Part shown: piece by piece, positions 1 through 64,000 of the stretch
How the letters are laid out: every line of letters begins with the position of its first letter
Numbering within the stretch: position 1 is the first letter of the stretch
Origin: Siphonodentalium dalli
Taxonomy: Eukaryota > Mollusca > Scaphopoda > Gadilida > Siphonodentaliidae
Direction: 5' to 3'
Assembly: GCA_032622095.1 (NCBI GenBank)
Contig: CP136066.1
Location: 230,582,961 to 230,646,960, forward strand
DNA length: 64,000 nucleotides
The notes under the pieces: model-generated
Seen by the model: only the letters and a program-made list of their open reading frames with translations
What the model was told of the DNA's origin: nothing
Databases searched by the model: none
Position numbers and translations under genes: made by a program

Positions 1-886
1 AACAATATTTTTGTATGAATCTGTGTAAAGCTGAATCCAGCACAACATTCGATGGAAATTTTAACACCTAGTATAGATTGAAATTGTTCTCATTTGTTAA
101 TTTTAGTTTGTTTACCGTTATTACATTTTAATACGTTTTAATCACGTGGTTTCGAGTTGATGAGTAGTATTTTGGCAGCTATGAGAATACCCTATCATAT
201 TTTTCAAACAAGCTGCTATCTCATTTGTGTCCAAACTCTAACATTCTGACAAAAGCTGCCAGCCGAAGGATTCTCCTATAGATGTATGGACTGGTGTATT
301 CCACGAACCTCCGACTGGAAACATTGATCAAAATGTTATAGAAAACTATTGAGTATTTCCGAACAAATAAGGTAACCACTTGTTTTAGAAATAAACTAGT
401 ATTTGCTCGTAACAGTCAAAATACTATATTTTGTGTCAGATTCTCATAAATTATGTTTTTGTGCGTTTGCACTCGCCTCGGTCATTTTGAATGGGTGGTA
501 CTCCCCAACCTTGAAACCACGTGATTCTCCATACTTGTTATTAGTTATAGTGATGTGAAACACTCCGGTATGATGATCAAATAGAAACGGAGAATAATCT
601 TGCTCAAAGTAGTATTTTTTTTATAAATATTATATCCACATTGACAACAAACACCGCCATTCTTATATATTAATTAAATACAGTGACTCTCGATGGCGAA
701 ATCGTTTTCGTTAGCAGATAGTACCGTCCCGAATCGAGCAGTAAATATTTACAATTGCGCGTAGTTCAGACGATGCGCTCTGTGTAGTTGTCATAGCGCC
801 CGAATACTAACTTATTAGTTTCACGCATCCGAATAAGTACATAATATGTCTTTAATGTTGAGCCTTACATTTGACAACTATTACAG
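1..886 (+). other. Intron or upstream sequence of the HtrL-type gene
   Basis: AT-rich sequence without a convincing coding stretch. It ends in the 3' splice site TTGACAACTATTACAG directly before the HtrL exon. The part from about 610 to 860 is a diverged copy of 10606-10940, so the intron has been duplicated. No promoter or earlier exon could be identified. Confidence 0.5.
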
Positions 887-1686
887 GTCTCGAGGATGAA
901 CGCAGCCGTTTCACATTGGTGACGTCACTTTATGATATCGGCCGAGGAAGCTGGTCCAATCAAAATAGAGGATACGAACAGTATTTGGGATATCTATCGT
1001 TTGTACTGCAGTACGACGTCAATATTGTGGTTTTCATCGAACCGAAAGGAGTCAATTTCGTTTTACATCAGCGGAGGAATTGTTTAAACAGGACAAAAAT
1101 AGTCATTAGCAGTTACGGCGAGCAGGACATGTCCATATACGAGCGGCGATTGGACGAAATCCTCAAGTCGAGTAAATGGAACAAAGATAACAAGTTAAGG
1201 ACCTTAGCAGAGAACCATCCAAATTATATAGTCACCACCAACAGCAAACCAGGCCTCACGAAGTTAGCATCGGAGTTAAATCCATTTCATACAACGCACT
1301 TTTTCTGGGTAGATGCTGGTTATGGTCATGGTGAAAAATGGGTTTTTACTCAAAACATGGCATGGGCTCCTCGACCTCTTTTAGCGAATGACAAAAATGG
1401 GAAAGTGTTCCTTGTTCAGCTTTCGGATCCAGATACCTTCAGGGACAAAATGGACCGGTTTTACAAACTATCAGCCGAGCCAGCGTTTGCTGGGGGTTTC
1501 TTTGGAGGGGATGTAAATGCTATCACAAAACTGAGTTATGCTTTCAAGGAAATGTTCGTGAGAGCATTGGACGAAGGCTTCACGGATGACGACCAAGGAA
1601 CTCATTTACTTGTTCATTTCAACAAACCCGACTTATATTACACACCGAAAGGGAAGTGGAATGATGTATTTCAACGTTTCAAATGA
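887..1686 (+). CDS. Terminal coding exon of an HtrL/YibB-family protein
   Basis: About 265 codons ending in TGA. Visible family features in order are TSLYDIGRG near the start, a VVFIEP strand, a QRR...T stretch, a Tyr/Arg-rich DM.IYERR segment, NP/SK-type residues, and the signature FWVDAGYGHG near the middle. This pattern matches HtrL_YibB proteins (named from the E. coli htrL/yibB gene at the LPS-core locus and also present in invertebrates), whose biochemical role is not established. The exon is entered through the acceptor ACTATTACAG at 886; two bases complete the first codon, so at least one 5' exon lies outside the window. There is no ATG at the start of the open frame, which supports a spliced exon rather than an intronless gene. 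The C-terminus (DLYYTPKGKWNDVFQRFK) appears complete. A mobile element lies 62 bases after the stop. Family assignment is from motif memory; the exon structure is inferred. Confidence 0.72.
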
Positions 1687-1747
1687 TTGAATAGCGAAAT
1701 ATACTTAACCGTTTCATGGCGGAAGCTTACTGTTTGTTTTGCGAAAT

Positions 1748-2096
1748 CCCTGTACAATGCATTCTATTATATATGGGAGTCGACCATAGAGAATGCTTTG
1801 GCCTAACAAATTTTATATTATTTTTTTATAATTGTTTAAAATGTAAGAAAAAATTAAAACAAATGATAAAATTGTTAAATAATGTAAGAAAAAATTATAA
1901 AAATGATAAATTGGTAAAGAATATAAGAACAAATTATAAAAAGTGCAATAAAATGTAAGAAAAATTATAAAATTGTTGAAGAATATAAGAAAAATTTATA
2001 AAAATGACAAACAATTGTTAGGCCAATGCATTCTCTTATATATGCGTGGCGACCTATGGTCGACTCGCATATATAAGAGAATGCATTGGCACAGGG
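1748..2096. mobile_element. Free-standing P element (paired palindromes)
   Basis: It starts CCCTGTaCAATGCATTC and ends GAATGCATTGGCACAGGG. The left palindrome is decayed (about 1755-1802); the right one is intact (2023-2089, 67 nt). The spacer is an expanded AT-rich tandem repeat (period about 34, core TTGTTAAAGAATGTAAGAA). It separates the HtrL exon from its broken copy. Confidence 0.7.
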
Positions 2097-2268
2097 TCTT
2101 TAATGTTGCGCCAGCGCAAGGGTTAATCGTTAAATGTTCGTGAGAGCATTGGGCGAATGATACACGGATGAAGACCAAGGAACTCATTTACTTAATCATT
2201 TCAACAAGCCCGACTTATATTACACACCTAAAGACAAGTGGAATGATGTATTTCAACGTTTCAAATGA
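2097..2268 (+). pseudogene. Truncated duplicate of the HtrL exon 3' end
   Basis: From about 2131 the sequence repeats positions 1551-1686 of the HtrL exon with scattered substitutions and ends at the same stop codon. One substitution makes an in-frame TGA (GGC GAA TGA where the intact copy has GAC GAA GGC). The preceding TCTTTAATGTTG resembles intron sequence at about 849-860, so the copy joins a piece of intron to the exon end with the rest deleted. It cannot encode the domain. Confidence 0.8.
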
Positions 2269-2379
2269 TAACCACCTATTTGAACAAGAAATGCAGCCAT
2301 GGGCTGCGTCTGAAAAATAGCAAAACCTGTGTGGAATATTTTGTCAATTAGTATACATAGGGTCCATTTCAGAGTAGAA

Positions 2380-3945
2380 CCTCCACCTGAATATATGATT
2401 GTTGCACTTAAATTGAAGAATGATATAAAAGTGAAAATTTGGATATTTCGTGTTCAGTGAAGGCCAACGCTGTATTATCTGTTACAGGGAAATAGCCAGA
2501 TTTCTCTCCCCTGAATTATATCATCTGCGCTTGCAAGACATTTTTTTCGAATTGATACGATTACTTTTTATCTATTTCAAATATTTCTCAGCGCTCACAT
2601 AGATTTATTCGGGTGATAAAAAAAATTCTATTTCGAATATTTCTATTAGGGGGAAGAAGCTTATTTACTGTCATTCGCTCTGTCATATGATATGTTTGTG
2701 GTTTGAAGATGGTCAATTTGAGTAAAAAGTGGGTAAAATTGAGCGTTTTGTGCGTGCAAACCAAGGGGCATAACTGAACAAAGAAGCTAAAGTACAGACA
2801 GATGATTACACCTACAATTTCTGGCGAAACTAAAACATGCTTGATGGGATCTATGCATAAGGTATTGGCTCAGCATAGAGTTGAAGTACAGTACCCCCTC
2901 CTTGTTTGGCCAAAATTGCTGGAAATCGTGTTTTGCTACCTTTGAGAGACTTTCAAACTGGATAAATTAGTGACAATCTACTGAAATTTTGATATTTCCT
3001 ATCTTCGTCTGTGAGTTTCTATTCACAGTTTCGTATTGATAACTTTTGTGCTCTATATTAGGTGCATTTGCGTATAGTTTATGTCTCAGAAGCTATAAAT
3101 ACTATGGATTTCAGCTTGACAAGTCACTGAATGCTCACACAGGTCAAAAACCAAATTCAGCGTTGTATGGCTACTATGATTGGTGAAACACAAACATTAC
3201 GGTTCACATTTGGGGGAGGGTGGTGCTGTGGTTATATATGCATCAGTTACTCTGGAGGATAACTCTATTTTCCTTTAAGGTAGTAGTACACGATTTATCG
3301 GGTTGTTGTAGGGGGGTCTGGAAAATAGAACAATAAGTATCTGGGGGCGTACCAGCCAGTGTAGCCTGTGTTAAATGTGTCATTACTGGTTTGAAGGTTT
3401 AATTATTTTACAAACTGGAAAAGTTCACACACAAAATTGGATATGCAACAGGATGTTCGTATTCAGTGAAGGCCAACACTGTATTATTGGTTACAGGAAA
3501 ATATCCCGATATCTCTCTCCTGAATTCTGCCATCTGCGCTTAAAAGACGTTTTTTTTTCAAATTGATATGATTACTTTTTATCAATTTCAAATATTTCTC
3601 AGCTCTAACATAGATTTATTCGGGTGAAAGAAGCCTACTTACTGACATTCGCTGTGTCATGATCTGTTTTGGGGTTGAAAATAGTCAATTTGAGTAAAAT
3701 AATGGGTAAAATTGAGCGTTTTGTGCATGCAAACCAAGGGGCATAACTCAATGACATCTTGTTTACAAAGAAGCTAAAGTACAGACATATGATTGCATCT
3801 ACAATTTCTTTCGAAATTAAAACATGTCTGATAGGACCTATGCCAAAGATAATGGCTCAGCATTGGTTTGAAGTACAGTACCCCTTCCCAGGTTGGCCAA
3901 AATTGCTATAAATCCGTGTATTGCTACCTAATTTACTTTGTCTGG
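2380..3945. repeat. Tandem duplication of a ~600-bp segment
   Basis: Positions about 2395-2950 and 3345-3925 are diverged direct copies. Shared blocks include TTCAGTGAAGGCCAAC, ATCTGCGCTT and GCAAACCAAGGGGCATAAC. No coding potential is evident in either copy. Confidence 0.6.
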
Positions 3946-4786
3946 CGATTTGTGCAGGCATTTCGATACAGAAAGCTATGTGTTAGAAAACGAACGCAAA
4001 AAAATGTTATCAAAATGCATTTGTACCACAACTAACTACATGTACGTGATAAGTATAAAATTCAACATTTAGTGATTCTACCTAAATTTGCCTCTAAAGA
4101 GCATGCACTTCTATCGCAAGCTCATTGAATCAATCGTAGGACAAATGTTAGTAAAACCATTACACATCGAAGCTACAGGTTACACTCGTGTAAATATTTT
4201 CCATAGGCTTCAATGTTAACGTTTGTTGATCTGCATAAGAGGTAAAATGGAAACTGTTCAAACTGCCTTCGGATTATGTGAGCTTGACATCTGTGGAAAC
4301 TTTCCCAATAAAAAATCAACACCGTCTAGCAGGGAATCCACTTCAAATTTTCGTTTTTTCATAACTAGGGTCAGTTCCGCACTAAAAAAATATTGTCATT
4401 TATTTAATCACACTTTAAATTTCTAAAAGGCCACAACAGACTTCATATCATCTTTAATGAATGGGCCTCTTGGCAAATTAAGTTTGTGGGAGAATGATTC
4501 CTTGAATTTTTGTCAACAGTTTACTTTTAATTCATGCATCCAATCACATCCCAGAGTGTTTTAACTGTGAAACTTTTTACTCCTCCCGCAACCACAGGGG
4601 GGGGGGGGGGCTGCGTATGGTATTTACACCAGTGTAACCTACAGAAGTGTTACCGCTCATGTCATTATTTTGGTAAAGATACATTTTGTGTATGCATGAA
4701 TTAAAACAAAAGAGTAGAATCACATACACATTAAATGTATGGTATCCATTCCTAAACTACATAAAGTGTAGATTTACAAATACCGA
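3946..4786. other. No gene recognised
   Basis: AT-rich sequence with a short G run near 4600. The stretch about 3945-4055 is related to the inverted-repeat element at 10997-11410. No exon with credible splice sites was seen. Confidence 0.4.
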
Positions 4787-5253
4787 TTAAAGGCCCGCTT
4801 AATTTTCGAGTCTCCGATTATTTTTTTTATAGTGACTTGATATACAGTTTTAATAACAATCTATGCCATAAAATATGATTAAAATACTATAATTCATCAC
4901 TATTTGAAAAAAAGTGTCTCAGAAGATATCCACAGAGAAATAGAAAACTGCTGAAGACTACCCCCTCTGACACACAGAATGCAACAGAATTCAAACTTTT
5001 TCAATGAAAGGGGAAGAACGCTATCTATAATATATAGAGTTATTCCCCCTGCATTGAAAATAATACTGATTTTTACTTCAATCTTGGTGAAAAAAACGCG
5101 TTGGCAAATCAACAAAATCAACATGTCTACAGTTTATTACACCGGATAAGTTGATAATATAATGTTTTGGAGCTTCCTCTTTCAAATGGTATATAATATG
5201 GCATATATTTTATATAAAGTAATCTGGGGGTTCGAAAATTAAGTGGCGTTTAA
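4787..5253. mobile_element. TTAA MITE, family D
   Basis: TTAA flanks an inverted repeat: left TTAAAGGCCCGCTTAATTTT, right TTCGAAAATTAAGTGGCG before TTAA. Related copies occur at 11944-13101, 52064-52517 and 63316-63672. No transposase is inside, so it is non-autonomous. The sequence from here to 5770 holds nothing recognised. Confidence 0.7.
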
Positions 5254-5770
5254 ATAGTAAAATCTGGCTGCTCTAGCGACCATGCTTTTCAACGAATTTC
5301 GGACAAATTATATTGCTTCCATCTATATGTGGTCACCCCGACGATCCTTGTGAAGTATGGTAATGCTCGAATGAGGGATGTATGTGGGTTATGTTATACC
5401 GAAGAAAATTGATCACGGACGACAACCCATGCAAATAACTCAAAAACTTGAACAGCCCCCCTGTGATACAGTTCTTTAAAAACAGTACGATTATCGACTA
5501 GCGTTACACAAATGTACTAGAAAGACTTATTCAAGTCATATCATGTAGCAATCTGCAAGGCAGGTTGTCCCTCCCTAAGCTGATATAACCACTACCACTA
5601 CGTATACATAATGAAAGGATACATGACTGTTTTATTTAACATTCCCGATATCCAAATCTATTTTGGATTTACGATTAGATAGCGATTGGTAATCAATCAG
5701 AGTAACAGGTGCCACGCGATGTTAGGATTATATAGCGATTGGTATTCGATCTGGGTAACTGTGAGGACTG

Positions 5771-6169
5771 TACGATTCTAAGTTTACCATGTGCCAATGC
5801 ATTCTCTTATATATGCGAGTCGACCATAGGTCGCCTCGCATATATAAGAGAATGCATTGGCCTAAATTTTTTTTATCATTTTGTTTTATAAATTTTTCTT
5901 ACAATTTTTAGGACATAAAATAAAAAACATCCATTACCCTGCAGGGAGCCCCACACAATATATATAAGCATATAGAAGAGCGTCGTCTGTTCATGGTGTC
6001 TGGGGCTCTGTATGGGTGAAATTATAAAATTGTTAAAGAATACAAGAAAAAATTATTAAAATTGTAAAAAGTTGTTAGGCCAATGCATTCTCTTATATAT
6101 GTGAGGCGACCTATGGTCGACTCGCATATATAAGAGAATGCATTGGCACAGGGTAAACTTAGAATCGTA
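5771..6169. mobile_element. P element inside a short outer inverted repeat
   Basis: Palindromes lie at 5794-5860 and 6080-6146. The outer inverted repeat TACGATTCTAAGTTTACC is present on both sides and is unrelated to the family A ends. The spacer carries a segment with a GGAGCCCCACAC...TGGGGCTC hairpin, shared with 27.8, 43.0 and 10.2 kb. Confidence 0.7.
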
Positions 6170-6279
6170 GAAAATTGATATAAACAATAGCTTGTCTAAA
6201 TGAATATCAAGATATAATTGAATGGGGTGATTATATAAATAAATAAATAACGGAGATATTTTTAAATTAGCGTTGTTTT

Positions 6280-6635
6280 TTAACCCTTTACCCAACAAAC
6301 CGGCCAAAACCGGCCAAAATAAAGCTTCAACAGCCTAAAATATCTTCGGTCTGTCTCAATAGAACCATACAAATATGGATATCATTGGAACCGGCTCCTT
6401 GACGACATTGTGATAGTTACAGTTATGCCCTGTGCCAATGCATTCTCTTATATATGCGAGTCGACCATAGGCGCCTCGCATATATAGGAGAATGCATTGG
6501 CCTAAAAAAACAATTTTATAATTTTTAATGTGATAAGCCAATGCATTCTCTTATATATGCGAGGCGACCTATGGTCGACTCGCATATATAAGAGAATGCA
6601 TTGGCACAGGGTCGTTCTGTTGGGTAAAGGGTTAA
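6280..6635 (-). mobile_element. Family A TTAA MITE with nested P
   Basis: Bounded by TTAA at 6280-6283 and 6632-6635, with inverted ends CCCTTTACCCAACA. Palindromes at 6435-6500 and 6538-6604 are separated by a shortened spacer. The long asymmetric arm (CGGTTCCAATGATATCC, AGACAGACCGAAGATATT on the other strand) gives the orientation. Confidence 0.85.
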
Positions 6636-7108
6636 TGAGCGTGAATTTAGAAACATATCCTTATCCCACATTCCAAATTACTTAGAAATAGACCTGCCGA
6701 TAAACCGAACCAAGGACTTGTCGTTACTCGCATAGCTCTGCATGCATGTGAACGACGAAACGAAAAAGACATTTAATTTTTCAATGTTTATTGTTAATTG
6801 TCAGAACACAATACAGTATACGTCAGAACACAATACAGTATACGTCAAATTGCGCGTTGGCCTACATGTACATGCATGCGTCGAAACCAGATTCGAAAGC
6901 TTGTATGTTCAATTCGATAAACCTTGTGAAACTAAATATAGGCGCAACACTGCATGCCAGGCAGCGGGAAACATATAAACCATCCTGTTATCCAAATAAG
7001 GTCATATTGACCTTACTTGATATTTGAAATGCACATGCGTACGATGTCCTGATTTAAAAAAGTTAATCAGCATGTTATACATAAGAGGATATACAACCAG
7101 TCCCCAGT

Positions 7109-7207
7109 TTATAGCGGAATTTACAAAACAGTAAATTAGGCATGGAGAGAGCCTTTGGCGAGGTCCAGAGCTACTTTACTGGACGAGTTTTGTAAATTCC
7201 GCTATAA
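7109..7207. repeat. ~100-bp hairpin
   Basis: TTATAGCGGAATTTACAAAA pairs with TTTTGTAAATTCCGCTATAA across a short loop. It is a small foldback element. Confidence 0.6.
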
Positions 7208-7419
7208 AAATCAATGTGGACGAGTTGTGGATTATATTTATTACATGATCCAAAACCTCGATAAAACAAGTGAGACGTGAAAGGCCCACGATGACGTTTC
7301 ACGCAACTACATGTATGCGTTGGTTGTCCGAGAAAATAAATAGTCCCAGATAAATAAAGACTCTGACGTATTTAATGGCGTATATTTAATGAAATAACTT
7401 TTCACACTATTCATTCATA

Positions 7420-7860
7420 AAAAGATGGATTATCTCTTTAAATGACACATTTTAGATAGTTTCCTGGGTACGAAATAATATGTATGGGTTGGAAATCCCT
7501 GCCCCGAAATGAATTCTATCAATTAATATTGATTTTATCTCGATATTATTTTATTCAATTATTAGCACACTTCTTTGTTCTAGAAATATAACTTTTGGAT
7601 AGAGGCCTCCAGAGGCCCAACGAATGCGAGCCGTAAAATGTCTCCGATTGATTGTATCAAAAGTAATATTAAATGCGAATCAAGTAGATAAGACGTAGAT
7701 ACGCTTATTTTCAGTTAATTAACATTCCAAATAAAATCAATATTAATTGATAGACATGTTTCCGGACAGGGGTATTCGATTCGTATTTATTATTTATTCA
7801 TACCAAGGAAACTATAAAGATCATGTTGCTGAAGAGATAATCCACCTTTAAAGTTTCTTG
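7420..7860. mobile_element. Inverted-repeat element (~430 bp)
   Basis: GGATTATCTCTT on the left pairs with AAGAGATAATCC on the right; inner blocks such as ATCAATTAATATTGATTTTA also recur inverted. No ORF of note. It is followed by three copies of AATAGAATGGGTTTATT at about 7990-8040. Confidence 0.5.
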
Positions 7861-8071
7861 GAAAAATATTGCAAGCCATATAGTATTTTGAGACGTAGCG
7901 TACGGACAGTATATACACGACAAACCGCAAGTCAAATGCCACGTGGCACTATTTCCTGTCACGTAAAGAACGTTGCATATCGCAATTAATAGAATGGGTT
8001 TATTAATAGAATGGGTTTATTAATAGAATGGGTTTATTGAATGAATAAGGGTAGGATCATGTAATAAATAC

Positions 8072-8470
8072 TTAACCCTTTACCCAACAGAAGGGCCCTG
8101 TGCCAATGCATTCTCTTATATATGCGAGTCGACCATAGGTCGCCTCGCATATATAAGAGAATGCATTGGCTTAACACATTAAAAATTATAAAATTGTTAA
8201 AGAATGTAAGAAAAAATGGTAAAAGTGTTAAAAAAAGATTTTTTTTAGGGCAATGCATTCTCTTATATATGCGAGGCGACCTATGGTCGACTCGCATATA
8301 TAAGAGAATGCATTGACACATGGCATAACTGTAACTATCACAATGTGGTCACGGAGCCGGTTCCAATGATATCCATATTTGTATGGTTCTATTGAGACAG
8401 ACCGAAGATATTTTAGGCTGTTGAATCTTTATTTGGCCGGTTTTGGCCGGTTTGTTGGGTAAAGGGTTAA
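8072..8470 (+). mobile_element. Family A TTAA MITE with nested P
   Basis: Full-length copy with TTAA at 8072-8075 and 8467-8470. The left end TTAACCCTTTACCCAACAGA is followed closely by palindrome 1 (8103-8169); palindrome 2 is at 8250-8316. The right arm ends TTTGTTGGGTAAAGGGTTAA. The sequence from here to 9010 has no recognised gene. Confidence 0.88.
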
Positions 8471-9010
8471 AGCAAATGGGAGTTAAAAAGTATATTCTTT
8501 TATCACAGACATTGACATTTCCTAATGCTAACTGCCAACGGTGCTAACTGGGTTACCCTCCAAAATACCCTCTTTGGACATATGTAAGTGTTTTAGTGAG
8601 ATAGGTGAATTCAACTATACACTATTATAAACACGAGCAAGATAAAGGGATCTTGAGTGAACAAGAAGAAAAAAATCCGAGGAAGGGATGAAATATCGGG
8701 TAGGGGCTGATGGTAGCCTACTCTATGCATTTATTTTGTTCATGGCTTTTCGAAGAGGTTTATCGTTGTTGTTTTCTACTTGTCCGTGATTTAGCAGCTA
8801 TTTTTGTTGCACGATCCTGTCCACTCAGTTCAGATTCTTGTGAGCGGTAGTGAGCCTCCTATTGTCATAGCCACCACAAAGTCCAACCTGGCATGCCAGC
8901 ACACATCAATAAATTAGTGAAACTTCTGACAAACCGCATGTAGAAATGGTCCCAATCACACCATCAGAATATCACCAACGATGTCCACTGCAAGGTATAA
9001 GTAAACCAGA

Positions 9011-9219
9011 TTAACCCAACAGAAAGGCCCTGTGCCAATGCATTCTCTTATATATGCGAGTCGACCATAGGTCGCCTCGCATATATAAGAGAATGCACAA
9101 AAGTGGCTTTTTCGCTAAATGGAGATGTAACCGTGAGGTAAGTGGTCATAACTTGTATGTAAAACCCTTCGGGGTTTACACAAGTTATGACCACTTACCT
9201 CACGGTTACATCTCCATAA
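9011..9219. mobile_element. Truncated family A fused to a second hairpin element
   Basis: TTAACCCAACAGAAAGGCC is a shortened A end leading into a P palindrome at 9035-9097 that breaks off. It is followed directly by an unrelated palindrome (9117-9219: TGGAGATGTAACCGTGAGG and its reverse complement around GTAAAACCCTTCGGGGTTTAC). A relative of the second hairpin is at 18423-18575. Confidence 0.65.
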
Positions 9220-9239
9220 AAAACAGTCCACATGACAGT

Positions 9240-10124
9240 TAATCCATTCCTTATATAAGACGGCACACATGGAAGTCGATGGTTTATAACCATAAGGCGC
9301 TTCTGTTGATGTTGTGCGAATAATTAGTATTACTATACGATTTCCAGCATAAATAAGCATATGTAAGGTGTATTTATGCCAATTACATGTACAGAAATCG
9401 AGATTTTACCGTCTTGTTCAAGTAATTCACAAGCACTGTCATGTCAGTTACGTAGCAGATTTACATTTACTAACATTGCTTATTAATTGGCGAGCACGGT
9501 GTCGGCGACATAGAATTATTTCACGGATCTATGTTATTATAATTATATAGAATTTTAGATGTTAACAAACTACTTTTTAGTAATCAATTATGAGCCGAGA
9601 AAATAATGGTTTAATTTGGTTAAAGTTTTTTTTAATTTTGCCAAAATAAATCAGAATTGACCAAACTAATTGCACTGAGTGTAAATTAAACGGGACCTGA
9701 AAGTGATTTTTTGAAAGAAGGCCCCAAAATGACACGAACAGGAACTTGCCCGATAAAACCAACTAATAGTGGGACTAATTTGATGCTCTAGCTTTTCAAT
9801 GACCTAGGCCTATATGGAACGAGTGACAATAACATTCAGTACAATTACGGTATACTATGGAAGGTTAGTGATGGAAGATCAAAGCTTCTTTGAACAGTGA
9901 AATTATCTTCTGAAAGCCTGTGCAAATGTGAATTATCTGGGTGACATGATGATTTTGGCGCGCCGGACATGCCCATGGAATAAACCCCCCCCCCCGGAAT
10001 CACCGGGTCGCCTGTGGTTTGGGCTGGTGCATGGGACAATATTTTGTTTTACTTCTAATATCCATAAGCTTCATTATACACCAGCAAAATAAGTCATCAA
10101 TACAAGCCAAACGAATTAACTCAC
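9240..10124. other. No gene recognised
   Basis: AT-rich sequence downstream (in - orientation) of micro-exon 20. A terminal exon and polyadenylation site of that gene could lie here or further left, but none was clear enough to call. Confidence 0.35.
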
Positions 10125-10184
10125 CTATCTGATCTGCGGTTGATCCTTGCATTCTCATCCTGGCAATAACAGCTGCTACCGTCT
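10125..10184 (-). CDS. Micro-exon 20 (60 bp, phase 1-1)
   Basis: The acceptor CTTGTCTTTTTAG is pyrimidine-rich and the donor is ATAG followed by GTGAGTTAA. The exon enters with two bases and leaves with one, encoding (x)TVAAVIARMRMQGSTADQI. Exon 19 ends in A, giving AAG at the junction. This is the most 3' exon found; because it ends mid-codon, another exon must follow. Found from splice signals alone. Function unknown. Confidence 0.65.
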
Positions 10185-10605
10185 CTAAAAAGACAAGAAA
10201 TCCATTGTGTATAAGCGATGTTTAACCAATAGGGAGCCTCACACAGATGGAAGTGTGTACTACGGAGTGTCGTCTGCTGCAGTCTATGTGGGGCTCACGA
10301 AAGGTTAAAGGTATTGGTTTTGTTTTCCTCTTATCTTGTATTGGCCGACTTTTGTTAATTATGGTGCATGCATGTTGCGGGCCACGTTCTGCTTAATGCA
10401 GCCGAAAAACCTGATTAAATAGAGTTATTACAGTGTGTAAATGATGATTTATTGTATTAGCAATATGTTGGAATAATTGGCTTCTTTTAGTGTTTGCTTT
10501 CTTTAATGAATTTAATTGTCTGCTGTGTTATCCAATAGAGGCACAATAAAGCCTCTAGTGTCCCTATGGCTGTATCAAGCTTTTTAACAGTAATCTTTTG
10601 GGTAA

Positions 10606-10940
10606 TATTTACACTCAAAGCGATGTTAAGTAGTTATTTTACGAATATTAATCCAATTGACAACACACACCGTCACTCTTATATATTAATTAAATGCAAT
10701 GACGCTAGATGGCGAAATCGTTTGAGTTAGTTTATCGACGATTGTTGCGTCCCGAATTGAGATGTAAATATTTACAATTGAGCTTAGTTCAGACGATATT
10801 TTTTTATGGAGTCGTATGGTCGATTGCTTTGAAAGTTTCGGTGATGGTTAGTAGAATGCTACATTGCCCAGGTTGGCATAGAGCCTGAGAACTAACTTAT
10901 AAGTTTATCGCACTCGAACAAGTCCATAACATATCTTTAA
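10606..10940 (+). repeat. Duplicate of the intron upstream of the HtrL exon
   Basis: Blocks such as CTTATATATTAATTAAAT, GATGGCGAAATCGTTT and ATATTTACAATTG match positions 610-860 in the same order. No HtrL coding sequence follows, so this is another remnant of a duplicated HtrL locus. A short GGGAGCCTCACACAGA hairpin lies nearby at 10221-10310. Confidence 0.65.
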
Positions 10941-10996
10941 GACAGGGGTGTGAAGTTTGAATACTGTTTAACAGCGGATATGAGTGCCACTATTTA

Positions 10997-11410
10997 GGGT
11001 ACGTTCATACGCTGGCAATTTTGCACGATATATTTTACGGGCATTTCGTCATAGAAAACCACATGGTGCCAGAATATGAACGGAAACATGCACATACCAT
11101 GCATCTTTACCAAAGCTAACGACATAAGAAGTAAAATTGACGTAGTTCCACTTGTAACGGTACTACTGTAATTTGCCATCAAATACCTATAAGATTTATT
11201 CTTGCGATATCATTGCATGCTATTTACAGGCAAATTCCGGTAGCATCGCTACATGTGGAACTACAGAGATTTTACTTCACACGTAGTTAGTTGTGGCACA
11301 GATGCTTATATGCTTGTTTCCGTTCATATTCTGGCACCATATCGTTTTCTACGACAAAATGCCTGCAAACCATACCGCGCAAACTTGCCAGTGTATGAAC
11401 GTACCCTTAA
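10997..11410. mobile_element. Inverted-repeat element (~410 bp)
   Basis: AGGGTACGTTCATACGCTGG on the left pairs with the end CCAGTGTATGAACGTACCCT. Inner blocks such as TGGTGCCAGAATATGAACGG are also inverted. Partial relatives are at about 3945 and 50340. No coding sequence. Confidence 0.65.
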
Positions 11411-11848
11411 AAGCTCATGAGGTTCAACAGCACATAATGTACACTGACGTGTAGATCATCATGGGTTGTAATGTGTGTATATCGTATAACCACTTTTCTA
11501 TCAGCTATTGTCGTTATCAGAATACAATATAAATTAATCTATAACTATTCACATTAATTAATTAAGTTATATAGATTCATTGATTTGCACAGCACCTTGC
11601 ATTTAAGCAACAATATAATTGTTATGCATATCTCCATCCATTCTATTATTTCAATTACGCTGATTGAGGCAATACAATACGTTTGGAAAATTTGAAAGCT
11701 CGGTGAACCATGCCAGTTTAATTCATGTTAACTGAGAATAATATCGACTGGATTTTCATAATCACGTTGATTTAAATGCACCTATATATTAGTATATCAT
11801 GACAAGTGGTCGGAAGTGTTTAGTCGGGCCGCACATAGTAATACTCAC

Positions 11849-11872
11849 TTGCACGAAAGGGATCCACCATCA
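11849..11872 (-). CDS. Micro-exon 19 (24 bp, phase 1-1)
   Basis: The acceptor CTCTCTCTATTTCAG is excellent and the donor GCAA followed by GTGAGTATT is near consensus. It encodes (x)MVDPFRA with phase 1 at both ends. Found from splice signals alone. Confidence 0.65.
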
Positions 11873-11943
11873 CTGAAATAGAGAGAGCAATGTTTAAAAT
11901 GTATTCAGGGTTCCATACCAATAATAACCATACCACTATCACA

Positions 11944-13101
11944 TTAAAGGCACACTTAATTTTCGAGCCCCAACTCTCCGGATAAAATTATATAAAATAT
12001 ATACAATATTATATATCAATTGAAATATGTAGCTCCAAAACATTGTATTATAAACTTATCCGGTGTACCACATTGTGAACATGTTGTTTTTGTTGAGGTA
12101 CCGACGTGTTATCTGTGCTCATGTTTCATCCAAACTGTACTGCAAAGTTTATTATTATCAATGGAAGAGGACTAACTCTATATCTTAGTTTGAATTATGT
12201 TGTATTCTGGGAGTGAGACAGGTGAAATCATTTCACTGAAATGTTTCTATGATTTAAGTTATTTTCTTTTACTCTGTGGGCACATTCTGAGACACAGATG
12301 TTCCAAATGGTGAGACGGACTTACAGTATATGAATCAAATTTGATGTCATATATTTTTAGTAAAACCGAATTTCAAGGCACTATATACTTGTTATTCTTA
12401 GATATATCTCTATAACGCTGTAACTTACTAGTAATAGGAAATCATGAATATAAATATATATAAGTATATATATATATTGAATACTATGTATTGAGCCTGT
12501 GTTAGTGAAATTATCAATGAGATTGTACACCATTAGAGGCCGATTATTAATTTTCGTCCGTTTTTAACCGTTTACCCAACAGAAGGGCCCTGTGCCAATG
12601 CATTCTCTTATATATGCGAGTCGACCATAGGTCGCCTCGCATATATACGGGAATGCATTGGCTTAACACATTAAAAATTATAAAATTGTTAAAGAATGTA
12701 AGGCCAATGCATTCTCTTATATATACGAGGCGACCTATGGTCGACTCGCATATATACGAGAATGCATTGGCACAGGGCATAACTGTAACTATCACAATGT
12801 GGTCAAGGAGCCGGTTCCAATGATATCCATATCTGTATGGTTCTATTGAGACAGACCGAAGATATTTTAGGCTATTGAAGCTTTATTTTGCCGGTTTGTT
12901 GGGTAAAGGGTTAAGGCTGATTTCATCAATCAGGGATGCAAATACCTTCAAAAAAAGCCGGACAGATGCTTAAGCTTAAATATTTGCACTTAATCGCAAA
13001 TGACAGAATATCGCAAATATTTGCATTAAGCGCAAATAAAGAATACATGTGAAAATGGCCTCCCATAGGTTTGATGTCTTGAAAATTAAATGAGCCTTTA
13101 A
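11944..13101. mobile_element. Family D TTAA element interrupted by family A
   Basis: Left TTAAAGGCACACTTAATTTT and right GAAAATTAAATGAGCCTTTAA define the ends, with TTAA on both sides. An A element at 12564-12914 is nested inside, so D was there first. Without A the element is about 800 bp, longer than other D copies. Confidence 0.6.
12564..12914 (+). mobile_element. Family A MITE nested in family D
   Basis: TTAA at 12564-12567 and 12911-12914; palindromes at 12595-12661 and 12704-12770 with a shortened spacer. The arms carry small changes (TATATACG for TATATAAG). Confidence 0.85.
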
Positions 13102-13599
13102 CAATGATTCATTGGAGGGAAATGTTCAGATAATAAATTCAGCAAACGTTGAACACTTCCTAAGGGAACTACTCGTCAATGAATATATATTATAGTAAGG
13201 GTTAACGTATATTATGTAATATAGTTATGGGCATTGTCCGAATGAAATCGCTATTCAAAACAACAGTTGACATATAATCTAGACTTATACATCCCAAACA
13301 TTTGCATTGTGTGTGTTAAACTATGTATAAGGCACATAAATTAGACATGGAGTAGTATGTAAACCTTTATTTACTAAATACGCATATGTAAGTAATTCTA
13401 TATTATAACAGTGTTCACGCTGTCGTGAGCAAATTTCGTAAATTGTGAAAGAAAAACAAAAGTGGCTCCACAAAATGTTTTAGTGGCTAAAGAAAGTGGC
13501 TCAAATAATTTGAGTGGGTGGCTCTTAAATTAACTGCAGTCGGACAGATTAAGTTTAGCAATTATGCATCTTTCACTAACTCGCGGTGAATCCGCCATT

Positions 13600-14650
13600 T
13601 TGGTCTCCGGAGGTCAAAGTTAAGAAGTAGCATCTATTTTTAGCATATGGCTCCAGTCTGGGAATTCCCAAAATAAAATGGCAACAGTTCGTTACCGAAT
13701 CGCAGGTGCGACAATTTCATAAAACTAATTAAACAATCACCCTGAATACATACGATACGTAGATTTCGCGCAGTATAGATGGATTGAGTGTATCACATAT
13801 ATGTTTTTGCGTTATTTTTTTTATCGCAGATACTCGCTATTTATCAAAACATTATGAGAAGTTCGTTGACAAAAGGGGGCGTCCATCGCTTAAACGTCTG
13901 AATGTCCGCATCGTCACCAGATCCTAACTCTGTAGATGACATGGCCACACAACAATTCTTAAACCCGTAGTTGCACTCAGAATAACTGAAATTATGCCAT
14001 CAAATGCTGATAAAAAATGCTCGCACTGTCGAATGTTTACAAATGGATGCTAGCTACTTCTTAACTTTGACCTTTTACCGGTGGGTTGGAAAAAATTCTA
14101 GGAATCGGACCATATGGAACCATCGGCCATCTTGAAAATCGCGAACCAGTGACAAGGCTTATTGATTGTCAGATTATGCCACAGCGGCTGATTGTAATGG
14201 TTAGAAGGAACTAAATGTTTTCCATAGGCCACAGTGTTAACGTTTGACCACGCCCACGCTAAATTTTCGAGTTCCGAAGTGCACGATGCATGCGTTCGTA
14301 AAGACCAACCCTTTCGGCATCTGTTCGCACATAGGAGTACCTTTCGAGCCACGCCTTTTTCGAAAACCAGCATATGTTTTCCACACTACCCCACTTTTTG
14401 CACAGAATTTGATAGTCTGACAAAAACCAATACACAGCCTCAATATCCCGCCATTGTTTGGACACGAACGCATTTCAGACTAGGAAACGCCCACGTTTTT
14501 ACATGCTATGGGTATTATATTTCTTGAATTTGTAAAATTATTTGACATATTATACGCCAATCGCGCGCCAGAATTTTTTAAACTCGTATTCGAGATACCC
14601 TGTAAAAACGAAAGGGACGTAATTATACTTATTTAGTTCCTTCTAACCTT
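13600..14650. repeat. Two adjacent inverted-repeat elements
   Basis: At about 13612-14075, GGTCAAAGTTAAGAAGTAGC pairs with GCTACTTCTTAACTTTGACC. At about 14203-14650, GGTTAGAAGGAACTAAA pairs with TTTAGTTCCTTCTAACC. Overlapping ORFs at 14.1-14.5 kb on both strands look like chance open frames. Confidence 0.5.
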
Positions 14651-15060
14651 AATTGTATCACGTACAGTGAATTGGATTCCTACTTCTACTCGAAACAAAA
14701 CACACATTCATTGTATTGCTTTCACATCGCCAAACAGATGTGAAACAAAGAAAGGACACATATCCTATATAGACTGTGCATAACCACTATATTGTGTACT
14801 CGTGTCGTTTGAGTAATAATCTATCAGTTGTATTCACTCAAAGAAGTCCGGGGACTTCAAGTTCACCCGGCAGGTATTGTTTCGGTTCAAGGTGTAATAA
14901 TCGGGTTCATCATAGAGATGCCGACTATAGTTTATATCTTAGTTTGTTGGAGAATTCCCAGTCATCCGACATAATTGTAGCCGACGCGACAATATAACCG
15001 GAATAACCCAGAAGTCCACAGTATGTCTTTAAGGCTATTTTGATGCATATGGCTACTTAC

Positions 15061-15090
15061 TATAGATTGATGTATTATCATCATATGTTT
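15061..15090 (-). CDS. Candidate micro-exon 18 (30 bp, phase 1-1)
   Basis: The donor CTATA followed by GTAAGTAGCC is strong; the acceptor CCATTTAGAATAG is weaker. It encodes (x)TYDDNTSIY, open, phase 1 at both ends. The acceptor was picked with knowledge of the phase rule. Confidence 0.45.
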
Positions 15091-15194
15091 CTATTCTAAA
15101 TGGATTGGAATGGTCTACTAATAATTTGGAGGGTTGTAATACAAGCAGACGACAGACACCACCACATATAAACAAGAGCAGAATGAGGTGAGAA

Positions 15195-15705
15195 ATATAC
15201 ATGGTTCGCGCTGCCACTTGCCAATTTTCCTCAAAAATAATTCACATTTGGCAAATAATATTTAATTTGGCAAAAGTTTTGGCAAGTCACTTTTTAATTC
15301 CTCAAGAAAGTTGAAAAATATTGGTCAATCAATACCATTCATTTCAGAAAACTTTCACAATATATTTATATTACTGGTGATTTATAAGTTCTAGGAAAAT
15401 TAGTACCTTTATTAAGATGCAGTTAACCTAATAGCATTTGTATTGATGGGTGAGGGATTACCCGTATTTAGTGTGGTGATGGTGTCTTATCTAATCCTCT
15501 GGTAATGTGCCTTTCTGATGAAGCAGCCATTCTACAATTCTATTGTTCGGTAATTGGTTTACTGTTGTATGATAAACCATGAGAAAAGACTCATTGTTGG
15601 ACAAAATTATACTATCAGGGATATTTGGCAAATTCTAAAAGAATTTGGTAAAAAATATTTTCATTTGACAAAAGTTAATTTTGGTTCAGCGCGGACCCTG
15701 AAAAT
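15195..15705. mobile_element. Inverted-repeat element (~510 bp)
   Basis: GGTTCGCGCTG near the left end and CAGCGCGGACC near the right end are inverted. The interior is AT-rich with repeated TTTGGCAAA-type words in both orientations. No ORF. Confidence 0.4.
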
Positions 15706-15759
15706 ATACAGATGACAATGAGTTTTCGTTTGTTGAACTTATTGTTTGAACTTATCACA

Positions 15760-16210
15760 TGGGAACTACTTACTACTCGTCAATGAGTATTTAGTCTAGA
15801 AAGGGTTAATCTGGTTATATTATAATGTTGAACTTATTAGTATTAGTTAATAAGGTAACTACTCGTCAATTATTATTTAGTATAGAACGGGTTTATAAGA
15901 TAACTTCTCGTCAATGGGTGTTAGATAATAAGGTAACTATTCGTCAGTGGTTATTTAGTATATAAAGGGTTAATAAGGTAACTATTTGGCAATTAATATT
16001 TAGTATAGAAAGGTTTAACCAGGTTATATTATAATGTTGAACTTATTATCTGAATATCTCCTTTGGAAACTGCAAAGCAATAAGTACTAGTTAATAATGT
16101 AACTACTCGTGAGTGATTTAGTATATAGAGGGTTAGTACTGTAACTACTCGTCAATAAGTATTAAGCATAGAAAGTTGTTAGTAAATTAACTACTCGTCA
16201 ACGAATAACA
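15760..16210. repeat. Degenerate tandem repeat around TAACTACTCGTCAAT
   Basis: About eight imperfect units containing TAACTACTCGTCAATGAGT and TTTAGTATAGAAAGGGTTAA with irregular spacing. An isolated match lies near 13165-13205. No coding sequence. Confidence 0.55.
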
Positions 16211-16496
16211 AGTAACAAGTATTATTCCACACCCATTGACATGAGGCACACGTATTCAACGGAATCCCAGCCATTGAATACATATTAGTGTATACCTCTA
16301 GTGGAATACAAGCCCGAACTATTCTTGTTGACGTTGTCGCCAAGAAAGATGACGTACATTACGTCGATCATTCGCTTCCGGTGATCACCCCATAGTTACT
16401 GGTTATTTATCAGACTTAAATCACAAAGGTAGCAATAGTAACACTTGATGTGACATTGATGGATTGAACTTATCTGACTGAACGGTGTAGAGTAAA

Positions 16497-16625
16497 TACA
16501 GAACACAACTTGCATCATAATCTCGAATCTTTTATCGAACTCGTTGCGGACGGCGCAAATATATCCTTGCGCCATCCGCAACTCATTCGATAAAAGATTC
16601 TCGATTAAGATGCGCGTTGTGTTCT
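16497..16625. repeat. ~130-bp palindrome
   Basis: CAGAACACAACTTGCATC and GATGCGCGTTGTGTTCTG form the outer stem; inner GAATCTTTTATCGA and CGATAAAAGATTC also pair, around a GCGCAAATATATCCTTGCGC loop region. Confidence 0.6.
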
Positions 16626-16793
16626 GTCTATTTCCACTTAGATGTCTGACGCAGATTACAAATCCGAGTTTTATTTTGGCGAATTCCACGAACATGCATA
16701 ATGGAGTGTGTGAAAGTATGCCTGCTTCATTTAAAAAAAACATGCTTAGTGCTTTCTATTGCGAACGGGACCTAAATGAAGCGCTATACTTAC

Positions 16794-16817
16794 TCGGCAT
16801 TCCATGACGGACCAAAT
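16794..16817 (-). CDS. Micro-exon 17 (24 bp, phase 1-1)
   Basis: The acceptor TTTTTTTTCTTCCACAG and donor GCCGA followed by GTAAGTATA are both near ideal. It encodes (x)LVRHGMP with phase 1 at both ends. Found from splice signals alone; one of the best-supported exons despite its size. Confidence 0.68.
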
Positions 16818-16889
16818 CTGTGGAAGAAAAAAAAACGGCGGAATTAAGTCAACTATTCATGTAAATAACAGAGCATTCCGTTACATATA

Positions 16890-17303
16890 ACATAGACGGC
16901 CAAAAACGCCCAAATAAAGCTTCAACAGCCTAAAATATCTTCGGTCTGTCTCAATAAAACCATACAAATATGGATATCATTGGAACCGGTTCATTGACCA
17001 CATTGTGATGGTTACAGTTATGCCCTGTGCCAATGCATTCTCTTATATATGCGAGTCGACCATAGGTCCACTCGCATATATAAGAGAATGCATTGGCCTA
17101 AAAACATTCTTTAACAATTTTATAATTTTTCTTACATTTTTTAACAATTTTTATAACATTTTTCTACATTCTTTGACAATTTTATCATTTTTAATATGTG
17201 TTAAGCCAATGCACTCTCTTATATATGCGAGGCGACCTATGGTCGACTCGCATACATAAGAGAATGCATTGGCACATGGTCGTTCTGTTGGTTAAAGGGT
17301 TAA
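16890..17303 (-). mobile_element. Family A MITE, one end degenerate
   Basis: The right end GTTAAAGGGTTAA is clear; the left end has lost its TTAACCCTTTACCC and begins near GACGGCCAAAAACG. Palindromes at 17030-17096 and 17206-17272. The sequence 17304-18422 holds no recognised gene. Confidence 0.75.
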
Positions 17304-18422
17304 CTCAAGTTACATGTATGCAATAAGATCTCAATTGTTAGATTGTACGGTCTATAGCACTTTATATGTCTATACGTCTCAAATGGCTTAGCAGCATGTT
17401 ACTGGATGCAAACAACCAATAGCATTGTTAATTATAAGTCCCACCGGCCATGGGCAAGCCTATTTGAACATCAAATGGTCAATTACCATTGGAACGCCAC
17501 CCCATGCATCGTTCGGTAAAAGAAAAGGTTTTGTTATTTGTTTCTAAATTAAACTCTTATATTTCCACAATTATAACACTATCTGCACACAACTCAGCAG
17601 CATAACAATAGCAAGACCCCTCCCAAAACTTGGGGACCCAAACAGACTCATGACCATTTATACATGATCACCATAAGTGCCGAAAACGATAATATGACAA
17701 CCGTGTAAGGAGTCATAAATCGAACGCTAGAAACTGATGGCGTTTTCTGGTAACATTTCAATCTTTTCAAAAATATGAGTAAGTGTTTTAAATATTCAAA
17801 CTTTTTTGTTTGGCTATGTAACTTCATTTTTATATGTACGTTCGAAATTTATATTCCAAATTTCTGTAAATCGCTCCTTGATCATGGCACAGCTTTTATC
17901 ATGATGGACGAGGAAGTCAATATCGGTACAAATTGGGCAACAGAACCATAAAACACAATTTCTTTCATACGTCTCACATCTACCTTCCTCTTCCATCTTG
18001 ATATGCATACACCTATTTTGTACATGCATCACATTAAAAATTATATGTTTAACGAAATAATAAACAGCTGTTTAACTATCCTGTATTCCTTTGTTGATTT
18101 GTATATATTTACATACTATGTGTGATTATCACTAAATCCAACATTCCGATTGGTCGGCGCCCACGTGGCTAGTTGCAATTATTTCTCGGTGAACGCACAA
18201 GAGGTCATAACTGCAACCCCATAATTACATCGCCACGTCATTGGTTTTGGAAAGAAGAACGTAATGTTTTGGGCGCATTTGGACTCGCGCAGGATTGACT
18301 TAATAAATCATCATGTTTCAATATAAAGAGCCTTGTTGTTCCTGTTAACTTTGCCAAGGGCGCTATGGGATATTTCGGGCTGGTTTTGTCACGATACATT
18401 TTTCGATTTAAATACATTTACA

Positions 18423-18575
18423 AAAGTGGCTTTTTCGCTAACTGTATATAAATATAAGGATTACCTGTCATGTGGACTGTTTTTGTGGAGATGTAACCAA
18501 GAGGTGAGTTTACACAAGTTATGACCACTCACCTCGCGGTTACATCTCCATAAAAACAGTCCACATGACAGTTAA
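18423..18575. repeat. Hairpin element related to 9117-9219
   Basis: Shares AAAAGTGGCTTTTTCGCTAA and the paired GGAGATGTAACC / GGTTACATCTCC stem with the 9.1-kb copy; the outer GTCATGTGGACTGTTTTT pairs with AAAACAGTCCACATGAC. Confidence 0.65.
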
Positions 18576-18589
18576 TCCTTATTTTTCTG

Positions 18590-19050
18590 AAAACTTTAAC
18601 ACCGACAGTACCCCTTATGGTAACACTATATCATAACTACTCATTTGAAAGTGATGACTAATTGGTGTCAGGCCATTTTTCTTTCAGTGTGTCCTAATGT
18701 GACCTATCAAAAAGCTTTTGAGCCGTCAGCCAGTATTTCATTATGACATTTTACTGTCAACCCGGGATGCTAGGTGTGATTTTCGCTAACCCTACATGCT
18801 GTTTTACCTGGTCAGACACCCACTTGGTTACCTATAAAACAATGTAATGCCATTTGCGAGATGCTTATCGGATGCATTGTTGTCACATAGCTTTCCAAAA
18901 TGGCATGAAGCCATATTAACCCCTACCATGGTAGCACCAAAGATGGAGGTAATTATCTATGTCCCCAATGTTTCCAATATTTCCTTGCAGCACTTGCATC
19001 CTGTGTCTCAAATAGAGTGGTTAGCTGTGATAGTCCTAGCAGCAATGTGA
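18590..19050. repeat. Dispersed repeat R, copy 1
   Basis: Nearly the same as 22370-22860 (shared ACCGACTGTACC-type start, GAGCCGTCAGCCAG, TGACATTTTACTGTCAACC, GTGATACTGG end). A family A element inserted into its TTAA at 19057 is absent from the 22.8-kb copy, so that copy shows the empty site. Its identity (transposon or SINE type) is unclear. Confidence 0.6.
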
Positions 19051-19056
19051 TACTGG

Positions 19057-19454
19057 TTAACCCTTTACCCAACAAACCGGCCAAAACCGGCCAAATAAAG
19101 CTTCAACAGCCTAAAATATATTCGGTCTGTCTCAATAGAACCATACAAATATGGATATCATTGGAACCGGCTCCTTGACCACACTGTGATAGTTACAGTT
19201 ATGCCCTGTGCCAATGCATTCTCTTATATATGCGAGTCGACCATAGGTCGCCTCGCATATATAAGAGAATGCATTGGCCTAAAAAAAATCTTTTTTAACA
19301 CTTTTTACCATTTTTTCTTACATTCTTTAACAATTTTATAATTTTTAATGTGTTAAGCCAATGCATTCTCTTATATATGCGAGGCGACCTATGGTCGACT
19401 CGCATATATAAGAGAATGCATTGGCACATGGCCCTTCATTGGGTAAAGGGTTAA
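19057..19454 (-). mobile_element. Family A MITE inserted in repeat R
   Basis: TTAA at 19057-19060 and 19451-19454; palindromes at 19211-19277 and 19358-19424. The flanks GTGATACTGG and TCCAGCGCCAC are contiguous in the R copy near 22840. The sequence 19455-20320 has only a small AATTCGCGC palindrome at about 19590-19645. Confidence 0.88.
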
Positions 19455-20319
19455 TCCAGCGCCACAATCATGGCACATGACATATCATAGCCCTATTATA
19501 TATAGTTGCATGTAGAATGACAGCTAAATGTAGCTGTTGCAACAAGTCACGAAACGCTATTCATCATCCTATAGCTTACTCGTATTTAAATTCGCTCAGT
19601 TTTGAATTCGCGCACTTTAAATTCGCGCAACTAGCTGCGCGAATTCAAAACTGACAAAAATATTTTCATAATATATCCGTGATATTTTCGTATATCTTAG
19701 AGCTGATGAAAGTTTCGGTTCTTAGTCATTGCTTGAGATAGTATATGTGTATATTGAACACAATCGCGGCAGATTTGCACAGTGTAGACAATAAACTATT
19801 AACCACATACATTATAATTGTGTGGCGACCTGGAATATTAGTATTTCTTATACAATAATTTAAACAATGTCTATGTTACCATGATTTCTCGCTTGGCATT
19901 GTGAGCAATGGTTTTAATAGCTGTTAGCTGAATGTAAATATATGCATACATGTATAAGCGTAATTGTCTATTCAACCGTTCATAATATATGAAAAATCAG
20001 CTATATAGCCGTCTTATATTTCCAACAGACTGTGGTTTAGATTAAACTTGGGGAGTCGTACTATTTTTCGCTCAGTTTAAAATAGTACTGCACGAATTTA
20101 AATATGAGTGAGGTATATTGTACACGTTGTGACATAACCTTCATATGGTCTGGGGTGTAGCTGGAGGGTCTCTGTATGTGGTGTCCATTTAGAATTCCAA
20201 TTGCACCCATGAATTTATTTTACAACTGATACCACAGGCACTCATCAACCAGAACGGCTCATCATCATAAGTATACATGTTTAGATCATGTCATTGATAT
20301 TCATCTGGCTTATTCCCAT

Positions 20320-20620
20320 AGAGATCATACTCCTCCAGTTCAAAACCGGGGAACGCTTTTGATTTTGTGACATGGAAGTTTCTAACATTGAAAAAAAAAG
20401 ACAATGTTTGTTATATATTGCTTTGTTACTACCCGTTCTGAAACACTGTATTTCTAGGTGAACGTCCCAGCTCTGTATGATTTAGGTGACATTTATTATT
20501 CAATTTTGCTTTGCGTTGCTTGCAGTCATGGAATTTCTCCTGGGCAATAAATCCGATATTTATTGCCTTATCAGCTCACGAAAAACAACTCATGCAATCA
20601 CGATCTGGGATTATCCCCTA
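20320..20620. repeat. Partial copy of the 43881-44338 inverted-repeat element
   Basis: Starts CCCATAGAGATCATACTCC and carries CAGTTCAAAACCGGGGAACG, matching one arm of the 43.9-kb element. The opposite arm is not evident. Confidence 0.45.
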
Positions 20621-20639
20621 CTGTGAGAAAAATTAATAA

Positions 20640-21260
20640 GTTATGAACAAAGTATTAACAAAGAAATATATTTCCGGTGCAGGTAACGAGTCGAAACGTT
20701 ATATGACATGCGCTTAGCATGGCATATAGTCAGCAATCTGCAACTGATAATGATCTTATTAAAATATTTTGGCATCTTTTTAACTCATTGGGAATAATTT
20801 TCAAAAATTTATAAATACTACTTTTGGCATTAAATGAATTTTTTTTTTAGTGGGGTACCTTCTAAAACTATTTTCAAAATTCCAATAAACCGCTCCAGGA
20901 CCCAGCTTCCACCTCAAAATTTATGTCATCAGAACGAGGAACAAATTGGAATGTTGGTCATCATCATATTTAGCCTCGAATCTTCTTTAATATGCCATAG
21001 CAGACAACCTTCCCTTTCTTTTGACATCCATACATTTATTTACCACCTTCATTATGTGCGGCAATTATATGATGGATAGGTTGTAAGCCATTGTTTCATT
21101 CACCCTACGTATGTTGACAAACGGAATGGCCGTAAGGTCCGTCAGCCAGTGCTCCATTCTGACTTGTTATTGTCATTCCGGAGGGTTAGGTTTGATTTTC
21201 GTTGACCCGGGCAGATGTGTGACCTTGTCAGGCACCCACTTACCTGTATTGGTTAACTTA
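20640..21260. repeat. Dispersed repeat, second subgroup
   Basis: Shares AACGAGTCGAAACGTTATA, GGTACCTTCTAAAACTATTTT, CAGAACGAGGA and CAGCCAGTGCTCCATTCTGA with 36670-37230, and in part with 33150-33545. No intact ORF. Confidence 0.55.
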
Positions 21261-21556
21261 TAAAATTATTAAGTTATTAACACAGTATTAACAAAGAAAT
21301 GTATTCCGGTGTTGTTTGTTCGAAGTTATAATGTTCCCCGTCAGAATATCAAACAGTTCACGTTTTAAACGGGTGGATATCATATGTACAGACGTAAGCC
21401 AGAGTCGAGGTTCACTGTATGACACAATACAGAGGAATAATAGAGGAAGAACCCTGCTCAGATATACGTATACCTGGTGGCATGATTAACCAATCAGAAT
21501 GCGAGACAGTCACGTGATATATAATAGAGAGGCATAATATAGGAAGAATCCTGCTC

Positions 21557-21856
21557 AGCTATACGTATACCTGGTGGCATGATGAACGGTTTAGAGATAT
21601 ACGTATACCTGGTGGCATGATGAACGGTTTAAAGATATACGTATACCTGGTGGCATGATGAACGGTTTAGAGATATACGTATACCTGGTGGCATGATGAA
21701 CGGTTTAAAGATATACGTATACCTGGTGGCATGATGAACGGTTTAAAGATATACGTATACCTGGTGGCATGATGAACGGTTTAGAGATATACGTATACCT
21801 GGTGGCATGATGAACGGTTTAGAGATATACGTATACCTGGTGGCATGATGAACGGT
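21557..21856. repeat. 38-bp minisatellite copying an exon/donor junction
   Basis: Eight near-identical 38-bp units containing GATATACGTATACCTGG and TGGCATGATGAACGGTTT. Read on the - strand each unit is the last 22 bases of micro-exon 16 plus its donor GTATACGTATATCT. The array therefore repeats a coding end and splice site. A single diverged unit is at about 21463. Confidence 0.85.
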
Positions 21857-21920
21857 TTTAATGCTGCTCCTCGCGTTGCTGTTCCAATTGATGGTGCTGC
21901 TGCTGCTATTGGGGCGGCGG
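21837..21920 (-). CDS. Micro-exon 16 (84 bp, phase 1-1), Ala/Pro-rich
   Basis: The acceptor TTCTAACAATATTGCAG leads into Ala/Pro-rich sequence (AAPIAAAAPSIGTATRGAA, then LKPFIMPP). The donor CCACCAG followed by GTATACG has the consensus exon side, but its intron side is weaker. Two bases enter and one leaves. The 3' end is multiplied by the 38-bp minisatellite, so several equivalent donors follow; use of a later donor would add 38 bases per unit and shift the frame. Confidence 0.68.
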
Positions 21921-22369
21921 CTGCAATATTGTTAGAAAATATAAATAAAATATACATCGTTCGCATAACAAAATACAACTGATAAGAATTACGATTAGTG
22001 TATCATTATAACTTGTGTTCTATACATCAGTTGACGTGTTACCGTATCCATGGTTCCTATTACGGTTTCGAGAAGCCAAACATGGGTATTAGATCACACC
22101 CTTCCGCTCACTGTTGACAACTTAATGAAGACGAACCAAACTATATCGTCTGACTTTTAGTGCCAAGAAGTTTAAACGGCGCTTTTTTCTCACAAACGGA
22201 CTCGTAGCTGCAATTGTGGAAAAAAAAGTTGATTAGCTATTCGTAAATCTTATCAGACGTAGTTCATTGTTCGAAAGTTATCCATTACTGACAGTGTTTA
22301 TTATAATACACCACACTGTTCAGCCAATATACACACCAATATCATAATGATTCAACTATTATTTCTGAA

Positions 22370-22860
22370 GACTTTAGCACCGACTGTACCACTTATGATA
22401 ACAATATATCATAACTACACAATTTGAAAGTAATGACTAATTGGTGTCAGGCCATTTTTCTTTCAATTTATCCTAATGTGACATATCAAATAGCTTTTGA
22501 GCCGTCAGCCAGCATTTCATTATGACATTTTACTGTCAACCCGGGATGCTTGGTGTGATTTTCGCTAACCATACATGATGTGTTACCTGGTCAGACACCC
22601 ATTTACCAGTTATTGGTTACCTATAAAACAATGTAATGCCATTTGCGAGATGTCAATCGGATGCATGTTTGTCACAAAGCTTTCCAAAATGGCATAAAAC
22701 CATATTAATCCCTCCATGGTACCATCAAAGATGGAGGTAAGTCTCTGTCTCCGATCTTTCTAAGATTTCTTTGCAGCACTTGCATCCTGTGTCTCAAATA
22801 GAGTGGTTAGCTGTGATAGTCCTAGCAGCAATGTGATACTGGCTAATCCAGCGCCACTAT
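22370..22860. repeat. Dispersed repeat R, copy 2
   Basis: Close copy of 18590-19050 without the A insertion; contains GCCAGCATTTCATTATGAC and GCAGCACTTGCATCCTGTG. Confidence 0.6.
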
Positions 22861-22949
22861 GATGGTACTTGGCATATCATCGCCCTATTATATAGGAGTA
22901 CAATACAACCAATCAGGAGGCACGTGGTATATGTGTGGTCCTATCACTC

Positions 22950-23075
22950 GGTAAATAGTGACCATGTAACAACAAATAGTGTACATGTAACAGTAAATAG
23001 TGGTCACGCAATAGTAAATAGTGGCCATGTAATAATAAATTGTGGCCATGTAGCAGTAAATAGTGACCATGTAAT
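22950..23075. repeat. ~21-bp tandem repeat
   Basis: About six imperfect units of GTAAATAGTGGCCATGTAAT. The open frames across it on both strands follow from the repeat. Confidence 0.7.
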
Positions 23076-23362
23076 TTTTCTTTCAACAGGTTGTCACAAT
23101 GCTAAACTCTCAGCATATTTACCGTCCGTAAGCGTGAAGACGAAAATTCCATGCGACACGGAGAACGACCTGTGTAATCGCTAATAACCTTAGTGTATAG
23201 CAACCACCAAGGGTTTATATAAAGTCCAGGTAGTTTATACGAGGCGACGCTCAATGCGAAGCTATCGGTGGACAGCGATGGGAAGACATCGCCGCGCGGC
23301 ATAGGATTATCCAATCAAGGTGATTGGCGGCAATCATATATTAACCACCGGTCACATAAAAC

Positions 23363-23731
23363 ATGCGCGTAACAGTACACGTTTGGTTCATGTCAATCAT
23401 GAGTAACCGAGGGAAAGGAAGGGGTGCTAAATACACAGCCGACGAGCGAAACACTATTTTGGGCATTGTGCAGAGAAGCATCAAAATCCTAGAGAATAAA
23501 GAAACCGGCACCATCCACCAGCACCGGAAAAATGATGCCTGGAAAGAAATATCTTTGGAAATGGCAGGGAAATTTCCAAATAGAACCAAAAGACAAACAA
23601 AATTCTTCTGAGACTTCTGTGCTAATTCAAAAACGTCAATAATATCATTCAAACTCATTCTGCAGATGTATAAACGCCGGCATGAGTCTCCATACAATTA
23701 TACCAAAAAATTATACCGCTATACATGCTGA
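23363..23731 (+). pseudogene. Myb/SANT-like DNA-binding domain remnant
   Basis: About 83 codons resembling the Myb/SANT-like domain of MSANTD-type proteins and Harbinger-associated DNA-binding ORFs: GRGAKYTADERNTILGIV, IIENK-like ILENKETGTI, NDAWKEISLEMAGKFPN and RTKRQTKFF. The open frame stops at TGA (23609-23611), exactly where the family normally has Trp after the Lys/Phe-rich turn. After it the frame stays open for 39 more codons with Lys/Tyr-rich sequence. This looks like a Trp-to-stop change in a decayed or transposon-derived gene. The likely start is the ATG at 23363, 23390 or 23399. No transposase neighbour is visible. Family assignment is by motif memory. Confidence 0.5.
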
Positions 23732-24463
23732 TTGTGGTCGGTGAGTGTTCACGAATTAGTCGTGAGACGGTGTCCATTGACAAGTGACAAATCTGATAGA
23801 TTGGACCATTCACATCATCGACAGCGTGTGTCGTTGGCGCTAAAGCGGAGACAACTTTACGTTCAGCCACTACCAAATAAACTACCTGGTTTATAAAATA
23901 AACCCGCTTGGTGAATACCACCCCAAGGGTGCTTATACATAAGGCAAGTGAATGACGTCATATCATTTTACTATATCCATCAGTGATTTTTCAAGATCGT
24001 GGGTATAGAGTTTGGAGAATTGTCACGTGACTTCCGGTTAGCAACCGTGTGGAGATTGCAAAAAACCATGAATTGGAAATGAGTCATCGCGATAAAAATG
24101 AAAGTAATGACTTTTCATTTATACCAATTTCGTTGGTCAGCTTAATGAAAACTAAAAATGAAGAGGTCATGACGATAATCCAGACAAGATTTTACAATCC
24201 ACGACACGTCTTGTCAATTTGGCATGTCATCTCCGTCGTGACCACTGCATGATGTTACAAAAAGTATTCTTAGCGTTATGTCGCCGAAAGGAGGCAAATT
24301 TGAGGCACATCATGTGTGGTTGCTCCACTACATGTCACGTACGATTCATATTACATTCTGTGGAAATATTGATGCAAACATAATGGGTACAGCATGGAAC
24401 AAGGAAGTAAATTACAAGTACCAAAGCGGACAATCAAAGCACTAGCGCAGAGCCGAAAATTAC

Positions 24464-24603
24464 CTCGCACTTGCCATATGGAGCAGCAAGATGGATGAAC
24501 TGAATGTAGTATCAATTCGCTCTGTTTGTGGTGACATGGCTGGGAAGAGCTCAAGTAGACGAACAAATTCAACACGTGTGTACCCACTAGTTTTGACTAG
24601 TTT
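24464..24603 (-). CDS. Candidate exon of unknown type (140 bp, phase 0-2)
   Basis: The acceptor CATAAAGTTACAG and donor GCGAG followed by GTAATT enclose 46 open codons (KLVKTSGYTRVEFVRLLELF and SSSILLLHMASAR among them) with more balanced base use than the flanks. The phases do not fit the micro-exon gene, so it may belong to another gene or a decayed mobile element. The donor is not strong. Confidence 0.28.
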
Positions 24604-24694
24604 CTGTAACTTTATGATGCACACAATGTGCATAGATAAATTGACGTTGTAAACATTTATAAGTGAACGGGGAATCCATTTTGTAAAGGAATGG

Positions 24695-24859
24695 TTAACC
24701 CTTTACCCAACAGAACGGCCCTGTGCCAATGCATTCTCTTATATATGCGAGTTGACCATAGGTCGCCTCGCATATATAAGAGAATGCATTGGCTTAACAC
24801 ATATTAAAAATGATAATTTATTTGGCCGGTTTTGGCCGGTTTGTTGGGTAAAGGGTTAA
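24695..24859 (+). mobile_element. Internally deleted family A MITE with one palindrome
   Basis: Both TTAA ends and inverted termini are present, but only palindrome 1 (24726-24792) remains; the second palindrome and much of the right arm are missing. Confidence 0.85.
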
Positions 24860-24955
24860 AACATAAAACTGCAGTCAAGTAATGATTTTATCTACACTGA
24901 GTTGAAATTTCTACATGCAAGGCACATAACATCTATAGCACCGACATACACTCAC

Positions 24956-24973
24956 GTTTAAATAAGTGTGTTC
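24956..24973 (-). CDS. Micro-exon 15 (18 bp, phase 1-1)
   Basis: The acceptor TATTGCATGTTATAG precedes 18 bases encoding (x)THLFK; the donor is AAAC followed by GTGAGTGTA. Nearly identical to exon 14, 0.8 kb upstream in transcription, with similar flanking sequence (CTACATGCAAGGCACATA in both introns), so the two arose by local exon duplication. Confidence 0.5.
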
Positions 24974-25019
24974 CTATAACATGCAATAATAAATGAGTAG
25001 TCTCACATTCATATATTTC

Positions 25020-25300
25020 CTGCATGAAATGGATTTGATATAGATTAATAAATTGACAAACAAGTGTTCGAATTTGCTGGTGTTATACAGATGCAAAGAA
25101 AGTGGAATTGCGATATTTTGGTCAAAAACAATCTGCTTCAGATTGAAATATTAATATAAGAAAATTAAAATCTCAGCTGTTTATGTAGAATCCAGTTTGT
25201 GATAAAATGATATGCATATGACGAGTTGTTGGATATGAACAAATCACGTTTTGGACTGCTTAATGTATTGGACAGGCGTATAAAATGATATTTGGACGGG
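25020..25300. repeat. Intron block duplicated at 37.9-38.6 kb
   Basis: GTTCGAATTTGCTGGTGT, GATATTTTGGTCAAA, TGAAATATTAATATAAGAAA and TTTGGACTGCTTAATGT recur in the same order at about 37985-38185 and partly at 38525-38600. This supports internal duplication of intron-exon blocks in the - strand gene. Confidence 0.6.
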
Positions 25301-25317
25301 ATTGTGTCACCCGGTAA

Positions 25318-25577
25318 AATGATACGGTGGCTGGTTTAGGACATGGGACATGTTTTGTTATTTCGTGGCCACAAAATACTAATTCGTGGCCACGAAATAC
25401 TAATGGACAACTACAACCAGATCATCTCTATCCGCTTCCATTTCAACAATGGGACTGACGATCTAGTATCACGATTAGTTATTTCGTGGCCACGAATTAG
25501 TATTTCGTGGCAACGAATTAGTTATTTCGTGGCCCGAAATAAAAAATAAATTTCCCATGTCCTAAACCAGCCACCGT
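25318..25577. mobile_element. Foldback element with ATTTCGTGGCCACGAAAT motifs
   Basis: GGTGGCTGGTTTAGGACATG and CATGTCCTAAACCAGCCACC are perfect inverted ends about 230 bp apart. The arms contain repeated TTCGTGGCCACGAA palindromes. Confidence 0.75.
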
Positions 25578-25769
25578 AAAATTAGCTCTGGGTTCACAGG
25601 TGAACACTCTGGATAATATCATGGAACTTGCCAAACTAATTATGGTGCAACACAGAAAGCTTTTCCTTGTATATCTCCAGATTAAAAAACCATAAGACCG
25701 CAGTTGTAGTTGCTACATGCAAGGCACATACAATTGAAATCACGAGGGGGGGGGGGGGGGTATACTCAC

Positions 25770-25787
25770 GTTTAAATAAGTTAGTTC
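25770..25787 (-). CDS. Micro-exon 14 (18 bp, phase 1-1)
   Basis: The acceptor ATTGCATTTCATAG precedes an exon encoding (x)TNLFK; the donor is AAAC followed by GTGAGTATA. Paralogous to exon 15. A run of 16 G (+ strand) lies just downstream in the intron. Confidence 0.5.
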
Positions 25788-26763
25788 CTATGAAATGCAA
25801 TGATAAAAGAGTCAATTCACATAACTGTGAGCAACAGCAACACTCATCGATATATTTTAAGAACAGATATATGTCAGGTAATCTTAATGAAACGTTCGAA
25901 ACGTAACAAGAGTGAGAGCTCTATCTTGTTAGAACCCTCCATCAGGGACGCAACCATTTTCACTCAGAGAGATTTCCCCAGCTGTACCAGCAATAAGCCA
26001 CTTTATTATTTCTCCATAGACAAATAACATACACAAATCTTCAGTTTAGTCTGTGTGTAATTACCAACAAAATAACAATGATGTTAGTTTTGTATATAGA
26101 CTATCAAAAACAAGATGCAGTTGAAAACTCTAAGTCAGACGCCCTGCAACCACCCAACCACGTCAAGAAGTAGTAATGAAAGCCTTAAGTTTAGAACATA
26201 TTACACAAGTTTTCCCATATACGATGGATAGACCCAACATCGTGAGACTTGTCTTAATAATGTTTTATGCTAACGTATTATAAAATACATTTGTAAACAA
26301 CATCTGACCTGAGTATCAGTCAATAGCTAGGAAACGAACACCCCCATCCACATGCAACACAGAACACTGCTTTAGAAATGGAATATAATCCAGTTTAATG
26401 ATATGGAATACATGGAACTATTGTGGAAAACAAACATTGTGGGCAGTTCATTTTGATACATTTTCTCAAAAGTGTAATGCCCAGCACAAACAATTACTGG
26501 ATATAAGGCATTCTGATTATTTCATCTGTGAATGCATTAGGTTATATGCTTTGTGGACTTATAAAGTCATATCTGAATTTTCATATTAGGAAAGCGTAAT
26601 ATTTGTAAACAATATGATAATATAAATAACTGTCAATTGTAAAATGCCGATGGAAACAGAATCCCAGTTATTAGTCACAATCCGACAAACGAGTTGGAAT
26701 CTGGCGTAATCCAACGAATGGCTCTAAAACACAGTATCACAGAGTACAATCGGGGGAATGGTA

Positions 26764-27153
26764 TTAACCCTTTACCCAACAAAACGGCCAAAAACGCCCA
26801 AATAAAGCTTCAACAGCCAAAAATATCTTCCGTCTGTCTCAATAACACCATACAAATATGGATATCATTCGAACCGGTTCATTGACCACATTGTGATGGT
26901 TACAGTTATGCCCTGTGCCAATGCATTCTCTTATATATGCGAGTCGACCATAGGTCGCCTCGCATATATAAGAGAATGCATTGGTCTAAACAAAAAAAAA
27001 TTATAATATTTTTCTACATTCTTTGACAATTTTATCATTTTTAATATGTGTTAAGCCAATGCATTATCTTATATATGCGAGGCGACCTATGGTCGACTCG
27101 CTTATATAAGAGAATGCATTGGGACAGGGCCGTTCTGTTGGGTAAAGGGTTAA
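26764..27153 (-). mobile_element. Family A MITE
   Basis: TTAA at 26764-26767 and 27150-27153; palindromes at 26918-26984 and 27056-27122 (one base of TATATA altered in each). The region 25900-26760 shows no gene. Confidence 0.87.
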
Positions 27154-27652
27154 CCAGGCTTTCGGCAAGTCTGCACTTGTTTGCTTTTACAGTATACAGC
27201 CACAATTAAAGAAAACATTAGGCTCAGTTAAATCACAACCAACGACGCAACAGGGACATACTATAAAAGCGACACATATCCTAGATAAGATGCCTGGCTA
27301 CGTGACGTTACAGTGCTCTGCAATGTTTGCCATCAAGACAGACCAGCACAATCAATCTGTTATTTTGAAAACGATGTCATGGGGAACACCAACGAGAAAT
27401 AACATGGTTTCTATTCGACTTTTTGGGTTGCCATAGATAGCTTATGAGGGCAATAAATCACTGACTGAAATAACCCGAAACTTAATGTTTGTTTAAATGA
27501 TTCATGCCACTTTATATATCCCTATTTATTTTTGTTTTGTAAAACGATTTACATACAGGGACCTACGTTACCAATCAAATCTCTAACCCAAAGCGTTTTA
27601 TTTTTTATTTTTTGAAACATATACACGTTTGTCTGATGGAATAAACTAGCAT

Positions 27653-28115
27653 ATGTGACCCGCCATATCAAATCCAGTCGTAAGTCGGGATTATTTTACC
27701 ATGTGCCAATGCATAATCTTATATATGCGAGTCAACCATAGGTCGCCTCGCATATATAACAGAATGCATTGGCTTAATAATTTTTTATCATTTTTTTTAA
27801 ATAAATGTTTCTTACAATTTTCAGGACATAAAATAAAAAAACATCCATTAGCCTGCAGGGAGCCCCACACATATATAGAAGCATATAGCAGAGTGTCGCC
27901 TGCTCATGTTTGTCTGGGGCTCTGTATGGGTGAAATTATAAAATTGTTAAAGAATACAAGAACAAATTATTAAAATTGTAAAAAATTGTTAGGCCAATGC
28001 ATTCTCTAATATATGCGAGGCGACCTATGGTCGACTAGCATATATAAGAGAATACATTGAAACAGGGTAAAAAAAATCCCAACTTACGACTGGATTTGAT
28101 ATGGCGGGTCACATA
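27653..28115. mobile_element. Family B inverted-repeat element carrying P
   Basis: Outer ends TATGTGACCCGCCATATC and GATATGGCGGGTCACATA pair, continuing through AATCCAGTCGTAAGT. P palindromes at 27706-27772 and 27994-28060 sit symmetrically inside. A B copy without P is at 52729-53164. Confidence 0.8.
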
Positions 28116-28580
28116 TGAGCTGTTGAAAGTCACAATGAGCATTAGTAATCGTTAAAAACTGATATTTATAGCTGAAATTTACAAGGAAATTTGGTAATTT
28201 TGAACATCAAACACACCTCAACCATTGTATACTATATGTTAGTCAAATGCGCATTATCACTGTTACTCGAAAGTACAATAATCCTTGCAAAAAATATATA
28301 GCTCATCCACTGCCTGAGTTGCAGATAGCAGATATTCGAATGTCTAACGCGACAGTTTACGTTACTGGCATTGACACAGGCAGTTCAAGTTACATTGATT
28401 GTAAGGAAGGACGCATACAAATATGGACATTATTTTGCCCGGTGGTGTAATAATCGCGGACTGGTCATACTGGTCTCATGATGGCGTGTTTAGTGAAACG
28501 ACGTAGCCTCATAGAGCCAGTGTCTAGTCTACACAAATCTACAACACAAAACAGGAACATATCCAACAGCATATACTCAC

Positions 28581-28598
28581 GTTTGGGCTGATATGTTG
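28581..28598 (-). CDS. Micro-exon 13 (18 bp, phase 1-1)
   Basis: The acceptor TTCGTGTATTTATAG precedes an exon encoding (x)TYQPK; the donor is AAAC followed by GTGAGTATA. Same length, phase, start Thr and end Lys as exons 14 and 15, suggesting a three-member duplicated exon set. A second AG inside the exon would leave only 7 bases. Confidence 0.48.
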
Positions 28599-28869
28599 CT
28601 ATAAATACACGAATTTACGTTTTACAATATAACTATATACTATTAGCTATATGATTGTATGGTATCTGCGATTATATGATATAAAATGAAAACTAAATGG
28701 TGGTGCTCAATCTAACATTAAATGGATAGTGGATGGCCAACAACAACATTCAAGTGAAATTTCACCGATCTAGATTTCTCTGCTTCGATAATATATTACT
28801 TCAAATTTAAAAACAAGCACCAAATCCAATACACTTTCTGTACACCTCACAATTGACAACAGTGAGTCA

Positions 28870-29290
28870 GTGTTGGTCATTCTTTTTAACATCCATGACA
28901 AATTTCATGATGATCAGACGAACAGTACGACCTGTGGCCCGTGCTAATGGATTAAATTTCGAAATCAAAGATGGCCGCTGGCGGCCATGTTTTTTGTCCG
29001 AATGACCCCAAAATGACTCGTTCCCATCTACATTCCAATTTCAACAGCCATTACAAATTATATGATGATCCGACCAAAGGTACGAAATGTAGCCCGCGCC
29101 AAAGGATTTAGTCATGCAAAGAGTAAAATCCAAGATGGCTGCTGGCGGCCATATTTTTTGCCCGAATGACCCAAAAATGACTCGTTCCCATCTACTTGTC
29201 ATTGATAACATACATGACAAATTTGATGATGATCCGACCAAAGGTACGACCTGTAGCCCGCACCAGAGAATTTAGTCATGCAAAGAGTTA
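28870..29290. repeat. Dispersed repeat in about three tandem units
   Basis: Units contain AAGATGGCCGCTGGCGGCCA, GAATGACCCAAAAATGACTC, ATGATCCGACCAAAGGTACG. Relatives occur at about 41000-41165 and 58270-58560. The open frames within it are not considered genes. Confidence 0.6.
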
Positions 29291-29299
29291 TTTCAGATA

Positions 29300-30432
29300 A
29301 AGAGTAGATCACAAACATGATTGCGTAATCTTTTAATTGACACCCTGGTCAAGTGGTCCTGCCAGTGTGATATGGTGTTGGCGGTCTTGCTGAATTGCTG
29401 TGATGATGTTAGGGCAAACTGATGATGTTAAGAAAAAGTACCATTATTTTTTCTAAAGTCGTCACCTTCGTGAGCATATCCAGATAAAAGCCTTTATGCT
29501 TATAAAACATTCTAAAACTTAATATTCCGAAATATATTAATGCTGGTTGTAGTAGTTGTTGCAAACCGGCCATGCTCAATTACCTTGTTTTGCGAACACA
29601 CTAGCCCAGCCATTGTTATTTTTTTCAAACATATTATATATTATTAATTGGTTATTTCGATATTGGTGGCGAGATATGAGGCCGAGGTCTCTCGTATTTG
29701 CCTGAGACTGCAGACCAAAGGCTAATACGTCAGCCTGAAGCCTCATAACTGAGGCCTCATAAGTATTTTATTAATTAACATTGGCAATCGTTGTTTCACA
29801 GGAATTAATATATTAACAAACAAACACACACACCCTCACACACACACACCTATATAATGATTGTGTGCTTTATTTAATTAACAATTATTCCAGCAATTTT
29901 TATTCTTGTGAACTTTGTGAAGAACTTGCAGCAATTCCACACTACTGTCTATTTCCACTGGGAATGATATTATACGGATACATGTAGTTCATCTATGTAC
30001 ATTTACTCCCAAAGTACTGTCTGTTTCCACTGGGAATGATATTATCATATTATACGGATACATGTAGTTCATCCACAAATATTTACTCCCAAAATCAATG
30101 ACTACTGCAATTCATCCGAACGCAACTGTAATCTATCTTCCGTCGATCCAATATTCTTTGCAGATCGAGCTAAATACGTATGACGTCATTTACGTTACCG
30201 TTGACTTATGGCTGCCTTTCTACTTATTGGCCGACTTTTGTACGTATTCTGCGGGCAGCTTACTACTTATTGCGGCAGATAACATATAGCTAATTATGTT
30301 CTTGAAAGTTTCATGCAGACACTGGTTATTTTCTCAAATAGGCCAAGGCTGCAAAAATTACAACTTTAGAAAAAATAAAGGTGTTTTCATAAAATGGACC
30401 ATATTTATACACGTATAACGCAAGATACTCAC
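29300..30432. other. Intron sequence, no gene recognised
   Basis: Contains a ~65-bp direct duplication (TACTGTCTATTTCCACTGG... at 29942 and 30014), a small CA-rich run at 29823-29850, and related GGCCTCATAA words at 29690-29760. No exon seen. Confidence 0.4.
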
Positions 30433-30612
30433 GTGATCCGAATGGGCTAACGGCAACTGGCGACGGACGCTGTCTGAGTGTTGGGTTCCCAAAAGGTGAT
30501 AGGAACTGCATCGGGAATTGAGCTTGTGCAGGTGCGGGAGCTGCTGCGGGAGCGGGTGCAGGTGCGGGAACGGGGGGAAGGGCCGGAGGTGGAGCAAATG
30601 CTCGCATAGCAG
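30433..30612 (-). CDS. Micro-exon gene exon 12 (180 bp, phase 1-1), Pro/Ala-rich
   Basis: The acceptor ATCTCCATTACAG and donor GGATCAC followed by GTGAGTATC enclose exactly 60 codons' worth of sequence. It encodes AMRAFAPPPALPPVPAPAPA, then AQAQFPMQFLSPFGNP and SPVAVSPFGS. The Pro-Ala dipeptide run is low-complexity and the exon is far more GC-rich than its flanks. This is the longest uninterrupted exon of the gene. No catalytic motif is visible; a structural or secreted role is only a guess. Confidence 0.75.
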
Positions 30613-31246
30613 CTGTAATGGAGATATTTTTCATGACGGGGTTAATATCTACGTGTATTCATGTTGTGGTTATTCGAACAAAAACGTCACTTACGTTGAT
30701 TTTCAACAGTCTGTATCCTTACCTCATGTATTTAATAACTCGTATAAATCTTAAGATACAAAATAGAGGGAATCCCGGGATCACAACAACATTCCATAAT
30801 ACGTATGGACGAAGCAATCCAGATGAGATGTGAGTTTATTACATATCTTTTAACGTAAGTCTCATGATCGCACGACGTTCTAGGCGTGTGATAATTCTCC
30901 GAATCGCACTAGTGCAATCTGTCGACGGAACTATTTCATTCAGTGTTGTTAGACTGGCTTTCGCAGTTACTATTTTTACTTTTTCAACTTTTCAACGCGA
31001 CAACCCACTTGCCGAAATCGCAGCTCGCTGATTGGGTCGCTGATTGGGTTATATTTTTGGAAAATCTGGGAAAACCCAATTAACACATCTGCGTGGGTCA
31101 AGATGGGTCAAGTTCACTCGCGGATAGACGGGCTCCCTGTTGCGTTAACCCTAAAATGCCGTTAAAACTCAATTAAAATCATATTTTCTGTACCGGAGAT
31201 GTACGATTATGAGTCAACTTACTATGATACGGAGATATGTAATAAA

Positions 31247-31414
31247 AATAGAACCGCATGAGTGTCTGGATTGTGACGAATTATCGCACTCGATTTGTTG
31301 GCGGAACGCGATACTTCTCGTGCGGGACTGCATCCCGCACTCGAGGTATAGCTCCGCCAACAAATCTCGTGCGATCATTTCGTCAAAATCTAGACACTCA
31401 TGCGGTTCTATCTA
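31247..31414. repeat. ~165-bp palindrome
   Basis: ATAGAACCGCATGAGTGTCT pairs with AGACACTCATGCGGTTCTAT; the inner GTTGGCGGA/TCCGCCAAC and GTGCGGGA/TCCCGCAC segments also pair. Confidence 0.75.
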
Positions 31415-31639
31415 TTTATCAAACCCGTGGCATTCCGAATAGAACATCGAAATCGCAGAGATACAGATATATCTCAATGAGAAAAAGATCGAGATTACGA
31501 TTAAAACCAGTTTCTGACTTGCCAAGTTCCACTGATATATGTGTATTTAAATGATAAAAATAGAATGCGTGCTTGTTAACATGCAAATCATAGCAAGTGA
31601 TCCAAACATCCAATGTAAAATGCTGTGACAAAACCGATA

Positions 31640-32330
31640 TTAATGTAATTTCTTCCATATGTACCTGTTATGTTTTGTTCATATCTGTTAGTGTAAATCC
31701 ATAATTTGACTTTTTGATATGTATTGGGGTGTAATATATTACTGGAAACTAGGAACAGGAATAAAAAGTTCATCGAAAACCGGAATTTTTCTCCAAAATA
31801 CAGCTTTAAAAAGGGGCAAACTAATCACAAAAACATGTAGGTCAAAAACCGATATTAAAGTAATTTCATCCATATTATGTTTTGTTCACATCAGTTAGTG
31901 TAAATCCATAATTTGACTTTTTGATATGGATTGGGGTGTAATATATTACTGGTAACTATGGATTGGGGTGTAATATATTACTGGTAACTAGGGACAGGAA
32001 TAAAAAGTTCATCGAAAACCGGAATTTTTCTCCACAATACAGCTTTAAAAAGGAGAAAACTAATCACAGGAGCAAACACATGTAGGTCAAAAACCGATAT
32101 TAATGTAATTTCATCCATATGTTTTGTTCACATCAATTAGTGTAAATCCATAATTTGACTTTTTGATATGGATTGGGGTGTAATATATTACTGGTAACTA
32201 TGGATTGGGGTGTAATATATTACTGGTAACTAGGGACAGGAATAACAAGTTGATCGAAACCCGGATTTTTTCTCCACAATACAGCCTTAAAAAGGGGCAA
32301 AATAATCACAGGAGCAAACACATGTAGATC
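31640..32330. repeat. Tandem repeat of ~220-240 bp, about three units
   Basis: Repeated blocks GTAAATCCATAATTTGAC, GATTGGGGTGTAATATATTA, AAAACCGGAATTTTTCTCC and AATACAGCTTTAAAAAGG recur in order, with a ~43-bp inner duplication in later units. Confidence 0.75.
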
Positions 32331-32561
32331 GTCAGTCATGAACATGACATTGGTTTTCGAATCAGTATCCAAGGCTTCAGAAAAGCAATACTGACGCTAA
32401 CATATATTAACTATGTTGTTGGGCATATAAACCTCTCAGTAGTAATGATGCGCTACTTCAAATGTGACATCATCAGATAGTATATCAAGAATAGATCTGT
32501 AATATTAAAACTTTTGTCATTACACATTTCATGACGGAACCTTCTTGAATTTTTGCGAAAA

Positions 32562-33027
32562 CCCTGTGCCAATGCACTCTCTTATATATGCGAGTCGACC
32601 GTATGTTGCCTTGCATATATAAGAAAATACATGGGCCTAATACATTTTATAATATTTTATATAATTGCTAAAAATTGTAAGAATAAATGAAAACAAATTG
32701 TTAAAGAATTTAAGAAACAATGATAGCAAATGATCAAAATTGTTAATGAATGTAAAAAAAAGATATAAATAATTGATAAAGAATAAAATATTAATAAAAA
32801 TGATAATTGTTAAAGAATATAAGAAGCTATGTTAATAATTGTCATGGAATGCAAGAAAACATTATAAACATGATAAAAAGTGCTCAAGAATGAAAGAAAA
32901 AATGTACAAATTGTTGAAGAATGTAAAAAAAATAGATAAACAATGATAACAATTGTTAGGCCAGTGCATTCTCTAATATATGCGAGTCGACCGTATGAGA
33001 AGAATAAGAAATTGAATTGGTACAGGG
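32562..33027. mobile_element. Degenerate P element with long AT spacer
   Basis: Starts CCCTGTGCCAATGCACTC and ends TACAGGG; the right palindrome is cut short. The left flank CTTGAATTTTTGCGAAAA resembles the flank of the 55.5-kb copy, suggesting a further shared outer context. Confidence 0.6.
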
Positions 33028-33072
33028 TCATTAATTTTGTTCCAGTGCAGATCATGAAAGGAATATACATAC

Positions 33073-33102
33073 CGTTGACTCTGTATGCTTGTTGTGCCAC
33101 AT
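33073..33102 (-). CDS. Micro-exon 11 (30 bp, phase 1-1)
   Basis: The acceptor TTGAAATTTGTATTTCAG is strong and the donor CAACG is followed by GTATGTATA. It encodes (x)VAQQAYRVN with phase 1 at both ends. Found from splice signals alone. Confidence 0.65.
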
Positions 33103-33576
33103 CTGAAATACAAATTTCAATCTTATTAACCGTGGTAACCATGTAGAGCTTTTTGAGGGGTACATTCTAAAACTCTTTTAAAAATTCCATTAAACATCTC
33201 CAGGATCCAGCTGTCACCCCAAAATTTAGGTCATTAGAACGAGGAGCAATTAGTCTGCAAGAAACTGGTCATCATCGTATTTAGCTCGAGTCTTCTGTAA
33301 TATGCCTAGCAGACATCCTCCCCTTTCTTTTGGCCTCCAATCATTTTGGTAGCACCTTCTTTATGAGAGAAAATGATATGACGGATATTTGTAAGGCGTT
33401 CTTTCTTTCACTATAATTATGGTGGCAAACGGAAAGGCCTTATGGTACATCAGCGGCTAGGTGTGATTTTCGTTAAACCGGTCAGATGCTGCACCTTATC
33501 AGACAACCACTTACCTGTATTGATAACCCATATAATCATTTGTATTCGGTAACCTATAAAACTTCAATCTCAGTAC

Positions 33577-34124
33577 CCATGTCCAGATTGCAAATGACTC
33601 CTCCTTGGCAACCCACAATTGTGCTGTTGGTTATTAACCCTTTACCCAACAAACCGGCCAAATCCGGCCAAATAAAGCTTCAACAGCATAAAATATCTTC
33701 GGTCTGTCTCAATAGAACCAAACAAATATGGGTATCATTGGAACCGGCTCCTTGACCACATTGTGATAGTTACAGTAAGCCCTGTGCCAATGCATTCTCT
33801 TATATATGCGAGTCGACCATAGGTCGCCTCGCATATATAAGAGAATGCATTGGCCTAAAAAAAATCTTTTTTTAACACTTTTTACCATTTTTTCTTACAT
33901 TCTTTAACAATTTTATAATTTTTAATGTGTTAAGCGAATGCATTCTCTTATATATGCGAGGCGACCTATGGTCGACTCGCATATATAAGAGAATGCATTG
34001 GCACAGGGCCGTTCTGTTGGGTAAAGGGTTAATTGGTGTTGATGTATATCTGCTCTTACATTGTGCCTTTGCAACTGTTGTAACATCAATCTGGTAAATG
34101 ACTCTAGGGACGGAATATTCAAGC
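33577..34124 (-). CDS. Exon 10 of the micro-exon gene, interrupted by a family A MITE
   Basis: Two coding pieces (34124-34033 and 33633-33577) plus one TTAA make a 153-bp open exon when the MITE at 33634-34032 and one TTAA are left out. It starts after GTGGTAATTTAG with two bases and ends ATGG before GTACTGAG with one, phase 1-1. Peptide pieces are LNIPSLESFTRLMLQQLQRH before the element and STIVGCQGGVICNLDMG after it. The TTAA lies in CAA TTA ATA. Both splice sites are moderate. Whether the present allele still makes this exon is unknown. Confidence 0.5.
33634..34032 (-). mobile_element. Family A MITE inserted in exon 10
   Basis: TTAA at 33634-33637 and 34029-34032; palindromes at 33787-33853 and 33935-34001. 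The reading frame is open across the empty site. Confidence 0.88.
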
Positions 34125-34419
34125 CTAAATTACCACTACCAAGGCTTCTTATCCATTCAGCAACTACCCAAATTGGGTCATATCCAGCTGCCTGTTTTAC
34201 TTAATAGTCCAAATAATCTAATGGGTTATTTCAAAGGTCGCAGCATCCATCATCCTAGCTGGTCATGTAGTGACACGTGCAGTCGGCGGTATTATGCAAT
34301 CGCATTGAATGGACAATCTTATTGCTTTTATCTTTTATTATCACGAGTGATCGTTTTAGTCTTATATAATAGTTTATGGAATCCTTTACTGAACAAACTT
34401 TTGGCCTTATACAATTAAT

Positions 34420-35030
34420 GTATTAACCAAGTCGCAAATTTGGTTGATTCGTTGGATTTCAGTTTAATTGCCATGAAATATCAATCGCTCCATTATCTTA
34501 AAAAAAATTATAGAACGATATGTTCGAGATTGTTTATAAAAAGGCACCAGTGGTAATTCACTCTGTCTCACTCTTCCTGTCTATCCACCTCAGCTGTTTC
34601 GCAATATACTTTTCTGTAATGTTTTGTTTTCTCGTCGTTTGCATCCCCCTCAATATGTTCTCTTTAGCTCGGCCACTTGCCATTCGCTCCTTCTACATTA
34701 TACTCTGCATGCTTTTCTTCTCTGAGGGGATAACGTAAGAAACACGGTGATGCACTTGTGAGACCATCTTCACCCTCTTTTAAACTAAACCATGTTATCA
34801 TAAAATTATCTAAGTCATAACATTCAGTGTATTGTTTGATGTATACATGTATTCAGGATAGAATAGATATTGTTTAAACCAAGATTATCGTTTCTTTCTT
34901 AACTTGTTCCAGACCATAGATATCCCTACCAGTGAGTCTCGAACGACAACGCCAAAAAACACGCATTGACATTCAAAAATAAATCAGAACATGAGCCATT
35001 TTAGTAAATTCTAAGATAATTTATTCCAAT

Positions 35031-35032
<2 letters not shown>
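34420..35032. other. Intron sequence, no gene recognised
   Basis: AT-rich. A 72-codon open frame at 34520-34738 on the + strand is hydrophobic (a Phe/Cys/Leu run) but has no family match or supporting context. Confidence 0.35.
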
Positions 35033-35077
<45 letters not shown>

Positions 35078-35083
35078 CAATTT

Positions 35084-35136
<53 letters not shown>
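35033..35136. repeat. Compound (AC)n-(AT)n microsatellite
   Basis: An AC run of about 30 bases passes into AT/TA tracts of about 70 bases, with a short TACAATTTATAC interruption. Confidence 0.95.
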
Positions 35137-35137
<1 letters not shown>

Positions 35138-35470
35138 CTTAAGCCTTCACATTGCCTTTGTACACATATAAACTATTACTTGATATACACATATTGCTGT
35201 ATACAGTGCAACTGGAAGCATTACAATAATAATGACTAATTATGGCTATGTGGAAAAATAACAGTTGGTAATTTGTCCAGTGTTTGTCTCAGTATCATCC
35301 TATGTGTCGTGTTCCCTGCAACAACTTATTACTTGCATTTCTTCAGGTGCAGTTACGTGTGGGACCAATGACATAAACCTATCTATTGGCCTCTTTTAGA
35401 AGCAAAAAATAAATTGCTTACCTGCCTACTCACGCTTGAAACATAAGGTAGTGTCAGTGGAAGTGAAGAT

Positions 35471-35950
35471 ATATGTTCAATTGTGGCGCAAGCCTGAGTT
35501 TAGAGTGTCTTTCATTTGCAGAATGAGGTAAACAGAGGGTGAATTTAGTGACGCTATCCCGCATAGAGGGCTAGAATAACAAACTTCACCCTTTGGGGAC
35601 CGCATTCTGAATGGCCTCATCTACTTTGGGAGACACAGACTCATATTGGTGTTCCCAAATGGTGAATATTGCGATGTACACCCATTGGAAACCTAAATTA
35701 TGCAATGTGTCGTCTGCCAATTTGGGGACATAGAGAAACTAAACTAAGAAAGAAATATAACCTATGTGAAGAAGTTTCTATAGAAATTTGATAATAAAGA
35801 ATATTTCCAGAGAGGATGAGGCCTAAGCCTTAATGAGGTTCCAAGAGGGGGAATTTAGTGATGCTAGCCCACTATGCGGGATAGCGTCACTAAATTGACC
35901 ATCTGGGGACTTCCTGCAATTGACAGGCACACTAAACTCAGGCTTGTTGT
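35471..35950. mobile_element. MITE with GAGGTCCCC-type palindromic ends
   Basis: Outer ends TGTGGCGCAAGCCTGAGTTT and ACTAAACTCAGGCTTGTTG pair. Near both ends are AGAGGGTGAATTTAGTGA hairpins (35525-35600 and 35830-35905). Related hairpins are at 42288, 59222 and 62317. Confidence 0.65.
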
Positions 35951-36669
35951 GGCGTTAGGGATGTCGCGCAAGGCTCTCAGTCGCATGCGCTGAGTGTATT
36001 TTATATAAGCCGTGCCCAAGTATTACATTAAATATAGAGCATTTGAGAATGTTCTGCTAGATATAGATATCCAGCAGATGTAGCATACCACTATGTTAAA
36101 CAACACACAATATGGTGCATATTGTCAGTACATTTATCCAGATGTGCAACAGTATATGCTTCACTACTTGCATCTTCGCTCCGCTTATCATAGGTGTGTT
36201 AAATACCAAATTGGCATACGTAATTGTTAGCACAACAGAGAATGTAGTTAGATAGAGATCTAAAGATGGCGTATCTCTTCTCTGTATAGAATCGGGGATA
36301 TAAAATACTCATTTGGAATCAGAATAACATGTTAACGGACCTTCTGTTTCTAAAAACAACAACTTTTTTATTCAATTATTTCCATGAAATGGACATAAAA
36401 TGTGGCTATGTTTGAGAAATATACAATTTAAAACACTTTTACATAAAATATGCCCAACATTATATGTTTCTGATGTGTGCTGTTGGTAATAATAAGTTGA
36501 ACTTCGTATCATAGAAAGTGTTTCATATAATGTTGTTGTTGTCTTTGGGAGAGCTGATAGAAAGAGATAGAGCATCTTTAAACAGACAATGGTAAAGAGA
36601 AACAAATGAGATGGCGAACTAAGACTAACAGGTACGTAGCATCTTCTGAGGGTATTTCATGGATAAGTA

Positions 36670-37230
36670 GAATAACAAACGAGTCGAAACGTTATGTGAC
36701 ATGCGATTAGCAACTGATGATGATCTTATCAAAACTTTTTGGCATCTTTTTAACTCATTGGGAGTAATTTAAAAAAAATTATAACTTCTACTTTTGGCAT
36801 TAAATAAAACCTTGTTTTTGTGGGGTACGTTCTAAAACTATTTTCATAATTCCAATAAACCGCTCAAGGATCCAGCTCCCACTTCAAAATTCATGTCATC
36901 AGAACGAGGATCGATTTGCCTGTGAGAAATTGGGAGCTTGGTCATCATCATATTTAGCCTCGAAACTTCTTTAATATGCCTAGCAGACAACCTCCCATTT
37001 CTTTTGACATCCATACATTTATGCACCACCTTCAGTATGTGGGGAAATTATATGACGGATAGGTTGTAAGCCATTATTTAATTCACTCTACTTATGTTAA
37101 AAAACGGAAAGGCCGTAAGTTCCGTCAGCCAGTGCTCCATTCTGACTTATTATTGTCATTCCGGAGGGCCAGGTGTGATCTTCGTTGAACCGGGCAGATG
37201 TGTCACCTTGTCAGACAACCACTTGCCTGT
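36670..37230. repeat. Dispersed repeat, second subgroup
   Basis: Matches 20640-21260 (AACGAGTCGAAACGTTAT, CAGCCAGTGCTCCATTCTGA). A short GGTACGTAGCA segment is repeated on both sides (36632, 37260), which may be its target duplication. Confidence 0.5.
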
Positions 37231-37859
37231 ATTGATTAACCTATATAACTAAGACTAACGGGTACGTAGCAACTTCGTGAGGGTATCTCATGGATATGTA
37301 AAATAGCAAACGACATTTTAACAGAAACAGTACTGCTGGCCTCTGTTATGACAGAGACAAATGCTAGCAAAGGCGAAATGCCAATCACTTGATTTAATCA
37401 TATGTTTTAGTATAACATGATACATACACTGGGGATTAGAGGACAGGTTATATTTGACACTTAGACTAACCTCCGCTCCCCACAACCATATTATGTATAA
37501 CAGCGTGTTACAAGATTAATTTTCTTGAGACGTGACTGTCCCAAATGGGACTACGGATACCCCCACATTGCAGATGGCTAGAACAAAATAAATATTAAAA
37601 TGAGGTGGCTGTTTCAATCCTTAAATTATGTATACGTATACACGCACAAATTGCCAACTAAACTAAAATACGTCATTTCGTAATCACATGCACACATGTA
37701 ATTGCTGTGATACATATATGCGGCAAGTTTCGTCGACTTTGACCAGTGAACGAAAGAGTTCATGCTTGCACAAAATGCTAACATTATTTATGTTGTAAAC
37801 ATTGCAAAGGCTAAACGTGGTATAACTATATTACACACTGCTCGGATATACCTCGTAAT

Positions 37860-38600
37860 TTCAAGTGAACAGTTTCCAGTGATCAATAATTATGCCAAGT
37901 TTATAAAACATTGACCAATAAATGATGAAAGATTAGTCACACAAGCATGTATTTGCTGCATTGAATGGATAACTAAGTACAAACATGAGTTCGAATTTGT
38001 TGGTGTAATGTGGATGCAAAGTGGTGAAGTGGCGACATTTTGGTCAAACACAATCTGCGTCATATTGAAATATTAATATAAGAAACTTAATATCCATCTG
38101 TGTGTGCTATTCATTTTGTGATGAAATTCTAGACGAATTGATGGAGATGAACAGTCAAGCTTTGGACTGCTTAATGTGTTGGATAAAAAACGTATCGAGT
38201 GATATTTTAAAGACATGTGGCAATGCATTCTCTTATATATGCGTATATACGCCTATATAAGAGAATTCATTGGCCTAACAAGTAATTATCCGTTTTTATC
38301 AATTGTTCTAACACTCTTTAACAATTTTCATCAGTTTTTATCATATTTTCTTACATGCTTTAAAAAAATTATCATTTTTATATTTTTTTTCTTACATTCT
38401 ATAACAAAATTTATATTTTTTCTTATATTATTTAGCAATTTTTATAATTTTTTATCCTATATTCTTACATTCGTTAACATATTTTTTTATCTTTTTGGAT
38501 AATTTGTTCTTATTATATGCAAAAATACGAGTTGTTTGATATGAACAAATAATGTTCTGGACTGCTTAATGTATTGCACAGGCGTGTCAACTGATATTGG
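37860..38600. repeat. Duplicated intron block with possible decayed exon
   Basis: Copies of the 25.0-25.3-kb intron block flank a P hairpin at 38217-38277 and its AT spacer (to about 38500). By alignment with the exon 15 unit, a micro-exon would be expected near 37870; there the - strand reads GGAAACTGTTCACTTGAAAT with no usable AG, so it may be a dead exon copy. Confidence 0.4.
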
Positions 38601-39669
38601 GACATGCTGGGGACACTCAATACAATGAGCTGTGGATGATAGCTTTGTATGACCCACATATGGGAGTAAAGGTGGGATGGACAACCAATAACACTTGAGT
38701 CCCCGACAATAGGTACAATGTCTTGCCTACCGGTAGCTGATATAATGATAGGCAGAGCACCCTGCTGCATAGTCAGTTTCAGAATCAGTCAGTTGAAAGT
38801 TAAAATAAGCAAGGAAGCCCACGTCCTTCGGTATATTACAGTTTACCATATATATCGTACCTTAATTAAACTTTATTAATGGTACACGCATTTATCGATA
38901 ATATGTACATTTACCAAATTGTATTGGTGTTGTCCAATCCATAACAGTAAAAATTAAGTTAGATTCGTGCAAGTAAGATATATATATACGTATGCATGAT
39001 CTATAAATCACTAACAGCTATATTGGGCTCCAAGCGAGTTGAAAATAAACGCTCTTTATATTGAGTTCACTATTTATGCGGTTATGCTTTCTTAATAAGA
39101 TATTTCTCCGTCTAGGCTTCCACACACTATCACTAGAAGGGTTTGTTATCACCAGAGGTGTCATTGTTAAAGCGACACTGATGTGTGGGACAACACACAC
39201 ATATCACGTATACTTGTACTGTCAATTTTAGTACAATTCTTATTAATCGGCCGGATTCGGCCAATTTTGTTAATGCATACCTACGAAACGTGTATATGAC
39301 TTACCGTACAAGATTGATCACACAGAAGGAATCAATTCTTTGCAAAAGATTTAATATGCCCGGTTCCGAAATCGTGTGTTCGATTAGAATGTTGCTCCTA
39401 TGAAAAAGAAATGATGGCTTCAGGTACGCAGGTGCGCTTCTGTTCGGATATAAAACAATTTATTATGATTATATACGTGCATTTTCGGGAGTGAGGACAT
39501 CTCGTCACACCAGTGGTGTGATGTTTTGCTATCGCTGTGAACCAAGAGTAGATATGACGTTAACACCGCGTTTATAACGTAGTCCTGGGCTTTTCGTAGC
39601 TTCGTTTTTTTTGGAAAATTCAAGTAATGCATTTCACAAAAGCCAGATTTTATTTAAAAAGAAGATTAC

Positions 39670-39687
39670 CGTAGACATTTGGAATTT
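39670..39687 (-). CDS. Candidate micro-exon 9 (18 bp, phase 1-1)
   Basis: The acceptor ACGTATTTAATTAG and the weaker donor CTACG followed by GTAATC flank 18 bases encoding (x)IPNVY. It fits length and phase but was chosen with the rule in mind. Confidence 0.33.
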
Positions 39688-40748
39688 CTAATTAAATACG
39701 TATGACACGCCAGGTTTGTACTGTTTGTATTGCATATTGTATATTGTGATATATTTCTAGTGTTTATATTGTATACTGTGATATATTATATCTCACGTGA
39801 CTATCTTGCATTCTGATTGGCTGCACACTGCTATACTATTTTACGATAGTACCCCAGTAGGAGTCCTACATTCCTACTAATCTTTTTCTATTTATAGTAC
39901 CAAACTCATTTCGCGAAATCGAGTTGCCGCCTGAAGATACGGCCAATCTTAAACTATACCTTGTACGATACTTGTTGCAATATCGGTATATCATTAGATT
40001 TATCGGTGAATTGTAATGATCTTACAAATGTCTGATCATAGCTAGCCAATGTATTTAACAGTTTTCCGTTTAGTTGACAAGCGGCCAGTCCAAAGTTTGT
40101 AATGCCAGTGGACGTTATTTATGATTCCTATTCCGTTCTAATCGAAGTTAAGTAAGTTAAGTAAATTTCGCCACAATATCTTTGCTATAATGACGTATTT
40201 ATAGAAATAAATGCCTGAGTCATGAAGAGATGCTGTCAGTTGTAACTAATAGCATAGTTATGCTCCACTGCCATCGTCAAAAGATTGCCAAAAATTGTAA
40301 AAATCAGAGACCAAAATTCACGGTAAATAAAAAAGTGCCAAAATCAGACTCAGAAATTGTGTGAGAATTGGCACCAATGTTCGATATACTATAATACATA
40401 ATAAATGTCTTGTCGTTGAATATGCCAAAATAGTGGTCCTCGATGGGGGACTAGAACTTTTCCTCCTCGATGCCCACTATTTTGGCATAGTCAACTCCAA
40501 GCCATTCATTATCTATATAACATTTCTACTGTCTATATTGTATAATGTGATACAATTCTACATTTGGTGTGAGAACATCCAGTTCGTGAGCTATTGAGCT
40601 ATTTGTACAGGCCCTGACATCATAATGAGTATTAGGATAATGAGGTAGCTACATAGATTACAATCTCTCTGGTCAAGTGTTCTTAAAAAGAGAGGAGCAT
40701 CAACTCATCGAAAGTATTCTCAATTTACCAAAAGCTATGTACTTTGCA

Positions 40749-40770
40749 GGGGGGGGGGGGGGGGGGGGGG
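40749..40770. repeat. Poly-G tract
   Basis: A run of about 22 G. Similar homopolymers occur at 25746 (16 G), near 4600, and 63147 (C run). Lengths are likely assembly-sensitive. Confidence 0.9.
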
Positions 40771-41725
40771 TCGGAAAAAATTTGCAGACACGTGTGCTGA
40801 TTTTTGACTTTCGACCCTTGTTGGGATCCACCTACCCCCGCGACTAATTTTTTTCCGTTTTCGGCAGTTTTTCCCGACCATTTTTTGACACCCACCCCCC
40901 CCATTTTAACACTAAAAGAGAGATTTGGGGAAATTCACTGTAAACAGCTGTATATGAATGTCTGTGCATACAATTGGTCATGGATGTTAACATTGACATG
41001 TACATAGGAACAAGTCATTTTGGGGTCATTCGGTAAAAAAAAACATGGCTGCCAGCAGCCATCTTGGATTTCAATATTCAATCCTTTAGCATTGGCTAAA
41101 GGCTATACTGTTTGTCTGATTATCATGAAATTTGTCATTTATGTTAATATTGACATATAGATGTGTTTTAAGCCAAACTCATTGCAAAAACAGTAAAACA
41201 GACTTGCGGGAAAAATATTTTTGAGTTGCGGAAAAAATTGTTTGTTGGTCCTATCGACCACCCACCCCGGCATACGTGGTCGGAATTTTTTTCCACCCCC
41301 TGTACTTTAGGGAAAAGAAAGGAAAATTCACAAATCGGAGAAGACTACTGGAAATCAATATTTCTGAAAGTTTGCGGTTTCTGGTTCTGAATCTAGCCAA
41401 ATGGAATACGATATTTTCGTTATAAGAGTTAAGATAATTTTGGATAATCAATTTTGTTTTTACATAAGGCATAACATACCCTTTTCTGTATATTGATATA
41501 TCGATATGCCACACATATTATCGTTTCAATTGTATGTGGTTTCCTTCGCAATTCACGCTGTTTTATCAATAGAATATTGATCAAGAATTAATTTTATCAC
41601 GAACACGACTATAGTGAGTATAGTCCGTTCTTATTTAACAATTTAATGTGGAACATTTTGGTCTATCATGTTTATACCTGTAATCGACTTATCAATTAAT
41701 CACGACCGATAAAGCCACTACGCAC

Positions 41726-41749
41726 CTGTTAGAAGGATCGCACTACTCA
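41726..41749 (-). CDS. Candidate micro-exon 8 (24 bp, phase 1-1)
   Basis: The acceptor ATATATTATCCACAG and donor CTAACAG followed by GTGCGTAG give an exon encoding (x)SSAILLT. A competing GTGAGT overlaps the acceptor AG and cannot serve as the donor for a real exon. Confidence 0.45.
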
Positions 41750-42287
41750 CTGTGGATAATATATATGAATCAATATCGTAATGTATACATATCACAAACA
41801 CCATGCATAAGTGTTCAAAGTTGACTCGATATAGCCTAATGTAGAATAAAACAAACTGTTCTGATCACGTCAAGTGAGGATTAGCATATTATGCCATAAT
41901 AATGATGGCCTTTATGTGTACTGGTGTTGTTATCCCGAGAAAGACATGTCTCTGTCCCCTGTCTATTGCACAACAACGAACATGACGTCCAAACAACTCG
42001 CATCACTGCTGTCTCAGAGACACTTCTGTTATTACATAATCGAAGATTCCATTCTGAGAATATTCATTTGAGTGGAATATTTCATCGCTTAAATCCCGAG
42101 AGACTATCACATTTCAGGTGGAATATGTCATCATTTAAATCCTGTAAGACTATCACATTTCAGGTGGAATATGTCATCGATTATATCCTGTGAGACTATC
42201 ACATTTCAGATAGCATCCACATTGGGGGCATCCGACCGAAGCCCATCCCCATCCCTCCTGTAACAAAATTACATATATACACCTCAG

Positions 42288-42385
42288 CAGAATGAGATTC
42301 CAAGAGGGTTAATTTGGTGATGCTAGCCCGCTATGCGGGGTAGCATAACTAAATTCACCCTCTGTGGCCCTCATTCTGCAAATGA
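42288..42385. repeat. ~98-bp palindrome of the GAGGGTGAATTT family
   Basis: GCAGAATGAGATTCCAAGAG pairs with CTCTGTGGCCCTCATTCTGC; the centre is GATGCTAGCCCGCTATGCGG. Confidence 0.7.
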
Positions 42386-42491
42386 CAGACATATAAATAC
42401 GTTCGCTCCTGGCTTTTTCGATGTACATTAAGAGTGTGCTATATGCAAAAAACCCAACGCAGTGGGGATTTTTTGGGGGAAAATGATTCAC

Positions 42492-42588
42492 GTTGAGCCA
42501 ATCAACACCGAAAGCTCGAGTGGCAGGATTAACGCTAAACATGGTGATCGACATGGTGATCGACATGGTGACGGCAGATTTAACCTCA
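42492..42588 (-). CDS. Candidate exon of unknown gene (97 bp, phase 2-0)
   Basis: The good acceptor GATTTATTGTTGTATATAG and donor CTCAAC followed by GTGAATC frame EVKSAVTMSITMSITMFSVN and then PATRAFGVDWLN. The exon contains a 12-bp tandem repeat (ATGTCGATCACC). Its phases do not match the micro-exon gene, although the style of sequence is similar; in phase 1 it is also open but Cys/Arg/Ser-rich. Confidence 0.3.
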
Positions 42589-42898
42589 CTATATACAACA
42601 ATAAATCAGAGCGACACATCATGGATCACCGGTAATCACCTCAAAACTTCTCTGTATTATGCAATAGGAATCGCATTGAACGATCTACAATTTCCGCAAT
42701 TTGTCATTCAGCGGACATTAAAAGTTTGAACAAGTGAAGACAAGACAGCTATCAATATTTACTCAATACTGTTATAAAATCCACACAAGATCACAGTGGA
42801 TCATCGCGAAAAGAAAGCAGCGTGAATCCTGGTGGTCCACGTTGTTGAGCTTATCGCTCATCTTTACGTACTGTACTGTAACATAATTGTTATAGACC

Positions 42899-43267
42899 AC
42901 GTGCCAATTCATTCTCTTATATATGCGAGTCGAACATATGTCGCCTCGCATATATAAGAGAATGCATTGGCCTTACAATTTTTTATCATTTTTTAACTTT
43001 TTTGCGGGTCCCTGGCGTCATGTTACTCGTCCACATGGACTGAAAATACCCTGCAGGGAGCCCCAAACATATATAGAAGCATGTGTACTGAGTGTTGTCT
43101 GTCCATGTTTGTCGTGGGTTCTGTATGGGTGAAATTATAAAATTGTTATAGAATGTAAGAGAAATTGATAAAAATGATAAAATATTGTTAGGCCAATGCA
43201 TTCTCTTATATATGCGAGGCGACATATGGTCGACTCGCACATATAAGAGAATGCATTGGCACAGGGT
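42899..43267. mobile_element. P element with GGAGCCCC-type spacer
   Basis: Left palindrome at about 42903-42969 (ATTCATT for ATGCATT), right palindrome 43194-43260. The spacer includes the CCTGCAGGGAGCCCCA segment also seen at 5.9 and 27.8 kb. Confidence 0.7.
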
Positions 43268-43465
43268 ATTCAAGGCAATGCCTTCTCCTAAGCCAAGCAT
43301 GCTGCACATAACTCGTGAAATCTGGAGGTCCACGGTGGGATTAGTGGGGTTTCCCCGTTGTTGAGTGTTTTGCTTATCGCACACTCTCTACGTACTATGT
43401 AGGTGTAATCAGAATGCTATGAAAACTCTTTGAATGATCCCTGTTATGTCATCAACATATCTTAC

Positions 43466-43486
43466 AACAAATGATATGGTGAGTGG
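43466..43486 (-). CDS. Candidate micro-exon 7 (21 bp, phase 1-1)
   Basis: The acceptor TTCACTCAATCGTGTAG and strong donor TTGTT followed by GTAAGATA enclose (x)THHIIC. Lengths and phase fit the gene. Confidence 0.43.
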
Positions 43487-43880
43487 CTACACGATTGAGT
43501 GAACACCAATTGAATTGGAGAAGTCAAATTACCAAATACAGAACAAATTATTGGATTCACTACGAGTGAGCTTGTTTACGTATGTTATAAATTTGATCGT
43601 GTCTGAATGTAATAATTTTCGCTTAAAATTACAGCCGAACCCCTCCTTTGTGACTGGCCACCTATCGATCCAAAGGGAGCGAACTGTCTACAAAACAGCG
43701 GATAATGACACTAAACAGTGCCATTTCTCTACAGCAAGATGAATTGCGAGGCTCATTTCAGTATTGAATCCAGCTTTTAATCACTAAAATATGGTGTGTC
43801 GTGACACGTGGTTAAATGCAGAACTAATTATTCTTTGCATGAATCGTCCATAGATCATGCCATGAATCTCTACTGTGCCT

Positions 43881-44338
43881 AACGCCCGTAGAGATCATAA
43901 TCCACCAGTACAAAACCTTGACACTTTTTGAAGTTTGGACAGGGAACCTTATACAGTCGAAACAATAATGCGGGGAATATATTTCTTACTTGTTGTCTGT
44001 TCCTTAATAATGTACTTCATTGTAGATAAAGGTCCTAACTTGAAATTTCACGATTTAAGTGTCATTGTGAGAGATTTTGCTTCACGTTCCTTACAATTAT
44101 GGAATTTCTCCTGGGTAAATAATTCAATGTTTTTTTACGATATCGACTCACAAAAGTCACAGAAAAAGCATGCAATTGCGAGTTGGGAACTTCACCTACA
44201 GTGAAGTACATTATTACGAAACAGGTACTAACTAATAAATATAATCCCGGAGTTATTTTTTCGAATTTATAAGGTTCCCTGTCAAACTTCAAAAAGTTCC
44301 CAGGTTTTGTACTGGTGGAATATGATCTCTACGGGCGT
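43881..44338. mobile_element. Inverted-repeat element (~458 bp)
   Basis: CGCCCGTAGAGATCATAATC and GATCTCTACGGGCG define the ends; the inner GACAGGGAACCTTATA and TATAAGGTTCCCTGTC also pair. A half copy is at 20.3 kb. ORFs on both strands inside it are not similar to known transposases. Confidence 0.65.
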
Positions 44339-44478
44339 TGAATAGAGATTCATGGCGTAATCTAGTAGCAAGGTAGCTCAGGTATTTATCGACCTATTTT
44401 GATACCGGGGAAAAAATCGAAGCGAATATTATTAGGTGAATTTTGGAGCTCAAACCGCCATGGAAGTTGAAGGCCCAC

Positions 44479-44874
44479 TTAACCCTTCACCCAACAAACC
44501 GGCCAAAACCGGCCAAATAAAGCTTCAACAGCCTAAAATATCTTCGGTCTGTCTCAATAGAGCCATACAAATATGGATATCATTGGAACCGGTTCATTGA
44601 CCGCATGGTTACAGTTATGCCCTGTGCCAATGCATTCTCTTATATATGCGAGTCGACCATAGGTCGCCTCGCATATATAAGAGAATGCATTGGCCTAAAA
44701 AAAATCCTTTTTTTTAACACTTTTTACCATTTTTTCTTACATTCTTTAACAATTTGATAATTTGTAATGTGTTAAGCCAATGCATTCTCTTATATATGCG
44801 AGGCGACCTATGGTCGACTCGCATATATAAGAGAATGCATTGGCACAGGGTCCTTCTGTTGGGTAAAGGCGTTA
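44479..44874 (-). mobile_element. Family A MITE inserted in a family D end
   Basis: The left flank AAGGCCCAC followed by TTAA is the start of a D terminus whose own TTAA served as target. Palindromes at 44627-44693 and 44777-44843. The right end is altered (AAAGGCGTTAG) and the rest of D is not found beyond it. Confidence 0.8.
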
Positions 44875-45134
44875 GACAAGAGTAGGGATACATGGCATGA
44901 TCATGAGTCTTCCAATGATTCTCAACAGTTTTGTGACTTTGCAATTGAGCAACATCTCCACACACAGTTCCCATAAACCGTGCTCATGTGAGGCATGCAA
45001 GTAGGCCGACGTTAGACTAATACCATAAATATACATGTCCATATGATTACGGCTACATTCATCGTGGTTACCATGAATCGCGAGATGTTCTACGAATTCA
45101 TAAATGTCCGATGTAATGCATATGAAAAGCATAC

Positions 45135-45167
45135 CTCTGCACCGCAGCTCACCACATGGCACCTTAG
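45135..45167 (-). CDS. Candidate micro-exon 6 (33 bp, phase 1-1)
   Basis: The acceptor CTACATAGCTGTTAG and donor GCAGAG followed by GTATGC frame (x)KVPCGELRCR. The acceptor is moderate. A longer open frame continues into the intron to 44872 (Cys/His/Met-rich), probably by chance. Confidence 0.38.
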
Positions 45168-45650
45168 CTAACAGCTATGTAGTATTAAATTTATTCACAG
45201 TAATTTGTCACAGAGACATAATTATCATACCATTAATGAGAGAGATATATGTACATCAAATTGTTGCACATCAATTGACTCTTTTTGTTTGCAAAATACA
45301 GCAAGATACGGAAGATCTCAAAACGGTCAATAAAACATGTATTATGTTTGTACAATACAATCCGATTACGTCAACAACGTAATTGGCGACGTAAATTTTA
45401 ACATAACGCACACATAACACAATATCGAACTACATGTCAGTATATTACGAGCTACAATATCCAGAGTGCAATACACAGAACAACACAGTTATGTGAACAT
45501 GTTAGCGTTATCACAAGCGTTTGTTATGTCGCCAGGTATAACGCAAACCTACAGTGTTACCGTCGCGTCACAGCAAACTCGTGTGCAATACGTTATCCAT
45601 TTTACACACTTGTGTCGTTCTATCTATTTACCATATCATTCCTAATCATA

Positions 45651-45950
45651 GGGAGGGGGCATCGGTGGCTCATTCGGTTAGGGGTACAGTTCCCCACCGG
45701 TACGCCCTCCAGCGCTTGCGATAAGGGATCGAATCCGCATGGTGGATTTTGTGACTAGAAAATCGCTATCTGGTGGAGTTGCCAGTTACTCGCCGATGGC
45801 CGGTGGTTTGCCGCACATGGTCGACGAGTTTATCAGACATTGAAATCAATGTTAGATTAACCGTAAGTGTGCAGATTGCTTCCACCACTAAAATTGACAA
45901 TGTCACGATATCGCCTTAATTGTCGGAGGCAACATTAAAACCACAATCAC
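45651..45950 (+). mobile_element. tRNA-derived SINE
   Basis: A tRNA-like head with Pol III box A (TGGCTCATTCGG, 45666-45677) and box B (GGATCGAATCC, 45726-45736), then a body with GATGGCCGGTGGTTTGCCG and a 3' part with GTCGGAGGCAACATTAAAAC. The body resembles the conserved central domain common in molluscan and other invertebrate SINEs. No cloverleaf intact enough for a functional tRNA gene. Target duplication not identified. Confidence 0.7.
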
Positions 45951-46125
45951 CCATTCAAGCCTAAATTCATGGGAATCGTGGTGAAGTTGCCATCCGGGTA
46001 ACTGGATTCATATAACAAAGGCTGAAGTAATTAAAAGTGGCAAATATCGATTCTGAATCGGAATCGCGATGCGCATTTTATTGTGACGTTCTGCATCGTT
46101 GCAGCCATACTATTGATTATCTTAC

Positions 46126-46563
46126 TTGGTTCATCAGTTAACCCTTTACCCAACAGAAGGGCCCTGTGCCAATGCATTCTCTTATATATGCGAGTCGACC
46201 ATATGTCGCCTCGCATATATAAGAGAATGCATTGGCTTAACACATTACAAATAATAAAATTGTTAAAGAATGTAAGAAAAAATGGTAAAAAGTGTTAAAA
46301 AAAGATTTTTTTTAGGCCAATGCATTCTCTTATATATGCGAGGCGACCTATGGTCGACTCGCATATATAAGAGAATGCATTGGCACAGGGCATAACTGTA
46401 ACTATCACAACGTGGTCAAGGAGCCGGTTCCAATGATATCCATATTTGTATGGTTCTATTGAGACAGACCGAAGATATTTTAGGCTGTTGAAGCTTTATT
46501 TGGCCGGTTTTGGCCGGTTTGTTGGGTAAAGGGTTAAATCACCTGGAAAACTCGTTCCCATCA
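46126..46563 (-). CDS. Micro-exon 5 interrupted by a family A MITE
   Basis: The flanks of the MITE (46563-46538 and 46137-46126) plus one TTAA make a 42-bp exon. It has acceptor ACACCCCGCATAG, donor CCAA followed by GTAAGATAA, phase 1-1, reading (x)MGTSFPGDLTDEP. The target lies in GAT TTA ACT. In the present sequence a cryptic donor CCAG/GTGATT just before the element and an acceptor GGGTAAAG at its far end would splice the MITE out in frame, shortening the product by one codon. That use is inference. Confidence 0.58.
46138..46537 (+). mobile_element. Family A MITE inserted in micro-exon 5
   Basis: TTAA at 46138-46141 and 46534-46537; palindromes at 46169-46235 and 46317-46383. Complete arms. 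Confidence 0.9.
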
Positions 46564-47244
46564 CTATGCGGGGTGTTTCATTTAAATGCTACGCATCAAA
46601 TTTAAATTTCAAGTCAAAGATCATCGAATCCATTATTCAGCAACTGTTTACAGTGACGATTCATAGTATATATATGTGGCTGAATAAGTCAGACAAAGAA
46701 CAATATCACTATTGTAAACCATAAAGTTTTTTCATGTTTTCAAGTAACTATTTTTCATGAACAAATACACTTTTCAATGCATCAGAATGGATTGATTCTC
46801 AGTCAAAGCACTGTGTTTAAATAATAGAGTAACAATTAAAATTAGGGTGTCCATGTTTTGATTTCAACAACAGCAGTAGATAATGAAGAGCATTTTCAAT
46901 TATGGTCGTTTTCACTCAAAGTGAACTGATGGCTGTTTCAGTTCTGTGTAAGACTCGCAGTCGTAAATGCGGTAGTTCTTGAATTAGTCGTATGTGTACA
47001 GATGCAAATAAGGTTTCCATTGTAGTCAGAAGTGTATTACTTTTATTGTATTGTAAAACCAATTTTGTTGAGTAAATTTTGGTTGCATACCCATTTGCTA
47101 CTTTAATTGAAACATGTTTCATTATTGTGAGTATGAATTGTTAAGTTGATTTTATTTGTCGACGATATTTTTGTGTTCGAATAAGACCATGTATTAATCT
47201 TTTAATTAAGTCTTTCATCGACTTTTGTTGATCGTAGTACATAC

Positions 47245-47712
47245 ATGGTATATTCCTCCTTATTTCATTGGTTAACCCTTTACCCAACAGAACGGCCCTG
47301 TGCCAATGCATTCTCTTCCATATGCGAGTCGACCATAGGTCGCCTCGCATATATAAGAGAATGCATTGGCTTAAATTGTTAAAGAATGTAAGAAAAAATG
47401 GTAAAAAGTGTTAAAAAAAGTTTTTGTTTAGGCCAATGCATTCTCTTATATATGCGAGGCGACCTATGGTCGACTCGCATATATAAGAGAATGCATTGGC
47501 ACAGGGCATAACTGTAACTATCACAATGTGGTCAATGAGCCGGTTCCAATGATATCCATATTTGTATGGTTCTATTGAGACAGACCGAAGATATTTTAGG
47601 CTGTTGAAGCTTTATTTGGCCGGTTTTGGCCGGTTTGTTGGGTAAAGGGTTAAATCACCCATCTGGTCCATTAAACGGGGCCCATGACAGCAATGTATAG
47701 GGGAACGGATAG
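47245..47712 (-). CDS. Exon 4 of the micro-exon gene, interrupted by a family A MITE
   Basis: The flanking pieces (47712-47654 and 47271-47245) plus one TTAA give a 90-bp exon. Acceptor ACAAACCAACTTAG, donor ACCAT followed by GTATGTACT, phase 1-1, reading (x)IRSPIHCCHGPRLMDQMGDL and then TNEIRRNIP. The GGTGATTTAAC..ATGAA core matches exon 5, so the two are probably paralogous and both carry an A element at the equivalent TTAA. Confidence 0.52.
47272..47653 (+). mobile_element. Family A MITE inserted in exon 4
   Basis: TTAA at 47272-47275 and 47650-47653; two palindromes (about 47305-47371 and 47433-47499), the first with CTTCCATATG in place of CTTATATATG. Confidence 0.9.
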
Positions 47713-48132
47713 CTAAGTTGGTTTGTGGGTCAACCTCTGAGCTAAACAATCGACACGGTCTGCATCCCCAGTACCATGGGTATAAAAAATCAACCACCAG
47801 TGCTCTGAGAACGATTCCAAAAGCAAAGAATCTAAGACAAATTTTGAGAAAATATGTACTGGGCTAATAAACTCCACTCCTCGCGGTGTCATGTCCAGTG
47901 TCCAGGGATGGCACTCTGGACGGCACACCGTTGGACAGGGAGCCGACGTTAATTTCTGTCCCGTGTGGAACAATGCGCACATGTTAAAGGACCCTACATG
48001 ACAATGAAGTCATGGGTAAAATGGTAAAATTACCTGACCAAAATTCAAGTCATCCGACCCACAGTGCAAATAAGGTACTTCTATGAGCCTTTCTGTGGCA
48101 TTGTGCCGAATAATGAGTATTGAGTATCTTAC

Positions 48133-48234
48133 CTGGGCCATCAGCTAACCGACCTGGTATACCATCATGCATTTGTGGTCTGAATCCTGGAAACCCGCCA
48201 CCTAACCCGCCACCTAACCCTAACGCTAATGCGG
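48133..48234 (-). CDS. Micro-exon gene exon 3 (102 bp, phase 1-1), Gly-rich
   Basis: The acceptor CGTGTTTTATTTTCAG and donor GGCCCAG followed by GTAAGATAC are both near consensus. The product is Gly/Leu-rich: ALALGLGGGLGGGFPGFRPQ then MHDGIPGRLADGP. Phase 1 at both ends. The Gly-rich repeat (GGGLGGG) matches the low-complexity style of exons 12 and 16. Found from splice signals alone. Confidence 0.75.
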
Positions 48235-48498
48235 CTGAAAATAAAACACGAATATTCACATGTAAATAAATGTCAACATTACATTGTTCGAACATATTTT
48301 TAGAACCCACTTAATACATAATACATTTTATACTTTGACAAATGGAATATCAAAAGGATGGGAGCACAAGTTATTCAACTTAGGGTATTGCTCCTCCCCC
48401 TTAACAATATTGACACGCATAATAATACTTATATATTTATTATGTTTGGACTCAAAGTTCTTTAGTACATAACAAGGGGTCGACATTGAGGGTGAGGT

Positions 48499-49607
48499 CT
48501 AAAGTTGTGACATATCAAGGAGGGGATGTAGGTCAAATGAAACCAACAATATTCTATTCTTGTGTTGGAATTCCACCATAATAATAGCCCCCTTTTCGTT
48601 GAAATTTCCTCCAACTGTGGTGGGTCCGAACTGAATTGACTGGAATTTGGTATGTGAATTTACTGGTCCAAGGTATGGGTTAAGTTTGGATTTGTATTCC
48701 GCCCGCCAATTTGTCATATTAGTTATGGCCCTTTGTTGAATTGCCACGGCGTATTTTGCCACACCCTTGCCATGTTGTTGCTGGAAGTCATTCATTAAAT
48801 GTTTCGTCTGTTGGGCCCTGTGCCAATGCATTCTCTTATATATGCGAGTCGACCATAGATCGCCTCGCATATATAAGAGAATGCATTGGCTTAACACATT
48901 AAACATTATAAAATTGTTAAAGAATGTAAGAACAAAATTGTAAAAAGTGTTAAAAACAGATTTGTTTAGGCCAATGCATTCTCTTATATATGCGAGGCGA
49001 CCTATGGTCGACTCGCATATATAAGAGAATGCATTGGCTTAACACATTAAACATTATAAAATTGTTAAAGAATGTAAGAAAAAAATTGTAAAAAGTGTTA
49101 AAAAAAGATTTTTTTAGGCCAATGCATTCTCTTATATATGCGAGGGGACCTATGGTCGACTCGCATATATAAGAGAATGCATTGGCTTAACACATTAAAC
49201 ATTATAAAATTGTTAAAGAATGTAAGAAAAAAATTGTAAAAAAAGATTTTTTTAGGCCAATGCATTCTCTTATATATGCGAGGCGACCTATGGTCGACTC
49301 GCATATATAAGAGAATGCATAGGCTTAACACATTAAACATTATAAAATTGTTAAAGAATGTAAGAAAAAAATTGTAAAAAGTGTTAAAAAAAGATTTTTT
49401 TAGGCCAATGCATTCTCTTATATATGCGAGGCGACCTATGGTCGACTCGCATATATAAGAGAATGCATTGGCACAGGGTATAACTGTAACTATCACAATG
49501 TGGTCAAGGAGCCGGTTCCAATGATATCCTGTTTTTAATTTATCTATCTGACTGATATATAACTGATATTGTTCACAATGGACATGGACATCATAAAACA
49601 AATTCAT
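48499..49607 (-). pseudogene. Unknown coding sequence interrupted by an A/P element array
   Basis: An open frame starts at ATG 49607 (MNLFYDVHVHCEQYQLYISQ, about 26 codons to the element). On the other side it resumes as about 100 codons (KHLMNDFQQQHGKGVAKYAV, TNWRAEYKSKLNPYLGPVNS, MVEFQHKNRILLVSFDLHPL) to a TAG at about 48499. Codon content is balanced and unlike the flanks, so it was probably coding. I do not recognise the family, and it is not certain that both pieces belong to one gene. Confidence 0.4.
48812..49529 (+). mobile_element. Family A remnant with a tandem array of five palindromes
   Basis: Palindromes at 48823-48889, 48971-49037, 49119-49185, 49257-49323 and 49404-49470, spaced 138-148 bp and separated by near-identical AT spacers. 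The first has the left-end orientation; the other four have the right-end orientation. The outer A ends are truncated on both sides (begins TGTTGGGCCCTGTGCC, ends CCAATGATATCC). Confidence 0.88.
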
Positions 49608-49782
49608 ATAAAGGGCGGTTAATCCATGACAGACTAGGCTGTTCTATGCTTTTGTTACTTATATCTTGACATTTGTAAACTGCTCTGAACATCACTAGTG
49701 AAGTTTTACTAGCGGAGTCCAAGACAGGGGTGCCTCTAATGTGGGGGGACCGGGTATCACAAATGTTTTTGGATAATCTAAT

Positions 49783-49922
49783 CTCTGTTCGCCCGCATAC
49801 ATCGGCAGTGCGATTTAGAGGATATTACTTGGTTTGTGGGGGACCGGTTTGTGGGGGACCGGGTATCTCTGTTCGCCCGCATACATCGGCAGTGCGATTT
49901 AGAGGATATTACTTGGTTTGTT
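49783..49922. repeat. 60-bp direct duplication
   Basis: ATCTCTGTTCGCCCGCATAC through TATTACTTGGTTTG occurs twice, about 80 bp apart. Related CTGATATCAGG words follow at 49940-50020. Confidence 0.85.
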
Positions 49923-51086
49923 CGATATTAGGTCCGATATCAACCTGAGATAACCTCATATCAGCCTGAGACCAAAGGTTGAAGGCTGATATCAGGTTAC
50001 CGAGGGCTGATATCAGGCCAATAACATCAAACCAACCAAGTAATATTCTATTTATTAATTAGGTCGCCTCTTAGTAACAGTGAAATATCGAAAACTCTTT
50101 CAAATGCGCGACGTCACAAAAATATATGTCTACATATTATTTAGCAGTGAGATAGAGTTACACCATATTACTGGGATTTGTGCTGTCGCAAAATGATATA
50201 ACTGTTTAAGGGCAAATTGAAGCCATATTCACCTAGTTCAATAACAAGCAGTTTGGGCAAAAGGTCAAATATAATTAAGAATGCGCATTATTCATGCCAC
50301 CCTGGTGAGGCACCCAAGTGGCCCAAACATGTTCGTTGGCAAAATTAGAGTATGCTTTGCAGACATTTCGTCGAAAAAAACGATATGATGCCGGAATATA
50401 AATGAAAATATCCATATTTAATGCATCTGTACCACAGCTAACTACATGTAAGATAAAACTATGTGTAGTTCATACAAACGTACCACAAGACCACGTTCAC
50501 ATACTCACAAAAACACGTGTAATTCGAGAACATATCGCGATGAGTGAACCGTATATAATTCCACGGGTCAGATGCACGTTTTGCCAAAAATAATCTGATA
50601 GATCAAAAACGATTTACTCAAAATTTATCTGGAATTTCTTTTTTAAACTTGGTACAACCGATTATTGTCACACTACTGCTAATTATAACCCCATTTCCTA
50701 GACAAATATGGAAAATGTAGCTTTTTATCGGTACCATGAACTTCTGTAAAATGGAACATTTTCAAAAGTGCAGTTCATATTATCCAAGATATCATATCTG
50801 AAGATCGTGAGAGGTGTGTTAATTGTTCTTCAATTATCTACAGTAGAAATACCCATATTGAATACTTGTCATGCCATGCCTGCTATTCAATAACACGTTT
50901 GGCTGAGATGAGTATTAGGCCATAATTCCATAGCCACATCCCCGGCAGACTAGATATATCTACTGTGGCCTATTTCCGAATAACACATTGTGCTTGCTGT
51001 GCCAAAATAACAATTTGTTCTAGCAGCCCTAAAGGGACAAAAAGTTAAATCATATTTTCCTCCTCTCAAATGTGACCCGCCATATC

Positions 51087-51327
51087 AAATCCAACTCAAC
51101 AGAATATATGCAACAAATGAATGAATTTGAGCCATATATTAGTGCAAAATACACTTGTGAGCTCTATGAACGATGCAAACAACATGGTAATAATAATGAA
51201 AATGAATTTATGACTCCAGCCATTTATTCATTTTCATTATAATGACCATGTTGTTTGCACATGAAAGTATTTTGCACTCACCCATGGCTCAAATTCATTC
51301 ATTTGCTGCATATAATCTGTTGAGTAT
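51087..51327. repeat. ~240-bp foldback
   Basis: CTCAACAGAATATATGCA pairs with TGCATATAATCTGTTGAG, and AACAACATGG / CCATGTTGTT inside. The sequence 50040-51080 has no recognised gene. Confidence 0.65.
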
Positions 51328-51469
51328 AAAAGGAGTTGGTATAATAAATGGTCGGATTTAGTGTATAGTCCCCCTTTAATGCTAAGTTCAAATTATATAC
51401 ATAAGAAGAAGACTTGGAATGTTGCAATGGTGATGTTTGCCTGGATTAAAGCGAAGCGTACGTCTGCCC

Positions 51470-51640
51470 ATTACTGTCGTCTGCCCATTTAATCCCATTA
51501 CTGTCGTCTGTCCATTTAATCCCATTACTGTCGTCTGCCTATTTAAACCCATTACTGTCGTCTGTCCATTTAATCCCATTATTGTCGTCTGCCCATTTAA
51601 ACCCATTTGTATCGTCTGCCCATTTAATCCCATTATTGTA
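51470..51640. repeat. 27-bp minisatellite next to micro-exon 2
   Basis: Six to seven units of CCCATTACTGTCGTCTGCC plus ATTTAAT. On the - strand it starts within ten bases of the exon 2 donor. Being 9 codons long it is open in several frames (GLNGQTTVM in one, NNGIKWADD in the exon frame). Confidence 0.9.
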
Positions 51641-51645
51641 CTCAC

Positions 51646-51672
51646 TTCCAGGAGTACCTCTGTTCATCATGG
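51646..51672 (-). CDS. Micro-exon 2 (27 bp, phase 1-1)
   Basis: The acceptor TTCTTCATTTCAG and donor CTGGAA followed by GTGAGTACA are strong. It encodes (x)MMNRGTPG. Phase 1 at both ends; found from splice signals alone. If the intron were retained, the frame would run into the 27-bp minisatellite before stopping. Confidence 0.66.
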
Positions 51673-52063
51673 CTGAAATGAAGAATGGTCGTCATGATAA
51701 GGCAAGAATTCAAAGTTCAAGAACATTTTATACCGACCATTGTTGCTGAAGAGTGTCACCAAGGGTTAAGCAAACAACTCCAAATAACGACGTCAGGAAC
51801 AAATTGGGTAAATGTCTGACAAAGAACAACTTGATGCACAGAAGTGACCAAAACAATTATTAAACATGCATTTAAATAACACTTTGACTGTTGTGGAAAT
51901 ATGTCATACTTTCTTTTTTGATTAACTCGATTGGGATTTGGATCAGACTGGCTATGTTAACCTGTATGATTGACTGATTGGTTGAATCTGACCTAGAGTT
52001 ACTACAGTACGTATAAACCCCAACCAATTATGTGATACTCTCGGGTTGGAAAATTAGATTTAA

Positions 52064-52517
52064 TTAAATGCCAACATAATTTTCGAGTCACCGGTTTTTT
52101 GTATAGTGCCTTGATACACGATTTTAATAACAATCTATGCCATAATATATGATTAAAATACTATAATTCGTCAGTATTTGAAACGACTGTCTAAGAAGAT
52201 GCCCATAGAGAAATAGAACACTGACATAATATAAAGATTTCCCCCGTTATCGCTCCCAGAATGCAACAGAATTCAAACTAAGAATGTATTTTCAATGGAA
52301 GGGGAATAACTCTATATCGTAAGATATAGAGCTATTCCCCTTCAATTGAAACAAATTAAAATTCAGAACACCAAGTCTGTATCTCAACAAAAAAAGCATG
52401 TTCACCGAATAAGTTCATAATACAATGTTTTGGAACTTCGTCTTTCAAATGATATATCACATGGCATATATTTTATATAAAAGTATCTGGGGGTTCGAAA
52501 ATTAAGTGAGCCTTTAA
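52064..52517. mobile_element. TTAA MITE, family D
   Basis: TTAA at 52064-52067 and 52514-52517, with ends AATGCCAACATAATTTTCGA and TTCGAAAATTAAGTGAGCC. The interior matches 4787-5253 (AATAACAATCTATGCCATAA). Confidence 0.75.
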
Positions 52518-52611
52518 GGTTTAGAACCATACAATGCGGATTTCTCAACAAAACATTTGTTACTGAGTTCATCTGAATCAATGTTTTCCTTTATTTGTGG
52601 AATTGTTCTGA

Positions 52612-52692
52612 CTGTTGTGTATCTATGTGTTGTGTATCTATGTGTTGTGTATATATCTGTTGTGTATCTATCTGTTGTGTATCTATGTGTGC
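52612..52692. repeat. 15-bp minisatellite
   Basis: Five units of GTTGTGTATCTATGT with small changes. Confidence 0.85.
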
Positions 52693-52728
52693 AAACAGTA
52701 AGATTTAGGCTGGTAAGTGGGCCATATA

Positions 52729-53164
52729 TGTGACCCGCCATATCAAAACCATTCGTAAGTCGGCATTTCTAATATTGAGTAAATATATAAAATATCATAA
52801 AAATACAAAAGATCAGAAAAAGTATGATATTTGTTTTTGACACATTTGTTTATAGTGTTCTACTCTATCGACATAAAGAAGCATAAAGTGAATTTGTGAC
52901 TATGTTTGTATTTTTGTAATTTGGACATTTAATGGTGTATTTTTATTCAGAATTTAAGTAATATTTTGTCTTTTAATGCGATTATCTCTGGAATCGTCTG
53001 TTCGTGTTGACACCGAAATTCAAAATATCATAACTTTGGACCGCAACAGTGTAGCCCTTTAAGTGTAAAACTCTTATCACTATCACACTCTATAGCATGC
53101 AACACATATCTCAAATAAAATATTTTTCGACTTATGACCGGTTTTGATATGACGGGTCACATAT
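52729..53164. mobile_element. Family B element without P
   Basis: Ends TATGTGACCCGCCATATC and GATATGACGGGTCACATA pair; the interior is AT-rich and lacks the palindromes present in the 27.7-kb copy. A lone B left end is at about 51072. Confidence 0.78.
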
Positions 53165-53458
53165 TTCTGAAACCTGTCACAAATATAGTGTTATTTACAA
53201 CACATAATGTATTTTTACTCTTTTGTTTGTAATTTTTGTGAAGAGTTGGATATGCGAAACACAATAACACGAATGAACCAATTCGCGACTTATCTGGTGT
53301 ACGCTCCTTAAATTGCGTTTTCACTGTGGCCCGCGCCACTAAACTGAATAACGGATATAAGTTGTTGTTGTAATGGTTTATTCTCAGACACATACATGTG
53401 TAACATGAGATATATAACATATATACAAGGTTGTGTGCACATAACTACACAGTAATAC

Positions 53459-53884
53459 AAATCAGTATTAACCCTTTACCCAACAGAAGGGCCCTGTGCC
53501 AATGCATTCTCTTATATATGCGAGTCGACCATAGGTCGCCTCGCATATATAAGAGAATGCATTGGCTTAACACATTAAAAATTATAAAATTGTTAAAGAA
53601 TGTAAGAAAAAATTGTAAAAAGTGTTAAAAAAAGATTTTTTTTAGGCCAATGCATTCTCTTATATGTGCGAGGCGACCTATGGTCGATTCGCATATATAA
53701 GATAATGCATTGGCACAGGGCATAACTGTAACTATCACAATGTGGTCAAGGAGCCGGTTCCAATGATATCTATATTTGTATGGCTCTATTGAGACAGACC
53801 GAAGATATTTTAGGCTGTTGAAGCTTTATTTGGCCGGTTTTGGCCGGTTTGTTGGGTAAAGGGTTAATTGACGGAAGTCACGAC
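53459..53884 (-). CDS. Possible extra micro-exon interrupted by a family A MITE
   Basis: Flanking pieces plus one TTAA give a 30-bp phase 1-1 stretch reading (x)RDFRQLILI after the good acceptor TATACTTGCGTTCAG. The donor ATTT followed by GTATTA is weak. The TTAA again lies in TTA-A phase. Not counted among the 20 main exons. Confidence 0.22.
53468..53867 (+). mobile_element. Family A TTAA MITE with nested P
   Basis: TTAA at 53468-53471 and 53864-53867; palindromes at about 53498-53564 and 53648-53714. Complete. Confidence 0.9.
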
Positions 53885-54222
53885 CTGAACGCAAGTATAT
53901 TAGTGCCATTGTAAACTTGCAAGGAAATGTCAATCAACATCAAGTAGAAGTAGTATCCAGGAAAAGCTAATATGCATATCAAGCATTCAACAACATATTT
54001 ATTACGAAATATTTTAATACTGGTTGTATTAGTTGTTGAAAATCGACTAACATCAAGATGGGAATTCGCGTTGTTTTAGAAAGACCAGCGCAGGCATTAT
54101 CATTTTTGTCAATAAATATATGCTGTTGAATGTTTCATACGCACATTGTTTTTATTCTCAAATCGCTCGATTTAGCCAAACACCGCGAAACTGACCACTT
54201 CCATGCGGGGTCAAGGAAAAGA

Positions 54223-54418
54223 TCACTCGATCTGTTCGACCATACTGGGCGCTTCACGCCCAACCACTATCCTATAGGACCACTCCCGAAAATAATAGAT
54301 TGATCGGTCAGTCCGCAAGGTACGATCCTTCCGGCAGTGATATATCGCCTGCATTGAGTTTGGTGTTTCCCACCAAGTGTCGGGACCTACTGAGTGTTTA
54401 CCCCGCTTCAACTAATTG
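54223..54418 (-). CDS. GC-rich orphan exon with stop (unknown)
   Basis: About 62 codons open to TGA with much higher GC than its surroundings: KRGKHSVGPDTWWETPNSMQ, then YHCRKDRTLRTDRSIYYFRE and VVGREAPSMVEQIE. An in-frame stop lies just upstream at a possible acceptor (GCAATTAG). It reads like the C-terminal exon of a gene or an old retroelement piece; I do not recognise the family. Confidence 0.35.
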
Positions 54419-55136
54419 CAATACTAGACTTATAGATGAAAACGTATAAGTATAAAGTATCAAACAATGGCTTCATTGGCTTGGCTCCGTCATTTCATAA
54501 TCATGTAGTGATGGGATGGTCCCAGTTCGAGATTGTATGCCTTCCTTTTATTGTTGTGAGCCGATATTGCAATAAACATTGAATTAATTACCCAGGGAAA
54601 ATTCAATTTAAATCACAAGATTAGATTCCTCGTATCATGGATAAGAATGTGTATAAATTTGGTGGATATCGGTTCTAAAAAACGTTTTTTTATCAATTCC
54701 CTCCGTGGACCCCTGACACGAACGGCGCCATATCATTGAGATGATTATGTATAAGTTTGGTGGAACTCGGCCACAAAAATATTTTCTAAATTTTTGCTGC
54801 CCTCCACAGTTCTGCATAACACCAACATCGTCATACTATAAAATGTTTACCCACACCATTATATTCCACGTAAAACAGTTACCCCTGTTAGACACCTTAG
54901 CATATACCTTTGGTTCCATCTAGATAGTCCCGCGTGAAGTTAAACATATCCTCGCGCAAATACGCACATAATCGACCTATATGTTCATATTGGATTATTT
55001 GATTCTGAAATAAGTAGATCATGGACTTATATCCGTTATTCCGTTTTATGGCGCAGGCCACAGTGAAAACAGATTTTACAGAGGCTACACCCGATAAGTC
55101 TTGATTTGAAAATTCAATAATTGTAGGCGACGCAAA

Positions 55137-55337
55137 CCAAAATTGTTAAAGAATGTAAGAAAAAATGGTAAAAAGTGTTATGGTCGACTCGCATTGGCAC
55201 AGGGCATAACTGTAACTATCACAATGTGGTCAAGGAGCCGGTTCCAATGATATCCATATTTGTATGGTTCTATTGAGACAGACCGAATATATTTTAGGCT
55301 GTTGAAGCTTTATTTGGCCGGTTGGGTAAAGGGTTAA
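55137..55337 (+). mobile_element. Truncated family A MITE (right part)
   Basis: Begins inside the AT spacer, has only a fragment of palindrome 2 (GGTCGACTCGCATTGGCACA), and keeps the right arm to GGGTAAAGGGTTAA. Confidence 0.85.
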
Positions 55338-55529
55338 GAAAATTAATGCTTTCTGTGTCAATTTAGGCCAACGGTCGACATATTATACATGTACTGCGGT
55401 ACATCACCGTCAATTAGGACATGTGCTACCAAATTTTAATTATTTTTTATAATTGCTATTTGTTAAAAAAAGTAAGAAAAATGAAATAAATGATAACTGA
55501 TGATTGGAGCTTCCTGCATTTTTGTGAAA

Positions 55530-55885
55530 ACCCTGTGCCAATGCATTCTCTTATATATGCGAGTCGATAATAGGTCGCCTCGCATATATAAGAGAATGCT
55601 TTGGACACAACAAATTTTATATTATTTTGCATAATTGTTAACAAATGTAAGAAACAAATACAAAAATACTCAAACATTGTTTTGAATGTAAGAAATAATG
55701 ATAACAAAATATAAAAATTCTTAAAGCATGTAAGAAAAATAATAAAAAATGTGATAAAGAATGTAAGAAAACAATCATACAAAAATGAAAAAATTGTTAA
55801 AGAAAGTAAGAAAAAATTATAAAAAATGAGGATATTAGAATTTTCTTTTTATAGATTGTAAGAAACAATTATGAAAATTATAAAA
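55530..55885. mobile_element. P element with one palindrome and long spacer
   Basis: ACCCTGTGCCAATGCATTC begins a palindrome (55537-55603); a ~280-bp tandem AT repeat of the GAATGTAAGAAA type follows with no second palindrome. The region 55886-57046 shows no recognised gene. Confidence 0.65.
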
Positions 55886-57046
55886 ATTGTTAGACTGTAA
55901 TAACAAATGTTTATCGTCACATTAATGACTAAAGAGAGCCACTATCATCGTCGCAACTCTGGTGTCGGTTTAGAACCCATATAAAGCCACACATAGACTG
56001 GAGCAGACGGCATGTGGAGGAATGACCTAGGTGGGATTTACCCACATAAACAAAACATGGTATTACCATGTCGTAGAATGGCCGATTAGTATATATCACA
56101 TGGTAGTACCACGGTGGTTGTACCATGGTTTTACAATGGTGCTTTTTATATGGGTATGTGCAGCTTTTGGGAACGGGGTATGTACATGTATGTGGTGTTA
56201 TACAAATCTGTTCGACCAACTTCCACCTTAAGGAGAAAGTGAATTTTAGTACAGATCTCTATTTCAAACAATCAGTTTGAAGGGAAAAATCATTATCCTT
56301 AATAACCAATGTATGATACAGTACTATAACACCACGTGTTTACCCTCACAATATGAGAGATATGTTCGAATTATGAAAAAAGTAGTTTAAAAAAATTTAA
56401 ATAACCATTTTTCATGTAAGTCGATAGAGTGTTTGACTGGAAATATTAAATAAACTCACTGCATTATCTAGACTATGCACCTAACTACGGTATGCGCATC
56501 GGCTACCATCGGATAGCATGACTGTCTGCGAGAAAATAAATAAAACATTTTTCATTGCATATTTTATTTTTTTTGGCAGCCATTTGCATGACTATTTTTT
56601 TTTTAAACCACTTTTTTTTTAAATACAAAAATATCTCATATTGTGAGGGTAATGAGTTGTTGTTATAGTAATATATCATACATTGATTATAAGGGATCAT
56701 GATTGTTTCCTTCAAAGTGATGTTCAGTGTTTCTCATGTTAAGAACAAAAGACCTAGTTTTGAAAACAATCAAACTTTAAACAGACATGGCTCATTCGAG
56801 CTTCCAAATTTTGTCTACGTAATTTGGGAGGAGTTATATTATAGGTAAAACAATTTACGAACTATGTTCATATGTTATGCTGACAAACTATCATCGTCAT
56901 TATAGGTCATAGCCACCTCCCAGCTGTTTTAACTGTTGGCCCAGAAGTGAGACAAACGCTCTTTATGTCTTTATATCAGGATTAGACTAACATGGAACGC
57001 CCTTGTAATGAACACAGGAAATAATTTTATTTTATTATATTTTCCG

Positions 57047-58080
57047 ACCTCTGGGTACCCACCACCCGCTCTGGGTACCCAACACCCGCTCTGTGTACCC
57101 ACCACCCGCTCTGGAAACCCACCACCCGCTCTGGGTATCCACCACCCGACCTCTGGGTATCCACCACCCGCTCTGGGTACCCACCACCCGCTCTGGGTAC
57201 CCACCACCCGCTCTGGGTACCCACCACCCGCTATGGGTACCCACCACCCGACCTCTGGGTATCCACCACCCGACCTCTGGGTATCCACCACCCGCTCTGG
57301 GTACCCACCACCCGACCTCTGGGTATCCACCACCCGCTCTGTGTACCCACCACCCGCTCTGGGTACCCACCACCCGCTATGGGTACCCACCACCCGCTAT
57401 GGGTACCCACCACCCGATATGGGTACCCACCACCCGCTCTGGGTACCCACCACCCGCTCTGGGTACCCACCACCCGCTATGGGTACCCACCACCCGATCT
57501 GGGTACCCACCACCCGACCTCTGGGTACCCACCACCCGCTCTGGGTACCCACCACCCGCTCTGGGTATCCACCACCCGACCTCTGGGTAGCCACCACCCG
57601 ACCTCTGGGTACCCACCACCCGACCTCTGGGTAGCCACCACCCGACCTCTGGGTACCCACCACCCGCTCTGGGTATCCACCACCCGCTCTGGGTATCCAC
57701 CACCCGACCTCTGGGTAGCCACCACCCGACCTCTGGGTACCCACCACCCGACCTCTGGGTAGCCACCACCCGACCTCTGGGTACCCACCACCCGCTCTGG
57801 GTATCCACCACCCGCTCTGGGTACCCACCACCCGCTATGGGTACCCACCACCCGATCTGGGTACCCACCACCCGACCTCTGGGTACCCACCACCCGCTCT
57901 GTGTACCCACCACCCGCTCTGGGTACCCACCACCCGACCTCTGGGTACCCACCACCCGCTCTGGGTACCCACCACCCGCTCTGGGTACCCACCACCCGCT
58001 CTGGGTACCCACCACCCGCTCTGTGTACCCACCACCCGCTCTGGGTACCCACCACCCGCTCTGGGTACCCACCACCCGCT
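57047..58080. repeat. 20/22-bp minisatellite, ~50 units
   Basis: Units of CTGGGTACCCACCACCCGCT (20 bp) mix with a 22-bp variant carrying CCCGACCT; further variants have GTATCC or CTATGG. The consensus 20-bp unit has no stop in any of six frames; three units make 60 bp and encode one 20-residue peptide repeat (WVPRAGGGYPERVVGTQSGW on the - strand). Open frames up to 232 codons result from this and need not be genes. A - strand acceptor-like TCCTTATTTCAG lies 15-25 bases before the array. Confidence 0.93.
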
Positions 58081-58269
58081 AATGTTTTTCTTCCGATTCT
58101 GAAATAAGGACTCACCCATTCAAAATGCTTCAAATGTTTTACTCAGTTTTCCTGACATCATCCGACTTTTATTCCATATCATGACTATATAAGCATTCCT
58201 ACTTGTTATTTACCAACAAGGATGTAAAGTTTTAGAACAATTCTCCAATTAATATGCGCTGCGGGGTGT

Positions 58270-58560
58270 GCTGATGAATTCACATTTGAAATCCAAGATG
58301 GCTGCTGGCAGCCATGTTTTTTAAAACGAATTTCGGGAAAAAATGGGAGGCCGCATCTAGAGGTCACCCCAAGATACATATGAAGTTCGGTGACGATTGG
58401 ATGAAAAATGTGACCTTTAAGTTGTGCTAAATGATTTAGCCATACAAAGATTAAAATCAAAGATGGCCGCTGGCAGCCATGTTTTTTTAACATAGTCCGG
58501 GATAAATGGTAACAATCCATCTAGAGGTCAACCCGATGATCCATATGAAGTTTGATGATG
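58270..58560. repeat. Dispersed repeat of the AAGATGGC(C/T)GCTGG family
   Basis: Two tandem units with CAAGATGGCTGCTGGCAGCC and TCATCTAGAGGTCA-like blocks, related to 28870-29290 and 41000-41165. Confidence 0.55.
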
Positions 58561-58725
58561 ATATGATGAGGGATATGCTATGTAGTGTGCACTAAATGTT
58601 GTTATTGTTTTTTTAATAGTCCATTTATATTTTAAGAGTTTCTATTTATTTGAAGAATCTATTATTATGTTATGTTGTCATTTATATCATACGGAAGCAC
58701 TGTAGCGCCACAAATAAAATAATAA

Positions 58726-59157
58726 TTACGGCGTTTAAACGCCCTACTACGGCATTTAAACGCCCTAATATTGCGTTTAAACGCCCTAATTACGGCGTTT
58801 AAACGCCCTAATACGGCGTTTAAACGCCCTAATTACGGCGTTTAAACGCCCTAATTACGGCGTTTAAACGCCCTAATTACGGCGTTTAAACGCCCTATTA
58901 CGGCGTTTAAACGCCCTAATTACGGCGTTTAAACTCCCTAATTACGGCGTTTAAACGCCCTAATACGGCGTTTAAGCGCCCTAATTACGGCGTTTAAACG
59001 CCCTAATTACGGCGTTTAAACGCCCTATTACGGCGTTTAAACGCCCTAATACGGCGTTTAAACGCCCTAATTACGGCGTTTAAACGCCCTAATACGGCGT
59101 TTAAACGCCCTAATACGGCGTTTAAACGCCCTAATTACGGCGTTTAAACGCCCTAAT
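58726..59157. repeat. 22-bp satellite array, left arm
   Basis: About 20 units of TTACGGCGTTTAAACGCCCT, each holding the 14-bp palindrome GGCGTTTAAACGCC. Spacing alternates between AATTA and ATA linkers. Confidence 0.95.
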
Positions 59158-59942
59158 GCGACATATATGGAATGACTAGTGAACCTTCGGACTACTGAAC
59201 CCTACCCGATCAATGTCTGAACAGAATGAGGTCCCCTAGCAAAGGGTGAATTTGGTGATGCTAGCCGCTATGCGGGGTAATATCTCTAAATTCACCCTCT
59301 GGGGACCTCATTCTGCAAATGTCAGGCACCTTATTTCCGGGCTTGATACCACCACTGGTATATGCGTTGGTTTGGGTGCAATGTGTCTAACCGTGAAACA
59401 TGTGGTCCCCTGCTATAAGCATATACCCTTCGCTATGCGCATGTTCGACTACATGGGGGTGTTTTGAGTGCATTCTAGTTCATTTTGTATTTTCGGAGAA
59501 TCGGGCCTTCGGAGAATCGGGCCCTCGGAGTTATGGGCTTACGGAGAATCGGGCTTTCGGAGAATCGGGCCTTCGGAATTATGGGGTTTCGGAGAATCGG
59601 GCCTTCGGAGTTATGGGCTTTCCAGGGCTGGCATTCTCAGAAATCCGGGCGGGCTCAGACCAACCCTCCTCAATCAGCCTAGGTGGGCTATAGCCCTCCT
59701 CAGTGAATGATGTCATAGCATGGACATTTTAGCCAACTACAGCGAAATCACATTTACGACAATGGAAATAGTCATTATCTGAACTAAACTGCGTTAATAC
59801 ATTTTACAAAGGGAGCCATTCCAAAATGTACCTCACCCCATAGACTTTACCTACCCGAATAAAGGCCATCGGTTATAGGGTGATAGAGTCAGAAACATTA
59901 ATCGTGAGTCACTACTCATATAATGCAGTGCTCTTGTTATTA

Positions 59943-60660
59943 TCCCCCGCCAAATTGAAAATTTGCGGGTGATATAGGAATGGGTTCCGTCTGTCCGTCC
60001 GTTCGTCCGTCCGTCTGTCCTGAATTTGATCGAGTTAGAACTTGAACATATGTCTACGGATATCAAAGATATTTGGTATATGAGTTCACCTGACCGTTAC
60101 CTAGAATGCGTTCTCAAGCCAGGTCCGGCAGGATATTTTTACCAGAGTTATTGGACTTTGTTTATTATTTTTGTTGAATTTACCAAATAGCATATATAGA
60201 CGACGTCACAGGGCTCATTTCCACAAATCTCTATGGATTTCAAAGATATTTGGTATATGAGTTCACCTGACCATTACCTAGAACGAGTTTGCATGCCAGG
60301 TCCGGCCGGTTATTTTTACCGGAGTTATTGGACTTTGTTTATTATTTACCAAATAGCATATAGACAACGTCACAGGGCTCATTTCCACAAATGTCAACGG
60401 ATTTCAAAGATTTGTTTTATTTGTGTTCACATGATCAGTATCTAGAACGAGTTCGAAAACCAGGTCCGGCAGGATATTTTAAGCAGAGTTATTGGACATT
60501 GTTTATTTTTGTGTGTGCAAATGGACGACGTCACAGGGCTCATTTCCACAAATGTCAATGGATTTCAGAGATATTCGGTAAATGAGTTCACATGACCAGT
60601 ATCTAGAATGAGTTCGCAAACCAGGTCCGGCCGGTTATTTTAAGCAGAGTTATTGGACTT
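59943..60660. repeat. ~160-bp tandem repeat in the foldback centre
   Basis: After TATCCCCCGCCAAATTG and a GTCCGTCCGT run, about four units carry GGATTTCAAAGATATTTGG, CCAGGTCCGGC, GAGTTATTGGACTTTG and CACAGGGCTCATTTCCACAA. A stray unit is at about 60985-61060, and CGGCGGGGGATAC at about 61140 mirrors the start, suggesting a separate nested element. Confidence 0.7.
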
Positions 60661-60889
60661 TTTAAAATTTGTTACAATAATCTGCACTGGTGATTTCAAT
60701 TTCAACATCCATCAGGAGAAATATGTGTCCCAACTTGAAAACATCTTCAAAATACATCAATCTGTTGTGCAGCCGACACATATACTTGAAGGAACACTCG
60801 ACCTACTTCTCTCTAATATTAAAATGGACACACATGCTTTTCCAGTTCTGTACACAGACCACCATGTGATATGGGCTGTCAAGAAGTAA
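60660..60889 (+). pseudogene. Fragment of an APE-type endonuclease (EEP fold) domain
   Basis: About 75 codons with the C-terminal half pattern of LINE/Helentron endonucleases: CTGDFNFNI (catalytic Asp/Asn of GDFN), a Leu/Phe-rich helix, QPTHILEGTLDLLLSN, and TDHHV in the position of the usual SDH. The N-terminal half with the catalytic Glu and the reverse transcriptase or helicase are missing, and it begins inside the tandem repeat. It is therefore a captured, probably dead fragment. Assignment is from motif memory. Confidence 0.5.
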
Positions 60890-61174
60890 AATGTCATTCT
60901 AAGAATATTTATGCATGATTATGGAGATATTGAGGTATATTTTATCAAATATATATTTTATTTAATTTTGCTCAAAATTTATATCAACGGATTTAAAAGA
61001 GTTTTGGTATATTTGTTCCCATGACTAGTACCTAAAATGAGTTCGCGAGCCTGGCTTTTTGACAAAATCCCACCTCTTATTTACCACGTACTGAGAACGT
61101 AAACTTTATTGAGAATGCACTTCCCCAACTGCACATTTCGGCGGGGGATACCGCCGTCTCCGACGGCTTGTTGT

Positions 61175-61690
61175 GTTTGATGCACCAACTAATGGCTAAA
61201 ATGTAGACAGTCATTTAATCTTATTAATGGTACTCAATCCGATTAAGCACCCCTAAATTACTATTTCTTTGGCTTCAGGGGTAAAACATATTTGATTCGA
61301 GTCGAGGAACCCATCCATCAAAGCTCAGAGTGATGAGATATTGATTTTTGAAGTTTGTAATTTTCTCGAGATGTGTACTGATAATTGCCACAGAAACACT
61401 TATTCAAACGGACGAAGGTGGATAACTAAAAATAAATGGTAATACTAACGCAATTTTGACTGAGAACATCCTTTTGACGGCGTGTTCTGTGCCACAAACA
61501 ATAGATGTAAAAAAAATTGATATCTGATCACTCTGAGCGTTGATGGGTAGGTTCGTCGACTCGAATCAATTATTTTTTACCCCCGAAGTCAAAGAAATAG
61601 TAATTTAGGGGTGCTTAATCGGATTGAGAACCATTAATAAGATTAAATGACTGTCTACATTTTAGCCATTAGTTGGTGCATCAAACACAA
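61175..61690. mobile_element. Inverted-repeat element nested in the foldback centre
   Basis: GTGTTTGATGCACCAACTAA and TTAGTTGGTGCATCAAACAC are perfect ends; arms of about 160 bp with TAGACAGTCATTTAATCTTA also pair. It abuts the right foldback arm. Confidence 0.75.
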
Positions 61691-62485
61691 TAACAAGACC
61701 ACTGCATTATATGAGTAGTGACTCACGATTAATGTTTCTGGCTCTATCACCCTATAACCGATGGCCTTTATTCGGGTGGGTAAAGTCTATGGGGTGAGGT
61801 ACATTTTGGAATGGCTCCCTTTGTAAAATGTATTAACGCAGTTAAGTTCAGATAATGACTATTTCCATTGTCGTGAATGTGATTTCGCTGTAGTTGGCTA
61901 AAATGTCCATGCTATGACATCATTCACTGAGGAGGGCTATAGCCCACCTAGGCTGATTGAGGAGGGTTGGTCTTAGCCCGCCCTGATTTCTGAGATTGCC
62001 AGCCCTGGAAAGCCCATAACTCCGAAGGCCCGATTCTCCGAAACCCCATAATTCCGAAGGCCCGATTCTCCGAAAGCCCGATTCTCCGAAAGCCTTTAAC
62101 TCCGAGGGCCCGATTCTCCGAAGGCCCGATTCTCCGAAAATCCAAAATGAACTAGAATGCACTCAAAACACCCCCATGTAGTCGAACATGCGCATAGCGA
62201 AGGGTATATGCTTATAGCAGGGGACCACATGTTTCACGGTTAGACACATTGCACCCAAACCAACGCATATACCAGTGGTGGTATCAAGCCCGGAAATAAG
62301 GTGCCTGACATTTGCCGAATGAGGTCCCCAGAGGGTGAATTTAGAGATATTACCCCGCATAGCGGCTAGCATCACCAAATTCACCCTTGCTAGGGGACCT
62401 AATTCTGTTCAGACATTGATCGGGTAGGGTTCAGTAGTCCGAAGGTTCAGTCCGAAGGTTCACTAGTCATTCCATATATGTCGCA

Positions 62486-62765
62486 TTAGGGCGTTTAAAC
62501 GCCGTAATTAGGGCGTTTAAACGCCGTATTAGGGCGTTTAAACGCCGTAATAGGGCGTTTAAACGCCGTAATTAGGGCGTTTAAACGCCGTAATTAGGGC
62601 GTTTAAACGCCGTATTAGGGCGTTTAAACGCCGTAATAGGGCGTTTAAAGCCGTAATTAGGGCGTTTAAACGCCGTAATTAGGGCGTTTAAACGCCGTAA
62701 TTAGGGCGTTTAAACGCCGTATTAGGGCGTTTAAACGCCGTAATAGGGCGTTTAAACGCCGTAAT
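62486..62765. repeat. 22-bp satellite array, right arm
   Basis: About 13-14 units of AGGGCGTTTAAACGCCGTAA, the inverse of the left array; shorter by about a third. One unit has lost a base (GCGTTTAAAGCC). Confidence 0.95.
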
Positions 62766-63315
62766 TATTATTTTATTTGTGACGCTACAGTGCTTCCGTA
62801 ATATCAGGTTGAATAAATGATATTTAAGTTTTTATAAAATTATTTAATTTGATTTAGTTTAATAATGTGCATTGATAGATTATTGATGAAAATATTTAGC
62901 AAGCTGACCTTTTGTATTACCCATTGGCACCATCCCTCACTATTAACCGATGGCGACTCAAACCCCCATACCAAGAGTTCAGTGCATACCTACTACATAA
63001 TAGAAGCACCATTTAACCGTTTTATCCTATTATTGTGAAGAAAAATGATTCCAGGAAATAAATTACGGGCCTGGAAAAATTGTGCAAGCCGGGCTGATGA
63101 ACCACTCACCTACCCTTCACGCCTAGTGTTCGGAAAACATTACAGACCCCCCCCCCCCCCCCCCCCCGCCGCCGATGAACATGGCTTTTATTTGTTCGGG
63201 ACATAAACACCTTTTTGGACGTTGTAGTCATTATGACGAACATTATGGGACATAGAACGCCCGTAGAAATTATTTCAAGTATTAATCGAGCTATTTCGAT
63301 GCCGGGAAATTGGCT

Positions 63316-63672
63316 TTAACTGACCATTTGATTCACCGATTATATGTTATAGTGTCTTGATATACGGTTTTAATAACAATATATGCCATACAATATGATT
63401 AAAATACTATAAGTCATCAAAGTGCCATAGAAAAATAGAAAATAGCTGAAATCATAGAACACATTCCCCCGTTTCGCTCCCAGAATGCAGAGGAATTCAT
63501 ACTTAGATATATAAACTTTGCCGGCACCTCAACTAAACAAATTTTTCACAGTTTATTACACCGGATAATTTGATAATTCAATGTGTTGGACCTTCCTCCT
63601 TCCAATGATATATCATATGGCATACATTTTATATAATGTGATCCGAGGGTTCGAAAATGAAGAGGGTCTTTC
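63316..63672. mobile_element. Decayed family D element
   Basis: Keeps interior blocks (GTGTCTTGATATACGGTTTT, AATAACAATATATGCCATA) and the right end GGGTTCGAAAATGAAGAGGG; termini are mutated. A C-rich homopolymer lies at about 63147-63168. Confidence 0.55.
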
Positions 63673-63706
63673 ATATAGAACTTTAAGACAGGACGTTGAT
63701 ACTCAC

Positions 63707-63712
63707 GTATTT
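63707..63712 (-). CDS. Possible 6-bp micro-exon
   Basis: TGTACCTTAATGCAG, six bases AAATAC, then GTGAGTATC. Phase would allow (x)I. Joined straight after exon 1 it would create TAA, so it is either skipped, used with another exon, or false. Confidence 0.15.
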
Positions 63713-63806
63713 CTGCATTAAGGTACATCGTATGTGATACACACATTTCTGATCACAGTTTTCTGTGATGCGTCATTGTCACAAACAATATGTTTTGTAT
63801 ACTTAC

Positions 63807-63833
63807 AATACATCATGTATGGGTTGAAGTGAT
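63807..63833 (-). CDS. Micro-exon 1 (27 bp, phase 1-1), most 5' exon seen
   Basis: The acceptor CATCTATTTTGCAG and donor GTATT followed by GTAAGTATA enclose (x)HFNPYMMY. Phase 1 at both ends; found from splice signals alone. Earlier exons, including any start codon or signal peptide, would lie beyond the right edge of the window. Confidence 0.62.
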
Positions 63834-64000
63834 CTGCAAAATAGATGGGTATTCCACATTAAAACCAACGATCATGCATCTAAAATGCAGCTATAAAAAG
63901 AACACCGATTTTAAAGCTTGGTTGTATTTTCGCACGTATTTACAATAATTTTTTAGAAACACCAGCGCAGGCATTATAATATATTTTTTAAATATATGTT

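Follow-up and report, generated by a model that had tools for sequence, protein, structure and literature searches.

Does the - strand of this locus carry a single gene assembled from very small exons that all keep the reading frame, or has a rule-seeking reader joined unrelated splice-like pairs and low-complexity DNA? The original prediction proposed the former for the window, by which we mean the whole stretch of 64,000 nucleotides that was analysed. The locus is present in three copies within about 0.75 Mb of one chromosome of the 2.23 Gb genome, which we name W (window), A and B; 68 kb of B were read, and A was read in parts. The three loci are situated on C6 at 229.89-229.96, 230.28-230.35 and 230.58-230.66 Mb. 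As predicted from the DNA, the gene is probably real and previously undescribed. We consider it likely that what lies on the - strand is the inner part of a gene that codes for a protein in small exons between long introns, with exon lengths that are multiples of three and phase-1 introns at all exon boundaries.

Exon set of the locus

The features are given below in their order along the - strand; every exon listed is in phase 1-1.

67509-67477, - strand: tenth core exon, 33 nt, outside the window; splice score 11.1
63807..63833, - strand: core exon, 27 nt, HFNPYMMY; 0 exon differences in copy B
51646..51672, - strand: core exon, 27 nt, MMNRGTPG; 0 differences in 147 nt against copy B
48133..48234, - strand: core exon, 102 nt, ALALGLGGGLGGGFPGFRPQMHDGIPGRLADGP; splice score 12.8; copy B differs by L>A and a 12-nt in-frame difference
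41726..41749, - strand: tentative exon, 24 nt, SSAILLT; splice score 7.1; 0 differences in 144 nt against B; donor common to a 110-nt 2-1 pair (41835-41726)
33073..33102, - strand: core exon, 30 nt, VAQQAYRVN; weak splice score, 5.2; exon identical in copies A and B
30433..30612, - strand: core exon, 180 nt, Ala/Pro-rich; weak acceptor (splice score 5.3), strong coding score; three matches in the genome at E <= 10; two nonsynonymous changes common to copies A and B
28581..28598, - strand: tentative exon, 18 nt, TYQPK; splice score only 3.4; 0 differences in 138 nt against copy B, intact in copy A
25770..25787, - strand: tentative exon, 18 nt, TNLFK; duplicate of 24956..24973
24956..24973, - strand: tentative exon, 18 nt, THLFK; duplicate of 25770..25787
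21837..21920, - strand: core exon, 84 nt, AAPIAAAAPSIGTATRGAALKPFIMPP; splice score merely 3.1; copy A identical, copy B with two nonsynonymous changes
21560..21858, - strand: 38-bp minisatellite in which the final 22 nt of the 84-nt exon are copied again, along with its donor site
16794..16817, - strand: core exon, 24 nt, LVRHGMP; splice score 14.1, the window's best; open in 0-0 and 2-2 too; copy A identical, copy B with one synonymous change
11849..11872, - strand: core exon, 24 nt, MVDPFRA; splice score 10.6; 0 differences in 144 nt against B
10125..10184, - strand: core exon, 60 nt, TVAAVIARMRMQGSTADQI; splice score 10.0; three genomic places (search with up to 3 mismatches), each with 0 mismatches in 65 nt

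All nine exon lengths claimed for the window were recovered on the - strand in the claimed order, from first base 63833 to last base 10125; each is divisible by three and open when read in phase 1-1. Together with the exon upstream of the window, symmetrical 1-1 boundaries are found in 10/10 core exons, which are separated by long introns of 1.7 to 15 kb. Joined, the ten core exons (591 nt) read through 196 codons without a stop, also at the junctions, as had been claimed for the joined exons; the other two frames contain 14 and 3 stops. The proposed number of about 20 exons exceeds what the evidence supports, namely nine solid and four tentative exons in the window. The wording that splice signals alone had yielded exons that were all 1-1 holds for the phase of the nine but was too strong, as strong pairs of other phases exist, and three of the nine score low (33102: 5.2; 30612: 5.3; 21920: 3.1), so that composition probably helped the reader to pick them. 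The TNLFK/THLFK pair is a duplication of an 18-nt exon, and its order is kept in three loci of the genome. The minisatellite motif occurs eight times in the window, six times (plus a variant unit) in copy A and once in copy B.

Exon lengths and phases against chance

Ranking the window by splice signals alone, as non-overlapping open pairs with a score of at least 7, yielded 22 pairs, 14 of them multiples of three and nine open in 1-1. When pairs at this threshold were taken with no frame condition on the - strand between 10.1 and 67.6 kb, their lengths modulo 3 split 18/8/6, compared with 11/16/17, 13/18/21 and 6/8/5 in three control sets (Fisher P 0.0016); the claimed excess of lengths divisible by three is thus real. 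With a combined splice and generic coding score above 8, seven of 15 non-overlapping pairs on the - strand at 10-68 kb were 1-1, compared with 3/29 in the - strand flanks and 3/32 on the + strand (7/15 inside vs 6/61 elsewhere, P 0.0026). Five 1-1 pairs scoring at least 9.0 lie inside the locus on the - strand and none in 2 x 199.9 kb outside it; on the + strand of that interval there is one as well, 56580-56642, with a score of 9.8. A blind scan of 120 kb of upstream DNA returned 67509-67477 as its strongest 1-1 pair, 3.6 kb upstream of the window exons, and this 33-nt exon occurs three times, without a mismatch over 45 nt. Upstream of copy B, a blind scan likewise returned a 33-nt 1-1 exon (splice score 9.7), which copy A shares with one synonymous change.

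At a splice score of at least 7 and lengths up to 210 nt, the - strand counts inside and outside the interval (57.5 and 206.5 kb) were 13 and 5 for 1-1, 9 and 6 for 0-0 and 11 and 5 for 2-2; the 0-0 and 2-2 classes are raised as well, in part owing to short exons having more than one open frame. The presence of other phases in the splice-only lists, together with low-threshold - strand counts of 22 (1-1), 21 (0-0) and 27 (2-2), speaks for a chance assembly of unrelated pairs. We nevertheless regard such an assembly as very improbable in view of the exons found out of sample, the enrichment over the flanks and the conservation of exons and their flanks in recent copies.

Strong pairs of other phases in the window are 39397-39305 (2-2), 14599-14495 (0-0), 41835-41726 (2-1) and 51316-51282 (1-0). 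The first two, which outscore all other open pairs outside the rule, are unmatched in the 68 kb of B, and the same is true of 60875-60807 and 39534-39511, both 1-1; indels in copy B alter the length of 41304-41266. 51316-51282 (35 nt) lies inside an inverted repeat (51094-51325) and is kept in B with one change; 41835-41726 (110 nt) is strong, kept in B and unexplained, and counts against a uniform 1-1 rule. The coding-looking upstream pair 91003-90865 (139 nt, 0-1) belongs to a stretch that occurs twice, with indels and a lost acceptor in the second copy, and was set aside. The strong-scoring splice pairs also include a 32-nt pair at 7048-7017.

Conservation among the three copies

All ten core exons recur in copy B in unchanged order, and AG/GT are intact in 13/13 exons of copy B and in 7/7 in the read parts of copy A. 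W and B differ at 13/1505 positions within 60 nt of exons vs 172/9773 at 61-500 nt (P 0.0046). In a permutation whose null includes repeats, exons and flanks diverged by 0.89% vs a null mean of 2.1%, with 0 of 2000 draws as low, and micro-exons of up to 60 nt differed at one of 279 positions, a value reached or undercut in 44 of 2000 draws. Core exons with flanks, a figure that covers nine of 13 exons, differ from B at 26/1575 bases, and splice-like decoys at 222/7721 (- strand) and 297/9932 (+ strand). For the exons alone, the divergence of 7/633 is not significantly lower than in the flanks (P 0.14). The exon changes between W and B comprise 6 nonsynonymous and 1 synonymous nucleotides over about 482 N and 160 S sites; hence, they demonstrate no protein-level constraint. 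Taken with the out-of-sample exons and the enrichment of lengths divisible by three, the conservation in recent copies makes a gene of small, frame-neutral, uniformly 1-1 exons well supported.

The homology of W and B stops at 70040, beyond which B matches W only as scattered short pieces, and W has no match, at up to 3 mismatches, for the 33-nt exon found upstream in A and B. W may therefore be a partial duplicate, that is, a copy lacking its 5′ end. The further-reaching explanation, in which a genuine family includes the window copy as a decayed or 5′-truncated partial duplicate that is not expressed, draws on the same two observations and is opposed by the intact and open state of all exons seen in W; we hold it to be possible, though at clearly less than an even chance.

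Predicted product and related gene architectures

The joined product (196 residues) is basic, of low complexity, Ala/Pro/Gly/Met-rich and without Cys or Glu, which confirms the composition originally described. Its description as unrecognised agrees with the searches as well: the joined peptide has no homologue among proteins at E <= 1 or E <= 10, Pfam returned 0 families at E <= 10 and hence no recognised folded domain for the peptide joined from the nine window exons, and Rfam gave no match at gathering score. No convincing signal-peptide exon was found in 120 kb upstream of W or in the first 9.3 kb read of B; the true 5′ end may be situated farther out. Nor was there a convincing candidate for the stop exon; terminal-exon candidates, e.g. 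8987, were indistinguishable from chance. The predicted product is most likely secreted, with a structural or interface role.

In the accessible part of PMC7653826, micro-exon genes (MEGs) have micro-exons of less than 70 nt that are divisible by three, and at least seven exons of which at least half are micro. Here, seven of the ten predicted core exons are such micro-exons, or 10/13 with the three tentative 18-nt ones. A run of four micro-exons, part of one published definition, is found in copy B (33, 33, 27, 27) and not in W, where the longest runs are of three (33, 27, 27; 24, 24, 60; and 18, 18, 18 if tentative exons are counted). Schistosome and tapeworm MEGs share the many very small exons divisible by three and the clustered copies (PMC4350168, PMC4015677 and PMC7653826, each in part), whereas here 84-, 102- and 180-nt exons are mixed in, the product is Ala/Pro/Gly/Met-rich and a signal peptide, which the available text of PMC4350168 names as a MEG feature, was not found. 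The proposed likeness to schistosome micro-exon genes is one of architecture only. A true schistosome-type MEG, making secreted variants through micro-exon skipping, is in our judgement rather unlikely: the share of micro-exons, the run of four in copy B and the clustering of recent copies on one chromosome, which resembles a tapeworm cluster (PMC7653826, in part), favour it, but micro-exons fill just 279/645 nt, and the window copy with its flanks has runs of three at most. Portions of PMC4350168 describe mansoni as unusual for the share of coding sequence filled and MEG families as apparently restricted to platyhelminths; according to a part of PMC4015677, micro-exon genes occur in other organisms too. 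A haemocyanin family probe (PF14830) was silent in this genome and in the 14 control genomes alike, and so carries no information.

Metazoan extracellular modules of class 1-1 are similarly uniform in phase, divisible by three and open to duplication and skipping, and class 1-1 dominance is linked to Gly codons, signal peptides and extracellular proteins (PMC8001218, in part). The exons here differ from such modules in coding for 6-60 residues that are mostly of low complexity and correspond to no recognised domain. A further possibility, whose chances seem to us close to even, is a conventional gene for an extracellular structural protein, with small exons of class 1-1 that are spliced constitutively and free of combinatorial skipping; its 1-1 rule would go back to the preference for phase-1 introns that secreted proteins are known to show in Gly-rich sequence. 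The low-complexity product and the three of ten core exons with 84-180 nt suit it; the lack of a recognised domain and of a signal peptide in the upstream DNA read does not, and exons of 18 and 24 nt would be unusually small for the class. Tropoelastin-like structural genes have small frame-neutral exons and encode a Gly/Ala/Pro-rich protein. The present product, likened to them by architecture and composition alone, is Met-rich and has only 2 Lys in 196 residues, so that elastin-type lysine cross-linking looks unlikely. The structural-gene, MEG and decayed-copy explanations are partly sub-cases of the preferred reading, and their odds overlap.

Under that preferred reading, a gene interior of small 1-1 exons, every exon is frame-neutral and could hence be duplicated, lost, lengthened or skipped without a frame shift. 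The gene, whose transcription and function are likewise predicted from the DNA, has grown partly through exon duplication, as in the 18-nt pair and perhaps the two 33-nt exons, within a segment that exists in three recent copies, and its product would possibly be varied through exon skipping. An extension of this, which we think unlikely, is a micro-exon gene family independent of the flatworm ones, in which a secreted Ala/Pro/Gly/Met-rich protein with uniform 1-1 exons would be made in combinatorial variants from three young copies, and exons would gain in number through the duplication of micro-exons and through a minisatellite re-copying an exon end with its donor. MEGs are hard for gene finders and short-read aligners, as stated in the accessible part of PMC7653826; an undescribed family can therefore hide in a chromosome-scale genome. 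Among the three young copies, one has an in-frame difference in an exon and another seems to lack the upstream exon; such a set would make it possible to follow frame-neutral exons as they arise, disappear and change, and, should the animal not be a flatworm, to learn whether tiny-exon combinatorial splicing has arisen there as well.

The exon series and its excess of phase 1-1 exons

The original prediction described a micro-exon gene on the - strand (10125..63833) whose exons are all multiples of three and bounded by phase-1 introns on both sides (phase 1-1). The nine exons that it derived from splice signals alone (27, 27, 102, 30, 180, 84, 24, 24 and 60 nt) were all recovered on the - strand in the order claimed, with 63833 and 10125 exactly as the outermost ends. 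Every one of them lies between an AG and a GT, has a length divisible by three and reads open in phase 1-1. Joined with a tenth core exon outside the window (67509-67477), they give 591 nt that read through without interruption (196 codons, 0 stops, versus 14 and 3 stops in the other two frames), with predicted introns of 1.7 to 15 kb. The predicted product is indeed rich in Ala, Pro, Gly and Met (34, 33, 20 and 15 residues, respectively), contains 0 Cys and 0 Glu, and carries five Pro-Phe/Tyr pairs versus 0.69 expected for this motif, which was picked post hoc.

We ranked exon-like pairs with approximate splice matrices that were not trained on this genome. At a splice score of at least 7, the - strand of the window yielded 22 open, non-overlapping pairs, 14 of them multiples of three and nine open in 1-1, and the + strand yielded eight (4/8 and 3/8, respectively); three of the nine exons score low, between 3.1 and 5.3. 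Hence, the statement that splice signals alone give exons that are all 1-1 is too strong, as the ranking also yields other phases. With no frame condition imposed, pair lengths (score at least 7) on the - strand between 10.1 and 67.6 kb left remainders of 0, 1 and 2 modulo three in 18, 8 and 6 cases, versus 11/16/17 in the - strand flanks, 13/18/21 in the + strand flanks and 6/8/5 on the + strand of the interval (Fisher P 0.0016 for the excess of multiples of three; 0.0005 with an open frame required). Pairs in 1-1 numbered 13 on the - strand of the interval versus 5 outside, while symmetric 0-0 (9 versus 6) and 2-2 pairs (11 versus 5) were raised by less, in part because a short exon can be free of stops in more than a single frame.

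A second score, combining splice signals with generic Swiss-Prot composition and therefore independent of the peptide originally proposed, placed 7 of the 15 non-overlapping candidates of the interval in 1-1, versus 3/29 in the - strand flanks and 3/32 on the + strand. Order-3 Markov simulations (n = 60) gave a mean of 0.58 and a maximum of three such 1-1 candidates, versus six in the window. Beyond the 6-70.1 kb interval, none of the 1-1 pairs on either strand scored at least 9.0 (2 x 199.9 kb); inside, five did on the - strand and one is listed on the + strand (9.8). In a first out-of-sample test, the strongest 1-1 pair in the 120 kb upstream proved to be the tenth core exon, of 33 nt (GMSRLWMDPP), 3.6 kb past the exon that starts at 63833.

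Three copies of the locus on contig 6

Within the genome holding the window (2.23 Gb, nine contigs), a search pattern built from an 18-nt exon and its splice sites hit six sites with no more than 3 mismatches, the same ordered pair recurring at three contig 6 loci: A (229.89-229.96 Mb), B (230.28-230.35 Mb) and the window copy W (230.58-230.66 Mb). The 59-residue exon had three genome matches at E <= 10, and the 60-nt and 33-nt exons were each found at three places with 0 mismatches in a search allowing up to 3. A 68-kb stretch of B was read, and A in part. B holds the ten core and three tentative 18-nt exons in conserved order, with AG and GT intact in 13/13. Seven of these thirteen fall inside the compared pieces of A and are all intact; pattern matching added two more, so that nine of the thirteen are covered in A, and also the further upstream 33-nt exon described next.

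As a second out-of-sample test, a blind scan of the upstream end of B revealed one further 33-nt 1-1 exon (GFAGGSFMPP), which is also present in A with one synonymous change and was not found in W at up to 3 mismatches. As W lacks this exon and W-B homology stops 2.5 kb upstream of W's own 33-nt exon, the window copy may be a partial duplicate. Since the two 33-nt exons have only 17/33 bases in common, their common descent would be a guess.

The strongest open pairs that break the rule (39397-39305 and 14599-14495) lie in stretches absent from B, and the next strongest is kept there (41835-41726). At this site a strong donor is served by two acceptors, giving 24 nt in 1-1 or 110 nt in 2-1, the latter reading breaking the rule.

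Divergence and exon turnover

Over nine chosen blocks, W and B differ at 394/22748 aligned non-exon bases, with 2.7 indels per kb. Their exons differ at 7/633 bases. Six exon changes are nonsynonymous, all in the three long exons, and one is synonymous, in a micro-exon; the sole exon indel is in-frame (12 nt, 102-nt exon). This ratio gives no sign that the protein is under constraint, and the exons taken by themselves do not diverge significantly little (P 0.14). Divergence is low, however, within 60 nt of exons, at 13/1505 versus 172/9773 at 61-500 nt (P 0.0046). Permutation within 3 kb gave 0.89% for exons plus flanks versus a null mean of 2.1% (0/2000 draws as low) and one difference in 279 bases for micro-exons of up to 60 nt (44/2000 draws as low), values that are approximate because the null contains repeats. 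Splice-like decoy pairs (53 on the - and 55 on the + strand before the coverage filter) differed from B at 222/7721 and 297/9932 bases, respectively, and core exons with flanks at 26/1575, of which 12 are the in-frame indel; this comparison counts deletions and is confined to sufficiently covered places, which include 9/13 exons.

One exon pair, 25787-25770 and 24973-24956, is a duplication: its members resemble each other across about 120 nt, most closely over exon and donor. A 38-bp minisatellite at the end of the 84-nt exon re-copies its last 22 nt and donor site, with eight motifs in W, six plus one variant unit in A and one in B; because its unit length is not divisible by three, splicing at a later donor would in most cases change the reading frame.

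Further features in and around the window are:

862-1686, + strand: HtrL_YibB family exon (Pfam E 2.8e-35), recurring about every 7.9 kb leftward (flanking loci L013-L014); the repeats amount to an unusual animal gene arrayed in tandem
2132-2269: repeated piece, probably of the 3' end of this exon
6509-10359: W-B divergence of only 0.5-0.8% versus 1.2-2.6% in the seven other blocks, reflecting either gene conversion or constraint on the gene's 3' end
8072-8474, 26761-27157, 44476-44874, 53461-53870, among others: interspersed palindromic repeat with AAGAGAATGCATTGG arms (when the window is compared with itself, as many as 78 matches overlap at one position)
57049-58080: about 50 units of a 20-bp minisatellite, several frames open on both strands
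58690-62800: a pair of repeat arms (about 1.25 kb each), with TTTAAACGCC arrays on opposite strands; mostly absent from B, it therefore looks like a foldback element inserted into the window copy after duplication
80554-81558 (window coordinates), + strand, locus L002: tandem copies, at first about 157 bp apart, of a sequence that we take to resemble a CUB domain

Nature of the predicted gene

Flatworm micro-exon genes, as portrayed in PMC4350168, PMC4015677 and PMC7653826, vary their products through small, uniformly symmetric exons. Under the working definition in PMC7653826, the predicted micro-exons agree in size, number and proportion, and the run of four micro-exons is present in B and absent in W. 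Among the matches listed from the open-licence literature, we noticed no micro-exon gene outside flatworms. Extracellular proteins of metazoans are also marked in general by a dominance of class 1-1 (PMC8001218), so that the phase rule alone comes as less of a surprise. On balance, the gene itself is likely to exist, its product is best guessed to be an extracellular protein with a structural or interface role, and its exons may be skipped in combinations.
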